Virus record (IMG/VR): IMGVR_UViG_3300023184_000029
Coordinates: 62,001 to 126,000 of that record
Strand: one strand, 5' to 3'
Length of the DNA: 64,000 nt
Origin: a virus
The notes beneath the pieces are model-generated. The model worked only from the letters and a program-made list of their open reading frames with translations. It had not been told where the DNA came from and did no database searches. Below are positions 1 through 64,000 of this stretch, one piece after another (the stretch's first letter is position 1; every line of letters begins with the position of its first letter). The translations under genes were made by a program, and so were the position numbers.

Positions 1-98
1 GATTTTTTAGTTTTCATTACACTAATTTAGAACCATTATGGGCAAAAGAAAATTTATCTAAAGGAAATAAAAGCAGCGTTTCAATCTTATAGAAACCC

Positions 99-160
99 TG
101 CCGAAACTTTACGGTTGTTAATTTTAATCCTAGATACCCGCGACTAAGAACCTTTCGGCA
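99..160 (-). other. structured leader hairpin downstream of promoter
   Basis: An 8-bp perfect stem (TGCCGAAA / TTTCGGCA) closes a ~46-nt interior that has an additional GGTT/AACC pairing. It begins about 12 nt after the -10 of the adjacent promoter, so it would form the 5' leader of a transcript running off the left edge. No good start codon with an RBS is visible in 1-165 apart from a possible ATG at 17-15, so the product is outside the window or unknown. It could be a cis-regulatory leader. Confidence 0.4.
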
Positions 161-171
161 TCAACTGTTTT

Positions 172-199
172 ATTCTATCAGACTATCGGCACTTGTCAA
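172..199 (-). promoter_or_regulatory. sigma70-type promoter, TTGACA-N16-TAGAAT
   Basis: Consensus -35 TTGACA (199-194) and -10 TAGAAT (177-172). The spacer carries the GCCGATA motif shared with the promoters at 15-33 kb. The -35 overlaps the stop codon of the phosphoesterase gene, so the promoter restarts transcription toward the left edge. Confidence 0.75.
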
Positions 200-822
200 T
201 ACTCATCTTTAACCAAAGAGTAGGTTTCTAACTCGTCTAAACAGACAAATTTAGTATTTTCATACATTGTAGTTTTTGATTGATGATAATGAGCATGAAT
301 CCACAATTTAGGCTGATGAATTTTGTACAATTCTCCCAAAGCCCAATTAGTAATATTCTCATATATTCTACCATAAGGGCCAATATAATTAGTAGCCATA
401 AAATCTGGGCAATCATGAGACAACATAACATCGGGCTTGATTGAACCATAAAGTTCTCTAGCTTGCATAAATCCTTCAATATTAATTTGTTCATCTTCCC
501 ACCAATCAATACCTATAGTTCGATATTGTCTATCAATGCTATACGCTCCAGCATACCAAAAAAAATCTAACCCATTAAAATCTACCATATAGCCATAATC
601 GGGAAGAAAATGTGGATAATTTTTTGCTAATACTGTGTTGTCATGATTGCCTCTGATAATAAGATGTTTAGTATGATCAACACTATCTAATGTTTCATAT
701 TTGGAAAGGCCAAAATCTCCTATCTGAATAGTATATTCATGTCGATCTTTTTGACGAATGATCTCATGGTAACTTCTATATTTCTGGTGACAATCTCCTA
801 TGATAGTAATTTTATTACTCAT
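196..822 (-). CDS. calcineurin-like metallophosphoesterase
   Basis: 208-aa two-metal phosphoesterase of the calcineurin-like family. The metal-binding motifs appear in order: GDCH (~10), GDFG (~36), GNHD (~60), SHDCP (~136) and HAHYH (~178). The likely substrate is a phosphomonoester or phosphodiester, which cannot be specified from sequence. An upstream in-frame ATG exists at 837, but the ATG at 822 has the better Shine-Dalgarno (GGGGAAG) and overlaps the preceding gene by 8 nt, as is usual in this gene string. The family is common in large phages, sometimes as nucleic-acid repair phosphatases. The fold is certain, the role is not. Confidence 0.85.
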   Translation of the reverse strand: MSNKITIIGDCHQKYRSYHEIIRQKDRHEYTIQIGDFGLSKYETLDSVDHTKHLIIRGNHDNTVLAKNYPHFLPDYGYMVDFNGLDFFWYAGAYSIDRQYRTIGIDWWEDEQINIEGFMQARELYGSIKPDVMLSHDCPDFMATNYIGPYGRIYENITNWALGELYKIHQPKLWIHAHYHQSKTTMYENTKFVCLDELETYSLVKDEY

Positions 823-1180
823 AACTTCCCCAATCATTTCTATAAATACCCGGTTTTAATTTAGGCTCATAAGGTTTGATTGTCCACCCTAACTGTAATA
901 AATCTTCTCTTATTTCATCTGTTACAAATCCTTCAGATACATAATCATTTTTATCACTAATTCCAGAACAATACCAATCCATATAATCTTCTTTGTGTGG
1001 ATTTCTTAATTCGGCTACTATTCCACCGCTCATTCTCCAAGAGCAAGTCCATTGTTCACCATTTTTTAAAAACCTATTATTGCATAATGCAGCGTACAAA
1101 TGCTGACTATAAATTTCACTATTATAGCATTTATCAGCAATAAATTTTGTGTGTAGAAGTTCGTATTCTAAATCAAACAT
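815..1180 (-). CDS. conserved phage hypothetical protein
   Basis: 121-aa protein, rich in aromatic residues, with a WTCSWRMSGGIVAELR segment (about residues 44-59) followed by DYMDWYCSG. This pattern recalls a widespread short phage protein of unknown function. No signal peptide or membrane segment is seen. It overlaps the phosphoesterase start by 8 nt, suggesting coupled translation. Confidence 0.75.
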   Translation of the reverse strand: MFDLEYELLHTKFIADKCYNSEIYSQHLYAALCNNRFLKNGEQWTCSWRMSGGIVAELRNPHKEDYMDWYCSGISDKNDYVSEGFVTDEIREDLLQLGWTIKPYEPKLKPGIYRNDWGSYE

Positions 1181-1185
1181 AATTA

Positions 1186-1479
1186 TTACTTGTGCTTTTT
1201 CTTTTTCTTAATCGGTTTTGAATGTACCATTTCTTCTAGTCTCATAACATAAGCATCAGTATTAGCGTTTTGTAGAGTTCTATCCATTCTTTCTTGAGAC
1301 TTTTTCTGTTTATATTGTTTAAGCTTAATAGTTATACCGCTAAGACCATAATATGCCATCAATATTGGTGAGGTTAATATAACAAGAAATGTTAATAGGC
1401 CCAACATACATAGTACATAAAACATACCACTGGTTATTAGTTCACATAGCGGAATAATATTATCATCAACAAAACTCAT
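1186..1479 (-). CDS. small membrane protein with basic tail
   Basis: 97-aa protein with one long hydrophobic stretch (residues ~18-45, possibly two short passes) followed by a basic, coiled C-terminus ending in a lysine run. It is probably an inner-membrane protein with a cytoplasmic tail. No family was recognised. It overlaps the upstream gene by 4 nt (ATGA). Confidence 0.65.
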   Translation of the reverse strand: MSFVDDNIIPLCELITSGMFYVLCMLGLLTFLVILTSPILMAYYGLSGITIKLKQYKQKKSQERMDRTLQNANTDAYVMRLEEMVHSKPIKKKKKHK

Positions 1480-1691
1480 GATTTATACTCATCTAGATTA
1501 AAAGCTTGTTTAAAAGTAACAAAAAGATCATTAGTATGAAGTTCTACTAAAATTGCTAAACCCTCAAGAACATTAACAATCTGATCATTATCTAGTTGAT
1601 AATCGGAGATATTCTTTGATATTAATCTAATTTGATCAGAAAAATTTGAAGTATTTAGTATTTGTTCTTCCAGTTTAAATCTATCACTCAT
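1476..1691 (-). CDS. hypothetical protein
   Basis: 71-aa acidic, probably all-helical protein with no recognisable motif. Both ends overlap neighbours by 4-8 nt, which supports genuine translation within this operon. Confidence 0.6.
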   Translation of the reverse strand: MSDRFKLEEQILNTSNFSDQIRLISKNISDYQLDNDQIVNVLEGLAILVELHTNDLFVTFKQAFNLDEYKS

Positions 1692-1878
1692 TATATTGTT
1701 CCTTTACATAGTCTCCTAAAAAATTGTATAAGTCATTAAGTTGCTCTCTGTTCAACCTTAATTCGTATCTTTCATTACTAAAATTAGTTAAACGCAATAG
1801 AAAAGGACGATATTTTAGAAATGGATTAGATACTATCTCTATAAGATCATTGCTTAGGTCCAATGAGTCAATTCTCAT
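1684..1878 (-). CDS. small protein, distant member of the 'LADFI' C-terminal family
   Basis: 64-aa protein whose C-terminus reads RLNREQLNDLYNFLGDYV. This resembles the TKEELKGLADFIYK motif ending five other proteins at 6.4-10.2 kb. The N-terminal half has no recognisable match. The paralogy call rests on about 18 residues and is tentative. Confidence 0.6.
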   Translation of the reverse strand: MRIDSLDLSNDLIEIVSNPFLKYRPFLLRLTNFSNERYELRLNREQLNDLYNFLGDYVKEQYNE

Positions 1879-1880
1879 AA

Positions 1881-2351
1881 CTAATTATCCTTTTCCCACG
1901 GGAATATAATCCACCCATCCTCTATATCCCTATCTATAGTTCTTGCTCTATAATCAATCTTAAAACTCTGAGACTTATTAAATATTAATGAGCAAGTTTT
2001 TATATGATTAACATCAAATCCTTTTGCTATAAATTCTATGATGATTTTTGATAATGTTCCTCCGCTATCACATATATCATCCACAATAAGGATATTACGA
2101 TCTTTAGAGAGTTCTTCTACTTCATAAAGTCTAACTTCATTATCATTACTATCTCTAAGCTGACAACTCATCATAATTAGAGGTTTATTTAAAGTATGAC
2201 TAATCTTAACAGCTGGAATTAATCCTCCCCTTTTAACACCAACCACATAATCAGGCATCCACTTATCAACATATAGTTGCCGTATAATATATAGAATATC
2301 ATGATCAAAGTTATCCCAAGTATAAAATAGTCTGTTCATTATTTTACGCAT
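1881..2351 (-). CDS. phosphoribosyltransferase (type I PRTase fold)
   Basis: 156-aa PRTase. VVGVKRGGLIPAV forms the early substrate loop, and ILIVDDICDSGGT is the PRPP-binding motif (two acidic residues then a small-residue loop). The C-terminal DGWIIFPWE is typical of hypoxanthine/xanthine-type enzymes. It likely salvages a purine base to its nucleotide using PRPP. The start at 2351 has AGGA spaced before the ATG and overlaps the upstream stop; 2339 is the alternative. A second PRTase lies at 16.5 kb. Exact base specificity is unknown. Confidence 0.82.
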   Translation of the reverse strand: MRKIMNRLFYTWDNFDHDILYIIRQLYVDKWMPDYVVGVKRGGLIPAVKISHTLNKPLIMMSCQLRDSNDNEVRLYEVEELSKDRNILIVDDICDSGGTLSKIIIEFIAKGFDVNHIKTCSLIFNKSQSFKIDYRARTIDRDIEDGWIIFPWEKDN

Positions 2352-2784
2352 TTGAATTCCTACAGCTATCACAAAGAGTAGTTATCCAACCGCCCTTATT
2401 AGGGTAGCCTTTATTTCCGCAAACTTCACAAATCTTATAACTCATGGCTTCTGCCATGCTAACTAAACCTTCTATATATTCATCACCACCACTAAAATAG
2501 ACTCTAAGACCACCAAACTTTTCTTTGATTTGATCAAATTTAACGGGAAAATATTCCGGCAATCCTTTGAGTTTTTCTGGATTATTTTTTTCTAGATATT
2601 TTTTATTATCTTCTATACTATTTTCATGTTGAACAATCATCCAACAAAGAGATGACAATATATCATGCCAACCGTTTCCGCAATCACAGCCCCATGACAT
2701 ACAGCTACTTTGAATACCTTTATCTTTATTTATAAAGAGATTAGGATATTTTTCAAACAGTTGATTTTGTAATTCTTGATCCAT
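2344..2784 (-). CDS. conserved phage protein with C-terminal zinc-finger
   Basis: 146-aa protein. The N-terminal half has CDCGNGW, the middle has QIKEKFGGLRVYF, and the C-terminus has a CxxCG ... CDSC zinc-binding arrangement (residues ~118-143). The same order is seen in a family of unknown function that recurs in phages. It overlaps the PRTase start. Confidence 0.75.
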   Translation of the reverse strand: MDQELQNQLFEKYPNLFINKDKGIQSSCMSWGCDCGNGWHDILSSLCWMIVQHENSIEDNKKYLEKNNPEKLKGLPEYFPVKFDQIKEKFGGLRVYFSGGDEYIEGLVSMAEAMSYKICEVCGNKGYPNKGGWITTLCDSCRNSNA

Positions 2785-2791
2785 AATTTCC

Positions 2792-3184
2792 TCAGTGAAT
2801 ATGGCAGTTACTAGTAAAAATTATACCTCGTTTTTGGGGCGGGTCAATAGGTTTATCAAACTTAATAATGTCTGATACTACCCATCCATATTTAGGCTTA
2901 TTATCATTCCACCCATAGTCTTTGTTGTCTTCTTCTACTTTGTGTCTTTGATAATCATCAATCCATGATTGTTTGTCAGGATAAGAGAAAGAATGACTAA
3001 AAGTAATAATTCCGATAATGCGACTTTTAAACTTCCCTTTCTTGCCGGGAGTTTCTATGAGTGCCAAAGGCTCCCCATTATACTTGTCAGGAAGCTGATA
3101 CGTTCTCGTTTCAACGGTTTTCAAGCCATTAATTAAAAGAATACTCCACGGGGCTTGAACATTTAAACCACTCAAACTATTCAC
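2792..3184 (-). CDS. ASCH-domain protein
   Basis: 130-aa protein. The N-terminus GLNVQAPWSILLINGLKTVETR matches the ASCH/PUA-like opening (substrate strand plus a lysine-containing KTVETR loop). RIIGIITFS and YGWVVSDIIKFDKPI match later strands. ASCH domains bind RNA or modified nucleosides, and some hydrolyse acetylated cytidine. Its role here is unknown. It overlaps the preceding gene by 8 nt. Confidence 0.78.
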   Translation of the reverse strand: MNSLSGLNVQAPWSILLINGLKTVETRTYQLPDKYNGEPLALIETPGKKGKFKSRIIGIITFSHSFSYPDKQSWIDDYQRHKVEEDNKDYGWNDNKPKYGWVVSDIIKFDKPIDPPQKRGIIFTSNCHIH

Positions 3185-3395
3185 AGTTTTCTTTCATCCA
3201 CAAACGGTTCAACTTAATATAGTTCATAATATAATTAGCCGCATTATTTACACTATCTTTAGACTCATAATGGGTCTGTAGCATATTTTTAACAACATAC
3301 TTTTCATCGTCTGTCATCAAACCATCTTTACCAAATCCACCATATTCATCACTAATATAGTCTGCCACAAGATTGGTATACTTTTCAAGTTTCAT
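3177..3395 (-). CDS. hypothetical protein, first gene of operon
   Basis: 72-aa helical protein without recognisable motifs. It has an RBS (AAGGAGAAC) and lies just downstream of a consensus promoter, making it the promoter-proximal gene of the 3.4 to 0.2 kb operon. Confidence 0.65.
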   Translation of the reverse strand: MKLEKYTNLVADYISDEYGGFGKDGLMTDDEKYVVKNMLQTHYESKDSVNNAANYIMNYIKLNRLWMKENCE

Positions 3396-3416
3396 AAGTG
3401 TTCTCCTTGTAGTGCA

Positions 3417-3445
3417 AGTATATCACTCTTATCGGCCTTTGTCAA
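3417..3445 (-). promoter_or_regulatory. promoter TTGACA-N17-TATACT with CCGATAA spacer
   Basis: -35 TTGACA (3445-3440), 17-bp spacer containing GGCCGATAAG, and -10 TATACT (3422-3417). It sits 22 nt upstream of the gene starting at 3395 and has the same spacer word as the cassette promoters farther right. Confidence 0.8.
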
Positions 3446-3507
3446 GACGAACCTTGAGAATCCCTGATTCTGAAAAAATATTTCAAACCTTTCTGTTAGT
3501 ACTGCGT

Positions 3508-4224
3508 CTATTTAAACTTAATAGACTGAATATCTATATATGTTAAATGCCAATTTAAATAAATACTATTCTTTATCTCTTGATATCCTATGTATTTTTC
3601 TAATCCTGCAAGTATGTTATTATCAGAAATATTTCTTAAATCAAATAATAGCCTACAATAATTAATCATATCATTTTTTGAATTAAAGACCCAAGGACAT
3701 TCTATATCAGAAATACCTAATACTGATAAACTTTCGGGAAATTGTATATCGTGCCAATTATAGTATAATCCTTTATGTTCACCCGTTGAAGTATATTGAC
3801 CAATAAAATTATCTAAAAATAAAGAAATATTACTGTTCAATGAAACATCTGCTAAATGAATTAAACCTTCATTTTTTATGTGTAATGAAATATTTTTTAA
3901 AAAAGAATCTAATTTTTCTATATGATGTATAGAAGCCAAGCATACAATTCTATCAACATTAGGAATATCCCACTTTTCATATGGAGAAACTACTGATATA
4001 TTATTAATAGATTCAGAAAAGTCTAATGACAATACTGTACTATCTTCTGGACAATATTTTTTTAAATATCCTCCTAGAGATGGTATGTCTAATATTATTT
4101 CATTATTTTTTACAGGATATCTAGAAAAAAGTTGATAAAATTCTTGATCCCTAGCATTAGGATACAGACTCATTGCCAAATCATAAGACTGTCCTCTATG
4201 TCTAAAAATATTACTATATTCCAT
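3508..4224 (-). CDS. class I SAM-dependent methyltransferase
   Basis: 238-aa protein with a Rossmann-type methyltransferase layout: EIILDIPSLGGYL (motif I, ~42-54), VLSLDFSE (acidic end of strand 2), DRIVCLASIHHIE (motif IV region) and EGLIHLADVS (strand 5). The substrate is unknown. It is followed by a second methyltransferase-like gene and a QueC-like ATPase (spacing 1-2 nt), so the three are probably one functional unit modifying a small molecule, polymer or nucleoside. Confidence 0.75.
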   Translation of the reverse strand: MEYSNIFRHRGQSYDLAMSLYPNARDQEFYQLFSRYPVKNNEIILDIPSLGGYLKKYCPEDSTVLSLDFSESINNISVVSPYEKWDIPNVDRIVCLASIHHIEKLDSFLKNISLHIKNEGLIHLADVSLNSNISLFLDNFIGQYTSTGEHKGLYYNWHDIQFPESLSVLGISDIECPWVFNSKNDMINYCRLLFDLRNISDNNILAGLEKYIGYQEIKNSIYLNWHLTYIDIQSIKFK

Positions 4225-4226
4225 AT

Positions 4227-4667
4227 TTATATACTCTGATCCCAGATAACCATAACAATATTTTCTTGAGTTGGAATAACTAATTCAGCCCCAGAAAACT
4301 TTTGTGGAAAATGTTGTGCATATTTCATGCCGTCTAATTTTTTAAGAAATACTCTACATACTATTTTATTAGCAAGTTTTAGAAGATGGTCAATAAGTTC
4401 TATACCAGCAAGATTTAATATTCCGTCGCCAATAATCACAGAGGATTTTTGATCTAATTTTCCCCAATCGGACTGAATAACAGGTTTATTTTGTGGTATT
4501 GGATTAATATCAACCATAAAATCACATAAGGGAATCAACTCTTTTGTCATTCCCAATAAACAAACTGGACTTATTCCGCTTGTATGAAGTTTAAATAATT
4601 CTACTTCATATTCATTTGGAGATAAAGGAGGTTTAAGATTTTGCCAATGCTGAGTATCTTGTATCAT
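4227..4667 (-). CDS. short class I methyltransferase-like protein
   Basis: 146-aa protein with WQNLKPPLSPNEYEVELF then CLLGMTKEL, FMVDINP and VIIGDGIL. This order recalls a methyltransferase family with the signature 'LLGvTpEl ... vD.s ... GDG'. It is short and seems to keep only the cofactor-binding core. It sits between the other methyltransferase and the PP-loop gene, so it may act as a partner subunit. Confidence 0.6.
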   Translation of the reverse strand: MIQDTQHWQNLKPPLSPNEYEVELFKLHTSGISPVCLLGMTKELIPLCDFMVDINPIPQNKPVIQSDWGKLDQKSSVIIGDGILNLAGIELIDHLLKLANKIVCRVFLKKLDGMKYAQHFPQKFSGAELVIPTQENIVMVIWDQSI

Positions 4668-4668
4668 T

Positions 4669-5328
4669 TTATTTTTGACTTTTGATCGTATTAAGTTCTA
4701 TACAAGTTTTACATTTTCCACATTCTTTAAATATATCCTTATCACTAATAATAGGAGTCCTACAACTCCAAGTCATGTTTCTTAGTTCTGTAGGAATAGT
4801 ATTATATATCTCTGCTTTTGTTAAATGTTCAACAGGATATACTTTTTCAACATTTGGAACAAATAGTTTCAATATTTGTGTTCCCCTAATAGCTCTTTCT
4901 TCTATATCTGCACCCATATCAGATTTTGTGCGACCTACAGCAATTTTTTTAATATTAGGTAAACACTTACAAATAGAAGCCGCAATAAAATTGTATATAT
5001 CACTATCAAACATAAAATTTTGATTAATAACTATAGCATCCGCCGTTTCTGTTAAATACGAATAAAAAGGATATTCATGATAACTTTGACTATATTTAAC
5101 TTTGTATGATTGAGATACATACGAAAGAATATTTCTAACAGACCGCTGCTCCGCTTCTGCTCTTTGTTCTTTATTCAGAAGATATAAATGATGTAGATGT
5201 ATTTTGTTCTCTTTGTTCTGCAATAATTGCCATAAAGCCCCAGTAGAATCTAATCCACCAGAAAACATCAGTAATATATTTGAATCATCAATATCTATAT
5301 TTTGTTTTTTTAATATATCTTCTATCAT
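4669..5328 (-). CDS. QueC-like PP-loop ATPase
   Basis: 219-aa adenylating enzyme of the QueC/ExsB type. MFSGGLDSTG (~21-30) is the PP-loop that binds ATP. The C-terminal CRTP...CGKCKTC set matches the zinc site of 7-cyano-7-deazaguanine synthases. Authentic QueC makes preQ0 for queuosine or for deazaguanine DNA modification, and QueC-like proteins also occur in the Qat defence system. No QueD, QueE, FolE or transglycosylase is visible here, so a different amidation or nitrile-forming role with the two adjacent methyltransferases is possible. Confidence 0.72.
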   Translation of the reverse strand: MIEDILKKQNIDIDDSNILLMFSGGLDSTGALWQLLQNKENKIHLHHLYLLNKEQRAEAEQRSVRNILSYVSQSYKVKYSQSYHEYPFYSYLTETADAIVINQNFMFDSDIYNFIAASICKCLPNIKKIAVGRTKSDMGADIEERAIRGTQILKLFVPNVEKVYPVEHLTKAEIYNTIPTELRNMTWSCRTPIISDKDIFKECGKCKTCIELNTIKSQK

Positions 5329-5391
5329 TAGTTATATTCTTTCATTCATCTTTAGTAATATTATATCTAAGCTCTAATTATGTGATAATAA

Positions 5392-6078
5392 CTATACAAA
5401 CTTTTCTAAAGTTATTATACCATCTTTTATCCCTAAATAAGTGCAGGTTTTTTCTGTCCAACATCCACTATTAGCATACCATACAGAATGGTTTTTATCA
5501 AGTAAAGGATAATGAGTATGGCCCAAACAAACACAATCAATTTGTTTACCTATTGAATAGTTTCTGGATTTTTCCATCATATTCTCATTACATCTTAAAT
5601 AAGTCTTTGAGCGATGTTTAATAAATTTGGGCAAAAATCTTTTATCAAGTCTCTGAATTGTTCTATACATAAAATCTGCTACTCTTGTAGTATTAGGATA
5701 TTTATATATAAAATCGTCAAATTGATCTCCATGCAAGCACAAGAAGTTTTTATCTCCACTAGAAAAGATATACTCATTCTTAAAATCTAATCCTATTAGA
5801 TGAGATATGTTTTCAGCATCTCCATCATGGTTCCCTCTTATCCAGACTATTTCTACATATTTACTCATTCGTCGTAATAAAGACAATATTTTCCAATGAT
5901 TTTTCTTTATTCTACGAAAATCTAGGTTATCAAAAAAATCCCCATTAATAATCAATTTATTTGTTTTAGTATAAACTAATCCTAAAAAAGCATATAATTG
6001 TTTGCTCTCACAAACACTACTTCCTAAATGAGTATCGCTTATTATTATTGCATCCAGCAATTTTGAATTTTTGGTCAT
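5392..6078 (-). CDS. LpxH-like metallophosphoesterase
   Basis: 228-aa protein with a full metal-site set: SDTHLG (~14), NGDFFD (~45), RGNHD (~80), LHGDQFD (~114) and GHTHYP (~184). The motif order and the LHGDQFD block resemble UDP-2,3-diacylglucosamine hydrolases of lipid A synthesis. A phage copy might alter host envelope lipids, or it may be a nucleotide phosphoesterase. An inverted repeat lies directly upstream. Confidence 0.8.
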   Translation of the reverse strand: MTKNSKLLDAIIISDTHLGSSVCESKQLYAFLGLVYTKTNKLIINGDFFDNLDFRRIKKNHWKILSLLRRMSKYVEIVWIRGNHDGDAENISHLIGLDFKNEYIFSSGDKNFLCLHGDQFDDFIYKYPNTTRVADFMYRTIQRLDKRFLPKFIKHRSKTYLRCNENMMEKSRNYSIGKQIDCVCLGHTHYPLLDKNHSVWYANSGCWTEKTCTYLGIKDGIITLEKFV

Positions 6079-6090
6079 TTTCTCAATACT

Positions 6091-6121
6091 TTAGAGTAAT
6101 TTAACCCCTTGATACTCTAAA
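6091..6121. other. 9-bp perfect inverted repeat (TTTAGAGTA...TACTCTAAA)
   Basis: A TTTAGAGTA arm is followed by ~13 nt and the complementary arm TACTCTAAA, ending 13 nt upstream of the LpxH-like start codon. On the - strand transcript this would occlude the region just 5' of the RBS, or it could be an operator. There is no T-tract after it, so an intrinsic terminator is unlikely. Confidence 0.5.
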
Positions 6122-6123
6122 AT

Positions 6124-6140
6124 ACACTAATTTAGTAGTG
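6124..6140. promoter_or_regulatory. operator-like palindrome ACACTA-N6-TAGTG
   Basis: The half-sites ACACTA and TAGTG are separated by 6 bp. The same half-sites and spacing occur at the divergent late-promoter region (35347-35364), and the left half with spacer (ACACTAATTTAG) recurs near position 20. It is a possible binding site for one phage regulator. Confidence 0.35.
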
Positions 6141-6157
6141 AATATAATTCTCAATAT

Positions 6158-6451
6158 TCATTTCTTTTCCCCAATAGTTTCATATTCTTGTATCCAAGCA
6201 TTATAAACATCTTTAGCCTGTTGATGAGTATCACAAGAATAAATTATCCTAAATTTATGAAGATCAACTTCCCTAACAATATCGTTACCGTCTATTTCTT
6301 CATTAAACTGAGGAAGCCCCAATAGTTCTATCCAAGTTTTTTGTGTCACTATAGATTCTTCAGACAAAAGTATATCTTCTTCTAGTTCGTTTGGAATATA
6401 TAGTGGGGGCCATCTCCATGAACGAGATGAAATAAAATCTTGATTATTCAT
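6158..6451 (-). CDS. hypothetical protein
   Basis: 97-aa protein. Its C-terminus (THQQAKDVYNAWIQEYE) resembles the C-terminus of the protein at 8935-9138 (YLDANNAFHEWLEEYSE), suggesting a shared small fold. TQKTWIEL resembles TKTWIEAV in the broken gene at 7828-8031. Function unknown. Confidence 0.6.
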   Translation of the reverse strand: MNNQDFISSRSWRWPPLYIPNELEEDILLSEESIVTQKTWIELLGLPQFNEEIDGNDIVREVDLHKFRIIYSCDTHQQAKDVYNAWIQEYETIGEKK

Positions 6452-6651
6452 TGATTATGCTCCAAATACTTATATATAAAATCGGCCAGACCTTTTAATT
6501 CTTCCCTACTAATTGGTGGATGAGCATAATTTTTAGTACAGCCTAACATTAAGCCATAATTATCAATAAACATCATGCCTTTATGAAATAGATGAAGATT
6601 AAAAGAGTCTGCTCTAAATGTACTCTTGTTTGATAAATTTTTATTTTCCAT
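6448..6651 (-). CDS. 'LADFI' family small protein
   Basis: 67-aa protein ending PPISREELKGLADFIYKYL, the clearest form of a C-terminal motif shared by at least five proteins in 6.4-10.2 kb. The preceding segment is a variable beta-rich region. The start at 6651 follows GGGGAG and overlaps the stop of the upstream microprotein (TAATG). Confidence 0.65.
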   Translation of the reverse strand: MENKNLSNKSTFRADSFNLHLFHKGMMFIDNYGLMLGCTKNYAHPPISREELKGLADFIYKYLEHNQ

Positions 6652-6740
6652 TAAAACAACTCCCCATATCCATTCCACCAATCATAAATACGAATACTAG
6701 CCATATAGCCAAGAATAGCAAACAATACAAGACCAGCCAT
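6651..6740 (-). CDS. 29-aa single-pass membrane microprotein
   Basis: MAGLVLFAILGYMASIRIYD begins with a transmembrane helix and is followed by an aromatic tail. The start overlaps the upstream stop (TAATG) and the stop overlaps the downstream start (TAATG), so the frame is framed precisely by real genes. That is the main evidence for translation. Confidence 0.55.
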   Translation of the reverse strand: MAGLVLFAILGYMASIRIYDWWNGYGELF

Positions 6741-6949
6741 TAGTTATTCTCCAAATTTTTATTAAGAAAATCGGCCAAACCCTTTAACTTATCTTTAGTC
6801 ACTTGAAAGGCAACACTCTTATCATTTCGATCATTATAAATCGAAACATAACAAGAATTTCCATTCGTTACCATTTCCACACTAATATCCTTATCAATAT
6901 CATAATGAGCAGGATTAACTGTTTGCATATAATAATCTCTATCAACCAT
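6740..6949 (-). CDS. 'LADFI' family small protein
   Basis: 69-aa protein ending VTKDKLKGLADFLNKNLENN. The N-terminal part (YYMQTVNPAHYDIDKDISVE, then a beta-rich stretch with VSIYNDRNDK) resembles the neighbouring paralogue at 6949-7140 only in layout. It is separated from its neighbours by single-base overlaps. Confidence 0.65.
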   Translation of the reverse strand: MVDRDYYMQTVNPAHYDIDKDISVEMVTNGNSCYVSIYNDRNDKSVAFQVTKDKLKGLADFLNKNLENN

Positions 6950-7140
6950 TAGTTATTTTCTCCTAGAAAGCTTTTAATAAAGTTCCCCAATCCCCTTAAC
7001 TCATCCTTGGTCATTCTAACAGCTAGATATTCCCAACTAATAACATTACTAACATCAAACTTGACCATATTTTCCGACAGCATTTCAATATCAAATCGGG
7101 TAACATCAGCCTTATAAAAGTCTTTCATCACAATACTCAT
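6949..7140 (-). CDS. 'LADFI' family small protein
   Basis: 63-aa paralogue ending RMTKDELRGLGNFIKSFLGE. The start at 7140 has GGGAGAA upstream and overlaps the preceding stop codon by one base; the in-frame codon at 7155 lacks an RBS. Confidence 0.65.
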   Translation of the reverse strand: MSIVMKDFYKADVTRFDIEMLSENMVKFDVSNVISWEYLAVRMTKDELRGLGNFIKSFLGENN

Positions 7141-7544
7141 TAAAGATTCTCCCAATTTTTGTCAATAATATTTGCAATAGTCTTAAATTTTCGCCCAAAA
7201 TCATTTACATCAGCAAGATTATTATTAATACCATCGGTATCAGTAAACTTACCGTCGTGACTTTTCATACCAGCCCATTTTCTTACTTTTTCTGGTAACA
7301 TATCAGTGCTATTACCAAATCTTACAAAACCAAAACTATAATCGTAGCAACCTTTCACAGTTTTGACCGGAATGGTTTTCTTGTGATTCTTTTTCATTTC
7401 ATCATTATACAACTCACAAAGAACCCCAAGGCAACAATGCTGGGCCTGCTCCCTGTTATTAAATTGCTTGAGAGTTCCCACCCCTTGTTTAAACTTGCCA
7501 GAACAAAGAGCCTTAACCCACTTTTTCATAATGTTATTTTTCAT
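7140..7544 (-). CDS. conserved phage hypothetical protein (CCLGVLCEL)
   Basis: 134-aa protein. WVKALCSGKFKQGVGTL followed by HCCLGVLCEL is the signature of a very common small phage protein family of unknown function. The rest is polar with an LADVNDFGRKF segment near the C-terminus. It overlaps both neighbours. Confidence 0.78.
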   Translation of the reverse strand: MKNNIMKKWVKALCSGKFKQGVGTLKQFNNREQAQHCCLGVLCELYNDEMKKNHKKTIPVKTVKGCYDYSFGFVRFGNSTDMLPEKVRKWAGMKSHDGKFTDTDGINNNLADVNDFGRKFKTIANIIDKNWENL

Positions 7545-7828
7545 TTATTTATCCTTTCAATAATACCAGATCTCCCAAGAGCAATTCTTACCCCCAGTTT
7601 CTTATCATAATTATCATTTCTGCTACAAAGAGCAACTCCCTCAAAATGAAATCCATTAGGACTATCAATAATGATATGAGTTGATCCACCCTTAGTATCT
7701 GGCTCAAGTGGAGAGGAGCCAATAATAACTGAAGGATTAGCAGTTTGCCACTTAAATCTGCCCATATAAAGTCGATTATGAAGAACCTTTACCTTAAAAC
7801 CTTTATTACGAAGTTCTTGAACGGTCAT
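7541..7828 (-). CDS. conserved phage hypothetical protein
   Basis: 95-aa protein: a GFKVKVLHNRLY start, a GGSTHIII strand, then GVALCSRNDNYDKKLGVRIALGR. This order is a recurrent phage family of unknown function. It starts with TAATG overlap to the broken gene upstream. Confidence 0.75.
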   Translation of the reverse strand: MTVQELRNKGFKVKVLHNRLYMGRFKWQTANPSVIIGSSPLEPDTKGGSTHIIIDSPNGFHFEGVALCSRNDNYDKKLGVRIALGRSGIIERINK

Positions 7829-8031
7829 TATTTATTCTCCCATAATGGATATTGTTTTTCATTCTTATCTAATTGATCGGCCAATTTTGCCACTTCTCTT
7901 TCGCTCCATCCTGTAAAATAACCCCTCATAAATATTTGGGTTAATTGATTACGGTCTTTTTCATGCTCATAATATTTTTGTACAGCCTCTATCCAAGTTT
8001 TTGTTGCTAATTATAGGGGATTTTCAGTCAT
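7828..8031 (-). pseudogene. small gene interrupted by in-frame TAA at codon 7
   Basis: ATG at 8031 overlaps the upstream stop (TAATG) and the terminal TAA overlaps the next ATG at 7828, so the 68-codon frame is exactly framed like its neighbours. However, codon 7 is TAA (MTENPL-stop-LATKTWIEAVQ...). The remaining frame is protein-like (GWSEREVAKLADQLDKNEKQ). Possible explanations are a recent nonsense mutation, a sequencing error, or stop-codon readthrough. No good internal start precedes TKTWIEAV. Confidence 0.6.
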
Positions 8032-8228
8032 TACTTATTCTCAACATCAAAGTCCAAAAGGTCGGGATTAATAAGGTCAGTCATATAGTCTTTAATTAAA
8101 CCATGCAGAGAATCGTCATCTACCGCTGTAACCCAAATATCCTCTATAATCTTATCAACAAGATCACAAACATCTTTAAAGTTATTGCGATCTAAGTTTA
8201 CAAACTCTTGTTTGACGTTAACTGCCAC
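8031..8228 (-). CDS. hypothetical acidic protein (GTG start)
   Basis: 65-aa acidic helical protein with no recognisable motif. GTG start overlaps the upstream TAG stop (TAGTG). Confidence 0.6.
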   Translation of the reverse strand: MAVNVKQEFVNLDRNNFKDVCDLVDKIIEDIWVTAVDDDSLHGLIKDYMTDLINPDLLDFDVENK

Positions 8229-8380
8229 TAGTTATTCTCCAAAACTATTTGTTTAAAAATATTGATTTGTACTAAAACATCCCAAAAACTATATCCATAG
8301 CCCTCTTGCAATCTCAAATCTTCTCCATAAAAAATATTATAACAATATCTGTTATCATAACGATAGATGCTAATCTTCAT
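8228..8380 (-). CDS. 50-aa hypothetical protein
   Basis: Tyrosine-rich frame (MKISIYRYDNRYCYNIFYGE...) ending IFKQIVLENN. The ATG overlaps the upstream stop (ATGA) and the TAG overlaps the downstream GTG, an exact fit between neighbours that supports it as a gene. No family was recognised. Confidence 0.55.
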   Translation of the reverse strand: MKISIYRYDNRYCYNIFYGEDLRLQEGYGYSFWDVLVQINIFKQIVLENN

Positions 8381-8652
8381 TTATTTGTTTCTTTAAATTT
8401 GAATTGACCATATAAAGACTCAAACATATGATTAACCACTATGCCAGCAATATTATTAATGCTATTTTTTGGATCAGCCATTACCCCAATTAACAAATGA
8501 AATTCGTGTTTATGAAGGGGGTCCAACTGAATTAGTAATGATCCATTCCTCATTCTGTTAAAGTGAAAATCTTTATACTCTGAACAGATATACTTTAATA
8601 CTCTTGCGTGATATTTCTTATAATCTGCTTTACTATCAAATTTTTCATTCAT
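8377..8652 (-). CDS. hypothetical protein
   Basis: 91-aa basic protein. The ATG at 8652 is preferred; the codon at 8664 is TTG with no RBS. Segments YKKYHARVLKYIC and LHKHEFHLLIG are seen, without a family match. Confidence 0.6.
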   Translation of the reverse strand: MNEKFDSKADYKKYHARVLKYICSEYKDFHFNRMRNGSLLIQLDPLHKHEFHLLIGVMADPKNSINNIAGIVVNHMFESLYGQFKFKETNK

Positions 8653-8657
8653 AGTTT

Positions 8658-8750
8658 TTACCAACCGATTATCCTATCTATAAATGTCGCACATTGCATA
8701 GTGGCTATGAAATATAGTAAATAATACTCCCATCGTGGAATAGTTATCAT
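8658..8750 (-). CDS. 30-aa single-pass membrane microprotein
   Basis: MITIPRWEYYLLYFIATMQC begins a short aromatic membrane helix. The ATG overlaps the upstream stop (ATGA) and the stop lies 5 nt before the next start. Support comes from gene packing and hydrophobicity only. Confidence 0.5.
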   Translation of the reverse strand: MITIPRWEYYLLYFIATMQCATFIDRIIGW

Positions 8751-8935
8751 TTCTTTTCCTCGTAAGGATTAAATCCTGTAAGTTGGTAATAAAAAGAAAA
8801 TAATCTTTGTATACGACTGTTGGCGTCATCATAGATTTTCCAACCATTTTCTGTATCAGTATCTATAGTGTCCTTATAGTCTTGAACACAACTAATAGCA
8901 TAAGCAATATCTTCAGCTAGTGTTGGTCTAATCAT
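8747..8935 (-). CDS. hypothetical protein
   Basis: 62-aa protein, helical (LAEDIAYAISCVQDYKDTID) with a C-terminal aromatic segment. No motif recognised. It overlaps both neighbours. Confidence 0.6.
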   Translation of the reverse strand: MIRPTLAEDIAYAISCVQDYKDTIDTDTENGWKIYDDANSRIQRLFSFYYQLTGFNPYEEKK

Positions 8936-9138
8936 TATTTTTCCCCATCACAATATTGATGCTCAGAGTATTCTTCCAACCATTCATGAAAAGCATTATT
9001 AGCATCAAGATAGTTGTCAAAATAGGCGATCTTTTTAAACTTGTGAGTTTCAGTTTGTCTAAGAATTAATCGCCCCCAAACAAGTTCATTACCTTGAGGA
9101 ACTCCATAAAGTTCCATTTTAGTTTGTGGTCTGTTCAT
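8935..9138 (-). CDS. hypothetical protein
   Basis: 67-aa protein with GRLILRQTETHKFKKIAYF followed by YLDANNAFHEWLEEYSE. The latter resembles the C-terminus of the 6158-6451 product, suggesting a duplicated small module. Confidence 0.6.
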   Translation of the reverse strand: MNRPQTKMELYGVPQGNELVWGRLILRQTETHKFKKIAYFDNYLDANNAFHEWLEEYSEHQYCDGEK

Positions 9139-9360
9139 TTATTTTTCCCCAATAGTCTCATAAATAAAATCCGCCAATGCTAGTAATTCTTCTTTTGTGG
9201 TTGGTGGATTGATTACATTATGCTTCTTGTTTGTTCTAAAGACCATACCATACTCATAACTGGTTAAGTTATCAGAATATCCACCAAAACGATCACGCTC
9301 TATAGCAAGATCAAAATATTCACCATCAAAAATATTCTGTTTAGGTATATAGCTACTCAT
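9139..9360 (-). CDS. 'LADFI' family small protein
   Basis: 73-aa protein ending PPTTKEELLALADFIYETIG. The start at 9360 (MSSYIPKQN) follows GGTGGAAG and overlaps the stop of the 31-codon gene upstream; the longer frame to 9408 has no RBS. Confidence 0.65.
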   Translation of the reverse strand: MSSYIPKQNIFDGEYFDLAIERDRFGGYSDNLTSYEYGMVFRTNKKHNVINPPTTKEELLALADFIYETIGEK

Positions 9361-9448
9361 TTCTTCCACCATGCTCAATATCCAACTGATAACTTTCCAG
9401 AGAGTCAAGAATTAGGCCAACTTCATGTTTATCAAGATTAATATTCAT
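9353..9448 (-). CDS. 31-aa hypothetical microprotein
   Basis: Short helical frame MNINLDKHEVGLILDSLESY... whose start lies inside the end of the upstream gene and whose stop overlaps the RBS/start of the next. No family recognised; packing is the only support. Confidence 0.4.
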   Translation of the reverse strand: MNINLDKHEVGLILDSLESYQLDIEHGGRNE

Positions 9449-9914
9449 TATTCTTCATCCTATTATTTATTAGATTCATTCCAAAAATCTTGTGATTAAT
9501 TCCCATTGTTCGTTTTTCTGGTATAAAAAAGTCTTTATCAAGACGGAAATTATAGTCTGTAATAAGTTTGTTTATTATTAGATTCATTACTATAAATGGA
9601 GATACATTAAAACTATCACTATCTAACCAATTAACATTGGTGGGAATTTCCATAGAGTCTTTAATTCCAAATCCATCAATTGAAAAATACAGATTGAGTT
9701 TTTCAGTACAGGGTACTCCTGTAGTATACAATTCCAAACTATTCAAAGAAGTAATATTACACTTAAAGTCGAGATTATTTATGAATAGTTCAGCAACCCT
9801 TTCTGCTATATCATAACGAATATTAGATGGTTTGACCTTGCCACTAGCAATAAGAGGTAAACTTGATAAACAAGCAAAACTATCTCCTATAAAATTTCTT
9901 CTATTAATACTCAT
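9438..9914 (-). CDS. hypothetical protein with Tat-like signal sequence
   Basis: 158-aa protein. The N-terminus MSINRRNFIGDSFACLSSLP has a twin-arginine motif (NRRNFI) followed by a moderately hydrophobic stretch and ASGK, resembling a Tat signal with a cleavage region near residue 25. The rest is a mixed alpha/beta domain without recognisable family. If genuine, a phage protein exported by the host Tat system is unusual. The gene sits among small cytoplasmic-looking genes. Confidence 0.65.
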   Translation of the reverse strand: MSINRRNFIGDSFACLSSLPLIASGKVKPSNIRYDIAERVAELFINNLDFKCNITSLNSLELYTTGVPCTEKLNLYFSIDGFGIKDSMEIPTNVNWLDSDSFNVSPFIVMNLIINKLITDYNFRLDKDFFIPEKRTMGINHKIFGMNLINNRMKNNEY

Positions 9915-10162
9915 TTCTTTTCTTCTTCAAGAATTTTATAAATAAAATCGGCCATTCCCTTTAGAGTTTCCCTATTCATATCCAATATATAATCATTAAG
10001 AATATCGCCATTATCCCAAAAGTCCACCCTAAACATCTCCCCATTCTTTAGAGAGATTTTATCTATGATTAAAGATAGATCATGATCAATTTGATATTGA
10101 TTTTTGGATTGATGACCATTTTTGATATTAGATTTATAGTTCTTGTTTGATTTAGTATTCAT
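9911..10162 (-). CDS. 'LADFI' family small protein
   Basis: 83-aa protein: an Asn/Lys-rich N-terminus (possibly disordered), a VDFWDNGDI strand region, then DMNRETLKGMADFIYKILEE. ATG at 10162 is preferred; a GTG at 10180 overlapping the upstream stop is possible. Confidence 0.65.
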   Translation of the reverse strand: MNTKSNKNYKSNIKNGHQSKNQYQIDHDLSLIIDKISLKNGEMFRVDFWDNGDILNDYILDMNRETLKGMADFIYKILEEEKK

Positions 10163-10169
10163 TTCTGGC

Positions 10170-10355
10170 TCATTTCCCACTAAAGACTATTTGATTTCTA
10201 TCTTGATGGGCTAGTTTCCCACCAATATGCCTCATCATAATGTGGGCATTAGTATAGTTTGGGTTGTCTTTGTGTTGTTTTTCGGTCAAAAACCATCCTA
10301 AAACTTGGTGCAAAATTTCTAGTTCCTTATCAGTCAGTTGAATCGTCTTATACAT
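10170..10355 (-). CDS. hypothetical protein, promoter-proximal
   Basis: 61-aa protein starting MYKTIQLTDKELEILHQVLG, a helical N-terminus seen in many small phage proteins, with no known function. RBS-like AGGCTGAAAAAG precedes the ATG, and a consensus promoter lies 46 nt upstream. Confidence 0.65.
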   Translation of the reverse strand: MYKTIQLTDKELEILHQVLGWFLTEKQHKDNPNYTNAHIMMRHIGGKLAHQDRNQIVFSGK

Positions 10356-10400
10356 CTTTTTCAGCCTAAAATTAAACTTTTTACCCGTATCAGTACCAAC

Positions 10401-10428
10401 AGTATACCATACAACTCCATAGTGTCAA
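10401..10428 (-). promoter_or_regulatory. promoter TTGACA-N16-TATACT
   Basis: -35 TTGACA (10428-10423) and -10 TATACT (10406-10401). The spacer lacks the CCGATAAT word. It is the likely start of the 10.4-to-6.1 kb operon. The stretch 10429-10573 to its right shows no gene or clear structure. Confidence 0.75.
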
Positions 10429-10573
10429 GTATCGACAAAAGGGGATTGACAACTTTAGCCAAGTCTGGTAGAATTAGACTTGTGAGAATCCTTAAATTTC
10501 ACCACCGGATAAGATAATAAGTAAATTTTAATTGATTAATGTGAAAAATAGGACGTATAAGCTAAGAATACTC

Positions 10574-10750
10574 TTATTCGGCGTTGATCTGGGATTCTTG
10601 AGAGGTATATATGGTGGAATTTGATGTGTTAAATATCTCTTTTTTCATTAAAAAATGCACAGAAACCATAGAAACTATTGTAATTAGACCCACAAATACT
10701 AGTTCTTTGATAAAAGGCACATGAAATTCATTAATTTTGATTTTGGTCAT
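10574..10750 (-). CDS. small membrane protein
   Basis: 58-aa protein with one transmembrane helix (FIKELVFVGLITIVSMVSVH) and a polar Ser/Thr/Asn-rich C-terminus. The start at 10750 has GAGGACGATA upstream. It is the last of five consecutive overlapping small membrane-protein genes. Confidence 0.65.
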   Translation of the reverse strand: MTKIKINEFHVPFIKELVFVGLITIVSMVSVHFLMKKEIFNTSNSTIYTSQESQINAE

Positions 10751-10865
10751 AATTATCGTCCTCATAAAGATAATCTTGTAAATAGCTAACTAATGCCCAA
10801 TGTAGTATGGTGCAGGAAAGAATAATCTGTGGGCCATATAAAATTAAAGGATCATTATTAAGCAT
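10731..10865 (-). CDS. 44-aa single-pass membrane microprotein
   Basis: MLNNDPLILYGPQIILSCTI opens a hydrophobic helix that continues to ALVSYL, then an acidic tail. It overlaps the downstream gene by 20 nt and the upstream gene by 8 nt. No family was recognised. Confidence 0.5.
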   Translation of the reverse strand: MLNNDPLILYGPQIILSCTILHWALVSYLQDYLYEDDNYDQNQN

Positions 10866-11010
10866 TATAATAGTCCACAATTCTGCTAAAAATATATGAC
10901 AGTACTATGATTCCTAAAATACTAATTATTAGTCGGGATAGATCATCATGTATGTATGTTGGTAGTAGTGGTTTGCTTACTACTGTATTCTGAAAAAATA
11001 AAGTTATCAT
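10858..11010 (-). CDS. 50-aa single-pass membrane microprotein
   Basis: A polar N-terminus is followed by LIISILGIIVLSYIFSRIVD, a clear transmembrane helix. ATGA overlap with the upstream gene supports coupled translation. Confidence 0.55.
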   Translation of the reverse strand: MITLFFQNTVVSKPLLPTYIHDDLSRLIISILGIIVLSYIFSRIVDYYNA

Positions 11011-11141
11011 TTCTTATATCCATTAATATCTCTGGAACTTGATCCATTAGGATCATAATAACTTATAAGAATAGAAAAAGCAATAATACTAATTATTATT
11101 AAGGATCCAACAACTATGGCTAAAATTTGAGTAATAGTCAT
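11007..11141 (-). CDS. 44-aa single-pass membrane microprotein
   Basis: N-terminal helix MTITQILAIVVGSLIIISII continues to FSILI, followed by a polar tail YYDPNGSSSRD. It overlaps the downstream gene by ATGA and follows the next microprotein by 1 nt. Confidence 0.55.
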   Translation of the reverse strand: MTITQILAIVVGSLIIISIIAFSILISYYDPNGSSSRDINGYKK

Positions 11142-11142
11142 T

Positions 11143-11259
11143 TTATTTTGGGGGCGGATTATTATGGTCTATAAAAAATTTATGACAAATATATATTGTT
11201 GTTTCAACTAATATCACAGACAAGACTAGAAAACCTAAAAGATTAAGTATCTGAACCAT
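11143..11259 (-). CDS. 38-aa single-pass membrane microprotein
   Basis: N-terminal helix MVQILNLLGFLVLSVILVET with a His/Pro tail. Its start lies inside the C-terminus of the Lys-rich gene upstream. It is the first of the membrane microprotein cluster. Confidence 0.5.
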   Translation of the reverse strand: MVQILNLLGFLVLSVILVETTIYICHKFFIDHNNPPPK

Positions 11260-11449
11260 AACCAAAAGCCTTTTTAATTAGACCAAAAAAATAATTTGTT
11301 TTACTTTCTGGTTTTATAATATCTTCTGTACTTTTTAAAGTGGGGGATTCATTATTACAATTTCTCTTACATTTTTCCCCACAACTCTTTTTGGGGGTTG
11401 TTTTCTTTTTGGGCTTAGAAGAATCAGACTTGGGTTTCTTTTTATTCAT
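11243..11449 (-). CDS. lysine-rich small protein
   Basis: 68-aa protein with a Lys/Pro/Ser-rich N-terminal half (MNKKKPKSDSSKPKKK), a CGEKCKRNC cluster, then a short amphipathic C-terminus (NYFFGLIKKAFGYG). It could bind nucleic acid or membrane. It starts 12 nt after an R repeat, with only a weak RBS. Confidence 0.55.
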   Translation of the reverse strand: MNKKKPKSDSSKPKKKTTPKKSCGEKCKRNCNNESPTLKSTEDIIKPESKTNYFFGLIKKAFGYGSDT

Positions 11450-11460
11450 ATTTAATTCTC

Positions 11461-11508
11461 GCTGACTATAACCACTTAAACCAAATCTGCTGGTTTAGGT
11501 GGGACTAT
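11461..11508 (-). repeat. R element copy 1
   Basis: ~48-bp dispersed repeat: GCTGACTAT ... inner hairpin ... GACTAT on the + strand. Here the inner hairpin is extended to a 12-bp near-perfect stem (AAACCA / TGGTTT core). The stop codon of the upstream gene (11495) lies within it. Confidence 0.75.
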
Positions 11509-11734
11509 GATGTTCTAACAATAAAATATTATCTACACTATGATTAACTTTTTTTATTTCTAAACTAATAAAACTATCTGATACATCAGGAAAGGATTTC
11601 TGGAATTTAGTCACTAAATTTTGTACCTGAGAGCATATAAGATCACATGATATTTGTTTATCTAGTCTTATAAAGTATTTTTGACTGACTGTATCCATAA
11701 AATCCAACCCTGAATGATCAGGTAAAACAATCAC
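11495..11734 (-). CDS. hypothetical protein ending inside an R element
   Basis: 79-aa protein, mixed alpha/beta, no family recognised. The last codons and stop come from R element sequence, implying that the repeat was inserted at, or defines, the gene end. Start overlaps the upstream stop by 4 nt. Confidence 0.6.
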   Translation of the reverse strand: MIVLPDHSGLDFMDTVSQKYFIRLDKQISCDLICSQVQNLVTKFQKSFPDVSDSFISLEIKKVNHSVDNILLLEHHSPT

Positions 11735-12057
11735 CTATATCTTACACAAGCATACCATCCACTCCTACCTTTAGCTACTCCTATTTCTACTGGAGTCTTT
11801 TGTCCCCAGTAACAACAGTTTCTAATAGCAGCATCAGAACTTACACTACTAAAACCAACTCCTTCATATCCATTATTTCCACCACAATGCCCCATGCTAT
11901 TTCGGCGGGCCTGAATTTCGGCAACACCTTGAGCAGATGATGTTGATGGTTGATATGAGGAATAGGAGTAATATTTACCCTGACTATAAACTATATTCTG
12001 ACTATAACCAACTGAAGAACAAAAGCATAATGCCACCAATAGTACTAATCTAATCAT
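11731..12057 (-). CDS. secreted small protein, planctomycete-like
   Basis: 108-aa protein with a classic signal peptide (MIRLVLLVALCFCSSVGYS, cleavage near 19). The mature part has HCGGNNGYEGVGFSSVS, AIRNCCYWG and GRSGWYACVRYR. I recognise this pattern as typical of small secreted proteins in planctomycete genomes (recollection, not a search). Four cysteines may form disulfides. It suggests acquisition from, or adaptation to, a planctomycete host. RBS AAGGAGGAAC is strong. Confidence 0.7.
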   Translation of the reverse strand: MIRLVLLVALCFCSSVGYSQNIVYSQGKYYSYSSYQPSTSSAQGVAEIQARRNSMGHCGGNNGYEGVGFSSVSSDAAIRNCCYWGQKTPVEIGVAKGRSGWYACVRYR

Positions 12058-12090
12058 AAAAGTTCCTCCTTGAATAAAATAATCCTAGAT

Positions 12091-12155
12091 AAGAAAAGAC
12101 CCCTAATCTTATGAGTTACCGTATTCGCTATTCAGCACGGGTTCATAAAATAGGG
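12091..12155 (-). terminator. long hairpin terminator
   Basis: A 14-bp stem with one bulge (CCCCTATTTTATGA pairing with TCATAAGATTAGGGG) closes a ~27-nt loop with an inner CCGT/ACGG pairing, followed on the - strand by TCTTTTCTT. It fits an intrinsic terminator for the gene at 12178-12396, though the stem is unusually long. Confidence 0.65.
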
Positions 12156-12177
12156 GCTATCTTTTCCTTTATATTAA

Positions 12178-12396
12178 TTAACGAACAACGCTACGAACGC
12201 GGGCCACAGTTCTACGACCAAAATTACGAGTAGCCTCAACAGTTCGTCGTGTTACTGTTACTGGAACTGAGATTAGTTCTCTTGTAACATTGACAGTTCG
12301 ACTACGAAGTGTACAATTACCATTAACACAACACTCACCAGCATAAGTTGACGAGCCAAGTAACATAAGAGCAATCACAAATGCAAACTTCATCAT
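12178..12396 (-). CDS. small secreted basic protein
   Basis: 72-aa protein with a signal peptide (MMKFAFVIALMLLGSSTYAG) followed by ECCVNGNCTLR and an Arg/Val/Thr-rich repeat-like tail (VPVTVTRRTVEATRN). The CCVNGNC cluster after the cleavage site resembles small secreted planctomycete proteins. It is monocistronic: own promoter, own terminator, RBS CAGGAGAAAAG. Confidence 0.7.
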   Translation of the reverse strand: MMKFAFVIALMLLGSSTYAGECCVNGNCTLRSRTVNVTRELISVPVTVTRRTVEATRNFGRRTVARVRSVVR

Positions 12397-12448
12397 AAAC
12401 TTTTCTCCTGTTAAAGTATGTCGCGTCCATGCGACCGATTTATGTTCT

Positions 12449-12476
12449 ATAGTAGGAATACAGTTTCAAGGGTCAA
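12449..12476 (-). promoter_or_regulatory. promoter TTGACC-N16-TACTAT
   Basis: -35 TTGACC (12476-12471) and -10 TACTAT (12454-12449), 53 nt upstream of the secreted-protein start. It lies between that gene and R element copy 2. Confidence 0.6.
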
Positions 12477-12506
12477 CTACAAATTTCTTAAGGGGCCTAC
12501 AATCTC

Positions 12507-12555
12507 GCTGACTACAACCAAAAAAACCAAATGCGGCACATTAGCTGAGACTAAT
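12507..12555 (-). repeat. R element copy 2
   Basis: Same frame words (GCTGACTA..., GAGACTAAT). The inner hairpin is changed to AATG/CATT, a compensatory change relative to AATCC/GGATT in other copies. It follows the microprotein gene 12593-12703 and precedes the promoter. Confidence 0.7.
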
Positions 12556-12592
12556 GCCCGGATCGGTTATACTAATTATAGTTGATTGTTAA

Positions 12593-12703
12593 TTATGGAT
12601 TAAAGTTTTGAGTAGGATAAAAATATCGGTATCCAAACCATGTTACCAAACTTAACAATATGAAAACACCAACATACCAATACTCTAATGGTAGCGTAGT
12701 CAT
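12593..12703 (-). CDS. 36-aa single-pass membrane microprotein
   Basis: MTTLPLEYWYVGVFILLSLV begins a transmembrane helix; the tail is aromatic and polar. The RBS GAGGTGATTT is good. It lies 8 nt downstream of the preceding gene in the same operon. Confidence 0.6.
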   Translation of the reverse strand: MTTLPLEYWYVGVFILLSLVTWFGYRYFYPTQNFNP

Positions 12704-12711
12704 AAATCACC

Positions 12712-12963
12712 TCAATTCTTAATTGTAAAAGTTTCTGTGTCTGCTCTATCGGTTTTACTAATTTTATTTCTACGAACAATTTTAGTAATACGTCCACGAC
12801 GATCATCATGAGATGATTCTAAGAAACATTTATCCTCATGATTATCATGGAATCCTTTAAAATTCCAGTTATAGTTTAATAGAATCTCTTCAGCAGATGT
12901 AGAGTGATCATAAATTTCACCCTCTACTTCAAAAGAAATTATTCTTCTAAAAGTTCTAGGCAT
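12712..12963 (-). CDS. hypothetical protein
   Basis: 83-aa charged protein, beta-rich N-terminus (RRIISFEVEGEIYD) and basic C-terminal half. No family recognised. It overlaps the upstream gene by 8 nt. A longer frame at 12600-12809 in another phase is a shadow. Confidence 0.6.
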   Translation of the reverse strand: MPRTFRRIISFEVEGEIYDHSTSAEEILLNYNWNFKGFHDNHEDKCFLESSHDDRRGRITKIVRRNKISKTDRADTETFTIKN

Positions 12964-13252
12964 GATGTAGTTCCTCCTGTGTTGAAGGATCGTCTAGATG
13001 ATAATCCTTGTCTTTCCTTTTGGTTAAGGTAGCTGGCTTATCATAATCTTGCCAATTATCTATTAGAATCTCAGGAGTTTCCTTTCTTATTTCACACTCC
13101 AAAGAATAGTTTCCAGACTTATCCTTTTCTTTACTTAGATAATCTCGTAAAGAGTCTTTAATCTGCATGAAATCCATTTCACCAAGTATCTGATCAATAT
13201 ACTTTCTTTGAATTTCCTTACGATTAACCTCACTAATATATCTAGCACGCAT
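12956..13252 (-). CDS. hypothetical protein
   Basis: 98-aa highly charged protein with no recognisable motif. RBS AGGTGATTT and its own promoter about 100 nt upstream support expression. The intervening leader holds a short frame, possibly a degenerate gene (SKDEEQLESWAKVFL). Confidence 0.6.
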   Translation of the reverse strand: MRARYISEVNRKEIQRKYIDQILGEMDFMQIKDSLRDYLSKEKDKSGNYSLECEIRKETPEILIDNWQDYDKPATLTKRKDKDYHLDDPSTQEELHHA

Positions 13253-13355
13253 AAATCACCTCATGGTTAAAGTTAAAAACACTTTTGCCCATGATTCCAA
13301 TTGTTCTTCGTCTTTGCTCACAAGACGTTTAACATTTGGCTCCGTTGACTAGATC

Positions 13356-13384
13356 ATTATACCAGATGGTGAGATAGCAAACAA
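13356..13384 (-). promoter_or_regulatory. promoter TTGTTT-N17-TATAAT
   Basis: Perfect -10 TATAAT (13361-13356) with a weak -35 TTGTTT (13384-13379), upstream of the 12956-13252 gene. It is the last - strand signal before the 13.26-13.78 kb gene-free stretch. Confidence 0.55.
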
Positions 13385-13465
13385 ATCAATATCTTAACAA
13401 TTTTTTAAAGAGACCTCATCAATTGTCCGACTACGGATATATCGATAATACAAAAATTTGGTTGC

Positions 13466-13493
13466 TTGACAAAACACAGAAATAGAATATAAT
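13466..13493 (+). promoter_or_regulatory. perfect consensus promoter on the + strand, TTGACA-N16-TATAAT
   Basis: Exact sigma70 consensus hexamers on the strand opposite to every gene in this region, immediately 5' of a foldable ~100-nt segment. Confidence 0.65.
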
Positions 13494-13499
13494 TATGCA

Positions 13500-13600
13500 G
13501 CGGGTGGAAGTTATACTATATACTAAGAGTACTAGTTAGATACTTTATCTGGTCTATCTATGTTGGACCTATAGACTCTTAGCTTCTATAATAACTACTT
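13500..13600 (+). ncRNA. candidate structured small RNA (three-way junction)
   Basis: Nested stems: AGTTAT 13509-13514 with ATAACT 13591-13596; CTAAGAGT 13523-13530 with ACTCTTAG 13575-13582. Inside are hairpins AGATA/TATCT (13538-13550) and GGTC/GACC (13551-13569). A perfect + strand promoter ends 7 nt upstream. No protein frame is convincing on either strand. No intrinsic terminator was recognised, so the 3' end is uncertain. Confidence 0.45.
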
Positions 13601-13784
13601 ATCAACCACGCAAACCACTAATACAACCAAGAGCAATACTAAAACAGATAGCGATTGAAAAGAAAATAAAATCCTCCGTTCATTGGTTGACAAAAGAAAA
13701 CTTGGAAGTTAGAATAAAACCAACCTCCCACTCTACCAGTATACCATACCTATCGGTCGCCACAACCCCTTGAGTTTAAAGGAT
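13601..13784. other. gene-free stretch with opposed promoters
   Basis: No convincing gene. A + strand TTGACA-N17-TAGAAT lies at 13687-13715. A - strand TTGTGG-N16-TATACT lies at 13747-13774 approximately, facing it. On the - strand GGAGG precedes a 21-codon hydrophobic frame lacking a standard start codon (FFSIAICFSIALGCI), possibly a decayed microprotein. Confidence 0.35.
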
Positions 13785-14189
13785 TTAGATCAGATGGCCG
13801 GAATCACTAAGAGTTTTAATAGTAGTCCCCAGGCCCGGCACCAAGCTTACCAGAAAGGATTCCATGGACGATACCCAAAGATAATGATCATGTTCCCAGT
13901 TCAATGATACATTGTTACTATTTACATGTGCTATCCATACAGTTTTAGAATATCCACTAGAGTAGTTAATAGTAATAGTCTTAAGATTTTCAATAGGATA
14001 ACTTATTCCAGTTTCTTCATTTAATTCTCTAATAGCAGCAGAGGTATTAGTTTCATTAGGTTCAACATGACCACCAGGCAAACAATATCGGCCGGGCATC
14101 CATGGAGCAGATTCTCCACGACGTAAAATTAATAACTTTTTATATGAGTCTATAACTGCCACAGTTGAGGTTTTTTGATTTTTACTCAT
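13785..14189 (-). CDS. Nudix hydrolase
   Basis: 134-aa protein with a complete Nudix box GHVEPNETNTSAAIRELNEE followed by TGI (about residues 41-63), which binds metal and hydrolyses nucleoside diphosphates linked to a second group. CLPGGH precedes it as expected. The substrate (oxidised nucleotide, NAD-like, capped RNA) cannot be assigned. The ATG at 14189 overlaps the upstream stop; the frame extends to 14219 without an RBS. Confidence 0.85.
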   Translation of the reverse strand: MSKNQKTSTVAVIDSYKKLLILRRGESAPWMPGRYCLPGGHVEPNETNTSAAIRELNEETGISYPIENLKTITINYSSGYSKTVWIAHVNSNNVSLNWEHDHYLWVSSMESFLVSLVPGLGTTIKTLSDSGHLI

Positions 14190-14325
14190 GAACAATTTTC
14201 TCGAGTTTTTTAGTAACACTATCTAAAAGTTTAGTAACAGGTTTAGCAACAGTATAATCACTAACATAGTTCTTTATAGCGTCTAATAGTTTCCATGCCT
14301 CTTGTTTACTTATATCTATTTGCAT
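14182..14325 (-). CDS. hypothetical helical protein
   Basis: 47-aa helical protein (MQIDISKQEAWKLLDAIKNY...). The start at 14325 is preferred because GAGGTTAATT precedes it; the longer frame to 14400 runs through the upstream gene. Confidence 0.5.
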   Translation of the reverse strand: MQIDISKQEAWKLLDAIKNYVSDYTVAKPVTKLLDSVTKKLEKIVHE

Positions 14326-14491
14326 AATTAACCTCGTAATCAGGAACCATAAAAGACCCATCCCTAGGACAATTTTTAGTACCTTGTTCACCATATTCAA
14401 AAATAAGATTACAGGTATTACATTTATACCTATAGTTTCTGCTTACAACAAGGGAAATTAGCAACATTATAATGCACAGTATTTTATTCAT
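14306..14491 (-). CDS. membrane-anchored zinc-ribbon protein
   Basis: 61-aa protein. An N-terminal helix (MNKILCIIMLLISLVVS) is followed by a rubredoxin-like CNTC...CPRDG zinc-knuckle (residues ~23-42). It is probably inner-membrane tethered with a cytoplasmic or periplasmic zinc ribbon. It overlaps the next gene by 20 nt. Confidence 0.55.
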   Translation of the reverse strand: MNKILCIIMLLISLVVSRNYRYKCNTCNLIFEYGEQGTKNCPRDGSFMVPDYEVNYANRYK

Positions 14492-14492
14492 A

Positions 14493-14573
14493 CTAAACCC
14501 CAAATTGACATTTAGGACACTTTTTCCAGTTACCACCACAAATTTTACAAATTCCCCTACTATACTTACTCAT
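14493..14573 (-). CDS. 26-aa zinc-ribbon microprotein
   Basis: MSKYSRGICKICGGNWKKCP... has two CxxC pairs separated by seven residues, a minimal treble-clef-like knuckle. The ATG overlaps the upstream TGA (ATGA), and the stop lies just before the next gene. It is one of the smallest credible genes in the window. Confidence 0.5.
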   Translation of the reverse strand: MSKYSRGICKICGGNWKKCPKCQFGV

Positions 14574-14773
14574 ACCAGTTCTCCAATTCTTTCGTGATAA
14601 TTCCCACCCAACTCCTTATTAATTTCTTTAACATAAAGATTAGCCACACTTAAATAATCACTTCCCTCATTAAGATACCTCATAGTACCAGTCTCCATAT
14701 ACCATTGTATCCTAGCTTTGGCACAATCTATACAATAGTTCATGCTTTTAATCAGATCATCTTTTCTAGACAT
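14570..14773 (-). CDS. hypothetical protein
   Basis: 67-aa helical protein (SMNYCIDCAKARIQWYMETG). A CxxC pair is present but unpaired. RBS GGAGAAAAT is good. It lies 3' of R element copy 3. Confidence 0.65.
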   Translation of the reverse strand: MSRKDDLIKSMNYCIDCAKARIQWYMETGTMRYLNEGSDYLSVANLYVKEINKELGGNYHERIGELV

Positions 14774-14934
14774 ATTTTATTTTCTCCTGCATAATTAATA
14801 GACCAAGAATTCGTGCTGACTATCGCCAAGACCGCAAATCCGTAAGATAAGCTGAGACAAAACAAAGTGGCCCCATATAAAGCCAGACTATACTTAAGCT
14901 TATCAAAATGGTAAAGATTATAACTATCTAACAA
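14752..14934 (-). CDS. doubtful membrane frame running through R element copy 3
   Basis: 60-codon TTG-start frame with a hydrophobic stretch (LALYGATLFCLSLSYGFAVL). Its C-terminal third is encoded by an R element and no RBS is seen. It may be a decayed gene or a chance frame created by the repeat, so I give it low weight. Confidence 0.25.
   Translation of the reverse strand: MLDSYNLYHFDKLKYSLALYGATLFCLSLSYGFAVLAIVSTNSWSINYAGENKICLEKMI
14815..14860 (-). repeat. R element copy 3
   Basis: Same flanking words (GCTGACTAT, GCTGAGACAA) with a weaker inner stem (ATC/GAT). It lies between the decayed-looking membrane frame and the gene at 14570-14773. Confidence 0.7.
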
Positions 14935-14999
14935 TAATTTAATATTGAGACTTTATCTCAAAACTATCATTAGAATAACTCATACTCTCCCATACCACC

Positions 15000-15028
15000 A
15001 GTATACCATACGAGAGGACTCGTCGCAA
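15000..15028 (-). promoter_or_regulatory. promoter TTGCGA-N17-TATACT
   Basis: -35 TTGCGA (15028-15023) and -10 TATACT (15005-15000). A strong RBS (GGGAGAGT) and a 14-codon ATG frame follow it, possibly the remnant of a gene. It probably drives the 14.9-13.8 kb operon. Confidence 0.55.
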
Positions 15029-15084
15029 CTTGTTTAGTATCATAGACTTAGAATCATCAAAGAATCTAATGATCCTATATTTTG

Positions 15085-15132
15085 GCTGACTATCAACAAG
15101 ACCAGCAAATCCGGTGGATTAGATAAGACAAT
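15085..15132 (-). repeat. R element copy 4
   Basis: GCTGACTAT...AAATCC-GGT-GGATT...GACAAT, with a perfect 5-bp inner stem. It follows a tiny 8-codon frame (MKEVRVRL) that has its own promoter at 15216-15244, apparently an emptied cassette. Confidence 0.7.
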
Positions 15133-15215
15133 CATAATATGATTTTATACAATCTATTTTTATAATCTTACCCTAACTTCTTTCATACCAACACCTTACG
15201 TCTACTCCCCCCTAG

Positions 15216-15244
15216 AGTATATCGGAATTTGCCGTGCTTGTCTA
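15216..15244 (-). promoter_or_regulatory. promoter TAGACA-N17-TATACT before an 8-codon frame
   Basis: -35 TAGACA (15244-15239), -10 TATACT (15221-15216). The RBS-like GTAAGGTG and ATG are followed by only eight codons, then R element copy 4. The unit looks like a cassette whose gene has been lost or is a leader peptide. Confidence 0.5.
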
Positions 15245-15254
15245 CAGTTTTTTT

Positions 15255-15340
15255 GACGTAAGTCCTTATGAATACTAAAGTTACGACAAAATTTTGCGGC
15301 CCGGCTCGTCGTAAGTCGTTATGTTGCAAGTACTTACGTC
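15255..15340. repeat. paired-hairpin element A
   Basis: One of 16 copies. Two ~30-bp asymmetric hairpin units (CGTAAGTCnTTAT...AAG...TTACG) lie in inverted orientation around a GC-rich centre (GCGGCCCGGC). This copy lies 3' of the DUF932 gene. Confidence 0.8.
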
Positions 15341-15429
15341 TAGTGAACCGTTTCGCAGCAATCAAAAGAGAAGGCCGCAGCCAGTTTCCCAGCTACGGCC
15401 CTCCCCCTTTTCATCGTGACACGAAAAGA

Positions 15430-16377
15430 TCAGACGGCGTTCGCAAACTCCACTGCGGTATTGAGTGCTTTGACGTTATCAACCCCATTCTGTCCGAACC
15501 AGAGTGAGTCGAGGCGATTGCTCACCGTGCGACCCTTGCTATAGTTCAGATACTCATTGAAGCCATTATAGGCAGCCCACCATGTTCCACGAACATTCGT
15601 AGCACTCTGCTTCGGGCCTTCCACAAGCGTCAAGATTTCATCCATAATATTACGGGTACGAGTCTTGATATCTTCGTCCGGGGTCTTATCAATCCCCAGC
15701 AGAATCTTGACATACTTACGAATATCGTTCTGATTGAAATCCTTAGAGGCGAGGAACCTATACTGTTCCGCAGTCGCCTCGAACTGCACGTTGATATTAT
15801 CCATGATGTCTCGCACGTTATCCAGATTTGTTTTGCTGGAGCGTGTGTGACGAATCCGAATCAACTGGCTGTCCTTGTTGGAGTGGGCAGCAGCGAGAGT
15901 ATTCACGCAGACCACGCGGATCGGAGTATATCCGACGCGGATCGACGTTGTACCGTCGTGGCTGTTACTCAGCAGGATAAACTTGCTCACCTCATCGCCG
16001 GGAACAATTTCGCTGTTCGCACGATTGAGTTGAGCCAACACCCAAACCTTCTCGCCCTCACTGAGCGAACCGGCGGTGTGCAGTTGGCACTCGCCAGCGT
16101 CCAGAAACGGCTGGAACCAATCAAAAGCATCTTGATTCTGGAGAGGGGTATAACGCGGACCCACAACTCCCAGCACCCTATTATCGGTCTTACGGAAAGT
16201 CGCCTTGGCGTTGACTTCCTCGCCTTCCGACGTAAACAACGGCTTCGTACCAACTTCCCAATCCAGACCAGCAGCGGTAATCGCCTCAGAAATAGAGGGA
16301 TTCTCATCGAGCTGCGTACCCTCACCATGCCAAGGGGTAGCACCAACAAACATCATCTTTTCGACCATAGCAGGCAT
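15430..16377 (-). CDS. DUF932 phage/plasmid-like protein
   Basis: 315-aa member of the DUF932 family (phage/plasmid-like protein). The start (MPAMVEKMMFVGATPWHGEG) with the paired W-H-G signature and the later YTPLQNQDAFDWF and GTWWAAYNGFNEYLNY segments are characteristic. Function unknown. The start at 16377 follows AAAGGGTTGATT. Base composition is clearly more GC-rich than the neighbouring AT-rich genes, suggesting a different origin. It has its own promoter and 3' paired-hairpin element. Confidence 0.85.
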   Translation of the reverse strand: MPAMVEKMMFVGATPWHGEGTQLDENPSISEAITAAGLDWEVGTKPLFTSEGEEVNAKATFRKTDNRVLGVVGPRYTPLQNQDAFDWFQPFLDAGECQLHTAGSLSEGEKVWVLAQLNRANSEIVPGDEVSKFILLSNSHDGTTSIRVGYTPIRVVCVNTLAAAHSNKDSQLIRIRHTRSSKTNLDNVRDIMDNINVQFEATAEQYRFLASKDFNQNDIRKYVKILLGIDKTPDEDIKTRTRNIMDEILTLVEGPKQSATNVRGTWWAAYNGFNEYLNYSKGRTVSNRLDSLWFGQNGVDNVKALNTAVEFANAV

Positions 16378-16420
16378 AATCAACCCTTTCGTGTTACTGA
16401 TTCTTCGTTCCGATACGCTG

Positions 16421-16449
16421 ATTCTACCATCTATTATCGGCAGTGTCAA
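16421..16449 (-). promoter_or_regulatory. cassette promoter TTGACA-N17-TAGAAT (CCGATAATAG spacer)
   Basis: Type example of the conserved promoter: TTGACA, CTGCCGATAATAGATGG spacer, TAGAAT. It drives the DUF932 gene 44 nt downstream. Confidence 0.85.
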
Positions 16450-16475
16450 GGGGCAAACTTGCGGAAAAATTTCGT

Positions 16476-16559
16476 GACGCAAGTCGTTGGTATATAAGCA
16501 CTTACGTCGGGCGGGGCCGCCCCGGCTCGTCCTAAGTCTTTTGGTGGCTTAGGTTTAGG
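16476..16559. repeat. paired-hairpin element B
   Basis: Copy with centre GGGGCCGCCCC. The stop codon of the PRTase gene (16532) lies within the right unit. Confidence 0.8.
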
Positions 16560-17041
16560 AGCGGAGCCTTTAGATCACGCACACACCATTTAGATCCTTC
16601 TTCATCCGGCCTATATGAACATTCATCTGGAAGATAGCAATAAATACCCTTGCAAATTGCTCTTGGATATTCATCACTAATAGTATTTTTAATTCTTCTT
16701 ATCGTTTCTCCAGAGCAAATAAGATCATCAATAACCACATATTGAAAAGGAGCAACGCCCTCAGTTCTAAATTCACTGTAGCATTTTTCATCTTTGCGAA
16801 TAATTAAAATGTGTTTATCAAGCAATTCAGCAATTTGTGGAACAACCATCAAACCACTAATACCGCAGCAAGCAATAGTGTCAAACTGATTTTTAATTTT
16901 TCTAAGATCACAAACAGCCTTTATAATTATCTTATTACGCTCTTTATGATTTAGCACACGGCAAGTGTGGCTAGCACCTTGAATAACTTTACCGTCTGGA
17001 GTACGACGAAAATCATCGGGCTTTTGGCTCAAAACATTCAT
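16532..17041 (-). CDS. phosphoribosyltransferase-like protein
   Basis: 169-aa PRTase fold. TIACCGISGLMVVPQIAELL is the early substrate loop and YVVIDDLICSGET the PRPP motif (two acidic residues then CSGET). It differs from the 1.9 kb PRTase, which has GGLIPA and DDICDSGGT. The ATG at 17041 is chosen; the frame extends to 17077 only by reading through the T-arm of the adjacent tRNA-like element. The last codons lie in paired-hairpin element B. Confidence 0.78.
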   Translation of the reverse strand: MNVLSQKPDDFRRTPDGKVIQGASHTCRVLNHKERNKIIIKAVCDLRKIKNQFDTIACCGISGLMVVPQIAELLDKHILIIRKDEKCYSEFRTEGVAPFQYVVIDDLICSGETIRRIKNTISDEYPRAICKGIYCYLPDECSYRPDEEGSKWCVRDLKAPLLNLSHQKT

Positions 17042-17046
17042 ATAAG

Positions 17047-17125
17047 TGTGGATGGCTGGATTCGAACCAGCTTTCAAGAAAGAAAGGATAAAGAAAAGAG
17101 TCTAGTCCCACCTAGAAGCATCCAC
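17047..17125 (-). tRNA. tRNA-like element lacking a normal anticodon arm
   Basis: The acceptor stem (GTGGATG/CATCCAC), D-arm (TCTAG-GTGGGA-CTAGA) and T-arm (GCTGG-TTCGAAT-CCAGC) are all perfect. The anticodon-arm position is instead a ~28-nt pyrimidine-rich tract in which no 5-bp stem with a 7-nt loop can be drawn. It is either a decayed tRNA, a tRNA-like processing signal, or a tRNA with an insertion in the anticodon loop. It lies between two coding genes and may guide 3' cleavage of the upstream mRNA. Confidence 0.6.
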
Positions 17126-17130
17126 AAAAA

Positions 17131-17301
17131 TCAGCAATCATCTTCCGTTATATCAGGATAGTAATTCTTTCCATAAGAAGGAACCTCATCATCTTTTTCT
17201 TCATCCATCCAAGGTTCTTCATCTAGACCAAGATCATCGGCATTTTCTACCAATTCATCATAGTCATAATCATACTTTTCGTAATCATCACTATAACGCA
17301 T
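17131..17301 (-). CDS. acidic hypothetical protein
   Basis: 56-aa protein extremely rich in Asp/Glu/Tyr (YSDDYEKYDYDYDE), which could mimic DNA or bind a basic partner. RBS AAAGGAAGGTTGATT precedes the ATG at 17301; the frame to 17337 lacks an RBS. Promoter is directly upstream. Confidence 0.6.
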   Translation of the reverse strand: MRYSDDYEKYDYDYDELVENADDLGLDEEPWMDEEKDDEVPSYGKNYYPDITEDDC

Positions 17302-17325
17302 AATCAACCTTCCTTTCTTTCCAAC

Positions 17326-17354
17326 ATTATACACCAACCAAACATACTTGTCAA
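17326..17354 (-). promoter_or_regulatory. promoter TTGACA-N17-TATAAT
   Basis: -35 TTGACA (17354-17349), -10 TATAAT (17331-17326), starting immediately after the 3' end of tRNA-Lys. It drives the acidic-protein gene and tRNA-like element. Confidence 0.8.
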
Positions 17355-17355
17355 G

Positions 17356-17428
17356 TGGGGGCGGTGGGACTCAAACCCACGATAAACGGTTTAAAAGACC
17401 GCTACTTTAGTCGCTAAGTTACACCCCC
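17356..17428 (-). tRNA. tRNA-Lys (anticodon TTT)
   Basis: Full cloverleaf with acceptor GGGGGTG/CGCCCCC; anticodon arm loop CTTTTAA gives TTT; T-arm GTGGG-TTTGAGT-CCCAC. CCA is not encoded. It reads AAA, abundant in this AT-rich phage. Confidence 0.93.
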
Positions 17429-17439
17429 AAGGGTTTTCT

Positions 17440-17467
17440 AGTATACCATTCTTTTTTTATTTGTCAA
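17440..17467 (-). promoter_or_regulatory. promoter TTGACA-N16-TATACT for tRNA-Lys
   Basis: -35 TTGACA (17467-17462), T/A-rich spacer, -10 TATACT (17445-17440), between tRNA-Glu and tRNA-Lys. Confidence 0.7.
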
Positions 17468-17468
17468 G

Positions 17469-17540
17469 TGACCCCACGGAGAATCGAACTCCGATCTACA
17501 GCGTGAAAGGCTGTCGTCCTAGCCGTTAGACTATGGGGCC
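17469..17540 (-). tRNA. tRNA-Glu (anticodon TTC)
   Basis: Cloverleaf with acceptor GGCCCCA/TGGGGTC; anticodon stem ACAGC/GCTGT, loop CTTTCAC gives TTC; T-arm CGGAG-TTCGATT-CTCCG. Confidence 0.93.
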
Positions 17541-17580
17541 AGCCATCGCAACTCAAACGTCAGCCTCCGAAGCTTAAAAG

Positions 17581-17656
17581 TAGGGCGTGTACGAGTCGAA
17601 CGTACCTATGATCACCTTATAAGAGTGACGGATGCAACCGGCTTACCTTACGCCCC
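17581..17656 (-). tRNA. tRNA-Ile (anticodon TAT)
   Basis: Acceptor GGGGCGT/ACGCCCT; anticodon stem TCACT/GGTGA, loop CTTATAA gives TAT, reading ATA. ATA is usually rare in GC-rich hosts but common in these phage genes, so this tRNA likely compensates codon usage. Confidence 0.9.
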
Positions 17657-17666
17657 GTGTCTTTCA

Positions 17667-17695
17667 ATCATACTCTACTTATCGGCAAGAGTCAA
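17667..17695 (-). promoter_or_regulatory. promoter TTGACT-N17-TATGAT with GCCGATAAG spacer
   Basis: Carries the conserved spacer word and lies 11 nt upstream of tRNA-Ile, probably co-transcribing Ile and Glu. Confidence 0.7.
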
Positions 17696-17713
17696 GTCTT
17701 GTCTTTAGAAAAT

Positions 17714-17795
17714 CCTAAGTCGTTATCTGATAAGCACTTACGTCAAAAACGGCCCGCCGAATTTTTCCTAAGTCTTTTATTTTCAAATAGTTATA
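17714..17795. repeat. paired-hairpin element C (right unit decayed)
   Basis: Left unit CCTAAGTCGTTAT...ATAAGCACTTACG is nearly perfect. The right unit loses its outer arm where tRNA-Ser begins. Centre AACGGCCCGCCG. Confidence 0.75.
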
Positions 17796-17796
17796 A

Positions 17797-17883
17797 CGGA
17801 ATCTGAGGGATTCGAACCCCCGGAGGATTTTAACCCTCGGCGGTTTAGTAAACCGCTGCCTTAAACCACTCGGCCAAGATTCC
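17797..17883 (-). tRNA. tRNA-Ser with unusual anticodon ACT
   Basis: Type II cloverleaf: acceptor GGAATCT/AGATTCC, D-arm GGCCGAGTGGTTTAAGGC, long variable arm, T-arm GGGGG-TTCGAAT-CCCTC. The anticodon stem GCGGT/ACCGC encloses TTACTAA, giving ACT. Serine identity (long variable arm) agrees with an AGU-reading anticodon. A34 outside tRNA-Arg(ACG) is rare in bacteria and phages, where AGU/AGC is normally read by GCT. Confidence 0.88.
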
Positions 17884-17885
17884 AA

Positions 17886-17957
17886 CTCTGTGAGTAGGAC
17901 TCGAACCTACAACCGGGCGGTTAACAGCCGCCAGCTCTACCATTGAGCTATCACAGA
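17886..17957 (-). tRNA. tRNA-Asn (anticodon GTT)
   Basis: Acceptor TCTGTGA/TCACAGA; anticodon stem GGCGG/CCGCC, loop CTGTTAA gives GTT; T-arm TGTAGG-TTCGAGT-CCTAC. It is 2 nt from tRNA-Ser. Confidence 0.92.
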
Positions 17958-18031
17958 CCATCTTGCTTTCGAACCCGTTTGGTGTATTATACTTTAGGGT
18001 TCGATCAATTATTATAGCTGGATATCTTATA

Positions 18032-18529
18032 ATGTCAATACCAGAATTTAAAATTTGCCCAAAGTGCAAAGAAAAAAAACACAAAACCGAATATCATACA
18101 AGAAAAGACAAAGGATATACTTATCTAAAAAGCTATTGTAAACAATGTTCATCATATACCAAAACTAGAGCAGAAATACTAAAACAACAATATAACTTAT
18201 GTTCTTGTGGTAATATAAAGTCTAAAAAGGGTAAAACTTGTAAATATTGTAGTCGTATAGATCATACAGAACTATTAATAGAAAATTGCAAACACCCTAG
18301 ACGTATTGTTAAAAGAACAATAATTAGAGACAAACTTATAGATCATAAGTGTTCAGAATGTGGAATAACTAATGAATGGAATAATAAGCCTATTGTCTTA
18401 CAACTCGATCATATTAATGGTATAAATAATGATAATAGATTATCTAATTTAAGATTTTTATGCCCTAATTGCCATTCACAGACCGAAACATTTTGTGGTA
18501 GTAATATTAAAAATAAAATGCCCAGGTAG
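18032..18529 (+). CDS. HNH endonuclease inserted in tRNA cluster
   Basis: 165-aa protein. An N-terminal zinc ribbon (CPKCKEKKHKTEYHTRKD, then CKQC) precedes a second Cys cluster (CSCGN...CKYC) and an HNH core LQLDHINGINNDNRLSNLRF followed by LCPNCHSQTETF. This is the free-standing homing-type layout. It runs opposite to all tRNAs, and its last codons overlap the 3' end of tRNA-Gln. The ATG at 18032 is preferred over the longer frame from 17963. The upstream sequence resembles that of the second HNH gene, suggesting a mobile unit with its own promoter. Confidence 0.88.
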   Translation: MSIPEFKICPKCKEKKHKTEYHTRKDKGYTYLKSYCKQCSSYTKTRAEILKQQYNLCSCGNIKSKKGKTCKYCSRIDHTELLIENCKHPRRIVKRTIIRDKLIDHKCSECGITNEWNNKPIVLQLDHINGINNDNRLSNLRFLCPNCHSQTETFCGSNIKNKMPR

Positions 18530-18590
18530 GACTCAAACCTACAACCCGCTGATCCAAAGTCAGCTGCTCTATCAATTAAGCTACTGGGCA
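18518..18590 (-). tRNA. tRNA-Gln (anticodon TTG)
   Basis: Acceptor TGCCCAG/CTGGGCA; anticodon stem GCTGA/TCAGC, loop CTTTGGA gives TTG; T-arm TGTAGG-TTTGAGT-CCTAC. The 3' end overlaps the HNH gene stop on the other strand. Confidence 0.92.
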
Positions 18591-18591
18591 G

Positions 18592-18664
18592 AGCCGATGG
18601 CCGGGAACGATCCGGCGACAGGCAGTTTACAAAACTGCTACTCTACCAACTGAGTTACATCGGC
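18592..18664 (-). tRNA. tRNA-Thr (anticodon TGT)
   Basis: Acceptor GCCGATG/CATCGGC; anticodon stem GCAGT/ACTGC, loop TTTGTAA gives TGT; T-arm GCCGG-ATCGTTC-CCGGC. It reads ACA. One base separates it from tRNA-Gln. Confidence 0.92.
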
Positions 18665-18714
18665 AATCTACCTATTATAATCAATAGTGATAATCCTCGC
18701 AAGCCCGACGCTTT

Positions 18715-19071
18715 TCAGCGGATCGGGTTCGCAACCGCTTGGGGCGATTGTCCATAACGGTATCCCGATGTTCCTTGTGTCCCGTTGACAACTCCCAAGG
18801 CTTCTTGACCTTGACCTTGATTTTGTTGTGGTTGCGTCGTGGGCGAATATCGTCGTTGAGGTGGTGCATAGTCATGCCATATTCCATTGTCGTGTAAATA
18901 AAAAACTTTGTCTATGTTAGGATCATAAGCCATTAGACAGTATTGTATAGGATACACAATCTTTTGTCTAGATGGTATTTTTGGAATTTTTAAATCACCT
19001 TTTTGGTAATCTTTAACGCCAGTATAGGCCAAACCTAACAGAGCAATCAATACCCCAATCCATTGGATCAC
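18715..19071 (-). CDS. membrane-anchored protein with Gln/Pro-rich tail
   Basis: About 118 aa: an N-terminal transmembrane helix (VIQWIGVLIALLGLAYTGVK), a soluble region with PIQYCLMAYDPNIDKVFYLH and IWHDYAPPQRR, then a Gln/Gly-rich low-complexity tail. GTG at 19071 is chosen because it follows AAGGATGG. The ATG at 19098 lies inside the promoter -10, so it could only be used from another transcript. Confidence 0.6.
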   Translation of the reverse strand: MIQWIGVLIALLGLAYTGVKDYQKGDLKIPKIPSRQKIVYPIQYCLMAYDPNIDKVFYLHDNGIWHDYAPPQRRYSPTTQPQQNQGQGQEALGVVNGTQGTSGYRYGQSPQAVANPIR

Positions 19072-19093
19072 GCTGTCCCATCCTTTCCGTTTA

Positions 19094-19122
19094 ATCATAT
19101 CATAGTTATCGGCACTTGTCAA
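19094..19122 (-). promoter_or_regulatory. cassette promoter TTGACA-N17-TATGAT (GCCGATAAC spacer)
   Basis: -35 TTGACA (19122-19117) and -10 TATGAT (19099-19094), directly before the membrane-protein gene. Confidence 0.75.
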
Positions 19123-19139
19123 CCTTTTCTTTAAAAAAT

Positions 19140-19222
19140 CCTAAGTGGTTGAGGCCATTGCACTTACGTCAAATTTGGCCGGCCCCGCTCGCCCTAAGTG
19201 CTTATGCAGTAAGGGTTTGCGG
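19140..19222. repeat. paired-hairpin element D
   Basis: Centre TTGGCCGGCCCC. The right unit ends AAGGGTTTGCGG, the frequent outer-arm form. It lies 7 nt after the stop of the gene 19229-19465. Confidence 0.8.
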
Positions 19223-19228
19223 TTAGTT

Positions 19229-19465
19229 TTAGTCGTTACCTAGCGTCCATCCACCCATCTTTGCGATTACGTTCAGTTTCAAAACTTCCGTTTGCTTATC
19301 AGCAGTTAGATAGTCTCTAAAACCACGCTCATCAATATAGAAGTATTCATCTAATGTATCAAACTTATTACTCTCAAACAAACTTGTAACCGCCGCTTCA
19401 ACAGAACTTTTATCTGTAGAGTAAATTAGTTCCAGAGTACCACACTTGATATAATATTTAGACAT
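19229..19465 (-). CDS. hypothetical protein
   Basis: 78-aa mixed alpha/beta protein (YYIKCGTLELIYSTDKSSVE) with no recognised family. It is last in an operon with the genes to its right and is followed by element D. Confidence 0.65.
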   Translation of the reverse strand: MSKYYIKCGTLELIYSTDKSSVEAAVTSLFESNKFDTLDEYFYIDERGFRDYLTADKQTEVLKLNVIAKMGGWTLGND

Positions 19466-19476
19466 TTTTCAATTCC

Positions 19477-20001
19477 TTAGTAGGCATATTCATTTTTATG
19501 TTCAAACTGTCCATAAATATCTTTATCCCAACCACCAAAACTCTCAACCCCAACATCTATCACCACAGGAACCCATGCTCCGTTTCTTCTAACATATCCA
19601 AAGTTTCCTCTATGATGATCGGAGTAGTCCAGCCCACATAGGTGTAGTTCCCAAACTATTTCCCCAATGATAGTACAGTTACTGCAACCACTCTCAAAAC
19701 AGTCTCCGTCACAATACTCGTAACTACACTGTGACATCAATCTAGCAATTTCTGTCAAATAACCATACTCTGTCAATCCTTGATTACTATTTCGGCGAAT
19801 TCTGCCAACTTGACCGTACACACGCGGAGCCAAGTCTTGCTCTGCCAGAATACTTTGAACTTTATGAGCAAAATCTGCTTCCTCTTTAGATTTAAACTCT
19901 TTGAAACCCACACGTTTACGATCTATCTTTCTGTCTTTGATAATATAGAAAGCATTTTTACTTCCCTCATCATCATACAAACCCAAATATATATTAGTCA
20001 T
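19477..20001 (-). CDS. kinase-like fold protein
   Basis: 174-aa protein. LDYSDHHRGNFGYV has the catalytic-loop pattern D-x-H-x-x-N, and VVIDVGVESFGG the metal-binding D of protein-kinase/phosphotransferase folds. APRVYGQVG and the helical WELH segment fit the C-lobe. The N-lobe is short and lacks an obvious Lys/Gly loop, so activity is uncertain. A Cys-rich insertion (CSYEYCDGDCFESGCSNC) may bind zinc. Confidence 0.65.
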   Translation of the reverse strand: MTNIYLGLYDDEGSKNAFYIIKDRKIDRKRVGFKEFKSKEEADFAHKVQSILAEQDLAPRVYGQVGRIRRNSNQGLTEYGYLTEIARLMSQCSYEYCDGDCFESGCSNCTIIGEIVWELHLCGLDYSDHHRGNFGYVRRNGAWVPVVIDVGVESFGGWDKDIYGQFEHKNEYAY

Positions 20002-20170
20002 TATTTATTTCCGTTCTAATATATTCCATATCTTGATCCGGACAATAGATACACATAGGTGTACCATTTTCACTATACCACCAAGGCTCTACATAAACGT
20101 GTTTATCACACTCGGGACACTCCCATCTACTTCTAACTTTTTTATCGTCAATAGTTTGCCAGTTTTCCAT
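19994..20170 (-). CDS. 58-aa zinc-ribbon protein
   Basis: WECPECDKHVYVEPWW followed by MCIYCPDQD gives two CxxC pairs ~22 residues apart, a zinc ribbon. It overlaps the kinase-like gene start by 8 nt and follows the next gene by 8 nt. Confidence 0.65.
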   Translation of the reverse strand: MENWQTIDDKKVRSRWECPECDKHVYVEPWWYSENGTPMCIYCPDQDMEYIRTEINND

Positions 20171-20178
20171 AGTAATCC

Positions 20179-20892
20179 TTAGTGAGCAGGAAACAATACA
20201 TTAGCCAAACCACGAACACACAAGTCACAGTGTACGCTATTTTTGGTTTTTGTGCAAGTGACAACTCCACGACCACGACGAATTTCCGGGCAAGTGATAA
20301 ACTTTTCACCTTCCAGCACAACCAGTTTCGGTAGTGCTGATCGCCATGCTGCAACCTTATTCTTGCCACGCGGACGCTTAGGGGCAATTTTAGTATCACT
20401 ATCACACCATGCGAACAGTTTGAAACCAGCAGCCTTAGCCTGTTTCATATCTTCACCATCATGGATACTAGCATACATATTGATATACTTGCCAAGTTCC
20501 ATAGACAATCTGGTATCATAAATATGGGTATAAGCCCACATGGTCGGCAGACTACCACCACTAGCAAGAATATTCTCACAAGCCCACAATACATTATCAA
20601 CATATTCATTGTCAAGTTCACCATACTTGAAAAAGTCGCCACGCTCATGCCAGCGAACATCTTTATTTTTCTTGACGGCATCCACCAGCATGGAGCGAAT
20701 ACGATTCTTTTCTGTAACAAGATTTTGCATACCGGCAGGACGAACACCGGGATAGATATTTTCCAAATCTTCTGCATAGCATCCGTTACCGAGAAAATCA
20801 CAATCGGACGGACAACTATCACCAACCGGACGCGAAACCACAATACAATTTTCCTTACCCAACTTATCATTACCATTTGCAGTTTTCATCAT
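20179..20892 (-). CDS. conserved phage cysteine-rich protein
   Basis: 237-aa protein opening GNDKLGKENCIVVSRPVGDSCP then CDFLGNGCYAED, and closing TCPE...CTKTK...HCDLC. At least eight cysteines suggest metal or Fe-S binding. The start and Cys spacing resemble a widely distributed phage family of unknown function. RBS AGGGAGAATA. It is promoter-proximal in its operon. Confidence 0.75.
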   Translation of the reverse strand: MMKTANGNDKLGKENCIVVSRPVGDSCPSDCDFLGNGCYAEDLENIYPGVRPAGMQNLVTEKNRIRSMLVDAVKKNKDVRWHERGDFFKYGELDNEYVDNVLWACENILASGGSLPTMWAYTHIYDTRLSMELGKYINMYASIHDGEDMKQAKAAGFKLFAWCDSDTKIAPKRPRGKNKVAAWRSALPKLVVLEGEKFITCPEIRRGRGVVTCTKTKNSVHCDLCVRGLANVLFPAH

Positions 20893-20911
20893 TATTCTCC
20901 CTTGTCTACCG

Positions 20912-20939
20912 ATTCTACACTATATTATCGGCTAGTCAA
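20912..20939 (-). promoter_or_regulatory. cassette promoter TTGACT-N16-TAGAAT (GCCGATAATA spacer)
   Basis: -10 at 20917-20912, 20 nt before the Cys-rich protein start. Confidence 0.82.
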
Positions 20940-20966
20940 GACCAATTCTTGAAGAAATTATTTTTT

Positions 20967-21051
20967 GATGCAAAGGCTTGTGGCATAAGGACTTACGTCA
21001 AACGGGGCCGCCCGGATTTATCCTAAGTGCTTACTGGCGAAGGGTTTAGAA
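20967..21051. repeat. paired-hairpin element E
   Basis: GATGCAAAG...AAGGACTTACGTC, GC centre GGGGCCGCCCGG, then TCCTAAGTGCTTA...AAGGGTTTAG. It lies between the divergent HNH gene and the 20.9 kb promoter. Confidence 0.8.
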
Positions 21052-21106
21052 TCGAATCTGTTTTGGTGTATATAGAAGTAGTTAAACTTTCTATTAGGAG
21101 ATTAAT

Positions 21107-21592
21107 ATGGTCAATTGTAGACATTGCGGTAAAGAAACAAATAATCCTAATTTTTGCTCTAGATCTTGTGCAGCTAAAACAACTAATAAAATACCTAAAC
21201 GCAAGAAAAAGATTAATCATTGCTCATTGTGTGGCAAAGAGACAGGTTTTTTTAGAAGGAAATTCTGTATAGATTGTAATCCTATGAATAAAGATTGGAA
21301 TTCTATAACTTATGGAGATGCTATCCAAACTCGTAAATATCAAAAGAATTCTAGGATCAGGAATCTATCCAGAAAAATCTATAAATCATCTGGTAAACCA
21401 GAATGTTGCATGATTTGTAAATACGATAAACATTTTGAAGTATGTCATATTAAAGCTATTTCCTCCTTCCCTAAGACTGCAACAGTTGGAGAAATAAATC
21501 ATATAAATAATCTTATAGCTCTTTGTCCCAACCATCATTGGGAATTAGATCATGGAGACTTAATACTGCCGGAAGGATTTGCACCCTCGTAA
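21107..21592 (+). CDS. HNH endonuclease overlapping tRNA-Arg
   Basis: 161-aa protein. Two N-terminal zinc knuckles (CRHCGKETNNPNFCSRSC and CSLCGKETGFFRRKFC) precede the HNH core FEVCHIKAISSFP, then NLIALCPNHHWELDHGDL. RBS TAGGAGATTAAT. Its final codons (LPEGFAPS) are the antisense of the tRNA-Arg 3' half, mirroring the first HNH gene at tRNA-Gln. This is consistent with homing into tRNA genes. Confidence 0.88.
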   Translation: MVNCRHCGKETNNPNFCSRSCAAKTTNKIPKRKKKINHCSLCGKETGFFRRKFCIDCNPMNKDWNSITYGDAIQTRKYQKNSRIRNLSRKIYKSSGKPECCMICKYDKHFEVCHIKAISSFPKTATVGEINHINNLIALCPNHHWELDHGDLILPEGFAPS

Positions 21593-21636
21593 ATCAACTT
21601 AGAAGGTTGACGCCTAATCTACTCGGCCACGGCAGC
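21564..21636 (-). tRNA. tRNA-Arg (anticodon TCT)
   Basis: Acceptor GCTGCCG/CGGCAGT, anticodon stem TCAAC/GTTGA, loop CTTCTAA gives TCT, short variable loop, T-loop TGCAAAT (atypical, usually TTCRAAT). It reads AGA, the phage's preferred arginine codon. The 3' half overlaps the HNH gene. Confidence 0.85.
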
Positions 21637-21672
21637 GTATATGTATTATATCATATCCACTCAACGCCGCAA

Positions 21673-21840
21673 GCCCACATGGCGTCCCATGTAGGCTATA
21701 CGGTTTGATGGTGGGATCACTTTACCATCGTAATATTACTAGTAGCAGACCCCTTCCCGGCAACCACGCCGGTTATTAGTTGGTTAGACTCTACTAGGTG
21801 GGTCTGAGCCCACTCCATTACGCGGGACGAATCCCGCCGC
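21673..21840 (-). ncRNA. candidate structured RNA with five hairpins
   Basis: Perfect or G-U stems: ACATGG/CCATGT core (21673-21696), GATGGT/ACCATC (21707-21729), CTAGTAG/CTACTAG (21739-21745 with 21791-21797) enclosing CCGG/CCGG, GTGGG/CCCAC (21798-21813), and GCGGGA/TCCCGC (21822-21837). There is no coding frame. It lies downstream of the 21.9 kb gene and upstream of tRNA-Arg. No known RNA family was recognised. Confidence 0.45.
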
Positions 21841-21887
21841 ACTATGCCTAAAATCTATTTATACTGACATAGTCCAGTTTATCAAGA

Positions 21888-22139
21888 TCAAGCCTCGACG
21901 GTTTCCTTCTCAACCTTACCAGAGTGGGCATCACCGGCCTGCTCCGCAGTCACGCCCGTGACCCTAGCCCGCCAGACCTTATAACCCTGCTCTGAAAAAG
22001 CCTTGACCTCGCCAGCCTTGACATTCGCATGAACATCGCCAGGGAGGCTATCGCTCAGGCAAGAACGAATCGAATCAACCACACCGTCACGATCAAGCTC
22101 ATCCGCAACCACATCAACCACAAAGCTAAACTTCTTCAT
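21888..22139 (-). CDS. hypothetical protein, GC-rich
   Basis: 83-aa protein beginning MKKFSFVVDVVADELDRDGV with a VWRARVTGVTAEQ strand. It looks like a small alpha/beta (ferredoxin-like) fold. GC content exceeds the neighbouring genes. The start at 22139 is supported by AAAGG upstream. No family assigned. Confidence 0.65.
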   Translation of the reverse strand: MKKFSFVVDVVADELDRDGVVDSIRSCLSDSLPGDVHANVKAGEVKAFSEQGYKVWRARVTGVTAEQAGDAHSGKVEKETVEA

Positions 22140-22182
22140 TGTAAAAAACCTTTCCAAAAGTGTTATCGAACCAAGTAAAGTA

Positions 22183-22210
22183 ATTATACACACCAAACAT
22201 CACTTGTCAA
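22183..22210 (-). promoter_or_regulatory. promoter TTGACA-N16-TATAAT
   Basis: Perfect hexamers (-10 at 22188-22183), 44 nt upstream of the 21888-22139 gene; proximal member of a tandem pair. Confidence 0.8.
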
Positions 22211-22268
22211 GGGCTAAGTCGAACTTTGTAGTTTGCGATCAACCAGCGTCTTGTCGTGTGATGCTATC

Positions 22269-22297
22269 ATTCTACCATATAGTATCGTCATCGTCAA
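22269..22297 (-). promoter_or_regulatory. promoter TTGACG-N17-TAGAAT (ACGATACTATATGG spacer)
   Basis: Second, distal promoter ~86 bp upstream of the first. It carries a variant of the spacer word and follows paired-hairpin element F. Confidence 0.75.
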
Positions 22298-22337
22298 GGT
22301 GTTTGCATGAATGATTTTTTGGTATTCTCATGATTTG

Positions 22338-22423
22338 TTCTAAGTTGTTGAAGTATAAGGAGTTACGTCAAATTTGGCCGGCCCGCCTCGCCGTAAGTGT
22401 TTTACGGACAAGGCTTTAGGTCA
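22338..22423. repeat. paired-hairpin element F
   Basis: Centre TTTGGCCGGCCCGCC. The stop codon of the 22421 gene touches the right unit. Confidence 0.8.
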
Positions 22424-22792
22424 AGAGAGAAAGCCCTCACAACCCAAAGTGGTCAGTTCACGCAGCAACTTCTCAGCCGCTTCGGGCGTCTTGAAAGTAA
22501 TGCTCTGCCTAACGTTCGGTTGAGCAGGAACGAACCTATCATACTTCCAGCCACCCACCATACCATCGGTCCACTCCTTACTTTCCTTCAAACCCCAGCC
22601 AGTAGCAATCCGAATCGCCTTGATGCAAGGGATGCGGTTGTCCAGAGTCATGCCGCCAGTGATCGTCACCTGTCGCCTCTGGTTCACGCCCAGAGCAATC
22701 TCAATAGCGTTGACGATACGATCATGCAAATCATTGCTAGCCGTATTAGCAATAGCAACAGCCTCGGCCACAGTCACCTGAATACTAATCAT
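22421..22792 (-). CDS. ribosomal L7/L12 C-terminal-domain-like protein
   Basis: 123-aa protein whose central segment IPCIKAIRIATGWGLKESKE matches the 'KI..iR..tgLgLKEAK' helix of the L7/L12 C-terminal domain, the part that contacts translation factors. A phage protein with this fold could bind factors or simply reuse the fold. The N-terminal helix is alanine-rich. GC-rich relative to neighbours. Confidence 0.65.
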   Translation of the reverse strand: MISIQVTVAEAVAIANTASNDLHDRIVNAIEIALGVNQRRQVTITGGMTLDNRIPCIKAIRIATGWGLKESKEWTDGMVGGWKYDRFVPAQPNVRQSITFKTPEAAEKLLRELTTLGCEGFLS

Positions 22793-22794
22793 CT

Positions 22795-23220
22795 TTAAAC
22801 CCTTTCTTCCAAAATATAAACTTGTTTACCGTTAGTCAAGAGAGTAGCATACTCGCTACCATCCCAAATGAATTCGTTACTATCGCTTTCTCGTCGCCAG
22901 TGCGGATCTCTTAGTGGGTTATAGTACAATTTTTCAAGATTGTCAATAGGTAATGAAGGATAAAAATCTTTCCTTAACATTACCTCCTCACACCGAACCC
23001 ACCCACTAACATCATGCACTCCAGCCTCAAATACCTGTTTAGCCTTATTCGGCCTATTCCACAACTTACAACCCCGCATCTCTAACTGATATTTTTTGGG
23101 GTCAACGTAGTATACATCAACTGTTTCCCCACCCTGTTTAACTTTCACTTGCCAGAACATATAATGGGGTCCGTTGCTCAAATGGAAACGAACTTCGCCA
23201 TGCAGTGGTTTCTGTTTCAT
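22795..23220 (-). CDS. hypothetical protein
   Basis: 141-aa beta-rich protein (FHLSNGPHYMFWQVKV) with WVRCEEVML in the middle. No recognised family. It is first in the operon with the L7/L12-like gene. Confidence 0.7.
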   Translation of the reverse strand: MKQKPLHGEVRFHLSNGPHYMFWQVKVKQGGETVDVYYVDPKKYQLEMRGCKLWNRPNKAKQVFEAGVHDVSGWVRCEEVMLRKDFYPSLPIDNLEKLYYNPLRDPHWRRESDSNEFIWDGSEYATLLTNGKQVYILEERV

Positions 23221-23226
23221 GCTTAT

Positions 23227-23255
23227 ACTATACCTTATAGAAACGATCTTGTCAA
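23227..23255 (-). promoter_or_regulatory. promoter TTGACA-N17-TATAGT
   Basis: -10 TATAGT (23232-23227), 7 nt from the start codon of the 22795-23220 gene, implying a very short leader. Confidence 0.7.
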
Positions 23256-23269
23256 GACCCCGTATTCTC

Positions 23270-23317
23270 GCTGACTATCGCCAAGACCACCAAATCCGTA
23301 GGATTAGGAAAGACAAG
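23270..23317 (-). repeat. R element copy 5
   Basis: GCTGACTAT...AAATCC-GTA-GGATT...GACAAG. It terminates a small unit driven by the promoter at 23402-23430, whose only frame is a ~30-codon ORF reading into the repeat. Confidence 0.75.
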
Positions 23318-23401
23318 CAGGCTTCCGCCATACTCGACCAACATTTCAGACAACCTCTTTTGATATCATTGTGGTTGTCCCCACACTTGCTTTCCCGTTT
23401 A

Positions 23402-23430
23402 AGTATACCTCTATTATCGGCAAATGTCAA
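23402..23430 (-). promoter_or_regulatory. cassette promoter TTGACA-N17-TATACT (GCCGATAATAG spacer)
   Basis: Strong conserved promoter followed by ~140 bp without a clear gene before R element copy 5: another apparently empty cassette or small RNA. Confidence 0.78.
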
Positions 23431-23454
23431 GAGAAGTCTTTAAAAAATATTTTT

Positions 23455-23541
23455 GAACGTAAGTCTTTTGCGGTCAAGTACTTACAACAAATTTCGCCCG
23501 CCGGATTTCTCCTAAGTCCTTATGCTGTAAGAAGTTACATC
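23455..23541. repeat. paired-hairpin element G
   Basis: GAACGTAAGTC...AAGTACTTACAAC, centre TTCGCCCGCCGG, right unit CCTAAGTCCTTAT...AAGAAGTTACATC. It ends at the stop of the 23541 gene. Confidence 0.8.
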
Positions 23542-23714
23542 TAAGAGTTTTCAAAAACTAACTCCACATATTTATTAACAAGTTCAGGTAGTGAAATCTC
23601 ATGAGTACCGATTAGTTCTTTAGTCTTATCTACATTGTGCTTATTTACAGCGGCCATTCTATTTTTGAAAAAACTCAGAATATAGATCATGGCCTTTTCT
23701 CTATCGTTAGTCAT
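23541..23714 (-). CDS. hypothetical protein
   Basis: 57-aa helical protein starting MTNDREKAMIYILSFFKN. The ATG at 23714 follows AAGGGGTTGT and overlaps the upstream gene end. Last gene of a five-gene operon. Confidence 0.65.
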   Translation of the reverse strand: MTNDREKAMIYILSFFKNRMAAVNKHNVDKTKELIGTHEISLPELVNKYVELVFENS

Positions 23715-24024
23715 ACAACCCCTTAGTATATTCTTCTGGGATAATGGGACACCAACTCTTTGCTCGTTCCTCATCATATGGAAGCCAGAACGGAGCATCA
23801 CAAGCGTCACAAGTCCACGGTTTGGCTTGGTTGGTAAAAACGTGCTGGCAAATCTCTATCTCTTTATCTACAACCTTTTCATTATTTTCATTGTAATAGT
23901 ATGTTTCCATCTTTCGGTCTGGATGGTAAGAATAGTACCCAATTCCTATACCAATATTGGGGCCAAAGTAATAAACCTTCTGCCCAACCTTTGGCGGATT
24001 CTTATGAGAGTTATTCCATTCCAT
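23707..24024 (-). CDS. hypothetical protein with CxxC pair
   Basis: 105-aa protein: PPKVGQKVYYFGPNIGIGIG (SH3-like start) and a C-terminal CQH...CDACDAPFWLPYDEER...WC cluster that may bind zinc. It overlaps the next gene upstream by one base (TAATG). Confidence 0.7.
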   Translation of the reverse strand: MEWNNSHKNPPKVGQKVYYFGPNIGIGIGYYSYHPDRKMETYYYNENNEKVVDKEIEICQHVFTNQAKPWTCDACDAPFWLPYDEERAKSWCPIIPEEYTKGLYD

Positions 24025-24149
24025 TACTTAGTTACCTCAATACTCCACTTAGTACCCTTCAACTCAGCAATCACAGTCATATCCAACTTAACCAGTTCGG
24101 CCACAATTTCGGCCAACCTCTCAATATCATTAAGATTAAGATAGATCAT
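24024..24149 (-). CDS. 41-aa hypothetical protein
   Basis: MIYLNLNDIERLAEIVAELV... is an amphipathic helix followed by a short strand pair. One-base TAATG overlap downstream and ATGA overlap upstream support it as a gene. Confidence 0.6.
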   Translation of the reverse strand: MIYLNLNDIERLAEIVAELVKLDMTVIAELKGTKWSIEVTK

Positions 24150-24373
24150 TTTCCCCTCACAATAATTACACACTCAACATCATTATTGCTATCCGTCATA
24201 TTAACATACTCATGACGACCAATATACCAAGTGTCCTTGTCATTAGCATCAAGTACCACACTATCCGACTTCACACTGATATCATCAAGGCCACCCTCAT
24301 AACCAAGAGTAAGAACCCTCATATCGGACGGATAATTCTTCAACTGCTCAATAAGTTCGTTAACGGTCATCAT
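24146..24373 (-). CDS. conserved small phage protein
   Basis: 75-aa protein. MTVNELIEQLKNYPSDMRVL followed by GYEGGLDDI is a pattern recurring in small phage proteins of unknown function. Confidence 0.72.
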   Translation of the reverse strand: MMTVNELIEQLKNYPSDMRVLTLGYEGGLDDISVKSDSVVLDANDKDTWYIGRHEYVNMTDSNNDVECVIIVRGK

Positions 24374-24624
24374 TCACCCTCCCCAAACATACTTGCCCAA
24401 GCCTCATTATCATTACCCGTCATCAGAATCTCACGCTGTTCAGAATCCAGATACGGAAAGCAACTCTGAATCAGTCCACCATTCAGCCATTCATTAGCAT
24501 CACTCAACTTTACCGTAATAATAAACTGCCTATCACTAGACGTATATCCAGAAAATACAAGATTATCACCTTCCACAACCCTACGCACATTATCAGTCAA
24601 ACAATATCTAGTAAAACCAATCAT
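24370..24624 (-). CDS. hypothetical protein, promoter-proximal
   Basis: 84-aa protein, beta-rich (VVEGDNLVFSGYTSSDRQFI) then a helical C-terminus ending MFGEGE. First gene of the 24.6-23.5 kb operon, with RBS AGGAGAAAA. Confidence 0.65.
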   Translation of the reverse strand: MIGFTRYCLTDNVRRVVEGDNLVFSGYTSSDRQFIITVKLSDANEWLNGGLIQSCFPYLDSEQREILMTGNDNEAWASMFGEGE

Positions 24625-24644
24625 ATTTTTTCTCCTGTGCTACC

Positions 24645-24673
24645 ATTCTACTATCTATTATCGACACTGTCAA
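24645..24673 (-). promoter_or_regulatory. cassette promoter TTGACA-N17-TAGAAT (TCGATAATAG spacer)
   Basis: Near-identical to the 16.4 kb promoter; 21 nt upstream of the 24370-24624 gene. Confidence 0.85.
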
Positions 24674-24710
24674 GAGGGTTTCTTGAAGAAAAATTTTTAA
24701 GATGTAAAGT

Positions 24711-24787
24711 GTTGTAGCACAAGCAGTTACGACGAGCCGGGCCGCCCCCGTTTGCTCTAAGTCTTTTAGCAGCAAGACTTTATATCT
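24711..24787. repeat. paired-hairpin element H
   Basis: GATGTAAAGTG...GCAGTTACGAC, centre CCGGGCCGCCCCCG, right unit TCTAAGTCTTTTA...AAGACTTTATATC. It overlaps the stop of the 24786 gene. Confidence 0.78.
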
Positions 24788-25043
24788 ACTTTAGCAGATA
24801 GGTTATTTTCTGTCCATTTTCAATCATAGCCGTATAGGCCGCAATTCGCCTATCCTTTTCACGCTTCTCAATTTGGTGGTCTGTCTCACCGATCTCTAGC
24901 GAGTCGCACTTACGCTCCAGATCAGTTAAAGAAACGCTATCAGTACGATTGTCTCTAAATTCTTCTGGCAGCCAGCTATTTGGAACCAGAATCAGATCAT
25001 TGATAAGTTTCTCAAATTCTGCCAGCAACTCATAACCATTCAT
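24786..25043 (-). CDS. hypothetical protein
   Basis: 85-aa protein (MNGYELLAEFEKLINDLILV ...) with charged helical C-terminus. RBS AAAGGAGAAAGAT supports 25043. No family recognised. It is preceded by a long non-coding leader region. Confidence 0.65.
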   Translation of the reverse strand: MNGYELLAEFEKLINDLILVPNSWLPEEFRDNRTDSVSLTDLERKCDSLEIGETDHQIEKREKDRRIAAYTAMIENGQKITYLLK

Positions 25044-25566
25044 ATCTTTCTCCTTTGTATTAAAACCAGCGGAACCATTTACGATCCGGTTCCTATAGCC
25101 CACACCTATAACTTTCAAGGTTTGGAAACCGCCCACGCTGCTTCACTGCTTTCGGGCACCTAATATCAGGCAGTTTATCAGAGGCAACGGTTACTGGTTG
25201 TTCGGTATCCGGCTGTTATTTCAGTGATTCTATCCGATGAAAGATAGAACGCAAGCGTAATGTTGCGGTGTTAATTCACTCTATTACCCGATGAAGGATA
25301 ATACCGGATTGTATTGGCCGTGGTGAGGATGCAATCCCCCATAGATTGGTATTCTAGCCTAACGTATAACCCCGTCAAGCAGCCTTCGGGTACGAAATCC
25401 CGGAACGCTTAGTCGAATAGGTTATCCCAATCTAGTCCAAGGCATGGACCCACGGATGTTTGTATTGTAGGACCGATTGTAGAAGACGTTTCCTAGGACA
25501 TCAACTACCGCTTTTACCGGCTGCTCGGCCCGACACAACCAACAAGTTTTCACTTGTTCTTCAATC
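25044..25566 (-). ncRNA. ~500-nt gene-free region, candidate structured RNAs or long leader
   Basis: No coding frame fits. Two hairpins with the same loop word (CGATGAA on +, TTCATCG on -) occur at 25228-25249 and 25283-25302. An early stem AACAAGT/ACTTGTT follows the 25567 promoter. A second promoter (25351-25378) splits the region into two transcripts. It is far longer than other leaders here, so a regulatory or trans-acting RNA is plausible. Confidence 0.45.
25351..25378 (-). promoter_or_regulatory. promoter TTGACG-N16-TAGAAT inside gene-free region
   Basis: -35 TTGACG (25378-25373), -10 TAGAAT (25356-25351). It would start an RNA covering the twin-hairpin segment and the 24786-25043 gene. 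Confidence 0.65.
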
Positions 25567-25594
25567 ATTCTACCATCTATTATCGGCTTGTCAA
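25567..25594 (-). promoter_or_regulatory. cassette promoter TTGACA-N16-TAGAAT (GCCGATAATAG spacer)
   Basis: Strong conserved promoter facing the gene-free region, evidence that this region is transcribed. Confidence 0.83.
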
Positions 25595-25620
25595 GAGAGT
25601 TTCTTGAAAAATTATTTCTA

Positions 25621-25704
25621 GACGCAAATCGTTTAGAGATAAGGACTTATGTCGAGTTCGGCCGCCCGCCCTATCCCTAAGTTGTTTAAGGATAAGGACT
25701 TACG
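25621..25704. repeat. paired-hairpin element I
   Basis: GACGCAAATCG...AAGGACTTATGTC, centre TTCGGCCGCCCGCC, right unit CCTAAGTTGTTTA...AAGGACTTACG. It abuts the stop of the 25706 gene. Confidence 0.8.
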
Positions 25705-25705
25705 A

Positions 25706-25909
25706 TTAGTTATTACTAGCCCCAATAGACTCACGAACTCTAACGATACCATCAGTTCTGGCAATCTCAAGAGCCTTACAAAAGAACTCAAAGAAAGTAT
25801 CCATTTCAGTATGTACAGCTTGCTCATCAACAGTGGTAGCATTTATCAGACAAATGGCAAAATTTCTCACACAATCAGAAACAGCATCTCGTTCTTCAGT
25901 TGTCAACAT
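25706..25909 (-). CDS. hypothetical protein
   Basis: 67-aa all-helical protein (LTTEERDAVSDCVRNFAICL) with no recognised family. Single-gene cassette: promoter at 25930-25958, RBS GGGAGAGAAT, paired-hairpin element I at its end. Confidence 0.68.
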   Translation of the reverse strand: MLTTEERDAVSDCVRNFAICLINATTVDEQAVHTEMDTFFEFFCKALEIARTDGIVRVRESIGASNN

Positions 25910-25929
25910 AATTCTCTCCCTTTCTGCTC

Positions 25930-25958
25930 AATATACTCTATTAAAAACCTTTTGTCAA
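25930..25958 (-). promoter_or_regulatory. promoter TTGACA-N17-TATATT
   Basis: -35 TTGACA (25958-25953) follows R element copy 6 by 14 bp. The spacer lacks the CCGATAAT word. Confidence 0.72.
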
Positions 25959-25971
25959 GCCCCGACTACTG

Positions 25972-26018
25972 GCTGACTATACCCACTCAACCAACCCGGC
26001 AGGGTTAGGCGGGACAGT
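25972..26018 (-). repeat. R element copy 6
   Basis: GCTGACTAT...AACCC-GGCA-GGGTT...GGGACAG. The inner stem pair is changed on both sides (AATCC/GGATT to AACCC/GGGTT), a compensatory substitution. The stop codon of the 26005 gene is inside. Confidence 0.75.
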
Positions 26019-26154
26019 TATGCGTGATTCTTTCCACGATGATATTATCCCCATAGTGCTTTTCCGCTAATCTAATAGCATGATAGGTACTCTGGGCCTC
26101 GACATAACCCAAAAGCTTATATCCTCTCATTACCATATAAGTATCAGTATTCAC
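26005..26154 (-). CDS. 49-aa hypothetical protein (GTG start)
   Basis: MNTDTYMVMRGYKLLGYVEA... then AIRLAEKHYGDNIIVER, a compact alpha/beta unit. GTG start with a very strong RBS (GGAGGAGG). The last four codons come from R element copy 6. Confidence 0.65.
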   Translation of the reverse strand: MNTDTYMVMRGYKLLGYVEAQSTYHAIRLAEKHYGDNIIVERITHNCPA

Positions 26155-26200
26155 GCTTCCTCCTCCGATCCTGCGAACATTTCCTCTTTTGATTTCCCAT

Positions 26201-26229
26201 ATTCTACACTACTATTATCGGCCTGTCAA
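26201..26229 (-). promoter_or_regulatory. cassette promoter TTGACA-N17-TAGAAT (GCCGATAATAG spacer)
   Basis: Located 5 bp after the end of the 26234 gene; drives the GTG-start gene. Confidence 0.83.
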
Positions 26230-26233
26230 GAGC

Positions 26234-26779
26234 CTAAACCTGAGTTTTTCTTTTAAGAAGTTTCCCACACGAACCGTATTTTTCCACAAAACTATCAAAA
26301 TTATCATGATAGTACATATTCATATTATCACAATAACTATCAAAAACGGGAGTATATCCTTCCTTACCCCTTTTAGTATTATTTTCCTCAGCCCACAAAT
26401 CGATCATATTAGAATGGGTCCACTTAATCTTTACGCCCGTCGGAGTCAGGAATATTAAAAAGACCACATCGCACAATTCCGGCTTAATCTTTTGAAAATA
26501 ATAATAAGAACGATTTCCCCTGATCTTAATCGAAGACATTTTAACTTCAACTTTAATCCTATCATCCACAAGAATATCAAAATCACTATTAGAACCATAA
26601 TGCTGCACAATAAACCCACTCATCATAAGTTTTTTAACCAGCATCTTCTCGCCAAACAAACCCCTGTCTGTACTATTTAACAGACTAATGCGATAGGACA
26701 GCTCATCCTTTTCTGTAGAATAAATCTTTTCCTTGACCAATTCAGCCTCGATCTCTTCAAAATCCGCAATAGTGAACAT
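26234..26779 (-). CDS. PD-(D/E)xK-type nuclease-like protein
   Basis: 181-aa protein. GLFGEKMLVKKLMMSGFIVQ (helix with an early Glu), then SDFDILVDDRIKVEVKMSS gives D-x(n)-ExK, the core of restriction-endonuclease-fold nucleases. A C-terminal domain holds aromatic and basic residues. It could be a restriction-like, Holliday-junction-like or recombination nuclease; no methylase lies next to it. Confidence 0.68.
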   Translation of the reverse strand: MFTIADFEEIEAELVKEKIYSTEKDELSYRISLLNSTDRGLFGEKMLVKKLMMSGFIVQHYGSNSDFDILVDDRIKVEVKMSSIKIRGNRSYYYFQKIKPELCDVVFLIFLTPTGVKIKWTHSNMIDLWAEENNTKRGKEGYTPVFDSYCDNMNMYYHDNFDSFVEKYGSCGKLLKRKTQV

Positions 26780-26820
26780 TATTATGTCCTTGTTGGCAGT
26801 TTTCGTTCCTCGATAGTCTT

Positions 26821-26849
26821 AGGATACCATCACTATCGGCAGTTGTCAA
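26821..26849 (-). promoter_or_regulatory. cassette promoter TTGACA-N17-TATCCT (GCCGATAGTG spacer)
   Basis: Conserved -35 and spacer with a weaker -10 (TATCCT); 42 nt upstream of the nuclease-like gene. Confidence 0.7.
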
Positions 26850-26865
26850 TAGATTTCTAAAATTA

Positions 26866-26950
26866 ATCGTAAACCCATATGGCTTAAGGAGTTGCGTCAA
26901 ATTCGGCCCGCCGCCCGCGTCCTAAGTCCTTTGGTGTCAAAGGGTTAGGA
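26866..26950. repeat. paired-hairpin element J
   Basis: The left unit is the most diverged. The centre is TTCGGCCCGCCGCCCG and the right unit CCTAAGTCCTTTG...AAAGGGTTAGG. Confidence 0.72.
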
Positions 26951-26979
26951 GTTGGGCATTCTTTAGGCAGAAACTGCTA

Positions 26980-27384
26980 CTAGAACAGCAGGCTAGCAAC
27001 CTTGCTGGTAAACAGCGTACCAGCCAGCAAAGGCTTGCGACAATTAGTCACACGCTCTGCATAGAAGTTACGCACCTTTCCGTCGAACGTGCGACAAGTT
27101 ACCAGATGGTTCGTGCGAATGAAATTGGGATCATTAGCACGATACCGACTTCTGCTATTCAGCTTGCGAATTTGATCAGCAGTAAGCGTCTGCTTACCGA
27201 TCACCTTAGCAAGGAATCGCTCATGAGTTCCATGCAATGGCTGTTCGTAGGTAAAGTTGAAAACCTGACCCTCAACAGCATTAGCAAGACTAGTTCTAGA
27301 ACCGCCATAGACAGCATAGAACAGAAAACTGGCAACAACAGCAACAGCAGCAAGAAGACCACCAACCACAAACAAATTATCCAT
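26980..27384 (-). CDS. membrane-anchored hypothetical protein
   Basis: 134-aa protein. N-terminal transmembrane helix (MDNLFVVGGLLAAVAVVASF) then a basic beta-rich domain with HERFLAKVIGKQTLTADQIR and CRTFDGKVRNFYAERVTNC. Likely inner-membrane with the soluble domain in cytoplasm or periplasm. ATG at 27384 has AAAGGGTTGATT. GC-richer than neighbours. Confidence 0.65.
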   Translation of the reverse strand: MDNLFVVGGLLAAVAVVASFLFYAVYGGSRTSLANAVEGQVFNFTYEQPLHGTHERFLAKVIGKQTLTADQIRKLNSRSRYRANDPNFIRTNHLVTCRTFDGKVRNFYAERVTNCRKPLLAGTLFTSKVASLLF

Positions 27385-27427
27385 AATCAACCCTTTCGTT
27401 AGGAAAACCAATCGTTCAACTCTCAGC

Positions 27428-27456
27428 ATTCTACAACTATTATCGACATTTGTCAA
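27428..27456 (-). promoter_or_regulatory. cassette promoter TTGACA-N17-TAGAAT (TCGATAATAG spacer)
   Basis: The -35 overlaps the stop of the upstream gene (27453), so the two cassettes abut without a paired-hairpin element. Confidence 0.82.
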
Positions 27457-27746
27457 GCCTCAACTTGAACAAAATTTTCTTTCCAATACTCTTGCATTTC
27501 CGCAAGGTTCACCGCACTATCATTCCACGACACACCGTCGGGCGTTTCATAGAAAATAGCACTGGTATATTTCCATGAAGTATTCAAAAAAGCATCGCTA
27601 GACAAATCACGAAGCCTAGCCATAAAATCTTTATAGTCTTGACACACGGCCGCAAATTCGTTCAGACCTTGATCATTACTAATCCAAAGGCATACGTTCC
27701 ACGTTTGGTAGTTCGCATAGCCGTTATAGGTTCCGTCAGGACTCAT
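27453..27746 (-). CDS. conserved phage protein (NYQTWNVCLWI)
   Basis: 97-aa protein. YNGYANYQTWNVCLWISNDQ is the hallmark of a small conserved phage/plasmid family of unknown function. It ends with a helical LAEMQEYWKENF. Single-gene cassette. Confidence 0.78.
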   Translation of the reverse strand: MSPDGTYNGYANYQTWNVCLWISNDQGLNEFAAVCQDYKDFMARLRDLSSDAFLNTSWKYTSAIFYETPDGVSWNDSAVNLAEMQEYWKENFVQVEA

Positions 27747-27771
27747 ACTTCACCCCTTCTTTCATATTGTC

Positions 27772-27800
27772 ATTCTACCATCTATTATCGACCAATGCAA
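27772..27800 (-). promoter_or_regulatory. cassette promoter TTGCAT-N17-TAGAAT (TCGATAATAG spacer)
   Basis: -35 weakened to TTGCAT but the spacer word and -10 are intact. Confidence 0.78.
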
Positions 27801-27836
27801 GAGGGAATCTTGAGAAAATTTTTTTAGACGTAAAGT

Positions 27837-27911
27837 GTTGATACATAAAGAGTTACGTCAAATTTTTGCGGCCCCGCTCGCCCTAAGTCGTTATCTGACA
27901 AGGGTTTGCGG
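27837..27911. repeat. paired-hairpin element K
   Basis: GACGTAAAGTG...AGAGTTACGTC, centre TTGCGGCCCCGC, right unit CCTAAGTCGTTAT...AAGGGTTTGCGG. Confidence 0.8.
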
Positions 27912-27917
27912 ATAGTT

Positions 27918-28145
27918 TCACTCAAAGTCTACAAATATAACTTGAGCATAACCCCTAGGCTTAATTGTAAAGCCATCGCCAAAATCATAAGTATCACTCT
28001 TAACGCCCGTCATGCCAGCCAGTTTCTTAGCATGATATGTTACGCTACGCTGAGAGTCATTCTTGGGAACAAACTCCCAACGCTTCACCCAACCATAATT
28101 AGCTTCACCACCGAAAGTATCGGTATGAGTTACAACACATTTCAT
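27918..28145 (-). CDS. hypothetical protein
   Basis: 75-aa beta-rich protein (VVTHTDTFGGEANYGWVKRW) with a C-terminal GYAQVIFVDFE. No family assigned. It overlaps the upstream gene by 4 nt. Confidence 0.65.
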   Translation of the reverse strand: MKCVVTHTDTFGGEANYGWVKRWEFVPKNDSQRSVTYHAKKLAGMTGVKSDTYDFGDGFTIKPRGYAQVIFVDFE

Positions 28146-28345
28146 ATTCCAATCTCCTCTGAACTAAAAGAACAAACATTCAAGCCACTAGCGGCCACAA
28201 CAGTATCAAACATGATACCAAGAAACTCTTGTCGGTCAACAGCATCTGTCATGTTATGTTCCGGCAAGTCTAGAACATACTCGCTCGAAATAGGCTGTTC
28301 ACCATTTTCATTTTCCACAACAATATCAAAGAATCGGCATTTCAT
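28142..28345 (-). CDS. hypothetical protein
   Basis: 67-aa acidic protein (FFDIVVENENGEQPISSEYV). Single-base and 4-nt overlaps to neighbours. No motif recognised. Confidence 0.62.
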   Translation of the reverse strand: MKCRFFDIVVENENGEQPISSEYVLDLPEHNMTDAVDRQEFLGIMFDTVVAASGLNVCSFSSEEIGI

Positions 28346-28608
28346 TAGTAATCTTCTCCCCCAAAGTAACCGTAATCTTCATCCGTTCCGAATCCCGCAT
28401 CACGCATGGCTGAATCAAAATCCCCATCCATGCTATCATCGTAAGAATCATATTCTTCGTTCTCCAAATCTTCTTCATCATCATCAGTAAACTGACTCTC
28501 AACTTCATGCTCCGCGTCTGGATGATAGCTTGAACTATCCTCTCCATAGAAAACAGCATCATCATCATAAGAATTATCAAAATCGTAAAGGGGATCAGGA
28601 TGGCTCAT
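28345..28608 (-). CDS. extremely acidic protein
   Basis: 87-aa protein made almost entirely of Asp, Glu, Ser, Tyr and Gly (for example SQFTDDDEEDLENEEYDSYD), probably disordered. It could act as a DNA mimic or bind a basic host protein. RBS AAAGGAAAAG and promoter directly upstream. Confidence 0.68.
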   Translation of the reverse strand: MSHPDPLYDFDNSYDDDAVFYGEDSSSYHPDAEHEVESQFTDDDEEDLENEEYDSYDDSMDGDFDSAMRDAGFGTDEDYGYFGGEDY

Positions 28609-28633
28609 GTTTCTTTTCCTTTCTTATGGTCAC

Positions 28634-28662
28634 AGTCTATCAAAAAAAACTTAGCTTGTCAA
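28634..28662 (-). promoter_or_regulatory. promoter TTGACA-N17-TAGACT (poly-T spacer)
   Basis: Good hexamers but the spacer is T-rich and lacks the CCGATAAT word, so this operon may be regulated differently. Confidence 0.68.
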
Positions 28663-28666
28663 GAGA

Positions 28667-28873
28667 CTACCACCGATTCCGGCGATACTCTTCTCGCAAA
28701 TCCTCTTCCTCTTGCCTTTGGCGACGAGTAACAGCCGGACCTTCGCCGGTCAGGTAAGCGTCACGGGCAGCATCGTAACCGTCATCACTATCTTCCATCG
28801 GCTCACAATGCTCACCACAACGCGGGCAAATATCTTGAAACCGAACCAGAATACCACAGCAATCACTAATCAT
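28667..28873 (-). CDS. zinc-ribbon protein with charged tail
   Basis: 68-aa protein. DCCGILVRFQDICPRCGEHCE is a compact zinc ribbon, followed by an acidic linker and an Arg/Glu-rich helix ending YRRNRW. The ribbon is paralogous to the 49-aa protein at 30234-30383. Its leader is a (GA)-rich purine tract. Confidence 0.7.
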   Translation of the reverse strand: MISDCCGILVRFQDICPRCGEHCEPMEDSDDGYDAARDAYLTGEGPAVTRRQRQEEEDLREEYRRNRW

Positions 28874-28899
28874 CTTTCACTCTCTCTTTCTCTCACTCT

Positions 28900-28928
28900 A
28901 TCCTACACTACTATTATCGGCTTGTCAA
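28900..28928 (-). promoter_or_regulatory. cassette promoter TTGACA-N17-TAGGAT (GCCGATAATAG spacer)
   Basis: Conserved -35 and spacer; -10 TAGGAT. A polypurine leader follows. Confidence 0.8.
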
Positions 28929-28948
28929 ATGCCTTTTCTTGAATCTTT

Positions 28949-29122
28949 CTAGATTGAAAGGTTGTCCGAATACTCTTCCGGTACACACTCGTCCACAACC
29001 CCAACAATGTCGGCCCAATCCCAAAAATCAACTTCCACGCTAGGATCGTCAATCGGCTCAACAACCCCTTCGCTCACCATGCCAGCCAGAATCAGATTGA
29101 TTTCATCAAAATCGTGAAGCAT
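28949..29122 (-). CDS. acidic hypothetical protein
   Basis: 57-aa acidic protein (MLHDFDEINLILAGMVSEGV ... VDFWDWADIVGVV). The ATG at 29122 follows AAGGAAAATACC. No motif recognised. Confidence 0.65.
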   Translation of the reverse strand: MLHDFDEINLILAGMVSEGVVEPIDDPSVEVDFWDWADIVGVVDECVPEEYSDNLSI

Positions 29123-29159
29123 TGGTATTTTCCTTAGTGGTTTCCCTTGTGATGCTGTC

Positions 29160-29187
29160 ATTCTACAGTGTTTATCGGCCAATGCAA
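29160..29187 (-). promoter_or_regulatory. cassette promoter TTGCAT-N16-TAGAAT (GGCCGATAAAC spacer)
   Basis: Conserved spacer word with a weakened -35. Confidence 0.75.
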
Positions 29188-29218
29188 GGTAAATCTTTGG
29201 AATTTTTTAAATATAATT

Positions 29219-29251
29219 CTGTGCCAAACGGGAAATATTTTTGTGGCACAG
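29219..29251. other. auxiliary hairpin CTGTGCCA/TGGCACAG
   Basis: 8-bp perfect stem with an A/T-rich loop (AATATTTT). It lies between paired-hairpin element L and the promoter. Related hairpins occur at the same place near elements O and P. Confidence 0.6.
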
Positions 29252-29269
29252 CTTTTGCGTCGATGCTCG

Positions 29270-29353
29270 TCGTAAGTCTATGCTATCAAAGTAGTTACGA
29301 TTCGCGGGGCCGCCCCGGTTTGCCCTAAGTCTTTATAGGGCAAGGGTTTGCGT
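29270..29353. repeat. paired-hairpin element L
   Basis: CGTAAGTCTATGC...AGTAGTTACG, centre CGGGGCCGCCCCGG (perfect palindrome core), right unit CCTAAGTCTTTAT...AAGGGTTTGCG. Confidence 0.8.
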
Positions 29354-29430
29354 TAAGAATTTACAATCCAAGCAACCAAGCAACCAGCCACAAAAGAAAT
29401 GGTAAGAATGATAGAATCCGAATTAATCAT
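29353..29430 (-). CDS. 25-aa membrane microprotein
   Basis: MINSDSIILTISFVAGCLVA plus WIVNS is a single transmembrane helix. It overlaps the upstream gene by 8 nt, and its stop lies at the edge of element L. Confidence 0.5.
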   Translation of the reverse strand: MINSDSIILTISFVAGCLVAWIVNS

Positions 29431-29539
29431 TATTATCCTCGCTATTCCTTACATAAAAAACCAAATCAGAAACAAACCAAGAACACAACACGCCAGCAAC
29501 AAATCCCACACCTATTTGTACCCAGTTAATATCGACCAT
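29423..29539 (-). CDS. 38-aa single-pass membrane microprotein
   Basis: MVDINWVQIGVGFVAGVLCS continues as a helix to WFVSDLVFYV and ends with an acidic tail. The G-x-G-x-x-A-G pattern resembles that of the next microprotein (SFVAGCLVAW), suggesting a duplicated pair. Confidence 0.55.
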   Translation of the reverse strand: MVDINWVQIGVGFVAGVLCSWFVSDLVFYVRNSEDNND

Positions 29540-29558
29540 CCTTGTCGCCTTTCTTTAA

Positions 29559-29789
29559 TTATGCGGGGTTCAAAGCATTATCCGCAAGAGTAGTAATCTT
29601 AGACCAAGCAGAATCCACAGTATTATCATCACGCAAATAAATTGTATGCTGATCGCCGGGAATATCACTAATAATAGAAACTTGCCAACCACAAGGGGTA
29701 GACCAACCACAACCCGAACGAGTAATAATAACCTCACAACCCTCAAGGTAAGTATCGGTCAATTCTCTAATTTGTTCAACAGTAATCAT
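29559..29789 (-). CDS. conserved-looking small protein
   Basis: 76-aa protein (MITVEQIRELTDTYLEGCEV ... GWQVSIISDIPGDQHTIYL), alpha then beta. No family named. It is central to a five-gene operon of mostly membrane microproteins. Confidence 0.68.
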   Translation of the reverse strand: MITVEQIRELTDTYLEGCEVIITRSGCGWSTPCGWQVSIISDIPGDQHTIYLRDDNTVDSAWSKITTLADNALNPA

Positions 29790-29798
29790 TTTTATTCC

Positions 29799-29938
29799 TT
29801 ATTCTTCCAATACTGATTTTGCAGATAATTATCAACAACACCAAAAGCCTGAGCAAACAACCAGAAAGCCACGTTAGCAAAAGCATACATGGCAAGGATA
29901 GTAAAAATCCAAGCATTTATAATGATAATATTGGTCAT
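29799..29938 (-). CDS. 48-aa membrane microprotein
   Basis: MTNIIIINAWIFTILAMYAF is followed by a second hydrophobic segment (ANVAFWLFAQAFGVV) and a polar tail. ATGA overlap with the upstream gene. Confidence 0.55.
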
Positions 29939-30063
29939 TTTCCAACCTTCTCTTTCTTCTGCATCATTTCCAGATAGAGTTTTTCCAACAACTTAACCTG
30001 TTTAATAGCACGATTAGTTTCCCGATCCATTCTTTCAATAGCTTTTTGATGTGAAGTTTTCAT
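29935..30063 (-). CDS. 42-aa charged helical protein
   Basis: MKTSHQKAIERMDRETNRAI... is a Lys/Glu-rich, coiled-coil-like helix. It is promoter-proximal with RBS GAGGAAAAAAG. Confidence 0.58.
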   Translation of the reverse strand: MKTSHQKAIERMDRETNRAIKQVKLLEKLYLEMMQKKEKVGK

Positions 30064-30092
30064 TTCTTTTTTCCTCTACTTCTTATATCGAC

Positions 30093-30120
30093 ATTCTACC
30101 GTCTAATCTTTAGTTGTCAA
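30093..30120 (-). promoter_or_regulatory. promoter TTGACA-N16-TAGAAT
   Basis: -35 TTGACA (30120-30115), -10 TAGAAT (30098-30093). The spacer has AAAGATTAGA instead of CCGATAAT. Confidence 0.78.
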
Positions 30121-30161
30121 CTAGAAAATTTTCTTGCAATATTGAAAGGTTCCCCTAGCTT

Positions 30162-30209
30162 GCTGACTATACCCAGCTTGCCCAAATCCGCAGGATTAGC
30201 TGAGACTAT
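30162..30209 (-). repeat. R element copy 7
   Basis: GCTGACTAT...AAATCC-GCA-GGATT...GCTGAGACTAT; the most complete copy, with intact direct repeats GCTGACTAT and GCTGAGACTAT. It lies 3' of the 30234 gene. Confidence 0.78.
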
Positions 30210-30233
30210 CAACAATCCCCAGATGACAGGAGA

Positions 30234-30383
30234 CTATGCCGCCTCACCATCATCATAACCGGGGATATAATCCGGTTCGGAATCATACGAAACAACTTCA
30301 CAATGTTCGCCACAATCTGGGCAAATCCCATGATCCATCATGATACCATCCATCTCATACCCACAGCAATCCGAAACCATCAT
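30234..30383 (-). CDS. 49-aa zinc-ribbon protein
   Basis: SDCCGYEMDGIMMDHGICPD followed by CGEHCE is the same ribbon as at 28667-28873, and the tail EPDYIPGYDDGE matches the tail of the 32724-32906 product. It looks like a recombinant of two phage modules. Confidence 0.65.
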   Translation of the reverse strand: MMVSDCCGYEMDGIMMDHGICPDCGEHCEVVSYDSEPDYIPGYDDGEAA

Positions 30384-30434
30384 GTCTTCCATTCTCTTAT
30401 CCTTCTTTCTTTCTGTCTTACTTCTTATATCGAC

Positions 30435-30463
30435 ATTATACCATGTTCATCTTGAGCTTTCAA
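30435..30463 (-). promoter_or_regulatory. promoter TTGAAA-N17-TATAAT
   Basis: Perfect -10 and near-consensus -35, without the CCGATAAT word. A purine-rich leader follows. Confidence 0.72.
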
Positions 30464-30550
30464 GAGAAATCCAGAAATTTTATTGTCAAAAGATTTTGAC
30501 AAAACTTTTCGTAATTTTGTGGAGGTTTGGCACACCATTTGCTAAGTTGT

Positions 30551-30632
30551 CGTAAAGTCTTATGGGGTAAGAACTTACATCAAGCCCGGCCCGCCCCGTT
30601 TGTCGTAAGTCTTTATATGGCAAGCACTTAGG
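30551..30632. repeat. paired-hairpin element M
   Basis: CGTAAAGTCTTAT...AAGAACTTACATC, centre CCCGGCCCGCCCCG, right unit CGTAAGTCTTTAT...AAGCACTTAGG. The stop of the 30628 gene is inside the right unit. Confidence 0.78.
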
Positions 30633-30813
30633 AGATACTTTGGCGACTGCCTATAATTTCAGCAGCAATGCTTCGAATTAGAGCATCTTTCACTGCCGGA
30701 TTAGTCACGCATTCTTCCGTGAGCCTTTCGGCCAGAGAACATGATGCGTCCATCATTTCCAAAGCACCTTGCAAGCCAAGGCTCATCCAAATTTTTTCCA
30801 TCGGTGAGAACAT
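30628..30813 (-). CDS. hypothetical helical protein
   Basis: 61-aa helical protein (MEKIWMSLGLQGALEMMDAS ...). It follows the next gene by 12 nt and shares its promoter. No motif recognised. Confidence 0.65.
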   Translation of the reverse strand: MFSPMEKIWMSLGLQGALEMMDASCSLAERLTEECVTNPAVKDALIRSIAAEIIGSRQSIS

Positions 30814-30825
30814 TTGTATAGCCTT

Positions 30826-31038
30826 TCAATTCCATCCAAAGTTTTGATCGAGAAACGGTCCGTAGATCATACCCTCATCGATCCAGCACTCATTCAGTTT
30901 CGAGGTAGTGGCATCGAACCGAACACAATACATAGCTACCCTGTCCCCGATTGCTGGCAGGATGTTCACCACCACAGCCCACGCCAGATCGGCACCAATC
31001 CTTGAACCAACCTGAACCCTATCACCAATTTGAATCAT
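30826..31038 (-). CDS. small SH3-like hypothetical protein
   Basis: 70-aa protein: MIQIGDRVQVGSRIGADLAW, VVVNILPAIGDRVAMYCVRF, then WIDEGMIYGPF. It looks like a small beta-barrel (SH3/KOW-like) from the repeated G-D-R-V strands. Start 31038 chosen over 31092, which overlaps the promoter. Confidence 0.65.
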   Translation of the reverse strand: MIQIGDRVQVGSRIGADLAWAVVVNILPAIGDRVAMYCVRFDATTSKLNECWIDEGMIYGPFLDQNFGWN

Positions 31039-31063
31039 TCTGTTCTCTCTTTCTTGTGTTGGT

Positions 31064-31092
31064 ATTCTAGCGAAGTTTTTTCTGATCGTCAA
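31064..31092 (-). promoter_or_regulatory. promoter TTGACG-N17-TAGAAT
   Basis: -10 at 31069-31064; the -35 lies 7 bp from the stop of the upstream gene. No CCGATAAT word. Confidence 0.72.
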
Positions 31093-31098
31093 CCCCCA

Positions 31099-31305
31099 CT
31101 ATCGGGTGGTCGCACCGTTCGCTTTGGCATACCGATACAACGCTCGCTCGTCCACCATGAAACGCTGAACACCCTTCAAATCCTTGAAATCCCAATGGTA
31201 GGTGAGAACGTCAGAGCTGACCATCCAACGGGCTTCGATGCTCGAAGTCTTCTTCAGCGTATAGCCCAACTTCTTCAACTCTTTCTCAATCGTCTTGCTA
31301 TTCAT
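31099..31305 (-). CDS. hypothetical protein
   Basis: 68-aa basic protein (MNSKTIEKELKKLGYTLKKT ... FMVDERALYRYAKANGATTR). Its own promoter and a (GA)-rich leader precede it. No family recognised. Confidence 0.65.
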   Translation of the reverse strand: MNSKTIEKELKKLGYTLKKTSSIEARWMVSSDVLTYHWDFKDLKGVQRFMVDERALYRYAKANGATTR

Positions 31306-31334
31306 CTTTCTCTCTCTTTCTTTCTTGTGCTATC

Positions 31335-31363
31335 ATTATACCAGTATTATCGTCCAATGTCAA
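31335..31363 (-). promoter_or_regulatory. cassette promoter TTGACA-N17-TATAAT (GACGATAATACTGG spacer)
   Basis: Perfect hexamers and a close variant of the spacer word. Confidence 0.84.
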
Positions 31364-31385
31364 TAGCCTAGATCAGAAAAAGTTT

Positions 31386-31403
31386 CCTTACAATGCTGTA
31401 AGG
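31386..31403. other. small perfect hairpin CCTTAC-N6-GTAAGG
   Basis: 6-bp perfect inverted repeat 23 bp upstream of the promoter -35; the same hairpin stem occurs at 31997-32014 in the next cassette. Operator or end structure. Confidence 0.5.
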
Positions 31404-31479
31404 TTGGAGAAGCAAGTTTGGCACAGGATTTGCTAGTGATCAGAATATAGGCAGAAACGCCTAATATGTAAGCATTGAA

Positions 31480-31563
31480 CCTAAGTTGTTGGTATATAAG
31501 CACTTACGTCAAATTTGGCGGCGAAAAATCGCCGTAAGTCCTTTGGTAGCAAGGCTTTACGTC
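31480..31563. repeat. paired-hairpin element N
   Basis: CCTAAGTTGTTGG...AAGCACTTACGTC, centre replaced by a perfect CGGCGA-AAAA-TCGCCG hairpin, right unit CGTAAGTCCTTTG...AAGGCTTTACGTC. It shows that the centre conserves palindromy rather than sequence. Confidence 0.82.
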
Positions 31564-31590
31564 GAGTTTTTTTGTACAGTGTACGGAAGA

Positions 31591-31920
31591 TCACCCCTCC
31601 GAAAAGGGGGATACTTCCTCTCCACAAGCAAGAATCGCGGTATATTGCGATTCCAGAGCAGCAACCCTTTCGGCAGAACCCGGCTTGCCAACTCTCACAA
31701 TCATGCGATCCTCACCCCCCACAAGGCGGGGATCGGCCTTTTCCTTGCGAATCTTGCCCAGATTCTTTAGGGCTTTACGATTGAACTTCAGCACCTTCTC
31801 ACTACGGATTGGGCCATACACCCCATCCGCAAGGGAGGGTTGGTGAGGAATCGCAATCCCGAGGAAGCACAGTCTGGCTTGACGCTTGGCGTTTTCGACG
31901 ATAGGGAACTTGGTTTTCAT
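31591..31920 (-). CDS. hypothetical basic protein
   Basis: 109-aa protein with LCFLGIAIPHQPSLADGVYG, KFNRKALKNLGKIRKEKADP and an AILACGEEVSPF end. No family recognised. Single-gene cassette with GA-rich leader; GC-richer than average here. Confidence 0.65.
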   Translation of the reverse strand: MKTKFPIVENAKRQARLCFLGIAIPHQPSLADGVYGPIRSEKVLKFNRKALKNLGKIRKEKADPRLVGGEDRMIVRVGKPGSAERVAALESQYTAILACGEEVSPFSEG

Positions 31921-31949
31921 TTTCTTTCTCTCTTTCTTCTTATACCGAC

Positions 31950-31977
31950 ATTATACAGGCTTTTCTTTAGGTTGCAA
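31950..31977 (-). promoter_or_regulatory. promoter TTGCAA-N16-TATAAT
   Basis: Perfect -10 (31955-31950), -35 TTGCAA; spacer lacks the conserved word. Confidence 0.7.
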
Positions 31978-31996
31978 GCGAAATCTTTGGTAGTTT

Positions 31997-32014
31997 CCTT
32001 ACAATATCGTAAGG
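31997..32014. other. small perfect hairpin CCTTAC-N6-GTAAGG (second copy)
   Basis: Same stem and loop length as 31386-31403, again just upstream of a promoter -35 on the - strand. Confidence 0.5.
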
Positions 32015-32027
32015 TTTCCCACAGCAA

Positions 32028-32069
32028 ATATCGTGCCAAAAAAGAATATTTTACTTTGGCATACGATAT
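32028..32069. other. auxiliary hairpin with 13-bp stem (ATATCGTGCCAAA...TTTGGCA..CGATAT)
   Basis: 13 paired bases with a 2-nt bulge and an A/T-rich loop, between element O and the 31.97 kb promoter. It is related by position and the GCCAAA/TTTGGC core to the hairpin at 29219 and to a weaker one near 33172-33201. Confidence 0.6.
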
Positions 32070-32081
32070 GCGTCCAAACTT

Positions 32082-32167
32082 GACGTAAGTCGTTGCAGCA
32101 TAAGTACTTAGAGAAAATTTTGCGGCGAAAATTTGTCGTAACTCCTTATGGGCTAAGGGTTTGCGAC
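32082..32167. repeat. paired-hairpin element O
   Basis: GACGTAAGTCGTTGC...AAGTACTTAGAG, centre TTTTGCGGCGAAAATT, right unit CGTAACTCCTTAT...AAGGGTTTGCG. The stop of the 32146 gene lies in the right unit. Confidence 0.78.
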
Positions 32168-32322
32168 TCGTTTTTCCACCTATACAGTAGTTCAGCACAC
32201 AATTCCTTAATACTATTTTTAATATTTTCTTTATCTGATTCGCTCAAAGCATATTGCAAACGAATTTGCTCAATCCTTAAAGCGGTTTGTACTGTACATT
32301 TGCTTAGTTGAGAAACTTTCAT
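32146..32322 (-). CDS. 58-aa helical protein
   Basis: MKVSQLSKCTVQTALRIEQI ... is a charged helical protein; the C-terminal residues (QTLSP) are encoded by paired-hairpin element O. No family recognised. A competing frame at 31917-32198 spans a promoter and repeat and is rejected. Confidence 0.58.
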   Translation of the reverse strand: MKVSQLSKCTVQTALRIEQIRLQYALSESDKENIKNSIKELCAELLYRWKNESQTLSP

Positions 32323-32336
32323 TTGAACACCTATTC

Positions 32337-32555
32337 TTATTTAGCATGAAAAAAAACATTCTCATTACCAACAGTCTTATTAGTAATGGTCACAATCCAA
32401 TTCTTTCCGCTGCCATCTTCACGCATCACACAATTGATAATACCAACATGGGCATTTCCCTTAGTGTCGATAACACACCCATACTTACCCGTTCGCATAG
32501 CAGAGAAAATCTTGTCGAGGTTATTCACTACCGGTTTATAAGCTGTTGCAAACAT
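32337..32555 (-). CDS. hypothetical protein
   Basis: 72-aa protein (MRTGKYGCVIDTKGNAHVGI ... KNWIVTITNKTVGNENVFF), beta-rich. No family. Middle gene of a four-gene operon. Confidence 0.62.
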   Translation of the reverse strand: MFATAYKPVVNNLDKIFSAMRTGKYGCVIDTKGNAHVGIINCVMREDGSGKNWIVTITNKTVGNENVFFHAK

Positions 32556-32571
32556 TAGTATTCACCCAAAG

Positions 32572-32711
32572 TAAAAGAAAGGAACGTAAACAAAAAGATA
32601 GACGGCCCAACCGATTAGAAACACTTGAATACCCAAGCCACTAATCATTCCGAAAGTATCCACATCATCGGGATGCTCACCAAACAAATTGTAGCAGATC
32701 CAGTTTTTCAT
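32572..32711 (-). CDS. 49-aa membrane microprotein
   Basis: A polar N-terminus (FGEHPDDVDTFG) is followed by ISGLGIQVFLIGWAVYLFVY, a transmembrane helix. RBS GGAAAAGAAA. Confidence 0.55.
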
Positions 32712-32723
32712 TTTCTTTTCCTT

Positions 32724-32906
32724 TCAAGCAAATTCTTCTTCACCCTGGAAATCGTCCAGCCACTCATCGTTCGTTTCGATGTGCTCATCGGCATCACCCA
32801 TGATCGGATCCCATTCACCATCATCATAGCCTGGGATATAATCGGCCTCATCTCCATATCCCACGATCCATTCCTCGCCGTTTTCGTCAATCATCTTTTC
32901 CATTTT
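32724..32906 (-). CDS. acidic hypothetical protein
   Basis: 60-aa strongly acidic protein (GDEADYIPGYDDGEWDPIMG ...). The DYIPGYDDGE tail motif is shared with 30234-30383. ATG 32906 chosen because the longer frame crosses the promoter. Confidence 0.65.
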   Translation of the reverse strand, partial: KMEKMIDENGEEWIVGYGDEADYIPGYDDGEWDPIMGDADEHIETNDEWLDDFQGEEEFA

Positions 32907-32925
32907 CATTCTCACTTTCTCTAGT

Positions 32926-32954
32926 ATTCTACTAAGATATTTTCTATTCGTCAA
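32926..32954 (-). promoter_or_regulatory. promoter TTGACG-N17-TAGAAT
   Basis: -10 at 32931-32926; the -35 overlaps the upstream stop codon (32951). No CCGATAAT word. Confidence 0.75.
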
Positions 32955-33079
32955 GCCCGATTCATGAATGAGATAGCCTCGTCGGCACTCTTGAAAATCC
33001 CAAGCAAAATCCTCTTGCCATTCTGGTCGTGATAAACCTTAAACTTCCGGCCAATCTGAATCATCGTGAGCGTGATCAT
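32951..33079 (-). CDS. 42-aa hypothetical protein
   Basis: MITLTMIQIGRKFKVYHDQN ... GIFKSADEAISFMNRA is a compact beta-alpha unit resembling AP2-like or SPOR-like short folds only superficially. It has its own promoter and a purine-rich RBS. Confidence 0.6.
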   Translation of the reverse strand: MITLTMIQIGRKFKVYHDQNGKRILLGIFKSADEAISFMNRA

Positions 33080-33110
33080 TTTCTTTTCTCCCTTTTTCTC
33101 TTGTGCTTTC

Positions 33111-33138
33111 ATTATACAGTGTTTATCGACGCTTTCAA
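33111..33138 (-). promoter_or_regulatory. cassette promoter TTGAAA-N16-TATAAT (GTCGATAAAC spacer)
   Basis: Perfect -10 (33116-33111) with the spacer word TCGATAAAC, matching the 29160 promoter spacer. Confidence 0.78.
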
Positions 33139-33220
33139 GAGAAATCTTTGTAATTTTTCAAATATAATTTCATGCCAAATAAAGATATTTTTATGGTATG
33201 GCCTTTGCGTCAAAAATCGT

Positions 33221-33305
33221 CATAAGTCATTCCCACACAAGCACTTACATCAAATTTTGCGGAGTATAATGATCATAAGTTCTTATACCGTATAGGTTTA
33301 GGGCA
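33221..33305. repeat. paired-hairpin element P
   Basis: Last copy: CATAAGTCATTCC...AAGCACTTACATC, centre TTTTGCGGAGTATAAT, right unit CATAAGTTCTTAT...ATAGGTTTAGG. The array stops here, just before the protease gene. The ~110 bp to 33414 holds a CCTGG/CCAGG stem followed by ATTTTT on the - strand, a possible weak terminator of the protease gene. Confidence 0.72.
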
Positions 33306-33414
33306 TAGGGGGGTTTTTTTGTTTTACTTATCATCTCATCAGAATTTCTAAAAATCCTGGGGTGGTCCATACATAGTCCAGGCCCTATAAAATAATTAGC
33401 CAGTTTAATAGCCA

Positions 33415-34626
33415 CTATTTATAAACTTTACCACTCCATATAGAGTTACCGTCCACAACCACCCTAACACTATTCTCCCCGCTCTTAAACCACCTAGGAG
33501 CTAGCTTCATATTAAATCCATGGTAACTAGAACCTAAAACCTTTCTCAAATCCCCCCTATAACCATTAGCAGTACCACTTTTTACCACCACATCATTTAT
33601 AACCACACTAACCACCACAGACTTGTTTCCCCTATTTTCACTAAAAGCCCATCCCTTAATTCTTTTTAAGGATAAAATTTCCACATTTCCTATAGAAGTA
33701 CTAATCACCGGCATACTAATAGAAACCGGAGTCTTTATGGGTTGTGAAACATTAAAAACCAGACTCTTATTCAAGACCCCACCACTGACCAACCTATCTG
33801 CTAAACTATTATTTTTTTCTACAGTACTAAATATATAACTTTTAACCTCATTAATGCTCCATGAAGGATTCTGAGATTTTAAATATCCCACAGAGCTAGA
33901 GACTCTAGGAGCAGCAGCACTTGTACCAGCAAAAGAGCCATAACTATTATTAGGAAAAGTAGTATTTACTCCATTAGCAGGAGCCCCCAAATCTACACTA
34001 TTTTTCCCATAATTAGAATATGATGTCAAATATCCTTGATCAGTCACCGCCGCCACATTAATAACATTAGAACAATCATAAGACCCAGGATACCTTGGAG
34101 AAACATCATTATCTGCACCACTATTACCAGCAGCAACCACAAAAGCTATATCATTATTTCCAGCATTATTGATAGCAGCATACAATAAACTAGAATATCC
34201 TAATCCCCCACCCCAACTAGCATTAATAGCCACCACATTAACCCCATAATTTTTTTTCATCATAGTAGCATATTCTATACCCTTGATTGCTTCGCCGGTG
34301 AATCCTAAACCCTGATTATTTTGAAATCTTAAAATCATCACATCAGAAGTACTATTAGCCACAACCAAACCCGCCACCGCCGTACCATGTCCATACCCAT
34401 CCTGCACATTATTATTATTTTCTACAAAATTCCACCCATGAATATCGTCCACATATCCATTATTATCATTATCAACATTATCACCAGCAATCTCTCCAGG
34501 ATTGGTCCACAATCTATCAGCCAGATAAGGATGGTTAATGTCTGCACCACTATCAACAATTGCTACCACACTAGATAAAACAGTTCTAGATTCTAAGTTC
34601 TCTAAAGATAAAACGTATTGTTTCAT
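33415..34626 (-). CDS. subtilisin-like serine protease with planctomycete LEPR-type N-terminus
   Basis: 403-aa S8 peptidase. The catalytic triad is visible: VDSG (Asp ~25), GYGHGTAVAG (His ~80) and GTSAAAPR (Ser ~240), with the AAGNSG oxyanion region. A C-terminal beta-sandwich (~300-403, KGWAFSENRGNKSVVVSVVI) follows. The N-terminus, LENLESRTVLS (residues 8-18), matches the LEPR-xLL motif that opens many planctomycete surface proteins and stands directly before the protease domain with no propeptide. It may degrade host surface proteins or be host-processed. Own promoter; upstream intrinsic terminator. Confidence 0.88.
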   Translation of the reverse strand: MKQYVLSLENLESRTVLSSVVAIVDSGADINHPYLADRLWTNPGEIAGDNVDNDNNGYVDDIHGWNFVENNNNVQDGYGHGTAVAGLVVANSTSDVMILRFQNNQGLGFTGEAIKGIEYATMMKKNYGVNVVAINASWGGGLGYSSLLYAAINNAGNNDIAFVVAAGNSGADNDVSPRYPGSYDCSNVINVAAVTDQGYLTSYSNYGKNSVDLGAPANGVNTTFPNNSYGSFAGTSAAAPRVSSSVGYLKSQNPSWSINEVKSYIFSTVEKNNSLADRLVSGGVLNKSLVFNVSQPIKTPVSISMPVISTSIGNVEILSLKRIKGWAFSENRGNKSVVVSVVINDVVVKSGTANGYRGDLRKVLGSSYHGFNMKLAPRWFKSGENSVRVVVDGNSIWSGKVYK

Positions 34627-34670
34627 ATCGAGTCCTTTCGTGTTGAGAGTCCAGTCACAACATATAGTGG

Positions 34671-34698
34671 TTTATACCCGGCGTCGCCACAAGATCAA
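34671..34698 (-). promoter_or_regulatory. promoter TTGATC-N16-TATAAA
   Basis: -35 TTGATC (34698-34693), -10 TATAAA (34676-34671), 45 nt before the protease start with RBS AAAGGACTC. Confidence 0.65.
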
Positions 34699-34708
34699 GA
34701 GTGTGTAT

Positions 34709-34740
34709 AAAAAAAGAGACAAACATTTCTGCTTGCCTCT
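34709..34740 (-). terminator. intrinsic terminator
   Basis: - strand stem GAGGCAAGC / GTTTGTCTC (9 bp, two G-U) with a 6-nt loop, followed by seven T. It ends the transcript of 35082-34771 before the protease promoter. Confidence 0.88.
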
Positions 34741-34770
34741 TCTTTATTATTCTATCTTTATTGTTATAGA

Positions 34771-35082
34771 TTAATAATTATATTCATTCCAATTAGTATA
34801 GTAATAACCATAATTCTGTGGATAACTATAGTAATGAGAATAATTCATAAAAAACTGGCCAACCACCGGTCTATACTCTATCCTATTCTCCACCACAGGA
34901 ACAAACCTCTGTTGCTGCACAATAACAGGAACATATTGATTTCCATAAAGAAAATATGGTGGATAAACTACCACTGGAACTGGTTGAATAGTAGCATGAT
35001 TATACTTTATCCAACATGGACCAGCTCCCATACTACAAAATACCACCAACAGAATACAAAAACTATTGAATAATTTATTCAT
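34771..35082 (-). CDS. secreted or lipoprotein-like Pro/Val/Tyr-rich protein
   Basis: 103-aa protein. Signal sequence MNKLFNSFCILLVVFCSMGA with a nearby Cys, then a Val/Pro/Tyr-rich mature part (VPVVVYPPYFLYGNQYVPVI) and a Tyr/Asn-rich end. The composition resembles small exported planctomycete proteins. Probably envelope-located. It shares an operon with the AT-hook gene (1-nt overlap). Confidence 0.65.
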   Translation of the reverse strand: MNKLFNSFCILLVVFCSMGAGPCWIKYNHATIQPVPVVVYPPYFLYGNQYVPVIVQQQRFVPVVENRIEYRPVVGQFFMNYSHYYSYPQNYGYYYTNWNEYNY

Positions 35083-35303
35083 TATAGATTTTCTCCATTA
35101 GCTTCAAATGTTTTAATTTTGGAAGGACGACCACGAGGCTTCTTTAAACTTAATTTTCTTCTTTGACGACGAACCATAGCTGTTGTTATAGTTTGTCCTG
35201 TCATCTCACTTAACTTAGATGCTAAAACCTCATCACAAATTAGATTATGATTTTTACCAATAAAGTCGGTTTCTGCACTAGTCCACTTCTTATAATTAGC
35301 CAT
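35082..35303 (-). CDS. HTH protein with C-terminal AT-hook
   Basis: 73-aa protein. An N-terminal SANT/HTH-like helix set (WTSAETDFIGKNHNLICDEV) is followed by RRQRRKLSLKKPRGRPSK, where PRGRP is an AT-hook that binds the minor groove of AT-rich DNA. Its position at the divergent early/late junction suggests a transcriptional regulator. The N-terminus resembles that of the 36143-36976 product (LSLDEEQYIRENFGSLSVEQ). Confidence 0.75.
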   Translation of the reverse strand: MANYKKWTSAETDFIGKNHNLICDEVLASKLSEMTGQTITTAMVRRQRRKLSLKKPRGRPSKIKTFEANGENL

Positions 35304-35328
35304 AATTCCTCCAGTATATAAATTTATA

Positions 35329-35356
35329 TTGACTAAAAAGCCATCAACACTACTAT
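35329..35356 (+). promoter_or_regulatory. late-operon promoter candidate TTGACT-N16-TACTAT
   Basis: -35 TTGACT (35329-35334), -10 TACTAT (35351-35356), 37 nt before the first + strand gene. The -10 is embedded in a perfect palindrome. Confidence 0.6.
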
Positions 35357-35364
35357 ATTAGTGT
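35347..35364. promoter_or_regulatory. operator-like palindrome ACACTA-CTATAT-TAGTGT
   Basis: Perfect 6-bp inverted repeat with 6-bp spacer overlapping the late -10. The half-sites match the palindrome at 6124-6140. Likely a repressor or activator site, perhaps for the adjacent AT-hook protein (inference). Confidence 0.5.
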
Positions 35365-35392
35365 ATTGATAAGTTTTGCGCAAGGAGATCTT

Positions 35393-35539
35393 ATGAAAAA
35401 CGATGAATTTAATTTAATAGACTCCGTTTTAATCGTCAAAGCATCAGGATCTTTATCTGAAGATATTCAGGAAGAATTAAAATTACCAGAAGGAAAAACT
35501 ATAGCCAGTTTAATAAATGAGCAAGAAGAAAAAGAATAA
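35393..35539 (+). CDS. 48-aa first gene of the late operon
   Basis: MKNDEFNLIDSVLIVKASGS ... LPEGKTIASLINEQEEKE. RBS AAGGAGATCTT is ideal. It overlaps the sigma-like gene start by 23 nt. Small acidic protein, no recognised family; possibly a partner of the sigma-like factor. Confidence 0.65.
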   Translation: MKNDEFNLIDSVLIVKASGSLSEDIQEELKLPEGKTIASLINEQEEKE

Positions 35540-36179
35540 AGATATTTTACCAAATGGTGTTACTGAAGATGAATTTTTAATAGTATTGGATAATATTAGC
35601 AAAAGATTGGGTTATAAATTTCGTTTCGGATACCATGATTTTGATGATATGAAACAACAAGCCGCCATATTTGCTATGGAAGGTTTGCAAAAATATGATC
35701 GTAGTCGCCCCTTGGAAAACTTTTTATGGACCCATGTGAGAAATAGACTATTTAATTTCAAAAGAAATAACTATCAAAGGCCCGACAAACCTTGCATAAC
35801 ATGTCCACTATTTGATAAAAATTATGCTTGTTCTACCAATCAATGTTCAAAATATTTAAACAAAGATGATTGTGCTCCTTATGCAGCATGGGCCAATAGA
35901 AACGAAGCTAAAAAGAATATTATGCAACCGTCCCATATTGATCAAGACTTATCCATTCCTAATTTACAAATATCTGATTCTACCAATTTTATTCAAAATA
36001 AAGAAATTATATCTTTTTTAGATGAAAATATTCAGTCAGAATTTAGAGAATCATATTTAAAACTAAAACATGGAACCAATATTCCAAAACAACAACTAAT
36101 AAAACTACAAAAACATATTGCGCAATTAATGGAGAATAAAAAATGGGAAATTCAGCCCCCAAAAAAAGAGGACAATTAA
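35517..36179 (+). CDS. sigma-factor-like protein (sigma70 region 2)
   Basis: 220-aa protein. DFDDMKQQAAIFAMEGLQKY followed by DRSRPLENFLWTHVRNRLFN is sigma70 region 2 (core binding and -10 recognition helices). A Cys cluster (CITCPLF...CSTNQC) may bind zinc. No region 4 is obvious, as in T4 gp55-type late sigma factors. Inference: it redirects host RNA polymerase to late promoters for the virion operon it heads. Confidence 0.78.
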   Translation: MSKKKKNKDILPNGVTEDEFLIVLDNISKRLGYKFRFGYHDFDDMKQQAAIFAMEGLQKYDRSRPLENFLWTHVRNRLFNFKRNNYQRPDKPCITCPLFDKNYACSTNQCSKYLNKDDCAPYAAWANRNEAKKNIMQPSHIDQDLSIPNLQISDSTNFIQNKEIISFLDENIQSEFRESYLKLKHGTNIPKQQLIKLQKHIAQLMENKKWEIQPPKKEDN

Positions 36180-36976
36180 GCTTAGATGAAGAACAATATA
36201 TAAGGGAAAATTTTGGTTCGCTATCAGTAGAACAAATAGCTTCATCACTAAATAGAAGTACCGCCCCTGTTCAAAGATATATTACAGAAAATAAACTATT
36301 AATATCAGATAGTGATAAAAGCACCCAAGAATTTTTAAAACAAAAATTACACAGCAAAACATTTTGGCCCGAAATAACCAGACAGTTTGATGATGATAAC
36401 GGAGAAAGAGCATATTTTGAAGATACCTGGATTGGACTTATTAAACAGTTTCGTGAAGACGTTTTACCAGCAGAAGAACTTCAAATCAAACAATTTATCA
36501 CTATTGATATTCTTATTAATCGAAGTATGAAAGAAAGAAAAAGACATATTGCTGAAACTGATAAATTACAAAAACTAGTAGACAAAGAATATGAAAAAGC
36601 AGAAACTGACAGAGACATTCCCAAACTTGCTAATATGGAAACTCAATTAAGTTTTGCACGAAATAGTATTGCCAACTATACTAATGAATATACTAAACTA
36701 TTAAATGAGCAGCAGAAGATTAGTAAAGATTTAAAAGCTACCAGAGAGCAAAGAATCAAAAGAATAGAGGACGGAAAAAGTAGCTGGACAGGCTTAATAC
36801 GAATGTTAGAAGACGAAACTATCAGAGAAAAAGAAGGACGAGAAATGGAGATTTTGTCATTAGCTACTGAAAAAAGTAAAAGCAAACTACAAGAATACCA
36901 TACCTATGAAGATAATTTAATAGATAAACCATTTTTAACTCCAGAGTCTGTATTGTTAGAGGAAAATAATGAGTAA
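36143..36976 (+). CDS. HTH/coiled-coil protein, putative small terminase subunit
   Basis: 277-aa protein. N-terminal HTH (LSVEQIASSLNRSTAPVQRY, ~28-47), then long charged coiled-coil helices (~95-240). DNA-binding plus oligomerising coils and location ahead of the large terminase fit a small terminase subunit that recognises the packaging site. The alternative is a second late regulator. It overlaps the sigma-like gene by 37 nt. Confidence 0.55.
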   Translation: MGNSAPKKRGQLSLDEEQYIRENFGSLSVEQIASSLNRSTAPVQRYITENKLLISDSDKSTQEFLKQKLHSKTFWPEITRQFDDDNGERAYFEDTWIGLIKQFREDVLPAEELQIKQFITIDILINRSMKERKRHIAETDKLQKLVDKEYEKAETDRDIPKLANMETQLSFARNSIANYTNEYTKLLNEQQKISKDLKATREQRIKRIEDGKSSWTGLIRMLEDETIREKEGREMEILSLATEKSKSKLQEYHTYEDNLIDKPFLTPESVLLEENNE

Positions 36977-37970
36977 AAAAGCTATAATAACAGGAGTCAC
37001 AGGACAAGACGGTTCATATCTGGCCGATCTACTATTAGAAAAAGACTATATAGTAGTAGGCTTACATCGACGATGTAGTTCTAATAATTTTAGTCGTATT
37101 AATCATCTAATAGATAAACCAAATTTTATTTTAGAAGAATTTGATATTACAGATCCTAGTGGATGCTCAAGAGTTATAGACCAGCACAAACCTGATGAAG
37201 TTTACAATCTTGCTGCACAAAGCCATGTTGGTACCAGTTTTAGTCAGCCCCTAACAACTTTTAGTATCAACACTTTGGGAGTTACCAATCTACTAGAAGC
37301 TATAAGATTATTATCTCCATCAACTAAATTTTATCAGGCCAGCACCAGCGAAATGTTTGGGAGAAATTATTCAGTAAATGAAAATCATACCAAGTTCCAA
37401 AATGAATTAACGGCTATGCTACCTCAAAGTCCATATGGAGCATCTAAGCTAGCTTCTCATCATATGGTTTATATTTATAGAACATCTTATAGTTTATATG
37501 CTTGTTCGGGTATACTCTTTAATCATGAAAGTCCTCGTCGTGGCGAAAACTTTGTTACTAGAAAAATTACCAAGTATATCGGTCAATTAGTAAATAACAA
37601 AATTGATAAAAACGAAAAATTAAAACTAGGAAATATTAGAGCCAAAAGAGACTGGGGCCATGCGAAAGACTATGTTTATGGTATGTATTTAATGTTGCAA
37701 AAACAAGAACCGGATGATTATATATTATCAACAGGTCACACATATTCTGTGGAAGAATTTTTAAATAAAGCTTTTAGTTTAGTCAACTTAAATTATTTAG
37801 ACCATATAGCTATTGATCCTGCTTTTTATCGTCCTTGTGAAGTAGACTATCTTAAAGGAGATTCTTCTAAAGCAAAAAATAAACTTAATTGGCAACCATT
37901 AATTTCTTTTGATGCTCTAGTAGAAGATATGGTTAGTAGTGATATAAGAGTATATAAAAATGCGTCGTAA
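36969..37970 (+). CDS. gmd: GDP-mannose 4,6-dehydratase
   Basis: 333-aa short-chain dehydratase. GVTGQDGSYLADLLL is the NAD(P)-binding TGxxGxxG motif. EVYNLAAQSHVGTSF, STSEMFG and SPYGASKLASHHM (catalytic Tyr-x3-Lys) are family blocks. It converts GDP-mannose to GDP-4-keto-6-deoxymannose, precursor of fucose- and rhamnose-type sugars. It is slightly shorter than typical (about 350-370). Its place inside the packaging genes suggests virion or surface glycan modification. The next gene overlaps by 11 nt. Confidence 0.92.
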   Translation: MSKKAIITGVTGQDGSYLADLLLEKDYIVVGLHRRCSSNNFSRINHLIDKPNFILEEFDITDPSGCSRVIDQHKPDEVYNLAAQSHVGTSFSQPLTTFSINTLGVTNLLEAIRLLSPSTKFYQASTSEMFGRNYSVNENHTKFQNELTAMLPQSPYGASKLASHHMVYIYRTSYSLYACSGILFNHESPRRGENFVTRKITKYIGQLVNNKIDKNEKLKLGNIRAKRDWGHAKDYVYGMYLMLQKQEPDDYILSTGHTYSVEEFLNKAFSLVNLNYLDHIAIDPAFYRPCEVDYLKGDSSKAKNKLNWQPLISFDALVEDMVSSDIRVYKNAS

Positions 37971-38226
37971 TTTTGATGATCCCCAATATAAGAAGTGGCG
38001 TAAACAAGTTTATACTAGAGATAAATTTCAGTGTAGATGGCCTAATTGTAATAGTAAAAAAAGATTAAATGCTCATCATATAAAAACTTGGGCCGGTTTT
38101 CCAGGATTAAGATTTGATCCAAATAATGGTATAACCTTGTGTAAAGCTCATCATGACCTTATTAAAGGTATGGAAGAAGAATATAGTTTTTCATTTTTAA
38201 TGATATTGTTAAAGGATAAAAAATGA
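37960..38226 (+). CDS. HNH nuclease near terminase
   Basis: 88-aa HNH protein: CRWPNCNSKKRLNAHHIKTW (Cys pair and HH) then NNGITLCKAHHDLI. It is the compact form often found beside terminases, where it assists DNA packaging cleavage in several phages. It lacks the N-terminal zinc knuckles of the tRNA-linked HNH genes, so it is probably a different class. Confidence 0.85.
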   Translation: MRRNFDDPQYKKWRKQVYTRDKFQCRWPNCNSKKRLNAHHIKTWAGFPGLRFDPNNGITLCKAHHDLIKGMEEEYSFSFLMILLKDKK

Positions 38227-38813
38227 TCACTTTTGATCCCCCAATCACTATAAAGCAGCCCCCATATACCAACCCCACAACAAATAAGGTTATAACTCCA
38301 GAACCCAAAGTTCTAACCTCATTAGATTTGGTTTATATTGATAATCCTCAACGAAAAACTCTATTAGCAAACTCAGAGTCTTTACCCCTAAATTTTCTAA
38401 TTTTTTCTGCACAATCCTATGATGATGCTGGAGACTGGACCCAAGAACAGGCAGAAGCTATAGTTAAAATTCAGATGGGTAAAGATCCCCAGACTTATCT
38501 TCAAAACAAGTTTCCGGTCACTATGGAGCAACATCCTAACGGACCAGGATCTGTTTTATCGGGCATGTTAAAAACTCTTGGTATTAATCCTACTCCTAAT
38601 TGCTCTTGTAGGCAAAATGCTATTAATATGAATATTAAAGGACCAGATTGGTGTGAACAAAATATGGATACTATTATTGGTTGGCTCAAAGACGAATCAA
38701 CAAAAAGAAATCTGCCTTTTATAGATATGGTAGCTAGAGCTATGGTAAAAAAAGCTATCAAAACTTCCAGAAGATTACTAGCCAAAGAAAGTGTGGTTAA
38801 TGTCGAAACATGA
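38223..38813 (+). CDS. hypothetical protein with Cys motif
   Basis: 196-aa protein. The central part has HPNGPGSVLSGMLKTLGINP then CSCRQNAINMN and GPDWCEQNMDTIIGWLKDES. I recall similar 'C-C...N.wGp..C......i..wL..E' segments in phage- and planctomycete-derived proteins, but assign no function. It sits between HNH and ERCC4-type nuclease genes, both overlapping it. Confidence 0.7.
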   Translation: MITFDPPITIKQPPYTNPTTNKVITPEPKVLTSLDLVYIDNPQRKTLLANSESLPLNFLIFSAQSYDDAGDWTQEQAEAIVKIQMGKDPQTYLQNKFPVTMEQHPNGPGSVLSGMLKTLGINPTPNCSCRQNAINMNIKGPDWCEQNMDTIIGWLKDESTKRNLPFIDMVARAMVKKAIKTSRRLLAKESVVNVET

Positions 38814-39279
38814 TGACTTTACTATCATTGTTGATACAAGAGAACAACAACCATGGACATTTACGGAATATTCTGTTGCTAATAAAAAGCTAGATACTGG
38901 AGACTATAGCATAGAGGGCTTGGAGAATTTATTAGGCATTGAAAGAAAAAAAAGTATCAGCGAATTTGCTAATAATATTGTTGAAAGTAGATTCAAAGAT
39001 GTAATATTAAGAATGAGCCAGCTTAAATATTCATTTTTATTATTAGAGTTTGATTTAGAAGACATATTAATCTATCCTCGTGGCTCAACAGTGCCTAAAA
39101 GAATGTGGGATAAAATTAAAATATCTCCAGCATTTATTATCAAACACATTTTGGAATTACAAATTAATCATAATATTAAAATTGTTTTTTGTGGTAATGC
39201 AATTAATGCTCAAAAAATAGCAGAGCATATTCTTAAAAAGGTGAACTACATTGAGCGATTTACAAAAAAAGATATTTGA
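38800..39279 (+). CDS. ERCC4-type (XPF-like) nuclease
   Basis: 159-aa protein with the nuclease core VDTREQQPW, LDTGDYSIEG and GIERKKSISEFA (the GDx(n)ERK pattern), then a helical C-terminus. XPF-family domains cut branched or flapped DNA. With the adjacent terminase, a role in resolving DNA before packaging is likely (inference). The ATG at 38800 is used; the frame reaches 38791. Confidence 0.82.
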   Translation: MSKHDDFTIIVDTREQQPWTFTEYSVANKKLDTGDYSIEGLENLLGIERKKSISEFANNIVESRFKDVILRMSQLKYSFLLLEFDLEDILIYPRGSTVPKRMWDKIKISPAFIIKHILELQINHNIKIVFCGNAINAQKIAEHILKKVNYIERFTKKDI

Positions 39280-41284
39280 TAATGCTTGGCTAGGTCTTGG
39301 AGACCTTAATTCATTAGCAATACCTAATAATCTAATGATTAATAGATCTGAACAGGATATAGCATACCCTGATGTTCATCTATTAAAGATTATGAGAGAT
39401 ACAAAATACATAGGAAGTACAGTTAAGCTTCTTTTCGATATAGAATTACATCCTATCCAGATAGCAATATTGCAAGAGTTTTGGCATAGATCTTTTCCTA
39501 TGTTCGTAGCTAGCCGTGGTTTTGGTAAGTCTTTCCTGATGGCTTTATATTGTGTTCTTAAATGCACTTTCGTACCCGGTACAAAAATAGTAGTAGTTGG
39601 TGCAGCTTTTAGACAGAGTAAAATTATATTTGAATATATGGAAACAATATGGAGAAATAGCCCTATTTTACGGAGTATTTTTAATAGCAATGATGATGGA
39701 CCTCGAAGAGATGTTGATAGATGTACTATAAGACTCGGAGATAGTTGGACGATTGCTATTCCTTTGGGAGATGGATCAAAAATTAGAGGATTAAGAGCGC
39801 ACATTATTATTGCTGATGAGTTTGCTTCTATTAGTCCGGATATTTATGAAACAGTAGTATCCGGATTCGCTGCTGTATCTGCTAGTCCTATTCAGAATGT
39901 TAAAGATCAGGCAAAAAAACAAGCGATGATAGATGCCGGAATATGGAATGATGAATTAGAATCTTTAAATATTAAAATGAGCAATCAGGCTATTATTTCT
40001 GGCACAGCTGATTACTCTTTTAAACACTTTGCCAATTATTGGAAAAGATACAAAGGTATTATAGAAAGTAAAGGAGACGAGCAGAAACTAAAAGATATTT
40101 TTAAAGGAGAAATTCCGGATAATTTTAATTGGAAAGACTATTCTATAATTCGTGTTCCTTATGAATTAATACCAAAAGGATTCATGGATGACAAACAAGT
40201 ATCTAGAGCTAAAGCTACTATACATACTGGAATATATAATATGGAGTATGCTGCTTGTTTTATTTCTGATAGTGAGGGATTTTTTAGACGAAGCTTGATA
40301 GAAAGCTGTGTTGTTTCGGATACTAATCCTATTCTGATAGATAATAAAACCATTCTTTTTGAAGCTTCGACTAAAGGAAATACTAATTGCTCGTATGTAT
40401 ACGGAGTAGACCCTGCCTCAGAACAGGACAATTTTAGTATTACTATTATAGAAGTTCACCCAAATCATAATAGATTAGTATACTGCTGGACAACAAATAG
40501 AAATAATTTTAAAGAAAGACTTAAAAAAGGATTGGCACAAGACCATGATTTTTATGGATTTTGCTGTCGTAAAATTCGTAATCTTATGAAAACTTTTCCT
40601 TGTACCAGACTAGGCATAGATGCTCAAGGAGGAGGTGTTGCAATAGAGGAGGCTCTACACGACCCGGCCAAGCTTGAAGATGGTGAGCATTTAATATGGC
40701 CAGTTATAGAAGACTCATCCACTAAAGACACAGATTCTCAACCAGGATTACATATTATAGAACTAGTACAATTTGCTAAAGCAGACTGGACCGCACAAGC
40801 TAATCACGGTTTAAGAAAAGACTTAGAAGATAAAGTATTATTGTTTCCTAGGTTCGATAATTTAACTTTAGGATTAACAATGCAAAAAGACGGTAAAGAT
40901 ATTATAGAAGATGAAATGAATCCTATTTATGATAATTTAAGCGAGTGTTTGTTGGAAATAGAAGAATTAAAAAATGAATTGACCACAATTGTTATGACAC
41001 AAACAAGTACTGGTCCTAATGCTAGAGATCGATGGGATACTCCTGAAATTAAATTACCTAATGGTAGAAAAGGAAGATTGAGAAAAGACCGCTATAGTTC
41101 ATTAGTAATAGCAAATATGCTGGCTAGACAAATGAATAGAAGTTTAAAAAATATAGAATATGAGATTATAGGAGATAATGCCCGAAATTCTAATATAAAA
41201 GCAGACGGAAATATGTATAGAGGACCAGAATGGTTCACCAACAATGCTAATTCTGACATTTATTTAGGACTATATAAAGAATAA
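39251..41284 (+). CDS. terL: terminase large subunit
   Basis: 677-aa packaging motor. Walker A-like ASRGFGKSF (~87-95), Walker B HIIIADEFAS (~175-184), and C-terminal nuclease acidic motifs YGVDPASEQDN (~384) and RLGIDAQGGG (~450). A long ~110-residue spacer follows the ATPase domain. Start is TTG at 39251 with RBS AAAAGGTGA; it overlaps the nuclease gene by 29 nt. Confidence 0.93.
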   Translation: MSDLQKKIFDNAWLGLGDLNSLAIPNNLMINRSEQDIAYPDVHLLKIMRDTKYIGSTVKLLFDIELHPIQIAILQEFWHRSFPMFVASRGFGKSFLMALYCVLKCTFVPGTKIVVVGAAFRQSKIIFEYMETIWRNSPILRSIFNSNDDGPRRDVDRCTIRLGDSWTIAIPLGDGSKIRGLRAHIIIADEFASISPDIYETVVSGFAAVSASPIQNVKDQAKKQAMIDAGIWNDELESLNIKMSNQAIISGTADYSFKHFANYWKRYKGIIESKGDEQKLKDIFKGEIPDNFNWKDYSIIRVPYELIPKGFMDDKQVSRAKATIHTGIYNMEYAACFISDSEGFFRRSLIESCVVSDTNPILIDNKTILFEASTKGNTNCSYVYGVDPASEQDNFSITIIEVHPNHNRLVYCWTTNRNNFKERLKKGLAQDHDFYGFCCRKIRNLMKTFPCTRLGIDAQGGGVAIEEALHDPAKLEDGEHLIWPVIEDSSTKDTDSQPGLHIIELVQFAKADWTAQANHGLRKDLEDKVLLFPRFDNLTLGLTMQKDGKDIIEDEMNPIYDNLSECLLEIEELKNELTTIVMTQTSTGPNARDRWDTPEIKLPNGRKGRLRKDRYSSLVIANMLARQMNRSLKNIEYEIIGDNARNSNIKADGNMYRGPEWFTNNANSDIYLGLYKE

Positions 41285-41348
41285 AGTGTGTATATTACAG
41301 TATTCTCGATTCAAATATAATCTAATCACAATACAATTATAAATAATT

Positions 41349-43556
41349 ATGGCTAATAAAAAAAATTCTAAACAAAATGCTATTAATAATGCGGCCATTC
41401 CCCAATCAGATGCTTATGTTACATGGGGAGAGGATTTAGCCAGTAAACAAGAAGCTTTTAAAAAATCTGGAGAATCTTTAGAAGAATTTGTTGGTTTAGC
41501 ATCATCTTCAGAAAAAGCAGTAAGTATGAGAAGATACGGATTAGACTATTCTAATTTAGATGGTCTTACTGGTAGCAGACCCGGATTTACCAAATCTGAC
41601 TATGATTATTTTAGACCAGATGAAGCGGTTCCACAAAGAGTAAAAGAAATTCTAAAAAGAGCTGACGATATTTATCAAAGAGTTGGTTTAGTCAAAAATG
41701 TGGTTGATCTTATGGGAGATTTTGCTACTCAAGGAATCAGAATAGTTCATAAGAACAAAAGAACAGAAAGATTTTATCGTCGCTGGTTTAAAAAAATAGA
41801 AGGAAAAGATAGATCTGAAAGACTAATAAATAATTTATACAGATCTGGTAATGTTGTTATAGATAGAAGAACAGCAAAATTAACTTTAAAATCTGGAGTA
41901 CAACTATATCAAAGTCTAGGTACTGCTGATACTATCGTTAGCGATATTGATCAGAACTCTCCCTCTGTTGAGAAAAGAGAAATTCCTTGGAAATATACTT
42001 TTATAGATCCTGTATTTGTTGATGTTGCTGGAGGGTCTTTATCGTCATTTTCTAATAAGAAAAATTATGTCTTACAACTACCGGCGTCTTTGAGTAAGGC
42101 TATAAATACTCCTAAAACACCAGAAGAAAAATTAGTTGTAGAATCATTACCTCAGCAAATTATAGACGCGGCAAAAACTAAAAAACCATTTCCTTTGGAT
42201 CCTGATAAAACTATAGTTTGCCACTATAAAAAAGACGATTGGCAGTCTTGGGCTTTTCCTATGATATATTCCATTATGGACGATATAACTATTGTAGAAA
42301 AACTTAAATTAGCAGATATGGCGGCTCTTGACGGAGCTATTTCTAATATTAGGATTTTTAAATTAGGTAATCTAGAACATAGAATTATTCCTACTAAAGC
42401 AGCAACATCTAAATTAGCACAAATACTAGGAAATAATGTTGGTGGTGGTACTATGGATATTATTTGGGGTCCAGATATAGAAATGTTAGAGTCTAAGACC
42501 ACTGTTCATCAATTTTTAGGAGAAGCCAAATATATACCTCATATGAATAATGTTTATGCTGGCTTAGGTATTCCTCCCACATTAACAGGAACTTTTGCTT
42601 CCGGTGGTACAACGAATAATTTTATTTCATTAAAAACATTAACACAAAGATTACAATATGGTAGAGAAGTATTAACAAAATTTTGGGAAAATGAAATTAT
42701 GTTAGTACAAAAAGCAATGGGTTTTAAGTATCCAGCTAAGATAGAATTTGATAGAATGGATTTATCTAACGAAGATTCAGAAAAAGCACTACTAATACAA
42801 CTAGCTGATAGAAATCTTATATCCGACGAATTATTACAAACTAAATTTGGCATGGATCCTGATATGGAGAAGAGTAGACTTAATAGAGAAAACAGAGAAA
42901 GAGATAGCGAGAGAATGGTTCAAAAAGCCGGTCCTTGGTTCGATCCTACTCCAGAAAATAGTCTTAAAAAGATTGCTTTACAGACAGGGGTAGTGGCTCC
43001 TAGTCAGGTAGGTCTTGAATTAGAGAAAAAGAAATCTGGTGAACAAAGCGCTCTTCAAATGAAAGTACCAAGTTCACCAACCAAGTTGGCAAACGATTCT
43101 CCTGAATCGTTGCCTGGGCAACCAGGACAGGGAAGACCAAAAACTAGCAAAGATCAAGAAAAGCGAAAAACTAAAGTTTTCAAACCTCAAACAGGCGCAG
43201 GTTTAATGATTTGGGCGAATAAAGCTCAAGATAAAGTTAGCGAGATACTTAATCCTATTTTATTAGAATTTTATAATAAGAAAAATTTAAGAAGTCTTTC
43301 TTCAGTAGAATCCCAAGAGATAGAAAATATAAAAACAAAAGTATTATTTGGACTAGATCCATTTTCAAAAGTTGGTCAAGACACGATCTTTGAATCTTTT
43401 GCAAAGATAGACTCTGAGAACCAAACACACCTAGTAGTTGCTTATAAATTATGGCTAAAAAACATAGAAAATGATTTAAACTATAGCTTAACTGTGGATG
43501 AACAAAAACAAGCTAAAGCATCATTTTACTCTACGGTGTATATTAGCAACGCATAA
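41349..43556 (+). CDS. portal protein
   Basis: 735-aa protein immediately after the large terminase. The N-terminal part (DDIYQRVGLVKNVVDLMGDF) and the central GTFASGGTTNNFISLKTLTQ region fit a portal wing/stem layout. The C-terminal ~150 residues are basic and disordered-looking, then helical. It forms the dodecameric DNA channel at the capsid vertex. The call rests on size, position and layout rather than a crisp motif. Confidence 0.75.
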   Translation: MANKKNSKQNAINNAAIPQSDAYVTWGEDLASKQEAFKKSGESLEEFVGLASSSEKAVSMRRYGLDYSNLDGLTGSRPGFTKSDYDYFRPDEAVPQRVKEILKRADDIYQRVGLVKNVVDLMGDFATQGIRIVHKNKRTERFYRRWFKKIEGKDRSERLINNLYRSGNVVIDRRTAKLTLKSGVQLYQSLGTADTIVSDIDQNSPSVEKREIPWKYTFIDPVFVDVAGGSLSSFSNKKNYVLQLPASLSKAINTPKTPEEKLVVESLPQQIIDAAKTKKPFPLDPDKTIVCHYKKDDWQSWAFPMIYSIMDDITIVEKLKLADMAALDGAISNIRIFKLGNLEHRIIPTKAATSKLAQILGNNVGGGTMDIIWGPDIEMLESKTTVHQFLGEAKYIPHMNNVYAGLGIPPTLTGTFASGGTTNNFISLKTLTQRLQYGREVLTKFWENEIMLVQKAMGFKYPAKIEFDRMDLSNEDSEKALLIQLADRNLISDELLQTKFGMDPDMEKSRLNRENRERDSERMVQKAGPWFDPTPENSLKKIALQTGVVAPSQVGLELEKKKSGEQSALQMKVPSSPTKLANDSPESLPGQPGQGRPKTSKDQEKRKTKVFKPQTGAGLMIWANKAQDKVSEILNPILLEFYNKKNLRSLSSVESQEIENIKTKVLFGLDPFSKVGQDTIFESFAKIDSENQTHLVVAYKLWLKNIENDLNYSLTVDEQKQAKASFYSTVYISNA

Positions 43557-43580
43557 ACATCATCAAATAAGGTATAAATA

Positions 43581-45083
43581 ATGAAAATTTTTCAGCAAGA
43601 AATTTCGGATGGTCTTGAGCATAAACTCCAAACATCTGCATCAATTTGTTATGCTTCTGCTGTTTCTCCTTCTTCTATAATAGATAAAAAACATATTAAA
43701 AATATGAATAAAAGTTTAGCATCTATTAATGATGGCGATTTATACTATTTACAATCTATTTTAGTTACTACATCATGGAATAAAAATGATGATATTTTTG
43801 ATAAAGAAGAGGTCTGGGCGGCTAGAAATAGCCCAGAGGACAAACCAACAAATCTAGAACATGACGAGAGTACCATTATCGGTCATATTACATCAAATTG
43901 GCCAATAACAGAAAATGGAGAGCTTATCAGTGAGGAAACCCCAGCGTCAGAACTACCTGCAAAATATCATATTTTAACAGGATCCGTTATCTATAAAGGG
44001 TTTTCTATACCAGAACTACAAGAAAGAACGCATAAACTAATATCAGAAATAGAAGAAGGTACTAAATACGTTAGTATGGAGTGTTTATTTACTGGTTTTG
44101 ATTATGGATTAGTTAATAAAAGTACTGGAGAGTATAAAGTTTTAGCTAGAAATGAAGAAACAGCATTTTTAACAAAATACCTTAGAGCATATGGTGGAGT
44201 AGGAGAACATCAAGACTATAAAATTGGTAGAGTTCTAAGAAATATTAATTTTTCTGGTAAAGGATTTGTTGACAAACCAGCTAATCCAGATAGTATAATT
44301 TTATCTAATAATCTTGTAACTAAAGCTAATGAAAATTTTTCTAACGAAAAAAATACAGTTTTACAAGATATGGGTGTATCAAATAAAGTGTCCAACCTTA
44401 ATGCGGAGAACATTACTATGAATTCAGAAGATACTACAGCAACAGTACAAGCATCAGATTGTTCAGAAGCTCACGCTCAAATTGTAGAACTACAGAACAA
44501 GGTTGTTGCTCTAGAAGCTGAAGTTAATACCAAAACAGAATCAGCAAATACAACATTTGCCAGTCTCGAAGATCTCAAAAAGCAAAACGAAGATCTTATT
44601 CAGGCCAATGAAAAATTAGGTCAAGATCTTGCAGGTGCCTCAGAAATTATAGCAGCATATAAGAACCAAGAAGAAGAAATGGCTAAGAAAGCAAAGAAAA
44701 TGAAGAGAGTTGCTGCTTTAGTTGATCTCGGTATCGATTCCGAGACAGCAACATCAACAGCTGATAAGTTTGAGTCATTAGATGACGAAACTTTTGCCAC
44801 TATGACATCTGTTTTTGCTAAAACTCTTCCTCCTTTCCTTAAGAAAAAAGAAGAAGAAGACAAAAAAGAAGATAAAGAAGAAAAGAAGACTGCTTCAAAA
44901 GATCAAGAAGATGCTGATTCAGACAAAAGCACGAAATCCTCAGTAGATATTGAAGCTCTCGACACTGTTGAAGTTGAAGATAGCGTTAGTCTCAGTATTG
45001 GTGGTCAGGTTGAATCAGCCGTTGAAACAACACGCGCCGCCTTGGTTGAATTTATTTCTAGTAGACTCGGTAAAAAACTCTAA
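43581..45083 (+). CDS. capsid maturation protease fused to scaffold
   Basis: 500-aa protein. The N-terminal ~230 residues (NLEHDESTIIGHITSNWPIT with a candidate His; TKYVSMECLFTGFDY with a candidate Ser) fit a prohead protease. Residues ~290-370 form a heptad coil (AQIVELQNKVVALEAEVNTK) and ~410-450 are highly charged (KEEEDKKEDKEEKK), typical of a scaffold. It sits between portal and major capsid genes as expected. The exact protease class is not assignable. Confidence 0.7.
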   Translation: MKIFQQEISDGLEHKLQTSASICYASAVSPSSIIDKKHIKNMNKSLASINDGDLYYLQSILVTTSWNKNDDIFDKEEVWAARNSPEDKPTNLEHDESTIIGHITSNWPITENGELISEETPASELPAKYHILTGSVIYKGFSIPELQERTHKLISEIEEGTKYVSMECLFTGFDYGLVNKSTGEYKVLARNEETAFLTKYLRAYGGVGEHQDYKIGRVLRNINFSGKGFVDKPANPDSIILSNNLVTKANENFSNEKNTVLQDMGVSNKVSNLNAENITMNSEDTTATVQASDCSEAHAQIVELQNKVVALEAEVNTKTESANTTFASLEDLKKQNEDLIQANEKLGQDLAGASEIIAAYKNQEEEMAKKAKKMKRVAALVDLGIDSETATSTADKFESLDDETFATMTSVFAKTLPPFLKKKEEEDKKEDKEEKKTASKDQEDADSDKSTKSSVDIEALDTVEVEDSVSLSIGGQVESAVETTRAALVEFISSRLGKKL

Positions 45084-45103
45084 AATTAATAGGGAGAAAT
45101 CAA

Positions 45104-45562
45104 ATGGCTCTTAAACCACATCGTGTTGAATCATACACAGACGTATCGAATTTCATTAACACTGCATCAGAAAGAGGCGGTATTGTAGTACACGTTTCTT
45201 CTGGTAGCGGCGTAGCCCTAGATGATGCTCTAAGTCTAGTAGCATATCCTACTGGCACTCCTAGTGGCACAAAACCAGCAGGCTTGCTACTAAATGATGT
45301 TGTTAGTTATGATCTAACTAGACAGCATCTTAACTGGTACAGAGACGAGGTTCCAGTTGGTGGTAAAGCTACAGTCTTGCGTCAAGGTCAAGTCACAACT
45401 AACCTTGTTGCCAATGGTGTTACTCCAACCGCTGGGGCTGACGCTTACTATGATGGCAGTGGTTATTTAACAACCACAAGCACTAATAGTGTTAAGGTCG
45501 GTAGATTCCTTAGTGTCCTTGATGCAGACGGTTACGTTAAAGTAGATATCAACATTACCTGA
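45104..45562 (+). CDS. capsid decoration or head-fibre protein
   Basis: 152-aa Gly/Ser/Thr/Val-rich beta protein (GGIVVHVSSGSGVALDDALS) with VPVGGKATVLRQGQVTTNL. Layout and position between protease and capsid match decoration proteins that stabilise the shell. RBS AGGGAGAAATCAA. Confidence 0.68.
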   Translation: MALKPHRVESYTDVSNFINTASERGGIVVHVSSGSGVALDDALSLVAYPTGTPSGTKPAGLLLNDVVSYDLTRQHLNWYRDEVPVGGKATVLRQGQVTTNLVANGVTPTAGADAYYDGSGYLTTTSTNSVKVGRFLSVLDADGYVKVDINIT

Positions 45563-45576
45563 TAAGGGAGAAAGCA

Positions 45577-46587
45577 ATGTCATCGAAAACGCAAAAATTT
45601 CAGCCCGCTCCAGAATTAACTGAACTTTTAGTTCGTTCTGGTTCACCAAATAGAGAAGTAGCCCTAGCTGCTAATGCAGAAATTGCTAAAGCACTAGAGC
45701 TTCCATTGAGAAAGGGTCTACTCAGTGGGGATATTTTAAATGGTATTTTCGAGCCAATTCAATTAGCTCAAAATGCTACTCCAGAATTTCCATTAGACTT
45801 CCTAGCCCCAGGTACAGAAAAGGACTTTGTTGCCTATACTGTTCCTAATCATGGATATATTCCAGAGCGTCATGTTGAGAGCGATTACGTCATGGTACCA
45901 ACCTACGACGTTGGCTCTTCAATCGACTATCTCTTAAAGTATGCCAGAGATGCCCGCTGGGACGTTGTTGGTCGTGCTATGGAGGTTCTAGAAGGTTCTT
46001 TCGTTAAGAAGATGAACGACGATGGTTGGCATACTGTTCTAGCTGCTGGTGTTGATCGTAACATCGTAGTTTATGATAGTGATGCTAATACAAATCAGTT
46101 TACAAAGAGACTTGTTAGTCTCATGAAGACTGTTATGCGTCGTAACGGTGGTGGTAACTCAGCATCTAATAACAGAGCTATCCTAACAGACCTTTACGTT
46201 TCTCCAGAATCTATGGAAGATATTCGTAACTGGGGTATCGATCAGATCGACGAAATTACTCGTCGTGAGATCTATACAGCTGCTGACGGTACTCTTAATC
46301 GTGTGTTTGGTGTTAATCTTCATGACCTAGATGAACTAGGCGTTGGTCAAGAATATCAGCTATTCTATAGCAATATTCTTTCTGGCGCACTACCCGGTAG
46401 TAAGAGTGAAATCGTTGTTGGTCTCGATCAGAGCAAGAACGATACATTTATTATGCCAGTTCGTCAAGAGGTTCAAATCTTCGAAGACGACACACTACAT
46501 CGTCAGAAGAGAGCCGGTTTCTATGGCTGGTCAGAGCACGGTTTTGCCGTTCTTGACAACCGTAGAGTTGTTCTTGGCGCTCTATAA
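45577..46587 (+). CDS. major capsid protein
   Basis: 336-aa HK97-type candidate. It starts with an N-terminal helical region, then GYIPERHVESDYVMVPTYDV, DGWHTVLAAGVDRNIVV, and a C-terminal KRAGFYGWSEHGFAVLDNRR strand typical of the P-domain end. It has a codon choice richer in C-ending codons than its neighbours, as expected for a highly expressed gene, and is followed by the strongest terminator in the window. Confidence 0.82.
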   Translation: MSSKTQKFQPAPELTELLVRSGSPNREVALAANAEIAKALELPLRKGLLSGDILNGIFEPIQLAQNATPEFPLDFLAPGTEKDFVAYTVPNHGYIPERHVESDYVMVPTYDVGSSIDYLLKYARDARWDVVGRAMEVLEGSFVKKMNDDGWHTVLAAGVDRNIVVYDSDANTNQFTKRLVSLMKTVMRRNGGGNSASNNRAILTDLYVSPESMEDIRNWGIDQIDEITRREIYTAADGTLNRVFGVNLHDLDELGVGQEYQLFYSNILSGALPGSKSEIVVGLDQSKNDTFIMPVRQEVQIFEDDTLHRQKRAGFYGWSEHGFAVLDNRRVVLGAL

Positions 46588-46620
46588 TTTAATTAGCTAT
46601 ATTAATAGCGAAATAAAAGA

Positions 46621-46649
46621 AGGCTGGCTTTGCGCCGGCCTTTTTTTTT
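46621..46649 (+). terminator. strong intrinsic terminator after capsid gene
   Basis: AAGGCTGGC-TTTGC-GCCGGCCTT stem followed by nine T. It ends the capsid transcript. Confidence 0.93.
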
Positions 46650-46705
46650 GGGTGTATCTTATTATAGATCGATCAAAATAACTTTTTAAATATAGGGCGA
46701 CAACT

Positions 46706-47110
46706 ATGGCAGCGGCCAAATATGATTTCGCTATAGAACAAGGTACGTCTTTTAGATTATCTTTAATATATAAAGATTCTGAAGGTAATCCGATGGATCT
46801 TACAGGTTGGTGCGCAAGAATTATTTGGAAAACAAGTAGTACTACTACTCAAATATTTTCATCTAATAATAATGATCATGATGTTTATAGATTCGAGATA
46901 GATGAACCAAATGGAAAGTTAACACTTTTATTCCCCTCAACAACTACTAATAGTTTTAATTTTAATACAGCTAAATACGATCTTGAACTACAAAGTCCAG
47001 ACGATCTATATAATGGAGGAGGTAAATATACTACTAGAATTCTTTATGGAGTTATAACTATTGTAAAAAGATTTAGTCAAATTTCATCCAATATGGATTG
47101 TAATATATGA
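46706..47110 (+). CDS. baseplate/tail structural protein (BppU-like N-terminus)
   Basis: 134-aa beta protein: KYDFAIEQGTSFRLSLIYKD, DLTGWCARIIWK, YDLELQSP and LYGVITIVKRFS. This 'iEqGtdf...l...d..G.p.dLtG......i......G.i.i...' layout matches small baseplate domains and is repeated in the N-terminal half of the 55256-56263 product. It overlaps the next gene by 4 nt. Confidence 0.7.
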   Translation: MAAAKYDFAIEQGTSFRLSLIYKDSEGNPMDLTGWCARIIWKTSSTTTQIFSSNNNDHDVYRFEIDEPNGKLTLLFPSTTTNSFNFNTAKYDLELQSPDDLYNGGGKYTTRILYGVITIVKRFSQISSNMDCNI

Positions 47111-47367
47111 GCAATTTTATAGTTGAAATTACTGATCCTCAAGTGTATACAATAGATATTGAGACTAGTTTTGTTGATAATATTAATAATATTGAAATAC
47201 AAAGATATGATCAATATAATATTGATATAATTAATGTTGAAAGAATACTTCCTAGTGATTTACCAGACTATCCAGTTAATAGAATAATTGGTGATTTTCC
47301 AGTAGCAAGAATTAGTGGATTAGCAGAATATTTAGATAATTATCATTTTGATTGTGGCTCGCCCTGA
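47107..47367 (+). CDS. small tail-associated protein
   Basis: 86-aa acidic protein (VEITDPQVYTIDIETSFVDN ... LPDYPVNRIIGDFPVARISG). The end resembles the linker region that often precedes phage tail-fibre trimers. Location suggests a tail-tip component; no family named. Confidence 0.6.
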   Translation: MSNFIVEITDPQVYTIDIETSFVDNINNIEIQRYDQYNIDIINVERILPSDLPDYPVNRIIGDFPVARISGLAEYLDNYHFDCGSP

Positions 47368-47390
47368 TTATGAAATAATGGAGAAATAAA

Positions 47391-48719
47391 ATGCCAGTTC
47401 AAACAAAAGTACAATTAAGAAGAGGTTCGTCAGTTCAATGGGCCTTATCTTCTGATGCTTTATCAGCAGGAGAAATAGGATATGATACAACACTAAAGAA
47501 ATTTAAAATTGGAGACGGATCAACATTATGGGGCAGTTTAGATTGGGCCACAACATTACCAACAGAACTAAATGAGATTATTGATGATAGAGTTAATGAT
47601 TTAGTAGTTGCTGGCAGTGGTATCGTTAAAAGTTATGACGATTCTGGTAATTCATTAACAATTAGTAGTCCATTATCTGCTGGTAGTGGTATTAGTTTAT
47701 CTTATAGCGGTGGAACTTATACCATCAACAATACCGGCATAATTACTAATGCTAGCGATATTGTTGGTTTTGATACTCAAGTAAGAACAAATAGATTAGA
47801 CCAGATGGCTGCCCCATCAGGATCAGTATCTTTAAATAGTCAAAAAATTACATCATTAGCTACTCCAACATCTGATAGTGATGCTGCTACTAAAGCTTAT
47901 GTTGATGCTGCTCGTAGCGGATTAGACGTTAAACAGAGCGTTAGGGCGGCTACCACAGCTAATATAACGTTGAGTGGCGCTCAAACTATTGATGGTGTAA
48001 ATATTGTGTCTGGTGATAGAGTATTAGTAAAAGATCAAAGTGTTGGTAGTCAAAATGGTATTTATACTGCTGCTGTTGGAAGTTGGAGTCGCTCATCTGA
48101 TGCTGATAGTGATACCGAAGTCACCGCAGGCATGTTTACTTTCGTAACAGAGGGTTCTACAAATAGTGATAGCGGTTGGGTTTTAACAACCAATGATACT
48201 ATTACACTAGAATCCACAAGCCTAACCTTTGCTCAATTTAGTGGTGCTGGTCAAATTACTGCCGGATCTGGTTTAACTAAAACTGGTAATACAATAGATA
48301 TTGGTACCGCTAGTTCTTCTAGAATTGTTGTTAATACTGATAGTATAGACTTAGCAACAGTAAGTAGATCTGATAGTAGCGGTTCAGCAGGAAGCACATT
48401 TCTACAGTCTGTGACCACAGATTCTTATGGTCGAGTAACAAGCTCAGTATCAGGAGTTTTTCACGACGCCTCAACATCTGTTAAAGGAATAGCATCTTTT
48501 GATAGTGGAGATTTTAGTGTAAGTTCGGGAGCAGTAACTATTAAAGCTAGTGGAGTAGATAATAGTCAATTGGTTAATAGTAGCATAACAGTTGGCTCAA
48601 GTTCCGTTTCATTGGGTGGCACTTTGACAAGTATTAATGGTTTAACTAGTATAAGTGGAGTTAGTGCTGGTAGTCCAACAACCCTTTACTATTGTGCTAT
48701 AGATGGTGGAACTCCCTGA
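47391..48719 (+). CDS. tail fibre with Mtd-type N-terminal domain
   Basis: 442-aa protein. N-terminal QLRRGSSVQWALSSDALSAG then KFKIGDGSTLWGSLDW is the repeat-like attachment domain seen in Mtd-type fibres. LNSQKITSLATPTSDSDAAT plus KAYVDAARSG is the classic fibre-shaft segment, and the rest is Ser/Gly/Thr-rich. It likely contacts the host surface. Confidence 0.82.
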   Translation: MPVQTKVQLRRGSSVQWALSSDALSAGEIGYDTTLKKFKIGDGSTLWGSLDWATTLPTELNEIIDDRVNDLVVAGSGIVKSYDDSGNSLTISSPLSAGSGISLSYSGGTYTINNTGIITNASDIVGFDTQVRTNRLDQMAAPSGSVSLNSQKITSLATPTSDSDAATKAYVDAARSGLDVKQSVRAATTANITLSGAQTIDGVNIVSGDRVLVKDQSVGSQNGIYTAAVGSWSRSSDADSDTEVTAGMFTFVTEGSTNSDSGWVLTTNDTITLESTSLTFAQFSGAGQITAGSGLTKTGNTIDIGTASSSRIVVNTDSIDLATVSRSDSSGSAGSTFLQSVTTDSYGRVTSSVSGVFHDASTSVKGIASFDSGDFSVSSGAVTIKASGVDNSQLVNSSITVGSSSVSLGGTLTSINGLTSISGVSAGSPTTLYYCAIDGGTP

Positions 48720-48737
48720 TATTAGGAATTTAGAGCT

Positions 48738-49496
48738 ATGCCAGTTAATGATCTTATTACTATTAGAAAAGGAACAGCATCCGAATGGAGTAGTAGTAAT
48801 CCAGTTTTAGCTAGTGGAGAGCTCGGTTTTGACCTGTCAAACAATATATTAAAAATTGGAGACGGCTCATCAGCATGGAATAGTTTAAATAATCACTCCC
48901 ACTCCAGCATAAATATTAGCGACTTTACTGAATCTGTTCAAGATATTGTTGGTTCTGGATTTTTAGTTGCTGGAACCGGAATAGTTTTAGACTATAATGA
49001 TAGTGCTAATACTTTAACTATTAGTAGTAGTGGAACTGGCGGTGGGGTTAGCATAACTAATTTTAGTGATAATAGAATATTAACATCTGATGGAACATCA
49101 ACGGGAATAAATGCTGAAAGTAATTTAACTTTTGATGGAACTAGTTTAAAAGTTAATAATATTAATGTTAGTGTTAGTGGTCATTTTCATACTAGTTCAG
49201 ATATTAGTAATTTTAATAGTAGCGTTAGTGGACTATTACCAGTAACTAATATCTCTGCTGGATCTAATACTAGTATTAGTTCGGCTAGTGGAACTTATAC
49301 AATTAATTCAATTCCATTAATTAGTTATTCAACTACTACTAGTTTTCCAGCTTCTGGGGTTTCAACATCATATTATTTAGCTAGTGATTCTAGTAGAATA
49401 TATCAGTGGACAGGACTTCAATATGTTGAGTTAGGCGCTCAAACCGTTAGTTCAATAGATAATATTTTTCATCCATTTTTATTAGGAGGCATATAA
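48738..49496 (+). CDS. second tail fibre with Mtd-type N-terminal domain
   Basis: 252-aa paralogue: TIRKGTASEWSSSNPVLASG then ILKIGDGSSAWNSLNNHSHS, followed by a Ser/Asn-rich shaft and SYYLASDSSRIYQWTGLQYV near the end. The latter is shared with the 51711-52031 product, implying exchange of fibre tip modules. Confidence 0.8.
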   Translation: MPVNDLITIRKGTASEWSSSNPVLASGELGFDLSNNILKIGDGSSAWNSLNNHSHSSINISDFTESVQDIVGSGFLVAGTGIVLDYNDSANTLTISSSGTGGGVSITNFSDNRILTSDGTSTGINAESNLTFDGTSLKVNNINVSVSGHFHTSSDISNFNSSVSGLLPVTNISAGSNTSISSASGTYTINSIPLISYSTTTSFPASGVSTSYYLASDSSRIYQWTGLQYVELGAQTVSSIDNIFHPFLLGGI

Positions 49497-49823
49497 ATGC
49501 CACAAACACATAAGGTATTAGGACAGGTTAGCCCAGCGGCCTCTTCTCTTACAACACTCTATACCGTGCCGGGAGCTACACAGACTGTTTGTTCTACAAT
49601 AAGCGTTTGCAATCTTGGGGTGTCAGCAACATTTCGAATTGCGATTCGACCAGCGGGAGTAAATCTTGCTAATCAGCATTATCTTGTCTATGACGCTACT
49701 GTTAACTCTAATGACTCTTTTTATTTGACTGTTGGCATTTCGCTGGCTGCTACGGACGTTGTTTCTGTGTTTAGTTCTACAAATACTCTGGCGTTTTCGT
49801 TGTTTGGCGTGGAGATAACCTAA
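49497..49823 (+). CDS. tail-associated beta-sandwich protein, GC-rich
   Basis: 108-aa protein: QTVCSTISVCNLGVSATFRI then DSFYLTVGISLAATDVVSVF. It is a beta-rich domain like one found beside phage fibres, similar in layout to 52044-52427. It marks the left edge of a GC-rich block. Confidence 0.68.
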   Translation: MPQTHKVLGQVSPAASSLTTLYTVPGATQTVCSTISVCNLGVSATFRIAIRPAGVNLANQHYLVYDATVNSNDSFYLTVGISLAATDVVSVFSSTNTLAFSLFGVEIT

Positions 49824-51463
49824 TGTCTATTACAACTGAATCACGGCCGAGATTGGCAAGCAAGTTCAATTTGCGATCAGCTGCTACTGTCACATCAAGC
49901 CTGACAACATGGGTGCGACCGGCCGATTGGTTATCATTACCAAGCGTTACCGGCCAGCAACGATTCGCTGGCTTATACCGAATTGACCCAGAAAGCAATT
50001 TCGTCGCTCTTACGGCAGCCGCCGCGTACACGGTGGATTGGGGTGACGGCACCACCACGAACCACGCGACAGGAACAACTGCCTACAAGCAATACGATTA
50101 TTCGACGATTAGCAGCACGGGTGAATCGACGCTTGGGTATCGTCAGGTCATCATTCAGGTCTATCCGCAAGGCGCGGCAAACCTAACATCGCTAAATTTG
50201 CAGACTCGCCACAACCAAAGCGGCCTCAACAGTGCTTATTACGCTGGATGGCTGGATATTGCCGTGAATGGTGCGAGCCTGACATCGCTCACGATTGGCA
50301 GCAGCACTCTTGCGATGCCGTATCTCCAGCAAGTCACGATTGGCCAGCACAACATCACCAATATGACTACCTTCTTTATGAACTGCTGGGTGCTTCAGTC
50401 TGTGCCGTTGTTTTCAACAGGCAGCGTGACAACCATGAGCAATATGTTTCAAGAGTGTCGTATGCTTCAGGTAGTTCCACAATTCAATACGGCATCGGTC
50501 ACAAACTTTGGTGCTATGTTTAGTAATTGCCGGGCACTGATAACGATACCACTCTTCAACACCTCATCGGCAACAAGTATGGCTAACATGTTCAGCGGCT
50601 GTAGGAACCTCCAGTATGTGCCGCTTCTCAATACAGCAACAGTAACCACCATGAGCTCAATGTTCAACGGCTGCTCCATGCTTCAGTCGGTACCGCTTTT
50701 CAACACAACATTGACCACAAACATGAGTTCAATGTTCAATCTCTGTAGTGCGTTGTCTTCAATACCTCTTTTCAATACGGCATCGGCAACGAATATGAAC
50801 TCAATGTTCTACGGCTGCAAGCAGTTGACTACTGTTCCTCTTTTCAATACCGCTCTTGTCACAGATATGAGCAGCATGTTCAACGAGTGCGAAGCACTCA
50901 CCAGCGTTCCACTATTCAATACATCTTCGCTCACAAACATAAATACCATGTTTAGACTTTGTTTTTCTCTTACCACCATTCCTCTTTTCAACACGGCATC
51001 CGTCACTAATTTTACGAATTTGTTTTCCGGCTGTACCGCGCTCATCAGTGTTCCGCTTCTGAATACAGCGGCAGCCACGAATATGAATAATATGTTTGTA
51101 ACCTGCAACGCCCTTCAATCTGTGCCACTATTCAACATGGCTTCAGTTACCAACACACAAGGCATGTTCAATGGATGTTGGTCACTCATCAACGTTCCTG
51201 CGTTGAACACTTCCTCTGTCACTTCGGGCAACTTCGCGTTAATGTTTAGCGGCTGCTCGTCACTATCCTCTGCTCCGCTGTCTGGCACGAACCAGAACAT
51301 CAGCTACGCATCGTGCAAGCTGTCGGCAGCCGCGCTCAACGCTATCTACACGGGACTGTCTGCGACTGGTACTGGAAAGACCATCACTGTTACTGGTAAC
51401 TGGGGAACAGCATCTCATGATACTTCAATCGCCACATCAAAAGGGTGGACCGTAACGGTCTAA
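49823..51463 (+). CDS. BspA-like leucine-rich-repeat adhesin
   Basis: 546-aa protein. After a ~150-residue N-terminal domain with an AAYTVDWGDGTTTNH segment, about 14 repeats of ~23-24 residues follow: MxxMFxxCxxLxxVPLFNTxxxT. This is the BspA/DUF285-type repeat. The C-terminus ends GWTVTV with a TGLSATGTGKTITVTGNWGT cap. Such repeats bind surface ligands; here it is probably a receptor-binding tail protein. Base composition is sharply more GC-rich than the flanking genes, indicating a recent acquisition. Confidence 0.87.
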   Translation: MSITTESRPRLASKFNLRSAATVTSSLTTWVRPADWLSLPSVTGQQRFAGLYRIDPESNFVALTAAAAYTVDWGDGTTTNHATGTTAYKQYDYSTISSTGESTLGYRQVIIQVYPQGAANLTSLNLQTRHNQSGLNSAYYAGWLDIAVNGASLTSLTIGSSTLAMPYLQQVTIGQHNITNMTTFFMNCWVLQSVPLFSTGSVTTMSNMFQECRMLQVVPQFNTASVTNFGAMFSNCRALITIPLFNTSSATSMANMFSGCRNLQYVPLLNTATVTTMSSMFNGCSMLQSVPLFNTTLTTNMSSMFNLCSALSSIPLFNTASATNMNSMFYGCKQLTTVPLFNTALVTDMSSMFNECEALTSVPLFNTSSLTNINTMFRLCFSLTTIPLFNTASVTNFTNLFSGCTALISVPLLNTAAATNMNNMFVTCNALQSVPLFNMASVTNTQGMFNGCWSLINVPALNTSSVTSGNFALMFSGCSSLSSAPLSGTNQNISYASCKLSAAALNAIYTGLSATGTGKTITVTGNWGTASHDTSIATSKGWTVTV

Positions 51464-51470
51464 TCAAAAT

Positions 51471-51659
51471 ATGAATACTAGTGGTTTTTATAAAATCGAT
51501 ACAGAAAGTCTAGAGATATTGTATGCTCCAAATGCGGTTTATGGCCCAGGATTTACACTACTCAAAGAAAAATATAATGAATATAATTATCCAATTGATG
51601 GATGGACTTGGTTTGATAGCGAAGACGAAGCAAAAATTGCTAACAATACTATAACTTGA
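51471..51659 (+). CDS. small tail-fibre-associated protein
   Basis: 62-aa protein (FYKIDTESLEILYAPNAVYG ... YNYPIDGWTWFDSEDEAKIA). The ending resembles short proteins that follow fibre genes. AT-rich, unlike the adhesin upstream. Confidence 0.68.
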   Translation: MNTSGFYKIDTESLEILYAPNAVYGPGFTLLKEKYNEYNYPIDGWTWFDSEDEAKIANNTIT

Positions 51660-51710
51660 CAAACTTATCAATATGAATATTATTAATCCATAATTTAAAA
51701 GAGTAACATT

Positions 51711-52031
51711 ATGCCATTTAGTTTTCCAAGTAGTCCAACAATCGGCCAACAAAGCACACAGAATGGACGATCATATACATGGTCCGGATCTGTGTGGGAA
51801 TTAACATCTAACGCCACCACCATTCCCGTAGTGGTAAATCAAATACTTAGTTATACAACAGTAGCAAATTTTCCATCATTAGGATCCTCAAGTTCTTATT
51901 ATATAGCAACTGATACTAGTCGATTATACCAGTGGACAGGTTCATTATATGTAGAAGTGGGGCCACCCATGACAGGTTTTACTAATGCTCAAGCAGCAAT
52001 TAATTTATTTTTATGGAGTAACTTTAGATAA
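51711..52031 (+). CDS. small fibre-tip protein
   Basis: 106-aa protein starting MPFSFPSSPTIGQQSTQNGR with YTWSGSVWELTS. The same N-terminus begins the glycine-rich protein at 53316, and SSYYIATDTSRLYQWTGSLY matches the end of the 48738 fibre. It is a mosaic of fibre modules. Confidence 0.75.
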   Translation: MPFSFPSSPTIGQQSTQNGRSYTWSGSVWELTSNATTIPVVVNQILSYTTVANFPSLGSSSSYYIATDTSRLYQWTGSLYVEVGPPMTGFTNAQAAINLFLWSNFR

Positions 52032-52043
52032 AGGGAGAATATT

Positions 52044-52427
52044 ATGGCAGTTAGTCCAAGTTTCGCAGCAGTACCAAGAATAGGGGCTGTTAGCATAGCA
52101 ACAGCAGAAGCATCCTATACATCTCCAACCAATTTTGGAACAGTTATTACTGGTGCTTCTACAGGAACCCGAATAGCAGAAATTGTTGTAAAAAATGCAG
52201 CTACCAGTGCTGCTGCTATTGTACGAATATTTTTACATGACGGTAGTACATACTGGTTATTTGATGAAGTTACTATAGCCGCAGCAACAGGATCATCCAC
52301 TGTTCAGCAAACTAGAGTCAGCACAACATATACCAATTTGATTCTACCATCCGCTTCATGGAGTGTTAGAGTTACTACAAGTGTTAGTCAAACAACTCAC
52401 GTTACAGCATTGGGGGCAGATTTATAA
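52044..52427 (+). CDS. tail-associated beta-sandwich protein
   Basis: 127-aa protein: ARIAEIVVKNAATS-type strand (TRIAEIVVKNAATSAAAIVR), then HDGSTYWLFDEVTI and a YTNLILPSASWSVRV end. It is a paralogue-like partner of 49497-49823 and sits before a glycine-rich protein, as that one sits before the adhesin. Confidence 0.68.
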   Translation: MAVSPSFAAVPRIGAVSIATAEASYTSPTNFGTVITGASTGTRIAEIVVKNAATSAAAIVRIFLHDGSTYWLFDEVTIAAATGSSTVQQTRVSTTYTNLILPSASWSVRVTTSVSQTTHVTALGADL

Positions 52428-53302
52428 TGAATAACGGTATCTACGGCTTCGGTTCGCTAATCACCAGTGCAATGCCCTACGCGAGTAGTCCAGTGTCGGC
52501 GGCTACCACGGTGCCTGTTACGGCTCTGGTGGTTGGCGGCGGCGGCGGTGGGAATGCCACATTCAATGGTTCGGGGGGTGGCGGTGGCGGGGGCGGATAC
52601 GTTTCAGCGAATCTTTTACTGCCAACAAACACATCGTTCACTGCCGATATCGGCGCAGGGGGCGCGGCCAGTAGCGTGATTGCAACAGCTACTCGTTTTG
52701 GGCCAATCGCCGCTGTTGGTGGTGGGGGTGGAACAGTACAAAACACCGTCAACGGGCGCGGCGGCAGCGGTGGCGGCGGAACTAATAATGCGACGACCGG
52801 AGGCGCGATTATCGTAACAGGGCAGGGCAATTCCGGCGGCAACGGGAACGCAACCGGCGGCGGTGGCGGCGGTGGTGCTGGGGCGGCGGGGAGTGCCGGA
52901 GCAGCAAACACTGGAGGTGCGGGCGGCAGCGGGGCTGCAAACACCATCACCGGTTCATCGGCCACCTACGCTGGCGGCGGCGGTGGTGGAACTAATACTG
53001 TTCCGGGGAGCGGAGGCGTTGGGGGTGCTGGCGGTACTGGTGGTGGCGGCAACGGAGGAGCAAGGTCTGACGCGATAACAGTTACGGCTGGCGGTCCGAA
53101 TACAGGAGGAGGCGGGGGCAGCGGCACTTTTGTCAACGGCAACAGCCAATCGCAACCGGGCGGCAGCGGCGTGATCATATTGCGTTTCTCTTCCGCCTAT
53201 CGAATCAGCCTGTCAGCGGGGCTGACCTCAACCATCGCGCCACTCGGGAGCGAAACTGTCGTGACGATCACGGCCGGAACGGGAACAGTTTCATTTAGTT
53301 AG
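52427..53302 (+). CDS. glycine-rich tail tip protein, very GC-rich
   Basis: 291-aa protein with long Gly/Ala runs (for example ALVVGGGGGGNATFNGSGGG) from ~30 to 250 and a beta-strand C-terminal cap (SGVIILRFSSAYRISLSAGL). The polyglycine-II sandwich typical of host-range tail tips (T4-like gp38, S16) is the obvious model. GC content is far above the rest of the window, suggesting transfer from a GC-rich source. Confidence 0.8.
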   Translation: MNNGIYGFGSLITSAMPYASSPVSAATTVPVTALVVGGGGGGNATFNGSGGGGGGGGYVSANLLLPTNTSFTADIGAGGAASSVIATATRFGPIAAVGGGGGTVQNTVNGRGGSGGGGTNNATTGGAIIVTGQGNSGGNGNATGGGGGGGAGAAGSAGAANTGGAGGSGAANTITGSSATYAGGGGGGTNTVPGSGGVGGAGGTGGGGNGGARSDAITVTAGGPNTGGGGGSGTFVNGNSQSQPGGSGVIILRFSSAYRISLSAGLTSTIAPLGSETVVTITAGTGTVSFS

Positions 53303-53315
53303 TAGGAGTTTATTT

Positions 53316-54284
53316 ATGCCATTTTCTTTTCCAAGTAGTCCAACAGTGGGTCAATTATCCAGACAGAATGGACGTATCTATCGGTGGAACGGATATTCGT
53401 GGGATTTGTTGTCTGATTCTTTTCAATCAATAAAAGCTTTATTAGTTGGTGGGGGTGGACCGGGAGGATATGGAGGAACTAATGGTGGTTCGGTAGACTT
53501 GGCGGGAGGAGGAGGTGGTGCTGGAGCTTTTGTTGAATTAACATCAGTCAATATATCACTGAACACTCCTTATACGATTTCAATCGGCGCTGGCGGGGCA
53601 ATATCTAGTTCAGTCCCGGTGAACAATGGCAATTTTTCTAGATTTGATGTTTATTATGCTATCGGGGGAGGTTGTGGCGGCGGCATTGCTACTTTGGCAA
53701 GAATTGGAAACTCGGGAGGAAGCGGAGGCGGCAGCGGTAGTTACATGGGAGCTAATACTTTCGGTAAAACTATGATTCCTCTGTACGGAAATAACGGCGG
53801 CAACGGAGCATTTACAGGTTTTTATAATGCAGCGGGCGGCGGCGGCGGAGCAAATACAGCAGGAAACAATAACGCAGGTACCGCAGGCGGTAGCGGCGGA
53901 AACGGAACAACTTCGTCCATCCCAAATACATCAGCAACGCCACCAGCGAATACTAACACCTTTTGTGGCGGCGGCGGTGGTGCCGGTGCGGCAGTTTCTG
54001 GAAGTAGCGGCTCCGGCGGAACTGGTGGCGGCGGAACGGGTGCGGTCAGCAGCCCATCAAGAGCTTCTACTGCCGGAACAGCCAATACCGGTGGAGGTGG
54101 AGGTGGAGGTTACAACGGAGCAACATTAGTTTCCTCTAATGGAGGATCTGGTATAGTAGTTTTAAGGTTTTCATCAACATTAAATTATACGGTAGGTGTT
54201 GGATTAACATACACCTCTTCCACATCTGAAAATGAAACCATTCTTGTTTTTACAGCAGGAACGGATACTATTACATTTAGTTAA
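53316..54284 (+). CDS. glycine-rich tail tip protein
   Basis: 322-aa protein with the attachment N-terminus MPFSFPSSPTVGQLSRQNGR then WNGYSWDLLS, a glycine-rich core and the same C-terminal cap (SGIVVLRFSSTLNYTVGVGL). Homologous in design to 52427-53302 but with lower GC content. Two alternative tips may provide a broadened or switchable host range. Confidence 0.8.
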   Translation: MPFSFPSSPTVGQLSRQNGRIYRWNGYSWDLLSDSFQSIKALLVGGGGPGGYGGTNGGSVDLAGGGGGAGAFVELTSVNISLNTPYTISIGAGGAISSSVPVNNGNFSRFDVYYAIGGGCGGGIATLARIGNSGGSGGGSGSYMGANTFGKTMIPLYGNNGGNGAFTGFYNAAGGGGGANTAGNNNAGTAGGSGGNGTTSSIPNTSATPPANTNTFCGGGGGAGAAVSGSSGSGGTGGGGTGAVSSPSRASTAGTANTGGGGGGGYNGATLVSSNGGSGIVVLRFSSTLNYTVGVGLTYTSSTSENETILVFTAGTDTITFS

Positions 54285-54297
54285 AGGAGAAAAATTT

Positions 54298-54597
54298 ATG
54301 GCACACTATGCATTTTTAGATTCTAATAATATTGTAACCGAAGTTATTGTGGGTAGAGATGAGAATGAACTTAATATTGATTGGGAAAAATATTATGGTG
54401 ATTTTAGAGGCCAAGTTTGTAAAAGAACCAGTTATAACACTTATGCCAATACTCACAAAACTGGCGGAACTCCATATAGGGGTAATTATGCTGGAATAGG
54501 TTATTATTATGATGCTAATTTAGATGCTTTTATTCCTCCAAAACCTAGTGAAGAAGCAGTATTTGACAACAATACCTGTTCTTGGATAGTTTCTTAA
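54298..54597 (+). CDS. conserved phage protein near tail fibres
   Basis: 99-aa protein: MAHYAFLDSNNIVTEVIVGR, NTYANTHKTGGTPYRGNYAG, IPPKPSEEAVFDNNTCSWIV. This family is common in phages of aquatic bacteria and has no known role. RBS AAAGGAGAAAAATTT supports 54298; the frame extends upstream to 54232 inside the previous gene. Confidence 0.82.
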   Translation: MAHYAFLDSNNIVTEVIVGRDENELNIDWEKYYGDFRGQVCKRTSYNTYANTHKTGGTPYRGNYAGIGYYYDANLDAFIPPKPSEEAVFDNNTCSWIVS

Positions 54598-54633
54598 TTA
54601 GTAACTTAAAGTACAATATACATATATACCAAA

Positions 54634-54667
54634 GGGTGTATTCTTGAATATACTCTATAATTTTTTA
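54634..54667 (+). terminator. weak intrinsic terminator
   Basis: GGGTGTAT-TCTTGA-ATATACTC stem (8 bp with G-U pairs) followed by TATAATTTTTT, closing the fibre block. Confidence 0.5.
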
Positions 54668-54687
54668 CTTTTAAGGAATAAAATATA

Positions 54688-55224
54688 ATGTCTTGGCAAA
54701 TAGAAATCCCATTGATTACTAGAACCTTAATTAATGATTTATCAGATCAGCCACAATATAGTGACGAAAGAATAGTACAGCTCGTTACTATAGCTGCTCA
54801 ATATGTTAAGAGCGAAATTAATCTTGGTAGAACATATAATATAGATATTGTTAATCAAATTATTAGTCCTGATCCTACAAATCCTGATCCTGGTAATCCA
54901 TTAGCTAGAGACAATGATTATATCGGTTTTATTGCTTTAAAATCAGCCTGTTTATTAGATCAAAGCACACTAAGAACAAAAGCTTTGATGGAAGGAATTA
55001 GAGCAAGTTTAGGACCAGCAGTTATTAGTGTTGCAGGAAACATAAGAGCTTATCAGATTTTGCTTGAGCAAGGCCCATGCTCAACATATCAAGAACTGCG
55101 TAGTCAATATGAGTTTGGAAACGCTAACGCTATTAGGGCTATGATGAGCCCATTCGTTGGTAACAAGTTTGATCCCAGAGCTATTCAACTCAATCCTTTT
55201 AGAAGCAGAGATATTTACTCTTAG
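54688..55224 (+). CDS. head-tail connector protein
   Basis: 178-aa helical protein: LINDLSDQPQYSDERIVQLV, FIALKSACLLDQSTLRTKAL and AGNIRAYQILLEQGPCSTYQ. Helical content and size fit adaptor/connector proteins below the portal. Position after the fibre block and before the neck/tail genes agrees. RBS AAGGAATAAAA. Confidence 0.6.
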   Translation: MSWQIEIPLITRTLINDLSDQPQYSDERIVQLVTIAAQYVKSEINLGRTYNIDIVNQIISPDPTNPDPGNPLARDNDYIGFIALKSACLLDQSTLRTKALMEGIRASLGPAVISVAGNIRAYQILLEQGPCSTYQELRSQYEFGNANAIRAMMSPFVGNKFDPRAIQLNPFRSRDIYS

Positions 55225-55255
55225 TAAATTTTTTTAATTAATCAGAAAGTATTAT

Positions 55256-56263
55256 ATGCCAGCAGCTAATTATAATTTTTTAATCGAACAAAGTTCAGAT
55301 TTTATTATTACTTTTCAGTATACCGATGAAAACGGAGTCTCGGTAGATCTTACAGACAGTTGTGTTAAATTAAGATATCTCACTAACAACAAAATACAGG
55401 GAATATTTACAAATGGTCTGGTTGATGGTCTTAGTCCTAATCTTATCACAAATGGTTATGAACTTACCACAACTAATACTGGGCTTATTATATTAAGATT
55501 AGCTTCTACTCTTACGTCTACTTATATTTTTGATAATGCTGTTTATGATTTAGATGTACAGTTTGATATAACAGATATTAATGGAACTAGAATTAGTAAT
55601 ACTAGGGTGGCGACTGGCACAATAACAATTGTTAAAAAATATTTTCCATCTATAATAGGATGTGATATATCATCTGGTGAATTAAATATTACTCCTACCC
55701 CTACACCAGCCGGATCATCTCCTACTCCAACACCAACACCAGCTTATTCCACGGACCTGTGTTTTCCTGAGTGTATAGATTTAGACGTATATTCAGTAGT
55801 ATATACCGGATCGTCTATGAATATACCAGATAATAATATTTGTAGCGGTATTATTAGTACTTCGGATTCTAGAAGTATAGAAAATGTAGAAGTAGCAATT
55901 AATGGTTTAAGACATAATTCTCCTCAAGATCTAACATTTATTTTGGCCCCGCCCAATGGAAATAAAATTCTATTATCTTCTCATAATAAAATAGGAAACT
56001 ATAATCCTGGATTTAGTTTTATGTTTTCTAATAAAGCTACAGCAGGGAATTATTTAAATAACATATATTCTGGTGGCGTCTGTTCTATTTTGGATAAAAC
56101 CAGTAGTATTAAGTTTCAGAATAGCTCTTTAGAACCAGGATTTAATCATCTATTTGGGTCTTCAACAACAGGAAATTGGACTTTATATATAAAAGATGAT
56201 GATCCTGGAGTTTCTGGTTCTATAGATTCATGGAAGCTTATTATTACATACTTACCAGAGTAA
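55256..56263 (+). CDS. tail protein with proprotein-convertase P-domain
   Basis: 335-aa protein. Residues ~1-140 repeat the 46706 baseplate-type domain (NYNFLIEQSSDFIITFQYTD ... GTITIVKKYFPSI). A TPTPTPAGSSPTPTPTPA linker follows. Residues ~170-335 form a P/Homo B domain (VEVAINGLRHNSPQDLTFIL, PPNGNKILL, GNWTLYIKDDDPGVSGSIDS, WKLII). P-domains normally cap subtilisin-type proteases and fold as jelly rolls, so here one serves as a virion receptor-binding or carbohydrate-binding module. Confidence 0.8.
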   Translation: MPAANYNFLIEQSSDFIITFQYTDENGVSVDLTDSCVKLRYLTNNKIQGIFTNGLVDGLSPNLITNGYELTTTNTGLIILRLASTLTSTYIFDNAVYDLDVQFDITDINGTRISNTRVATGTITIVKKYFPSIIGCDISSGELNITPTPTPAGSSPTPTPTPAYSTDLCFPECIDLDVYSVVYTGSSMNIPDNNICSGIISTSDSRSIENVEVAINGLRHNSPQDLTFILAPPNGNKILLSSHNKIGNYNPGFSFMFSNKATAGNYLNNIYSGGVCSILDKTSSIKFQNSSLEPGFNHLFGSSTTGNWTLYIKDDDPGVSGSIDSWKLIITYLPE

Positions 56264-56266
56264 AAC

Positions 56267-56467
56267 ATGAATATTATTCAAATACTAAATAGATCTTATA
56301 TATTATCGGCATCTACATATTATTTGAGTATTGATAGTATTAATACTGATACTAATACTATTAGAATAAAAAAGAATATAGGTTCAGGATCTGTTAATTT
56401 ACTTATTGATAATAAAATATCTATACAAAAAGAACAGCCTATTATACTATTAATTCAAGAGAGATAA
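56267..56467 (+). CDS. small tail-associated protein
   Basis: 66-aa Ser/Ile-rich protein (YYLSIDSINTDTNTIRIKKN), beta-rich. It is tightly packed between the P-domain and following genes, with a TAATAATG junction. No family recognised. Confidence 0.6.
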   Translation: MNIIQILNRSYILSASTYYLSIDSINTDTNTIRIKKNIGSGSVNLLIDNKISIQKEQPIILLIQER

Positions 56468-56469
56468 TA

Positions 56470-56997
56470 ATGAATCCATTTTCTGACACCATATCTCAAC
56501 ATCTTAAAAATACGTTTAATCAGGCCATAGACAGCTTACTGCAACAAGGGGCATTGACCATACCGTGTAAACTAGTTTATAGCAATACTACTAATAATAA
56601 TTTATGCAATAATTGTTTTTATGATAATATTTCTAAATTATCTTCTAATTTATATAATAATACCGGCCCACAACCTTTTCCAGATAATACTATTTGTCCA
56701 ATATGTTTAGGAGCAGGATTATTTCAGAATGATTTTACAGAAATAGTGCATATGGCTGTAATTTTTGATAGTAAATATTTTATGAATTGGTCATCTAAAT
56801 CCGTACAGATAAGTAGTGGTCTAGTTCAAACTATTTGTAATATTAATTTAATGTCTAAAATTTTAGATGCTAATGAAATTATTTTTGATAATTCAAATAA
56901 TAATATAAATTATGTTTCTTGTCAAAGAGCAGGACATCCAGAGCCTTGTGGTTTTGGAGATAATAGATATATTATAACAATGTGGAAAAATAAATGA
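56470..56997 (+). CDS. neck or tail-completion protein with zinc site
   Basis: 175-aa protein. CNNCFYDNISKLSSNLYNNT and CPICLGAGLF give two CxxC pairs ~35 residues apart, probably structural zinc. MAVIFDSKYFMNWSSKSVQI and MSKILDANEIIF are beta segments. Similar Cys-containing proteins occur between connector and tail genes in other phages. Confidence 0.6.
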   Translation: MNPFSDTISQHLKNTFNQAIDSLLQQGALTIPCKLVYSNTTNNNLCNNCFYDNISKLSSNLYNNTGPQPFPDNTICPICLGAGLFQNDFTEIVHMAVIFDSKYFMNWSSKSVQISSGLVQTICNINLMSKILDANEIIFDNSNNNINYVSCQRAGHPEPCGFGDNRYIITMWKNK

Positions 56998-57638
56998 ATA
57001 TCACTGTTAGTCTCTTAGAAAGCAGTGCTGATATTAAAGATCAGATACTAGTAGCTATAAAAAATCATATAGAATCTAAACTACCCAAAGCTTCTAAAGC
57101 GGCTACAGATAAAATCCATCCATTAATTATAAAAGGATTAAAAGAAGAACCAGAATATCAGTCTTTAGTTGGCGGAGATCTAAGATTAGGGATGGGAATA
57201 GCAGATAGCTCTAAAGTAGATGATATTATTGAAAAATTAGCTTCTACTATTAGTATAGAAAATAAACCAATCACAATTGGCTCAAATGGATTGTTGGGTG
57301 GATTTGTGATCACAGCTATACATTCAGAAAATTTTAATGGCTTGTTAACAGACGACAGCGCTGTGGTTGTTGATACAGAAAAGGGTTACTCTTTACCGTG
57401 GCTTGATTGGTTATTGTTGCAAGGAAATAAAACCATTATTACTGACTATACTATGAAGGTTGGTCCTAATCCAAATTCTAGAACAGGCATGGCTATTATG
57501 GTTGAGTCTGATAGAAATTGGAGAGTGCCTCCCTCTTTTGCTGGTACAAAAACTAATAACTGGACAACCAGAGCAATACAACGAATTCAAAAAGAAGTAG
57601 AGAATATTATACTTAAGGAAGTTGAAAAAATTATATGA
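56994..57638 (+). CDS. neck/tail completion protein
   Basis: 214-aa protein. An N-terminal helix (LLESSADIKDQILVAIKNHI), then GIADSSKVDDIIEKLAS, GGFVITAIHSENF and RTGMAIMVESDRNWRVPPSF. This matches the layout of phage tail-completion/minor-tail proteins acting at the head-tail joint. It overlaps both neighbours by 4 nt. Confidence 0.62.
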   Translation: MNITVSLLESSADIKDQILVAIKNHIESKLPKASKAATDKIHPLIIKGLKEEPEYQSLVGGDLRLGMGIADSSKVDDIIEKLASTISIENKPITIGSNGLLGGFVITAIHSENFNGLLTDDSAVVVDTEKGYSLPWLDWLLLQGNKTIITDYTMKVGPNPNSRTGMAIMVESDRNWRVPPSFAGTKTNNWTTRAIQRIQKEVENIILKEVEKII

Positions 57639-58579
57639 GTACTTTTGATTTTGTAGAAGATATTGGTTCTAGAGGACCAACAGCTAATTTAGAAGATAAT
57701 CTTAAAAGTTTTCTGGACTGGTCTTTTCTGAATATTGGAGGATTTATAAATATCAATATTCCACCAAGCGGATCCCCCGCCACCCAGCAAAGCCTGCATA
57801 AACTAATACCATCTACTGAAACTGGATACTCTCCTGGTCGAGTATGGGAAACAGCAAGAAAAGATTGGGTTTATGAAACTGGTGTTGTTCATAATAATAT
57901 TTCCCCGATTCCTATCTCTGGTATTTATGTTAATAAAACATTTTTACCGGCCCCCACAGGAAATAGCCAATATTCATATACTTTAGACTATCCTCTTGGT
58001 AGAATTATTTTTAATAACAATATTAATACTAATAGTCAAATTGAGTTAAATTATTCTTCTAGATATATACAAGTATATAAATCTAACGAATCTGTTTGGT
58101 GGAAGACTCTAGAGAATATATTTTATAATCCATCTGATTCTAAAGCCAATAATATAAAAGATATAACATCTGTTCATAGAATAGAAATGCCTGCTATAAT
58201 GATAGAATCTACCCCTAGAGTAGTACTTACTCCTCATGAGCTTGGCACAAGGGCTAATATTATTACTCAGGATGTATTATTACATATTTTTACAAATAAT
58301 CCTGTACAAAGAGATAATATTATTAGTATTTTATTATTACAAAAAGATAAGTCTTTAAGACTATATGATATTAATAAGGTGGTCAAAGCAAAAGTTAATC
58401 CGGTGGATAACCTGGGACAACCCAATCCTAATAGATTAAATTATGATCAACTTATAAATGATATATTATATAGAGCTAATTATTTTAATATTAGAAATAT
58501 TTCTATTTCTGAGCTAAATACTATAACCTCTAGTTTATATAATGGTATCTTAAGACTGAGTTTGGAAATTTTTCCATGA
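57635..58579 (+). CDS. tail sheath-or-neck structural protein
   Basis: 314-aa protein with SFLNIGGFININIPPSGSPA, YTLDYPLGRIIFNNNINTNS and a long beta-rich middle. I recognise no named family. Its place between the neck and tail-tube genes suggests a neck or tail-terminator role. Confidence 0.6.
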   Translation: MSTFDFVEDIGSRGPTANLEDNLKSFLDWSFLNIGGFININIPPSGSPATQQSLHKLIPSTETGYSPGRVWETARKDWVYETGVVHNNISPIPISGIYVNKTFLPAPTGNSQYSYTLDYPLGRIIFNNNINTNSQIELNYSSRYIQVYKSNESVWWKTLENIFYNPSDSKANNIKDITSVHRIEMPAIMIESTPRVVLTPHELGTRANIITQDVLLHIFTNNPVQRDNIISILLLQKDKSLRLYDINKVVKAKVNPVDNLGQPNPNRLNYDQLINDILYRANYFNIRNISISELNTITSSLYNGILRLSLEIFP

Positions 58580-58675
58580 TTCCGTATATATGGTGTAACT
58601 AGTATTAGTCTACAATATGATTGATCAAGACTCTTAAAATTTCTTTAAAAAAATCAATGTCTAGGAGAAATTAAT

Positions 58676-59743
58676 ATGCCAGCCACAGCCAATAACAGAA
58701 TTTTTTACGCCACACAAGCTATTCAATTACAGCCTCAAGACAGAGACGGCACAAAATGGCAAGGCGGAAGCGATTGGATTACTCCACTAGGTATCCAAAG
58801 CGCTGGTATGACAACAAACTTTAATTTAGAGCAAGTTTTTACACTAGGTCAACTAGAACTATATGATAACATTGAGAATGTTCCTGAAGTTCAGGTAACA
58901 TTAAATAAAGTATTAGATGGCACAATGCCACTATATCTAATTTGCATGGGTGGATCTGCTCTTGATGCTAGTGGTAAAAATATTGTAGAATTAGCTAATA
59001 ATAGAGTTAATTTTAGACTTGGTATATGGCCCGATAATCAGGGCGCTGCTAGCGGCACTGTTCAGAATTATGTTGATTGCAGTGGTATGTATCTATCTAA
59101 CTTTAGTTATACTATTCCTGTCGAAGGTAACTCCACAGAAGATGTTACACTAGTAGGAAATAATAAATTGTGGAATGCTAATACAGCCATGGCAGCTACT
59201 CAGTTTGATACAGAAAAGAGTTCTGTACAAACTATCAGAAGATACAATATGAATTATAGTGGCTCAACACTACCAACAGGAGTAGCAGGTATTCCTGTTC
59301 CATCTGGCAGAACCAAACCATATCTACAGAGCGTTAAGATTAGCGCAGACCTTGGTCGTGAAGCTATTTATGAACTAGGTTCCATGGCTCCTTATTATCG
59401 TTATGTTAAGTTCCCTCTTGAAGTAACATCAGAATTCGAAATTATTGCTAATGACGGAGATCAAATGGACGCTAGCGACTTTTCAAGTTTAACTGGCTGT
59501 GGTAATGTTTACAAAAATGTTCAAGACAAAACTGTAGTTGTACAGGTTTGTGGTGGTGAATCTGGAGATAATTTAACACTAGATCTTGGGGCCAAGAACA
59601 AGCTAACTAGTGTTAACTATAGTGGTGGCGATACTGGCGGAGCTAATGCTACTATTACTTATAGTTTCCAGACATTTAACCACTTCGTAATGACTGGCGC
59701 TGGCTCATTTAACAATGTAAATCTTGTATGGCCAGAGAATTGA
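58676..59743 (+). CDS. major tail tube protein
   Basis: 355-aa protein: FYATQAIQLQPQDRDGTKWQ, NFNLEQVFTLGQLELYDNIE, VEGNSTEDVTLVGNNKLW and TITYSFQTFNHFVMTGAGSF. Beta-sandwich organisation, high expression-type codons (C-ending) and location before the chaperone and tape-measure genes fit a tail tube protein. RBS AGGAGAAATTAAT. Confidence 0.75.
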   Translation: MPATANNRIFYATQAIQLQPQDRDGTKWQGGSDWITPLGIQSAGMTTNFNLEQVFTLGQLELYDNIENVPEVQVTLNKVLDGTMPLYLICMGGSALDASGKNIVELANNRVNFRLGIWPDNQGAASGTVQNYVDCSGMYLSNFSYTIPVEGNSTEDVTLVGNNKLWNANTAMAATQFDTEKSSVQTIRRYNMNYSGSTLPTGVAGIPVPSGRTKPYLQSVKISADLGREAIYELGSMAPYYRYVKFPLEVTSEFEIIANDGDQMDASDFSSLTGCGNVYKNVQDKTVVVQVCGGESGDNLTLDLGAKNKLTSVNYSGGDTGGANATITYSFQTFNHFVMTGAGSFNNVNLVWPEN

Positions 59744-59784
59744 TAGTTATTAGATAAGTAGATACATAATATAGGAACAAAAGG

Positions 59785-59928
59785 ATGGATGATTTATTTA
59801 TAGTAATAGGTAAATTATATACTGATTTATCTAATAGTCAAAAATATATAGAGATGCTACAACAGCAGCTCAGGGACAAAAATCAGGAAATTCTGGAGCT
59901 TAAGAAGCCCAAAGTAAAAGATGAATGA
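59785..59928 (+). CDS. 47-aa coiled-coil protein
   Basis: MDDLFIVIGKLYTDLSNSQK ... MLQQQLRDKNQEILELKKPK is a coiled-coil helix. RBS AAAAGG; its stop overlaps the next ATG by 8 nt. Possibly a small tail-assembly factor. Confidence 0.62.
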   Translation: MDDLFIVIGKLYTDLSNSQKYIEMLQQQLRDKNQEILELKKPKVKDE

Positions 59929-60961
59929 TCAAGATGTGGAGCTTTATCTTAACAGGATTTTTACAGGAATTCTATATTTTTATTTTAAGAATGAACAATA
60001 TGAATTAAGATCGGCTCCTAATCATATCAAATATCAAGGAAGTTTAATATATAATAATATTATCAATGAAGAAAAATACAACGAATGGATAAGAGAAGAA
60101 AATTTAATTCCCGTAATGATAAACCTAGGATTGTGGCAAAAGGATACTGATAAGCTAATAACTAAATTAGAAAAAAAAATAGAAGACTCTAAAGTGGAAC
60201 TATATAAGAATTCAACACAAAAAGATAATCTTAAGAAAATTAGGAAAAATCTGACAGAAACCAGAGAAAGTATGAATAATATTCTATCAAAAAAGAATGA
60301 ATTTATGAATCATACTTTAGAAGGATATGCAATGGCTATAAAGAACGAATATATTATATGTAATACTATATTCAAAAATAATAAAAAAGTTTTTGATAGT
60401 ACTAATAGAAATACTTCATCTTATACAGACTTTAATGATATAGTTAATGAAATAAATCATAATACTATTAATATGGATCAACTTAAATTTTTGGCTCGCA
60501 GTTCTATGTGGAGATCTTACTGGAATGCTAATAAAAATAATGTTTTTAGTACTCAGGTTATAGATTGGACAGATGACCAAAGAAATTTAGTTAATATTAC
60601 AAAAATGTATGATAATATATATGAAAATGAACATTGTCCCCCAGATTCTATTATTAATGACGATGATATGCTTGATGGTTGGATGATTCTGCAAAGAAGA
60701 AAAAGAGAAAAAGAGAAGACTCAGCAAAGCATAGATGAGCTTAATCCTAATCTTAAAAACGCTAATGAGGTTTTCTTATTTGCTAATAATAATGAGTCTT
60801 ATGAAGAAATTACTTCTTTGAATAGCGCTGAAGCTAGTGCTAGACTTAAGGAAAAGATGAATTATATTAAAACAGCGGGAACCGTAGATGATAGCAAACT
60901 CCCAGACGTACAAAGAGAACTATTACAACAACGAAATGATATGCTTAAAAATAGGAAATAA
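59921..60961 (+). CDS. coiled-coil tail assembly protein
   Basis: 346-aa helical, highly charged protein (ITKLEKKIEDSKVELYKNST ... KKIRKNLTETRESMNNILSK). Position two genes before the tape measure is where tail-assembly chaperones lie. The N-terminal ~70 residues with YFKNEQYELRSAPNHIKYQG look like a small domain of a larger chaperone family. Confidence 0.6.
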   Translation: MNDQDVELYLNRIFTGILYFYFKNEQYELRSAPNHIKYQGSLIYNNIINEEKYNEWIREENLIPVMINLGLWQKDTDKLITKLEKKIEDSKVELYKNSTQKDNLKKIRKNLTETRESMNNILSKKNEFMNHTLEGYAMAIKNEYIICNTIFKNNKKVFDSTNRNTSSYTDFNDIVNEINHNTINMDQLKFLARSSMWRSYWNANKNNVFSTQVIDWTDDQRNLVNITKMYDNIYENEHCPPDSIINDDDMLDGWMILQRRKREKEKTQQSIDELNPNLKNANEVFLFANNNESYEEITSLNSAEASARLKEKMNYIKTAGTVDDSKLPDVQRELLQQRNDMLKNRK

Positions 60962-60964
60962 ATT

Positions 60965-61297
60965 ATGAATAATATAGAAAGATTATTATCTAATATTGAG
61001 ACTAGAATTAAAACTACTATGATAGGTTCATTAGCTAGATTTGAAGAATCTTTTGATCACTTATGGGAAGAAGATACTGAAAAAGCTGCTATGTATTATA
61101 ACTTATGGGAACAAACCAGAAATAATATTTTAAATAATGGCAATAATCAATTAAGAGCAGCCATTGATGAATTATCAGATTATCTTTATAATAATGTGAG
61201 GGTTCCTAACAATAAGCCTAAATTTGAAAATAAGTATCATTATAAGTTGTTTTTTAATAATCCGGACCATAAAAATAATAAAGGAGACAGAGAATGA
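60965..61297 (+). CDS. putative tail-assembly protein
   Basis: 110-aa helical protein (MIGSLARFEESFDHLWEEDT). Overlaps the next gene by 4 nt. Similar in size to the first product of tail-chaperone gene pairs; no slippery sequence was looked for systematically. Confidence 0.6.
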   Translation: MNNIERLLSNIETRIKTTMIGSLARFEESFDHLWEEDTEKAAMYYNLWEQTRNNILNNGNNQLRAAIDELSDYLYNNVRVPNNKPKFENKYHYKLFFNNPDHKNNKGDRE

Positions 61298-62160
61298 AGA
61301 CTAAGACTTTTAAAGTAGAAGTAGATACCAAGGAAAGAGAGATACTAGTTAAATCTCCGTCTTTAAATGATCAGAGAGAGGCCCAGAAGATATATAATCA
61401 GGCTTTTACCGACGCTATCAAATCAAAGAGCGTTGTACGAGCCAAGCTGGATGATTTGCTACAAGATCAGGGACTATGGAATGATGAAAAACAGGCTAAG
61501 TTTTCTGAACTACAAAGAAAACTACTAGACGGAGAAAAAAGACTAGCAAAGGGAGGCTTTAGTTTAAATGAGGCCAAAGACTTGGCTATTGAGATGAAAG
61601 ATACTAGAGATCAAATTAGAGATCTTATTAGTGTCAAAACTTCTTTGGATAATCATAGTGCTGAAGGACAAGCAGATAATGCTAGATTTAACTACTTAGT
61701 ATCAGCCTGTGTGGTGTATAACGATACTAAAGAGCCAGTTTTTAGTAATATGGAAGATTATCTAAATAGGGGCTCAGAACAAGTAGCAGCACTTGCAGCT
61801 CAGAATTTGGCTAATATGCTTTACGGTTTGGATAATGATTATGAAAGTAATTTGCCTGAAAATAAGTTTCTAAAGAAATATAAATTTATTGATGACAAAT
61901 TAAGAATGATTGATAAAAAAGGAAGACTGATTGATTCAGAAGGAAGACTGGTGGATGAAAATGGTAGATTCATTGATGATCAGGGTAATTTTATTGATAA
62001 GTTTGGTAACAGAGTAGATGCAGACGGAGAATATATTGTTGAGACACAACCGTTTTTAGACGAAAATGGAAAGCCTATTATTGATGAAGACACTAGTGAT
62101 AAACCAGAATCAAATCAATCAGTATCTGAAAATACTTCAGAGGAAAACAAGACTGGCTGA
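61294..62160 (+). CDS. putative tail-assembly chaperone with C-terminal repeats
   Basis: 288-aa protein. Residues 1-190 are helical, with KTKTFKVEVDTKEREILVKS at the start. Residues ~205-265 are a run of 8-residue repeats (IDSEGRLV, DENGRFID, DQGNFIDK, FGNRVDAD), unusual for a chaperone, and the tail is acidic. It is directly upstream of the tape measure, so a chaperone role is likely; the repeats may bind the tape measure. Confidence 0.62.
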   Translation: MKTKTFKVEVDTKEREILVKSPSLNDQREAQKIYNQAFTDAIKSKSVVRAKLDDLLQDQGLWNDEKQAKFSELQRKLLDGEKRLAKGGFSLNEAKDLAIEMKDTRDQIRDLISVKTSLDNHSAEGQADNARFNYLVSACVVYNDTKEPVFSNMEDYLNRGSEQVAALAAQNLANMLYGLDNDYESNLPENKFLKKYKFIDDKLRMIDKKGRLIDSEGRLVDENGRFIDDQGNFIDKFGNRVDADGEYIVETQPFLDENGKPIIDEDTSDKPESNQSVSENTSEENKTG

Positions 62161-62195
62161 TAATATTTATTTTTTATTATATCGATTATATACAG

Positions 62196-62234
62196 ATCCC
62201 TGTGCGCTACTATTGTGCATAGGGATTTGTTTTT
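62196..62234 (+). terminator. intrinsic terminator before tape measure
   Basis: ATCCCT stem closing with AGGGAT, with inner TGC/GCA pairing, followed by TTGTTTTT. It separates the chaperone transcript from the tape-measure gene. Confidence 0.8.
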
Positions 62235-62265
62235 ATACATTTAAATTCTAAGAGAAATTTTATAT

Positions 62266-64000
62266 ATGTCATCAGCTTTTAATTTAACCGCACAGCTAAA
62301 TCTTAGAGGACCATCTAATATTGGAAATATAGTTTCTAATATTCGTAGACAGCTTGGTACTATCAATAGCACTGTTAATTTAACAGTTAATCCAAACGCC
62401 GTTACCGGAGTTGGAAGACTTAATGCTTCATTGGTAACATTAAATACCACATTAGCCCAGACACAAACATCAGCAAATGCCGCAGCATCAGCAATTGCTA
62501 ATTTTGCTCAAGCATTTAATACCAATGCTGTAGGTAGAACTACACAACAGCTTAATGCTGCTGTAAATACTACTAATAATTTATCTAGAGCCACTTCTAA
62601 TACTTCTAGACAAATTCAGATGGCTCATTCAGAAATGGCAGAGTTCGGTAGACAATCTTATCTAGCTATTAGAAGATTTGCTGCATTTAGTATAGTAACA
62701 GGAGGTGTTTTTGCATTAACCAATGCTATTAAAGGAGGTATTTCTGCTTATGTAGATTATAATCAAGAACTGGTTAAACTACAACAGGTTACCGGAGGAT
62801 CCGCAGAATCTTTGAAGGGTTTGGAAAAAGAGATTACGGGCTTATCAACAAACTTAGGAGTTTCTTCTGGAGAGTTAACAAAAATTTCGTCTACTTTGGC
62901 TCAGGCAGGATTGAGCGCTAGAGATACTGAAAGAGCACTTAAGGCTTTGGCTTTAAGCTCATTAGCTCCGTCTTTTGATGATATGAATAGAACGGTAGAA
63001 GGTTCTATTGCTTTAATGAGACAGTTTGATATTAGTGCCAAAGATTTAGAGGCTTCATTAGGCTCTATAAATTCTGTTGCAGCAAAATTTGCAGTAGAAT
63101 CTAGTGATATTATTGCTGCTATTCAGCGTACTGGTGGTGTGTTTGCTGCTGCTAGTAGAGGAGTAAGTGAAGGTAAACAGGCTTTAAATGAATTTATTGC
63201 TGTATTTACTAGTGTTCGAGCCACCACTCGTGAAAGTGCAGAAACTATTGCTACTGGCTTAAGAACTATCTTTACTCGTATCCAGAGAGGTAGTACTATT
63301 GAAGCGTTGAAAGAATTCAATGTTAATCTTACTGACGCTCAGGGTAAATTTGTTGGAGCTTACAAAGCTATTGAACTACTATCCAAAGGTTTGAGTAGCA
63401 TAGATCCTAGAGATTTAAAGTTTTCTCAGATCGTTGAGGAGCTTGGTGGTTTTCGTCAGATAGGCAAAGTTATTCCCCTTATTCAGCAATTCGGCACTGC
63501 ACAAGAAGCTTTAGCAGTAGCTCAACAAGGACAAGGTTCTTTGGCTGAGGATTCTATTAAAGCACAATTATCTTTAGCAAATCAAATATCCAAAGTAAGA
63601 GAAGAATTTTTAGCTTTATTTAGAGATATCGGGGGCTCTGATAGTTTTCAGCTTTTAACTAAAGGAGCGCTTGGTCTTGCAAGTGGTCTCATTAAATTAG
63701 CCGATGGTGCTAAGGGTGTGTTGCCGGTATTAGGTATGCTTTTAGCATTTAAGGGAGCACAGGCTGCTACACAATTTGGATTAGGATTCGTAGGAGCTAT
63801 GAGACAAGGCTCTACTGGTAGAAGACGAGCTAGTGGTGGACCCATCAATAGATATGCTGCTGGCGGGCCTGTGGATGTGGATGTTGCATTAATGCCGGGA
63901 GAAACTGTGGTATATCCTGATGCTGTTAGTAGGATTGGAGTATCTAGATTAAGACAATTAAATCATGCGGATAAAAATGGAATAGCGGGTAAAAGAAGAG
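62266..64000 (+). CDS. tail tape-measure protein (5' part, runs off the window)
   Basis: At least 578 codons, open to the window end. MSSAFNLTAQLNLRGPSNIG starts a long helical protein with a TP901-type core: LSTNLGVSSGELTKISSTLA, ALKALALSSLAPSFDDMNRT, TRESAETIATGLRTIFTRIQ and GAGLASGLIKLADGAKGV-like segments. AAGGPVDVDVALMPGETVVY closes the visible part. It sets tail length and threads the tail tube. RBS AAGAGAAATT; complete length unknown. Confidence 0.85.
   Translation, partial: MSSAFNLTAQLNLRGPSNIGNIVSNIRRQLGTINSTVNLTVNPNAVTGVGRLNASLVTLNTTLAQTQTSANAAASAIANFAQAFNTNAVGRTTQQLNAAVNTTNNLSRATSNTSRQIQMAHSEMAEFGRQSYLAIRRFAAFSIVTGGVFALTNAIKGGISAYVDYNQELVKLQQVTGGSAESLKGLEKEITGLSTNLGVSSGELTKISSTLAQAGLSARDTERALKALALSSLAPSFDDMNRTVEGSIALMRQFDISAKDLEASLGSINSVAAKFAVESSDIIAAIQRTGGVFAAASRGVSEGKQALNEFIAVFTSVRATTRESAETIATGLRTIFTRIQRGSTIEALKEFNVNLTDAQGKFVGAYKAIELLSKGLSSIDPRDLKFSQIVEELGGFRQIGKVIPLIQQFGTAQEALAVAQQGQGSLAEDSIKAQLSLANQISKVREEFLALFRDIGGSDSFQLLTKGALGLASGLIKLADGAKGVLPVLGMLLAFKGAQAATQFGLGFVGAMRQGSTGRRRASGGPINRYAAGGPVDVDVALMPGETVVYPDAVSRIGVSRLRQLNHADKNGIAGKRR

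Follow-up and report, generated by a model that had tools for sequence, protein, structure and literature searches.

At the FIS-dependent promoters rrnB P1 and tyrT, FIS sites are positioned at -71, -102 and -143 and at -71, -91 and -122, respectively (PMC2885671). The phage repeat elements described here resemble this class I activation in having at least two dyadic sites upstream of an UP element on one helix face, and their array, like the FIS-dependent promoters, contains very strong sigma70 promoters. However, the two phage dyads keep a fixed 53-bp offset, recognition involves a long, specific sequence, and the whole site is directional and present in about 16 copies for one viral gene array. 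The stoperators of mycobacteriophage L5 are numerous directional repressor sites, found both in promoters and in short gaps between genes (PMC9283540). With these the elements share an orientation tied to the direction of transcription (289 of 311 copies), whereas stoperators are single 13-bp asymmetric sites bound by a monomer throughout the genome, and the phage elements are 82-bp bipartite sites found in one array only and helically phased to promoters. As described in PMC4503421, the PeSLs (promoter-early stem-loop modules; Arbiol 2010, Comeau 2014) of T4-like phages are promoter-terminator composites that promote shuffling. Compared with these, the elements are likewise intergenic modules that recur in a large tailed phage and are linked to early promoters of host type, with an early promoter beside the intergenic motif, but they have no terminator or supported stem-loop and their gene order is conserved. 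Integron attC sites and phage CALINs (PMC9892861) also repeat an imperfect palindrome between successive genes, from which the elements differ by the lack of an integrase match, the absence of an RYYYAAC/GTTRRRY pair in 311 copies and the colinear gene order. REP/BIME sequences, too, are intergenic and consist of imperfect palindromes paired in inverted orientation, but the elements show rigid spacing, promoter-linked direction and conserved placement, with only 15-17 copies in one array rather than high-copy scatter across extragenic places. Sigma54 enhancer proteins bind paired dyads, and class II copies of the element adjoin a -24/-12-like motif; however, sigma70-like promoters without this motif accompany the majority of copies (class I), and the direction of the motif varies.

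The window analyzed here is a 64,000-nt stretch (positions 62,001 to 126,000) of IMG/VR virus record IMGVR_UViG_3300023184_000029. All sixteen copies named in the original prediction were recovered by alignment and PSSM scan and aligned gap-free over 88-93 nt (Table 1). Real copies scored at least 20 in the scan, while the best score in shuffled sequence was at most -6, and the 186,542-bp record held a total of 16 unit pairs and three single units just beyond copy A, nothing more. Fourteen of the predicted start positions were within 2-3 bp of ours, and those of H (24711) and K (27837) were 8 bp late. The prediction was correct on the inverted arrangement of two units, on the GC-rich centre, on the mirror-image outer arms and on the stop codons, which in B, E, F, G, H, I, M and O reach or enter the distal edge; the palindromy claimed for the centre exceeded chance only weakly (mean longest arm 3.84 versus 3.45 in composition shuffles). 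What the prediction lacked is the offset between left and right unit, which is exactly 53 bp in 16 of 16 window copies and also occurs in 111 of 127 pairs outside search-pattern selection. Loops and linker are of constant length, with zero gaps in the copy alignment, and every copy within one contig faces the same way (no mixed contigs).

Table 1. Elements, promoters and associated features, in window coordinates.
Feature	Position	Strand	Remark
Element A	15257-15338	-	final array copy in gene orientation
Element B	16478-16559	-	stop codon of phosphoribosyltransferase-like gene inside
Element C	17714-17795	-	
Element D	19140-19221	-	
Element E	20969-21050	-	upstream of GP88-like gene; placement kept in 4 other phages
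Element F	22339-22420	-	
Element G	23458-23539	-	
Element H	24703-24784	-	predicted start 24711, 8 bp late
Element I	25623-25704	-	
Element J	26868-26949	-	
Element K	27829-27910	-	predicted start 27837, 8 bp late
Element L	29271-29352	-	class II; sigma54-like motif alongside
Element M	30551-30632	-	class II
Element N	31480-31561	-	class II; centre swapped for GGCGA/TCGCC
Element O	32084-32165	-	class II
Element P	33221-33302	-	class II; most diverged copy
Single unit	13761-13789	-	17 nt upstream of extended -10 (TGGTATACT), no good -35; same in G009
Single unit	15024-15052	-	18 nt upstream of extended -10 (TGGTATACT)
Single unit	15172-15200	-	just past predicted start of promoter after A
Promoter after A	15216-15244	-	TAGACA-N17-TATACT
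Promoter after B	16421-16449	-	TTGACA-N17-TAGAAT
Promoter after C	17667-17695	-	TTGACT-N17-TATGAT
Promoter after D	19094-19122	-	TTGACA-N17-TATGAT
Promoter after E	20912-20939	-	TTGACT-N16-TAGAAT
Promoter after F	22269-22297	-	TTGACG-N17-TAGAAT
Promoter after G	23402-23430	-	TTGACA-N17-TATACT
Promoter after H	24645-24673	-	TTGACA-N17-TAGAAT
Promoter after I	25567-25594	-	TTGACA-N16-TAGAAT
Promoter after J	26821-26849	-	TTGACA-N17-TATCCT
Promoter after K	27772-27800	-	TTGCAT-N17-TAGAAT; sequence inspection
Promoter after L	29160-29187	-	TTGCAT-N16-TAGAAT; sequence inspection
Promoter after M	30435-30463	-	TTGAAA-N17-TATAAT
Promoter after N	31335-31363	-	TTGACA-N17-TATAAT
Promoter after O	31950-31977	-	TTGCAA-N16-TATAAT
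Promoter after P	33111-33138	-	TTGAAA-N16-TATAAT
Sigma54-like motif by L	29244-29258	+	TGGCAC-N5-TTGC, directed into element
Sigma54-like motif by M	30528-30542	+	
Sigma54-like motif by N	31419-31433	+	
Sigma54-like motif by O	32057-32071	+	second, opposed motif at 32024-32038
Sigma54-like motif by P	33194-33208	+	degenerate
Candidate regulator	35085-35306	-	73-aa three-helix HTH protein, RGRP AT-hook-like tail; just ahead of array

Gene 3' ends had been taken as the reference point of the elements, but the consistent reference is the promoter on the opposite side, to which orientation and helical phase are fixed; an element stands at a gene 3' end because it is upstream of the next promoter. 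In every contig sigma70-like promoters occurred on one side of the elements only, and element sequence alone predicted this side in 289 of 311 copies. The distance between element and -35 peaked at 14, 24-25, 35 and 46 bp with almost nothing between; each step is one helix turn, so the copies are a whole number of turns from the promoter, the helical phasing expected of an upstream activator site. The phase was significant at Rayleigh p~1e-25, and at ~1e-18 when each combination of ortholog cluster and distance was reduced to one value, related phages being non-independent samples; it is also present across ortholog clusters. Between orthologous cassettes of different phages the distance differed by 9-11 or 20-23 bp, indicating that indels preserve the phase. 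By arithmetic from the peaks, the promoter-proximal dyads are centred at about -67, -78, -88 and -99 from the start site. Strong sigma70-like promoters were 5-17 times denser inside the array than elsewhere, about a dozen of those in the array had no element, and 98 of 311 copies (about a third) were without a consensus promoter within 70 nt. In most class II copies 65-130 nt separated element and promoter, and this interval held a sigma54-like motif or other repeats. Promoters lacking an element, copies lacking a near promoter and this class II layout weigh against the operator explanation. Among single units, 15 of 50 had a TGn -10 at 17-18 nt, and by our own arithmetic units of this kind are centred at about -45 from the start site, at promoters whose -35 is poor. 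A second group is found immediately past the start site, and still other units overlap the -35.

Five genomes of 175-233 kb each contained one array of 15-17 copies, which spanned 13-19 kb, confined all copies and placed them before the same genes in the same order. Array gene order was colinear across phages (Kendall tau 0.98-1.00) and placement before orthologous genes was conserved (Fisher p=8e-10), in agreement with the original prediction of a functional element that relatives carry between the same genes. Some copies in close relatives differed in one half only. Annotated phages gave no nucleotide match to the array and no tblastn match to the portal protein, and a scan of bacterial genomes returned nothing beyond scattered single matches and short metagenome-bin contigs that carry several copies and seem to derive from phages.

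From the computed geometry, direction, helical phase, conserved placement and absence of compensatory pairing we infer protein binding, regulation, the sign of activation and the early timing of the operons, and we consider it probable that the copies are bipartite operators of a putative transcription factor, most plausibly an activator, for presumed early operons. Each copy would be one directional 82-bp site in double-stranded DNA, made of two 29-bp imperfect dyads (half-site approximately CGTAAGTCCTT, 7-bp middle) that lie exactly 53 bp, five helix turns, apart and flank the GC-rich core. The putative protein may bind as two dimers or a tetramer, and the complex, always on one face of the DNA with respect to the downstream sigma70-like promoter, would set initiation at each of about 16 early operons, most likely as an upstream (class I type) activator cooperating with an AT-rich UP-like tract. 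Where the -35 is poor, single units near -45 may be a close (class II type) version of the same activator.

Activation is slightly favoured over repression. Many array promoters are near consensus, for which an activator should be unnecessary, and this counts against activation. The same operator could have the opposite sign, with a phage repressor or shut-off factor on both dyads that, lying on the RNA polymerase face, locks the polymerase or displaces it from the UP tract, or that acts as a stoperator-like elongation roadblock between operons. Promoters that are already strong, a directional site, copies located between operons, single units overlapping the -35 and those just past start sites, which suit repression better, speak for this reading. 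However, activators usually occupy phased positions like these, 14 to 46 bp from the -35, a pure roadblock requires no phase with the following promoter, and the single units near -45 go with poor -35 promoters; we regard repression as not very likely. Improbable, in our judgement, is an architectural or insulator role, in which a nucleoid-type protein, of host or phage origin, has the 82 bp wrapped around it and keeps neighbouring operons apart or sets supercoiling while making no direct contact with the polymerase. The rigid five-turn geometry fits a wrapped complex, the copies do lie between operons, and DNA bending could produce the helical phase, but an insulator alone would need neither a fixed direction toward the promoter nor single units at -45 and past the start site.

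An RNA element at mRNA 3' ends, with paired hairpins for termination, 3'-end protection or processing, is very improbable. The complementary arms and the stop codons abutting or entering the distal edge are consistent with it, and the arm complementarity of the original prediction is real as sequence; the compensatory change expected of hairpins was not found, in the window copies or in those of relatives. In the 16 window copies pairing reached 74.4% versus 75.7% after shuffling. Complementary positions also did not covary in a set of 311 non-redundant copies (63 contig pieces from related phages), and their pairing was rarer than chance, significantly so in the proximal unit (z-scores: proximal stem -6.8, inner-inner -6.3, outer-outer -3.3, distal stem +0.8), which identifies the arms as double-stranded half-sites rather than hairpins. 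One exception, pair 2-28 of the distal unit, covaried (z=5.1) and counts against the operator explanation. Mutual information across all genomes gave strong inner-inner pairs that were gone within single genomes, a signal due to lineage differences and a few wrong-register copies. Moreover, loop and linker lengths are invariant, terminator-like sites were at chance level (14 versus 14.1 expected) with no sense-strand one inside elements, and Rfam had no match in the elements or in the RNA-like repeat. On covariation and terminator counts together we rejected a hairpin, a terminator and an mRNA 3'-end element.

REP/BIME identity was likewise rejected, as no Y1/RAYT transposase (PF01797) was found above cut-off in 15 records; sub-threshold matches lie within open frames of about 490-515 aa, which in G000 is a DnaB-like helicase. 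Barely credible are site-specific recombination sites (attC-, dif- or res-like) delimiting mobile gene cassettes, an early suspicion prompted by a layout like that of attC and by copies in the nearest relative with one half swapped: one site per cassette in direct-repeat direction, the likeness to R''-L''-L'-R', a 53-bp dyad spacing reminiscent of res sites I-II of Tn3-type elements and single-half differences between close relatives all agree with such an array, but it was rejected on missing recombinases (no integron integrase/tyrosine recombinase PF00589 match in 18 records, no serine resolvase PF00239 above cut-off in 15, though the host may encode such an enzyme), missing attC R core boxes (0 of 311 copies ended in the RYYYAAC/GTTRRRY pair) and colinear order with no cassette reshuffling found among relatives, and it does not explain the promoter phase.

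As to the protein that would bind these operators, the product of the gene just ahead of the array was confidently predicted to adopt a three-helix HTH fold whose PDB matches were only weak (small terminase, Myb and sigma54 HTH domains), and the gene co-occurred with the element in 15 of 20 records. Its link to the element consists of location and co-occurrence, so we do not claim it as the binding protein. An unlikely but broader possibility is that one dedicated regulator of a new kind, acting on the rigid 82-bp five-turn site, runs the early programme across this 175-238 kb phage family and serves both sigma70-type promoters (class I) and, in the other half of the array, class II units whose sigma54-like start sites point back into the element.

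The array also carries a caution, namely that complementary arms need not imply hairpins. If the copies are operators, a regulatory code would become readable in a widespread uncultured phage group, in which the element marks the start, direction and promoter of each presumed early operon. Several hundred spacings occur naturally and would amount to a natural experiment on the distance tolerated between the complex and RNA polymerase, and control of host take-over in these phages would become directly testable with reporter constructs.

The sixteen copies (A-P) belong to a parent virus record of 186,542 bp, of which the window covers bases 62001-126000, and occupy a region (13 to 35 kb of the window) where minus-strand genes read leftwards nearly throughout; the structural genes (terminase, portal, major head protein) are on the plus strand, to its right. 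The copies are located between consecutive minus-strand genes or gene groups and align with each other without a gap. The units are imperfect dyads of 29 bp (approximately CGTAAGTCCTT-N7-AAGGACTTACG), with an exact unit-start to unit-start offset of 53 bp in 16/16 copies and an inter-unit core of 22-24 bp (~70% GC). No further pairs were found in the rest of the 186-kb record, which besides the pairs contains only three single units, just past copy A. The centre of the array region (12-35 kb) has a GC content of 41-43% vs 31-33% on either side.

The original prediction read the copies as paired hairpins at gene 3' ends. Pairing of the arms, as RNA or single-stranded DNA, would predict that a change in one arm is compensated in its partner. 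The covariation check that it proposed revealed no compensatory change between the arms, and the hairpin reading was not borne out: 74.4% of cells were paired in the 16 window copies vs 75.7% in shuffles. With 285 copies, drawn from the 47 source pieces having at least 3 copies among the matches listed, shuffled within source, the pairing z-scores were +0.8 for the distal (far-side) stem, -6.8 for the proximal (promoter-side) stem, -6.3 for the two inner arms and -3.3 for the two outer arms; the negative values show that perfect symmetry is avoided among the copies. Neither the 7-bp middles nor the linker varies in length, and the 53-bp offset was exact in 111/127 pairs that the search pattern had not selected. 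Fixed lengths and offset without compensatory pairing suggest that the element behaves as a site in duplex DNA. Identity with an intrinsic terminator was rejected, as terminator-like sites in the region were at chance level (14 vs 14.1 expected) and none lay on the sense strand inside an element.

Downstream of each copy on the minus strand, an A/T tract (AAAAAATTTTTT) is followed by a sigma70-like promoter. In this region 95 promoter matches were counted vs 45 expected, and in five genomes strong matches were 5-17 times denser inside the array than outside it. Copies facing both ways in one piece occurred in 0/63 source pieces among the matches listed, and the promoter side was predicted from the element sequence alone in 289 of the 311 copies listed, using a predictor trained without the source being predicted. 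The spacing from four bases beyond the element to the -35 box peaked at 14, 24-25, 35 and 46 in the copies listed, with values between nearly absent (Rayleigh R 0.54-0.56 at periods 10.5-11, p about 1e-25); when each combination of ortholog cluster and distance was counted once, R was 0.59-0.61 (p about 1e-18 or less). Orthologous cassettes with unequal spacing differed by 9-11 or 20-23 bp, indicating that indels between element and promoter are tolerated in whole helix turns only. In promoters of class I, to which most copies belong, the -35 and -10 boxes enclose a 16-17 bp spacer of conserved sequence (GCCGATAATAG; e.g. 16421-16449); such conservation is unusual in a sigma70 promoter, and the spacer is possibly a second operator.

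Fifty single units were examined in their sequence context. An extended -10 (TGnTATAnT) lies exactly 18 nt past the unit in 12/50 and 17 nt past it in 3/50; at these 15 the unit end (TTGCG, TTGTG) provides merely a poor -35, which places the unit centre at ~-45. For the paired elements, our own arithmetic puts the promoter-proximal dyad centres at ~-67, -78, -88 and -99 from the start site, so the whole series is stepped by approximately whole turns. Sites at -45 and, stepwise, from -67 upwards are positions from which class II and class I activators work. A second group of single units begins a few bases past the -10 box (window 15172-15200, with equivalents in the related phages G003, G005 and others). 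Sites immediately past the start suit repression, and activation by the putative bound factor is only somewhat favoured over repression.

The class II copies (L-P) are found at the array end near the sigma-factor gene, with the promoter 65-130 nt away. Adjoining them is TGGCAC-N5-TTGC, shaped like a sigma54 -24/-12 promoter; a strict-pattern search of the 186 kb gave six matches, 6/6 adjoining these five copies. This motif is mostly directed back into the element, and its orientation is variable in other phages. Class II promoters also carry a further inverted repeat shortly upstream of -35.

Related contigs were gathered via proteins and a degenerate DNA pattern, many being among the matches listed. 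Five genomes of 175-233 kb contain exactly one array each (15-17 copies over 13-19 kb), and the array gene order is colinear among phages (Kendall tau 0.98-1.00). Copies lie upstream of the same orthologous genes in 24/35 vs 5/61 cases (Fisher p=8e-10), and the copy before the GP88-like gene is 77, 78, 84, 65 and 78 nt upstream across the five phages. The proposal of a functional element, which relatives devoid of copies between the same genes would contradict, withstands this check. Between two near-identical phages, copies C, E, J and K have one half identical to those of G001 (L046) and the other different; the break falls within the GC-rich core, which resembles the outcome of an exchange of adjoining DNA at that point.

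The 73-aa protein encoded just ahead of the array has a predicted HTH fold, invariant basic residues and an RGRP tail, and its gene is present once in 15/20 array-bearing records; we consider it a candidate for the binding protein. Besides the subtilase-family protease gene tabulated below, a protease relative is present in G009. The two plus-strand ORFs are possible homing-type insertions. The Pistol match lies downstream of GC-rich non-coding sequence, near tRNA-Arg. The ~45-65 nt repeated motif, also present at the array end in G001, G003, G005, G009 and G013, looks like a conserved structured RNA; it had no Rfam match at 14700-15260.

Features in and around the array (window positions)
Feature	Position	Strand	Remark
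~45-65 nt repeated motif	14800-14860, 15071-15134, 23256-23319, 25960-26020, 30148-30211	transcribed from -	GCTGACTATCGCCAAGACCGCAAATCCGTAAGATAAGC... on +
ORF matching HNH endonuclease	18038-18529	+	opposite strand to array genes
ORF resembling the HNH-matching one by eye	21107-21592	+	opposite strand to array genes
Pistol self-cleaving ribozyme	21816-21878	-	Rfam RF02679, 50 bits, well above gathering score
Sigma54-like -24/-12 motifs beside L-P	30528-30542, 31419-31433, others		strict-pattern search
Inverted repeat CCTTAC-N6-GTAAGG	31386-31403		equivalents in G003, G005, G007
Subtilase-family protease gene	33415-34626	-	between array and sigma-factor gene
73-aa core protein	35085-35306		just ahead of array

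Among known systems, attC was rejected with cores in 0/311 copies listed and no tyrosine recombinase in 18 records, and res with no serine recombinase above cut-off in 15 records. The REP/BIME-like nature originally suggested was likewise abandoned, no REP-type transposase scoring above cut-off in 15 records. The nearest parallel in mode of action is the FIS/UP-element promoter, with dyads on one helix face (PMC2885671). The two nearest in setting are the L5 stoperators (PMC9283540) and, as far as the citation in PMC4503421 describes them, the PeSL modules of T4-like phages, from which the element differs by lacking the terminator part. No description of this element was found in the open-licence papers searched, and we regard the whole-turn spacing between element and promoter as the key result.
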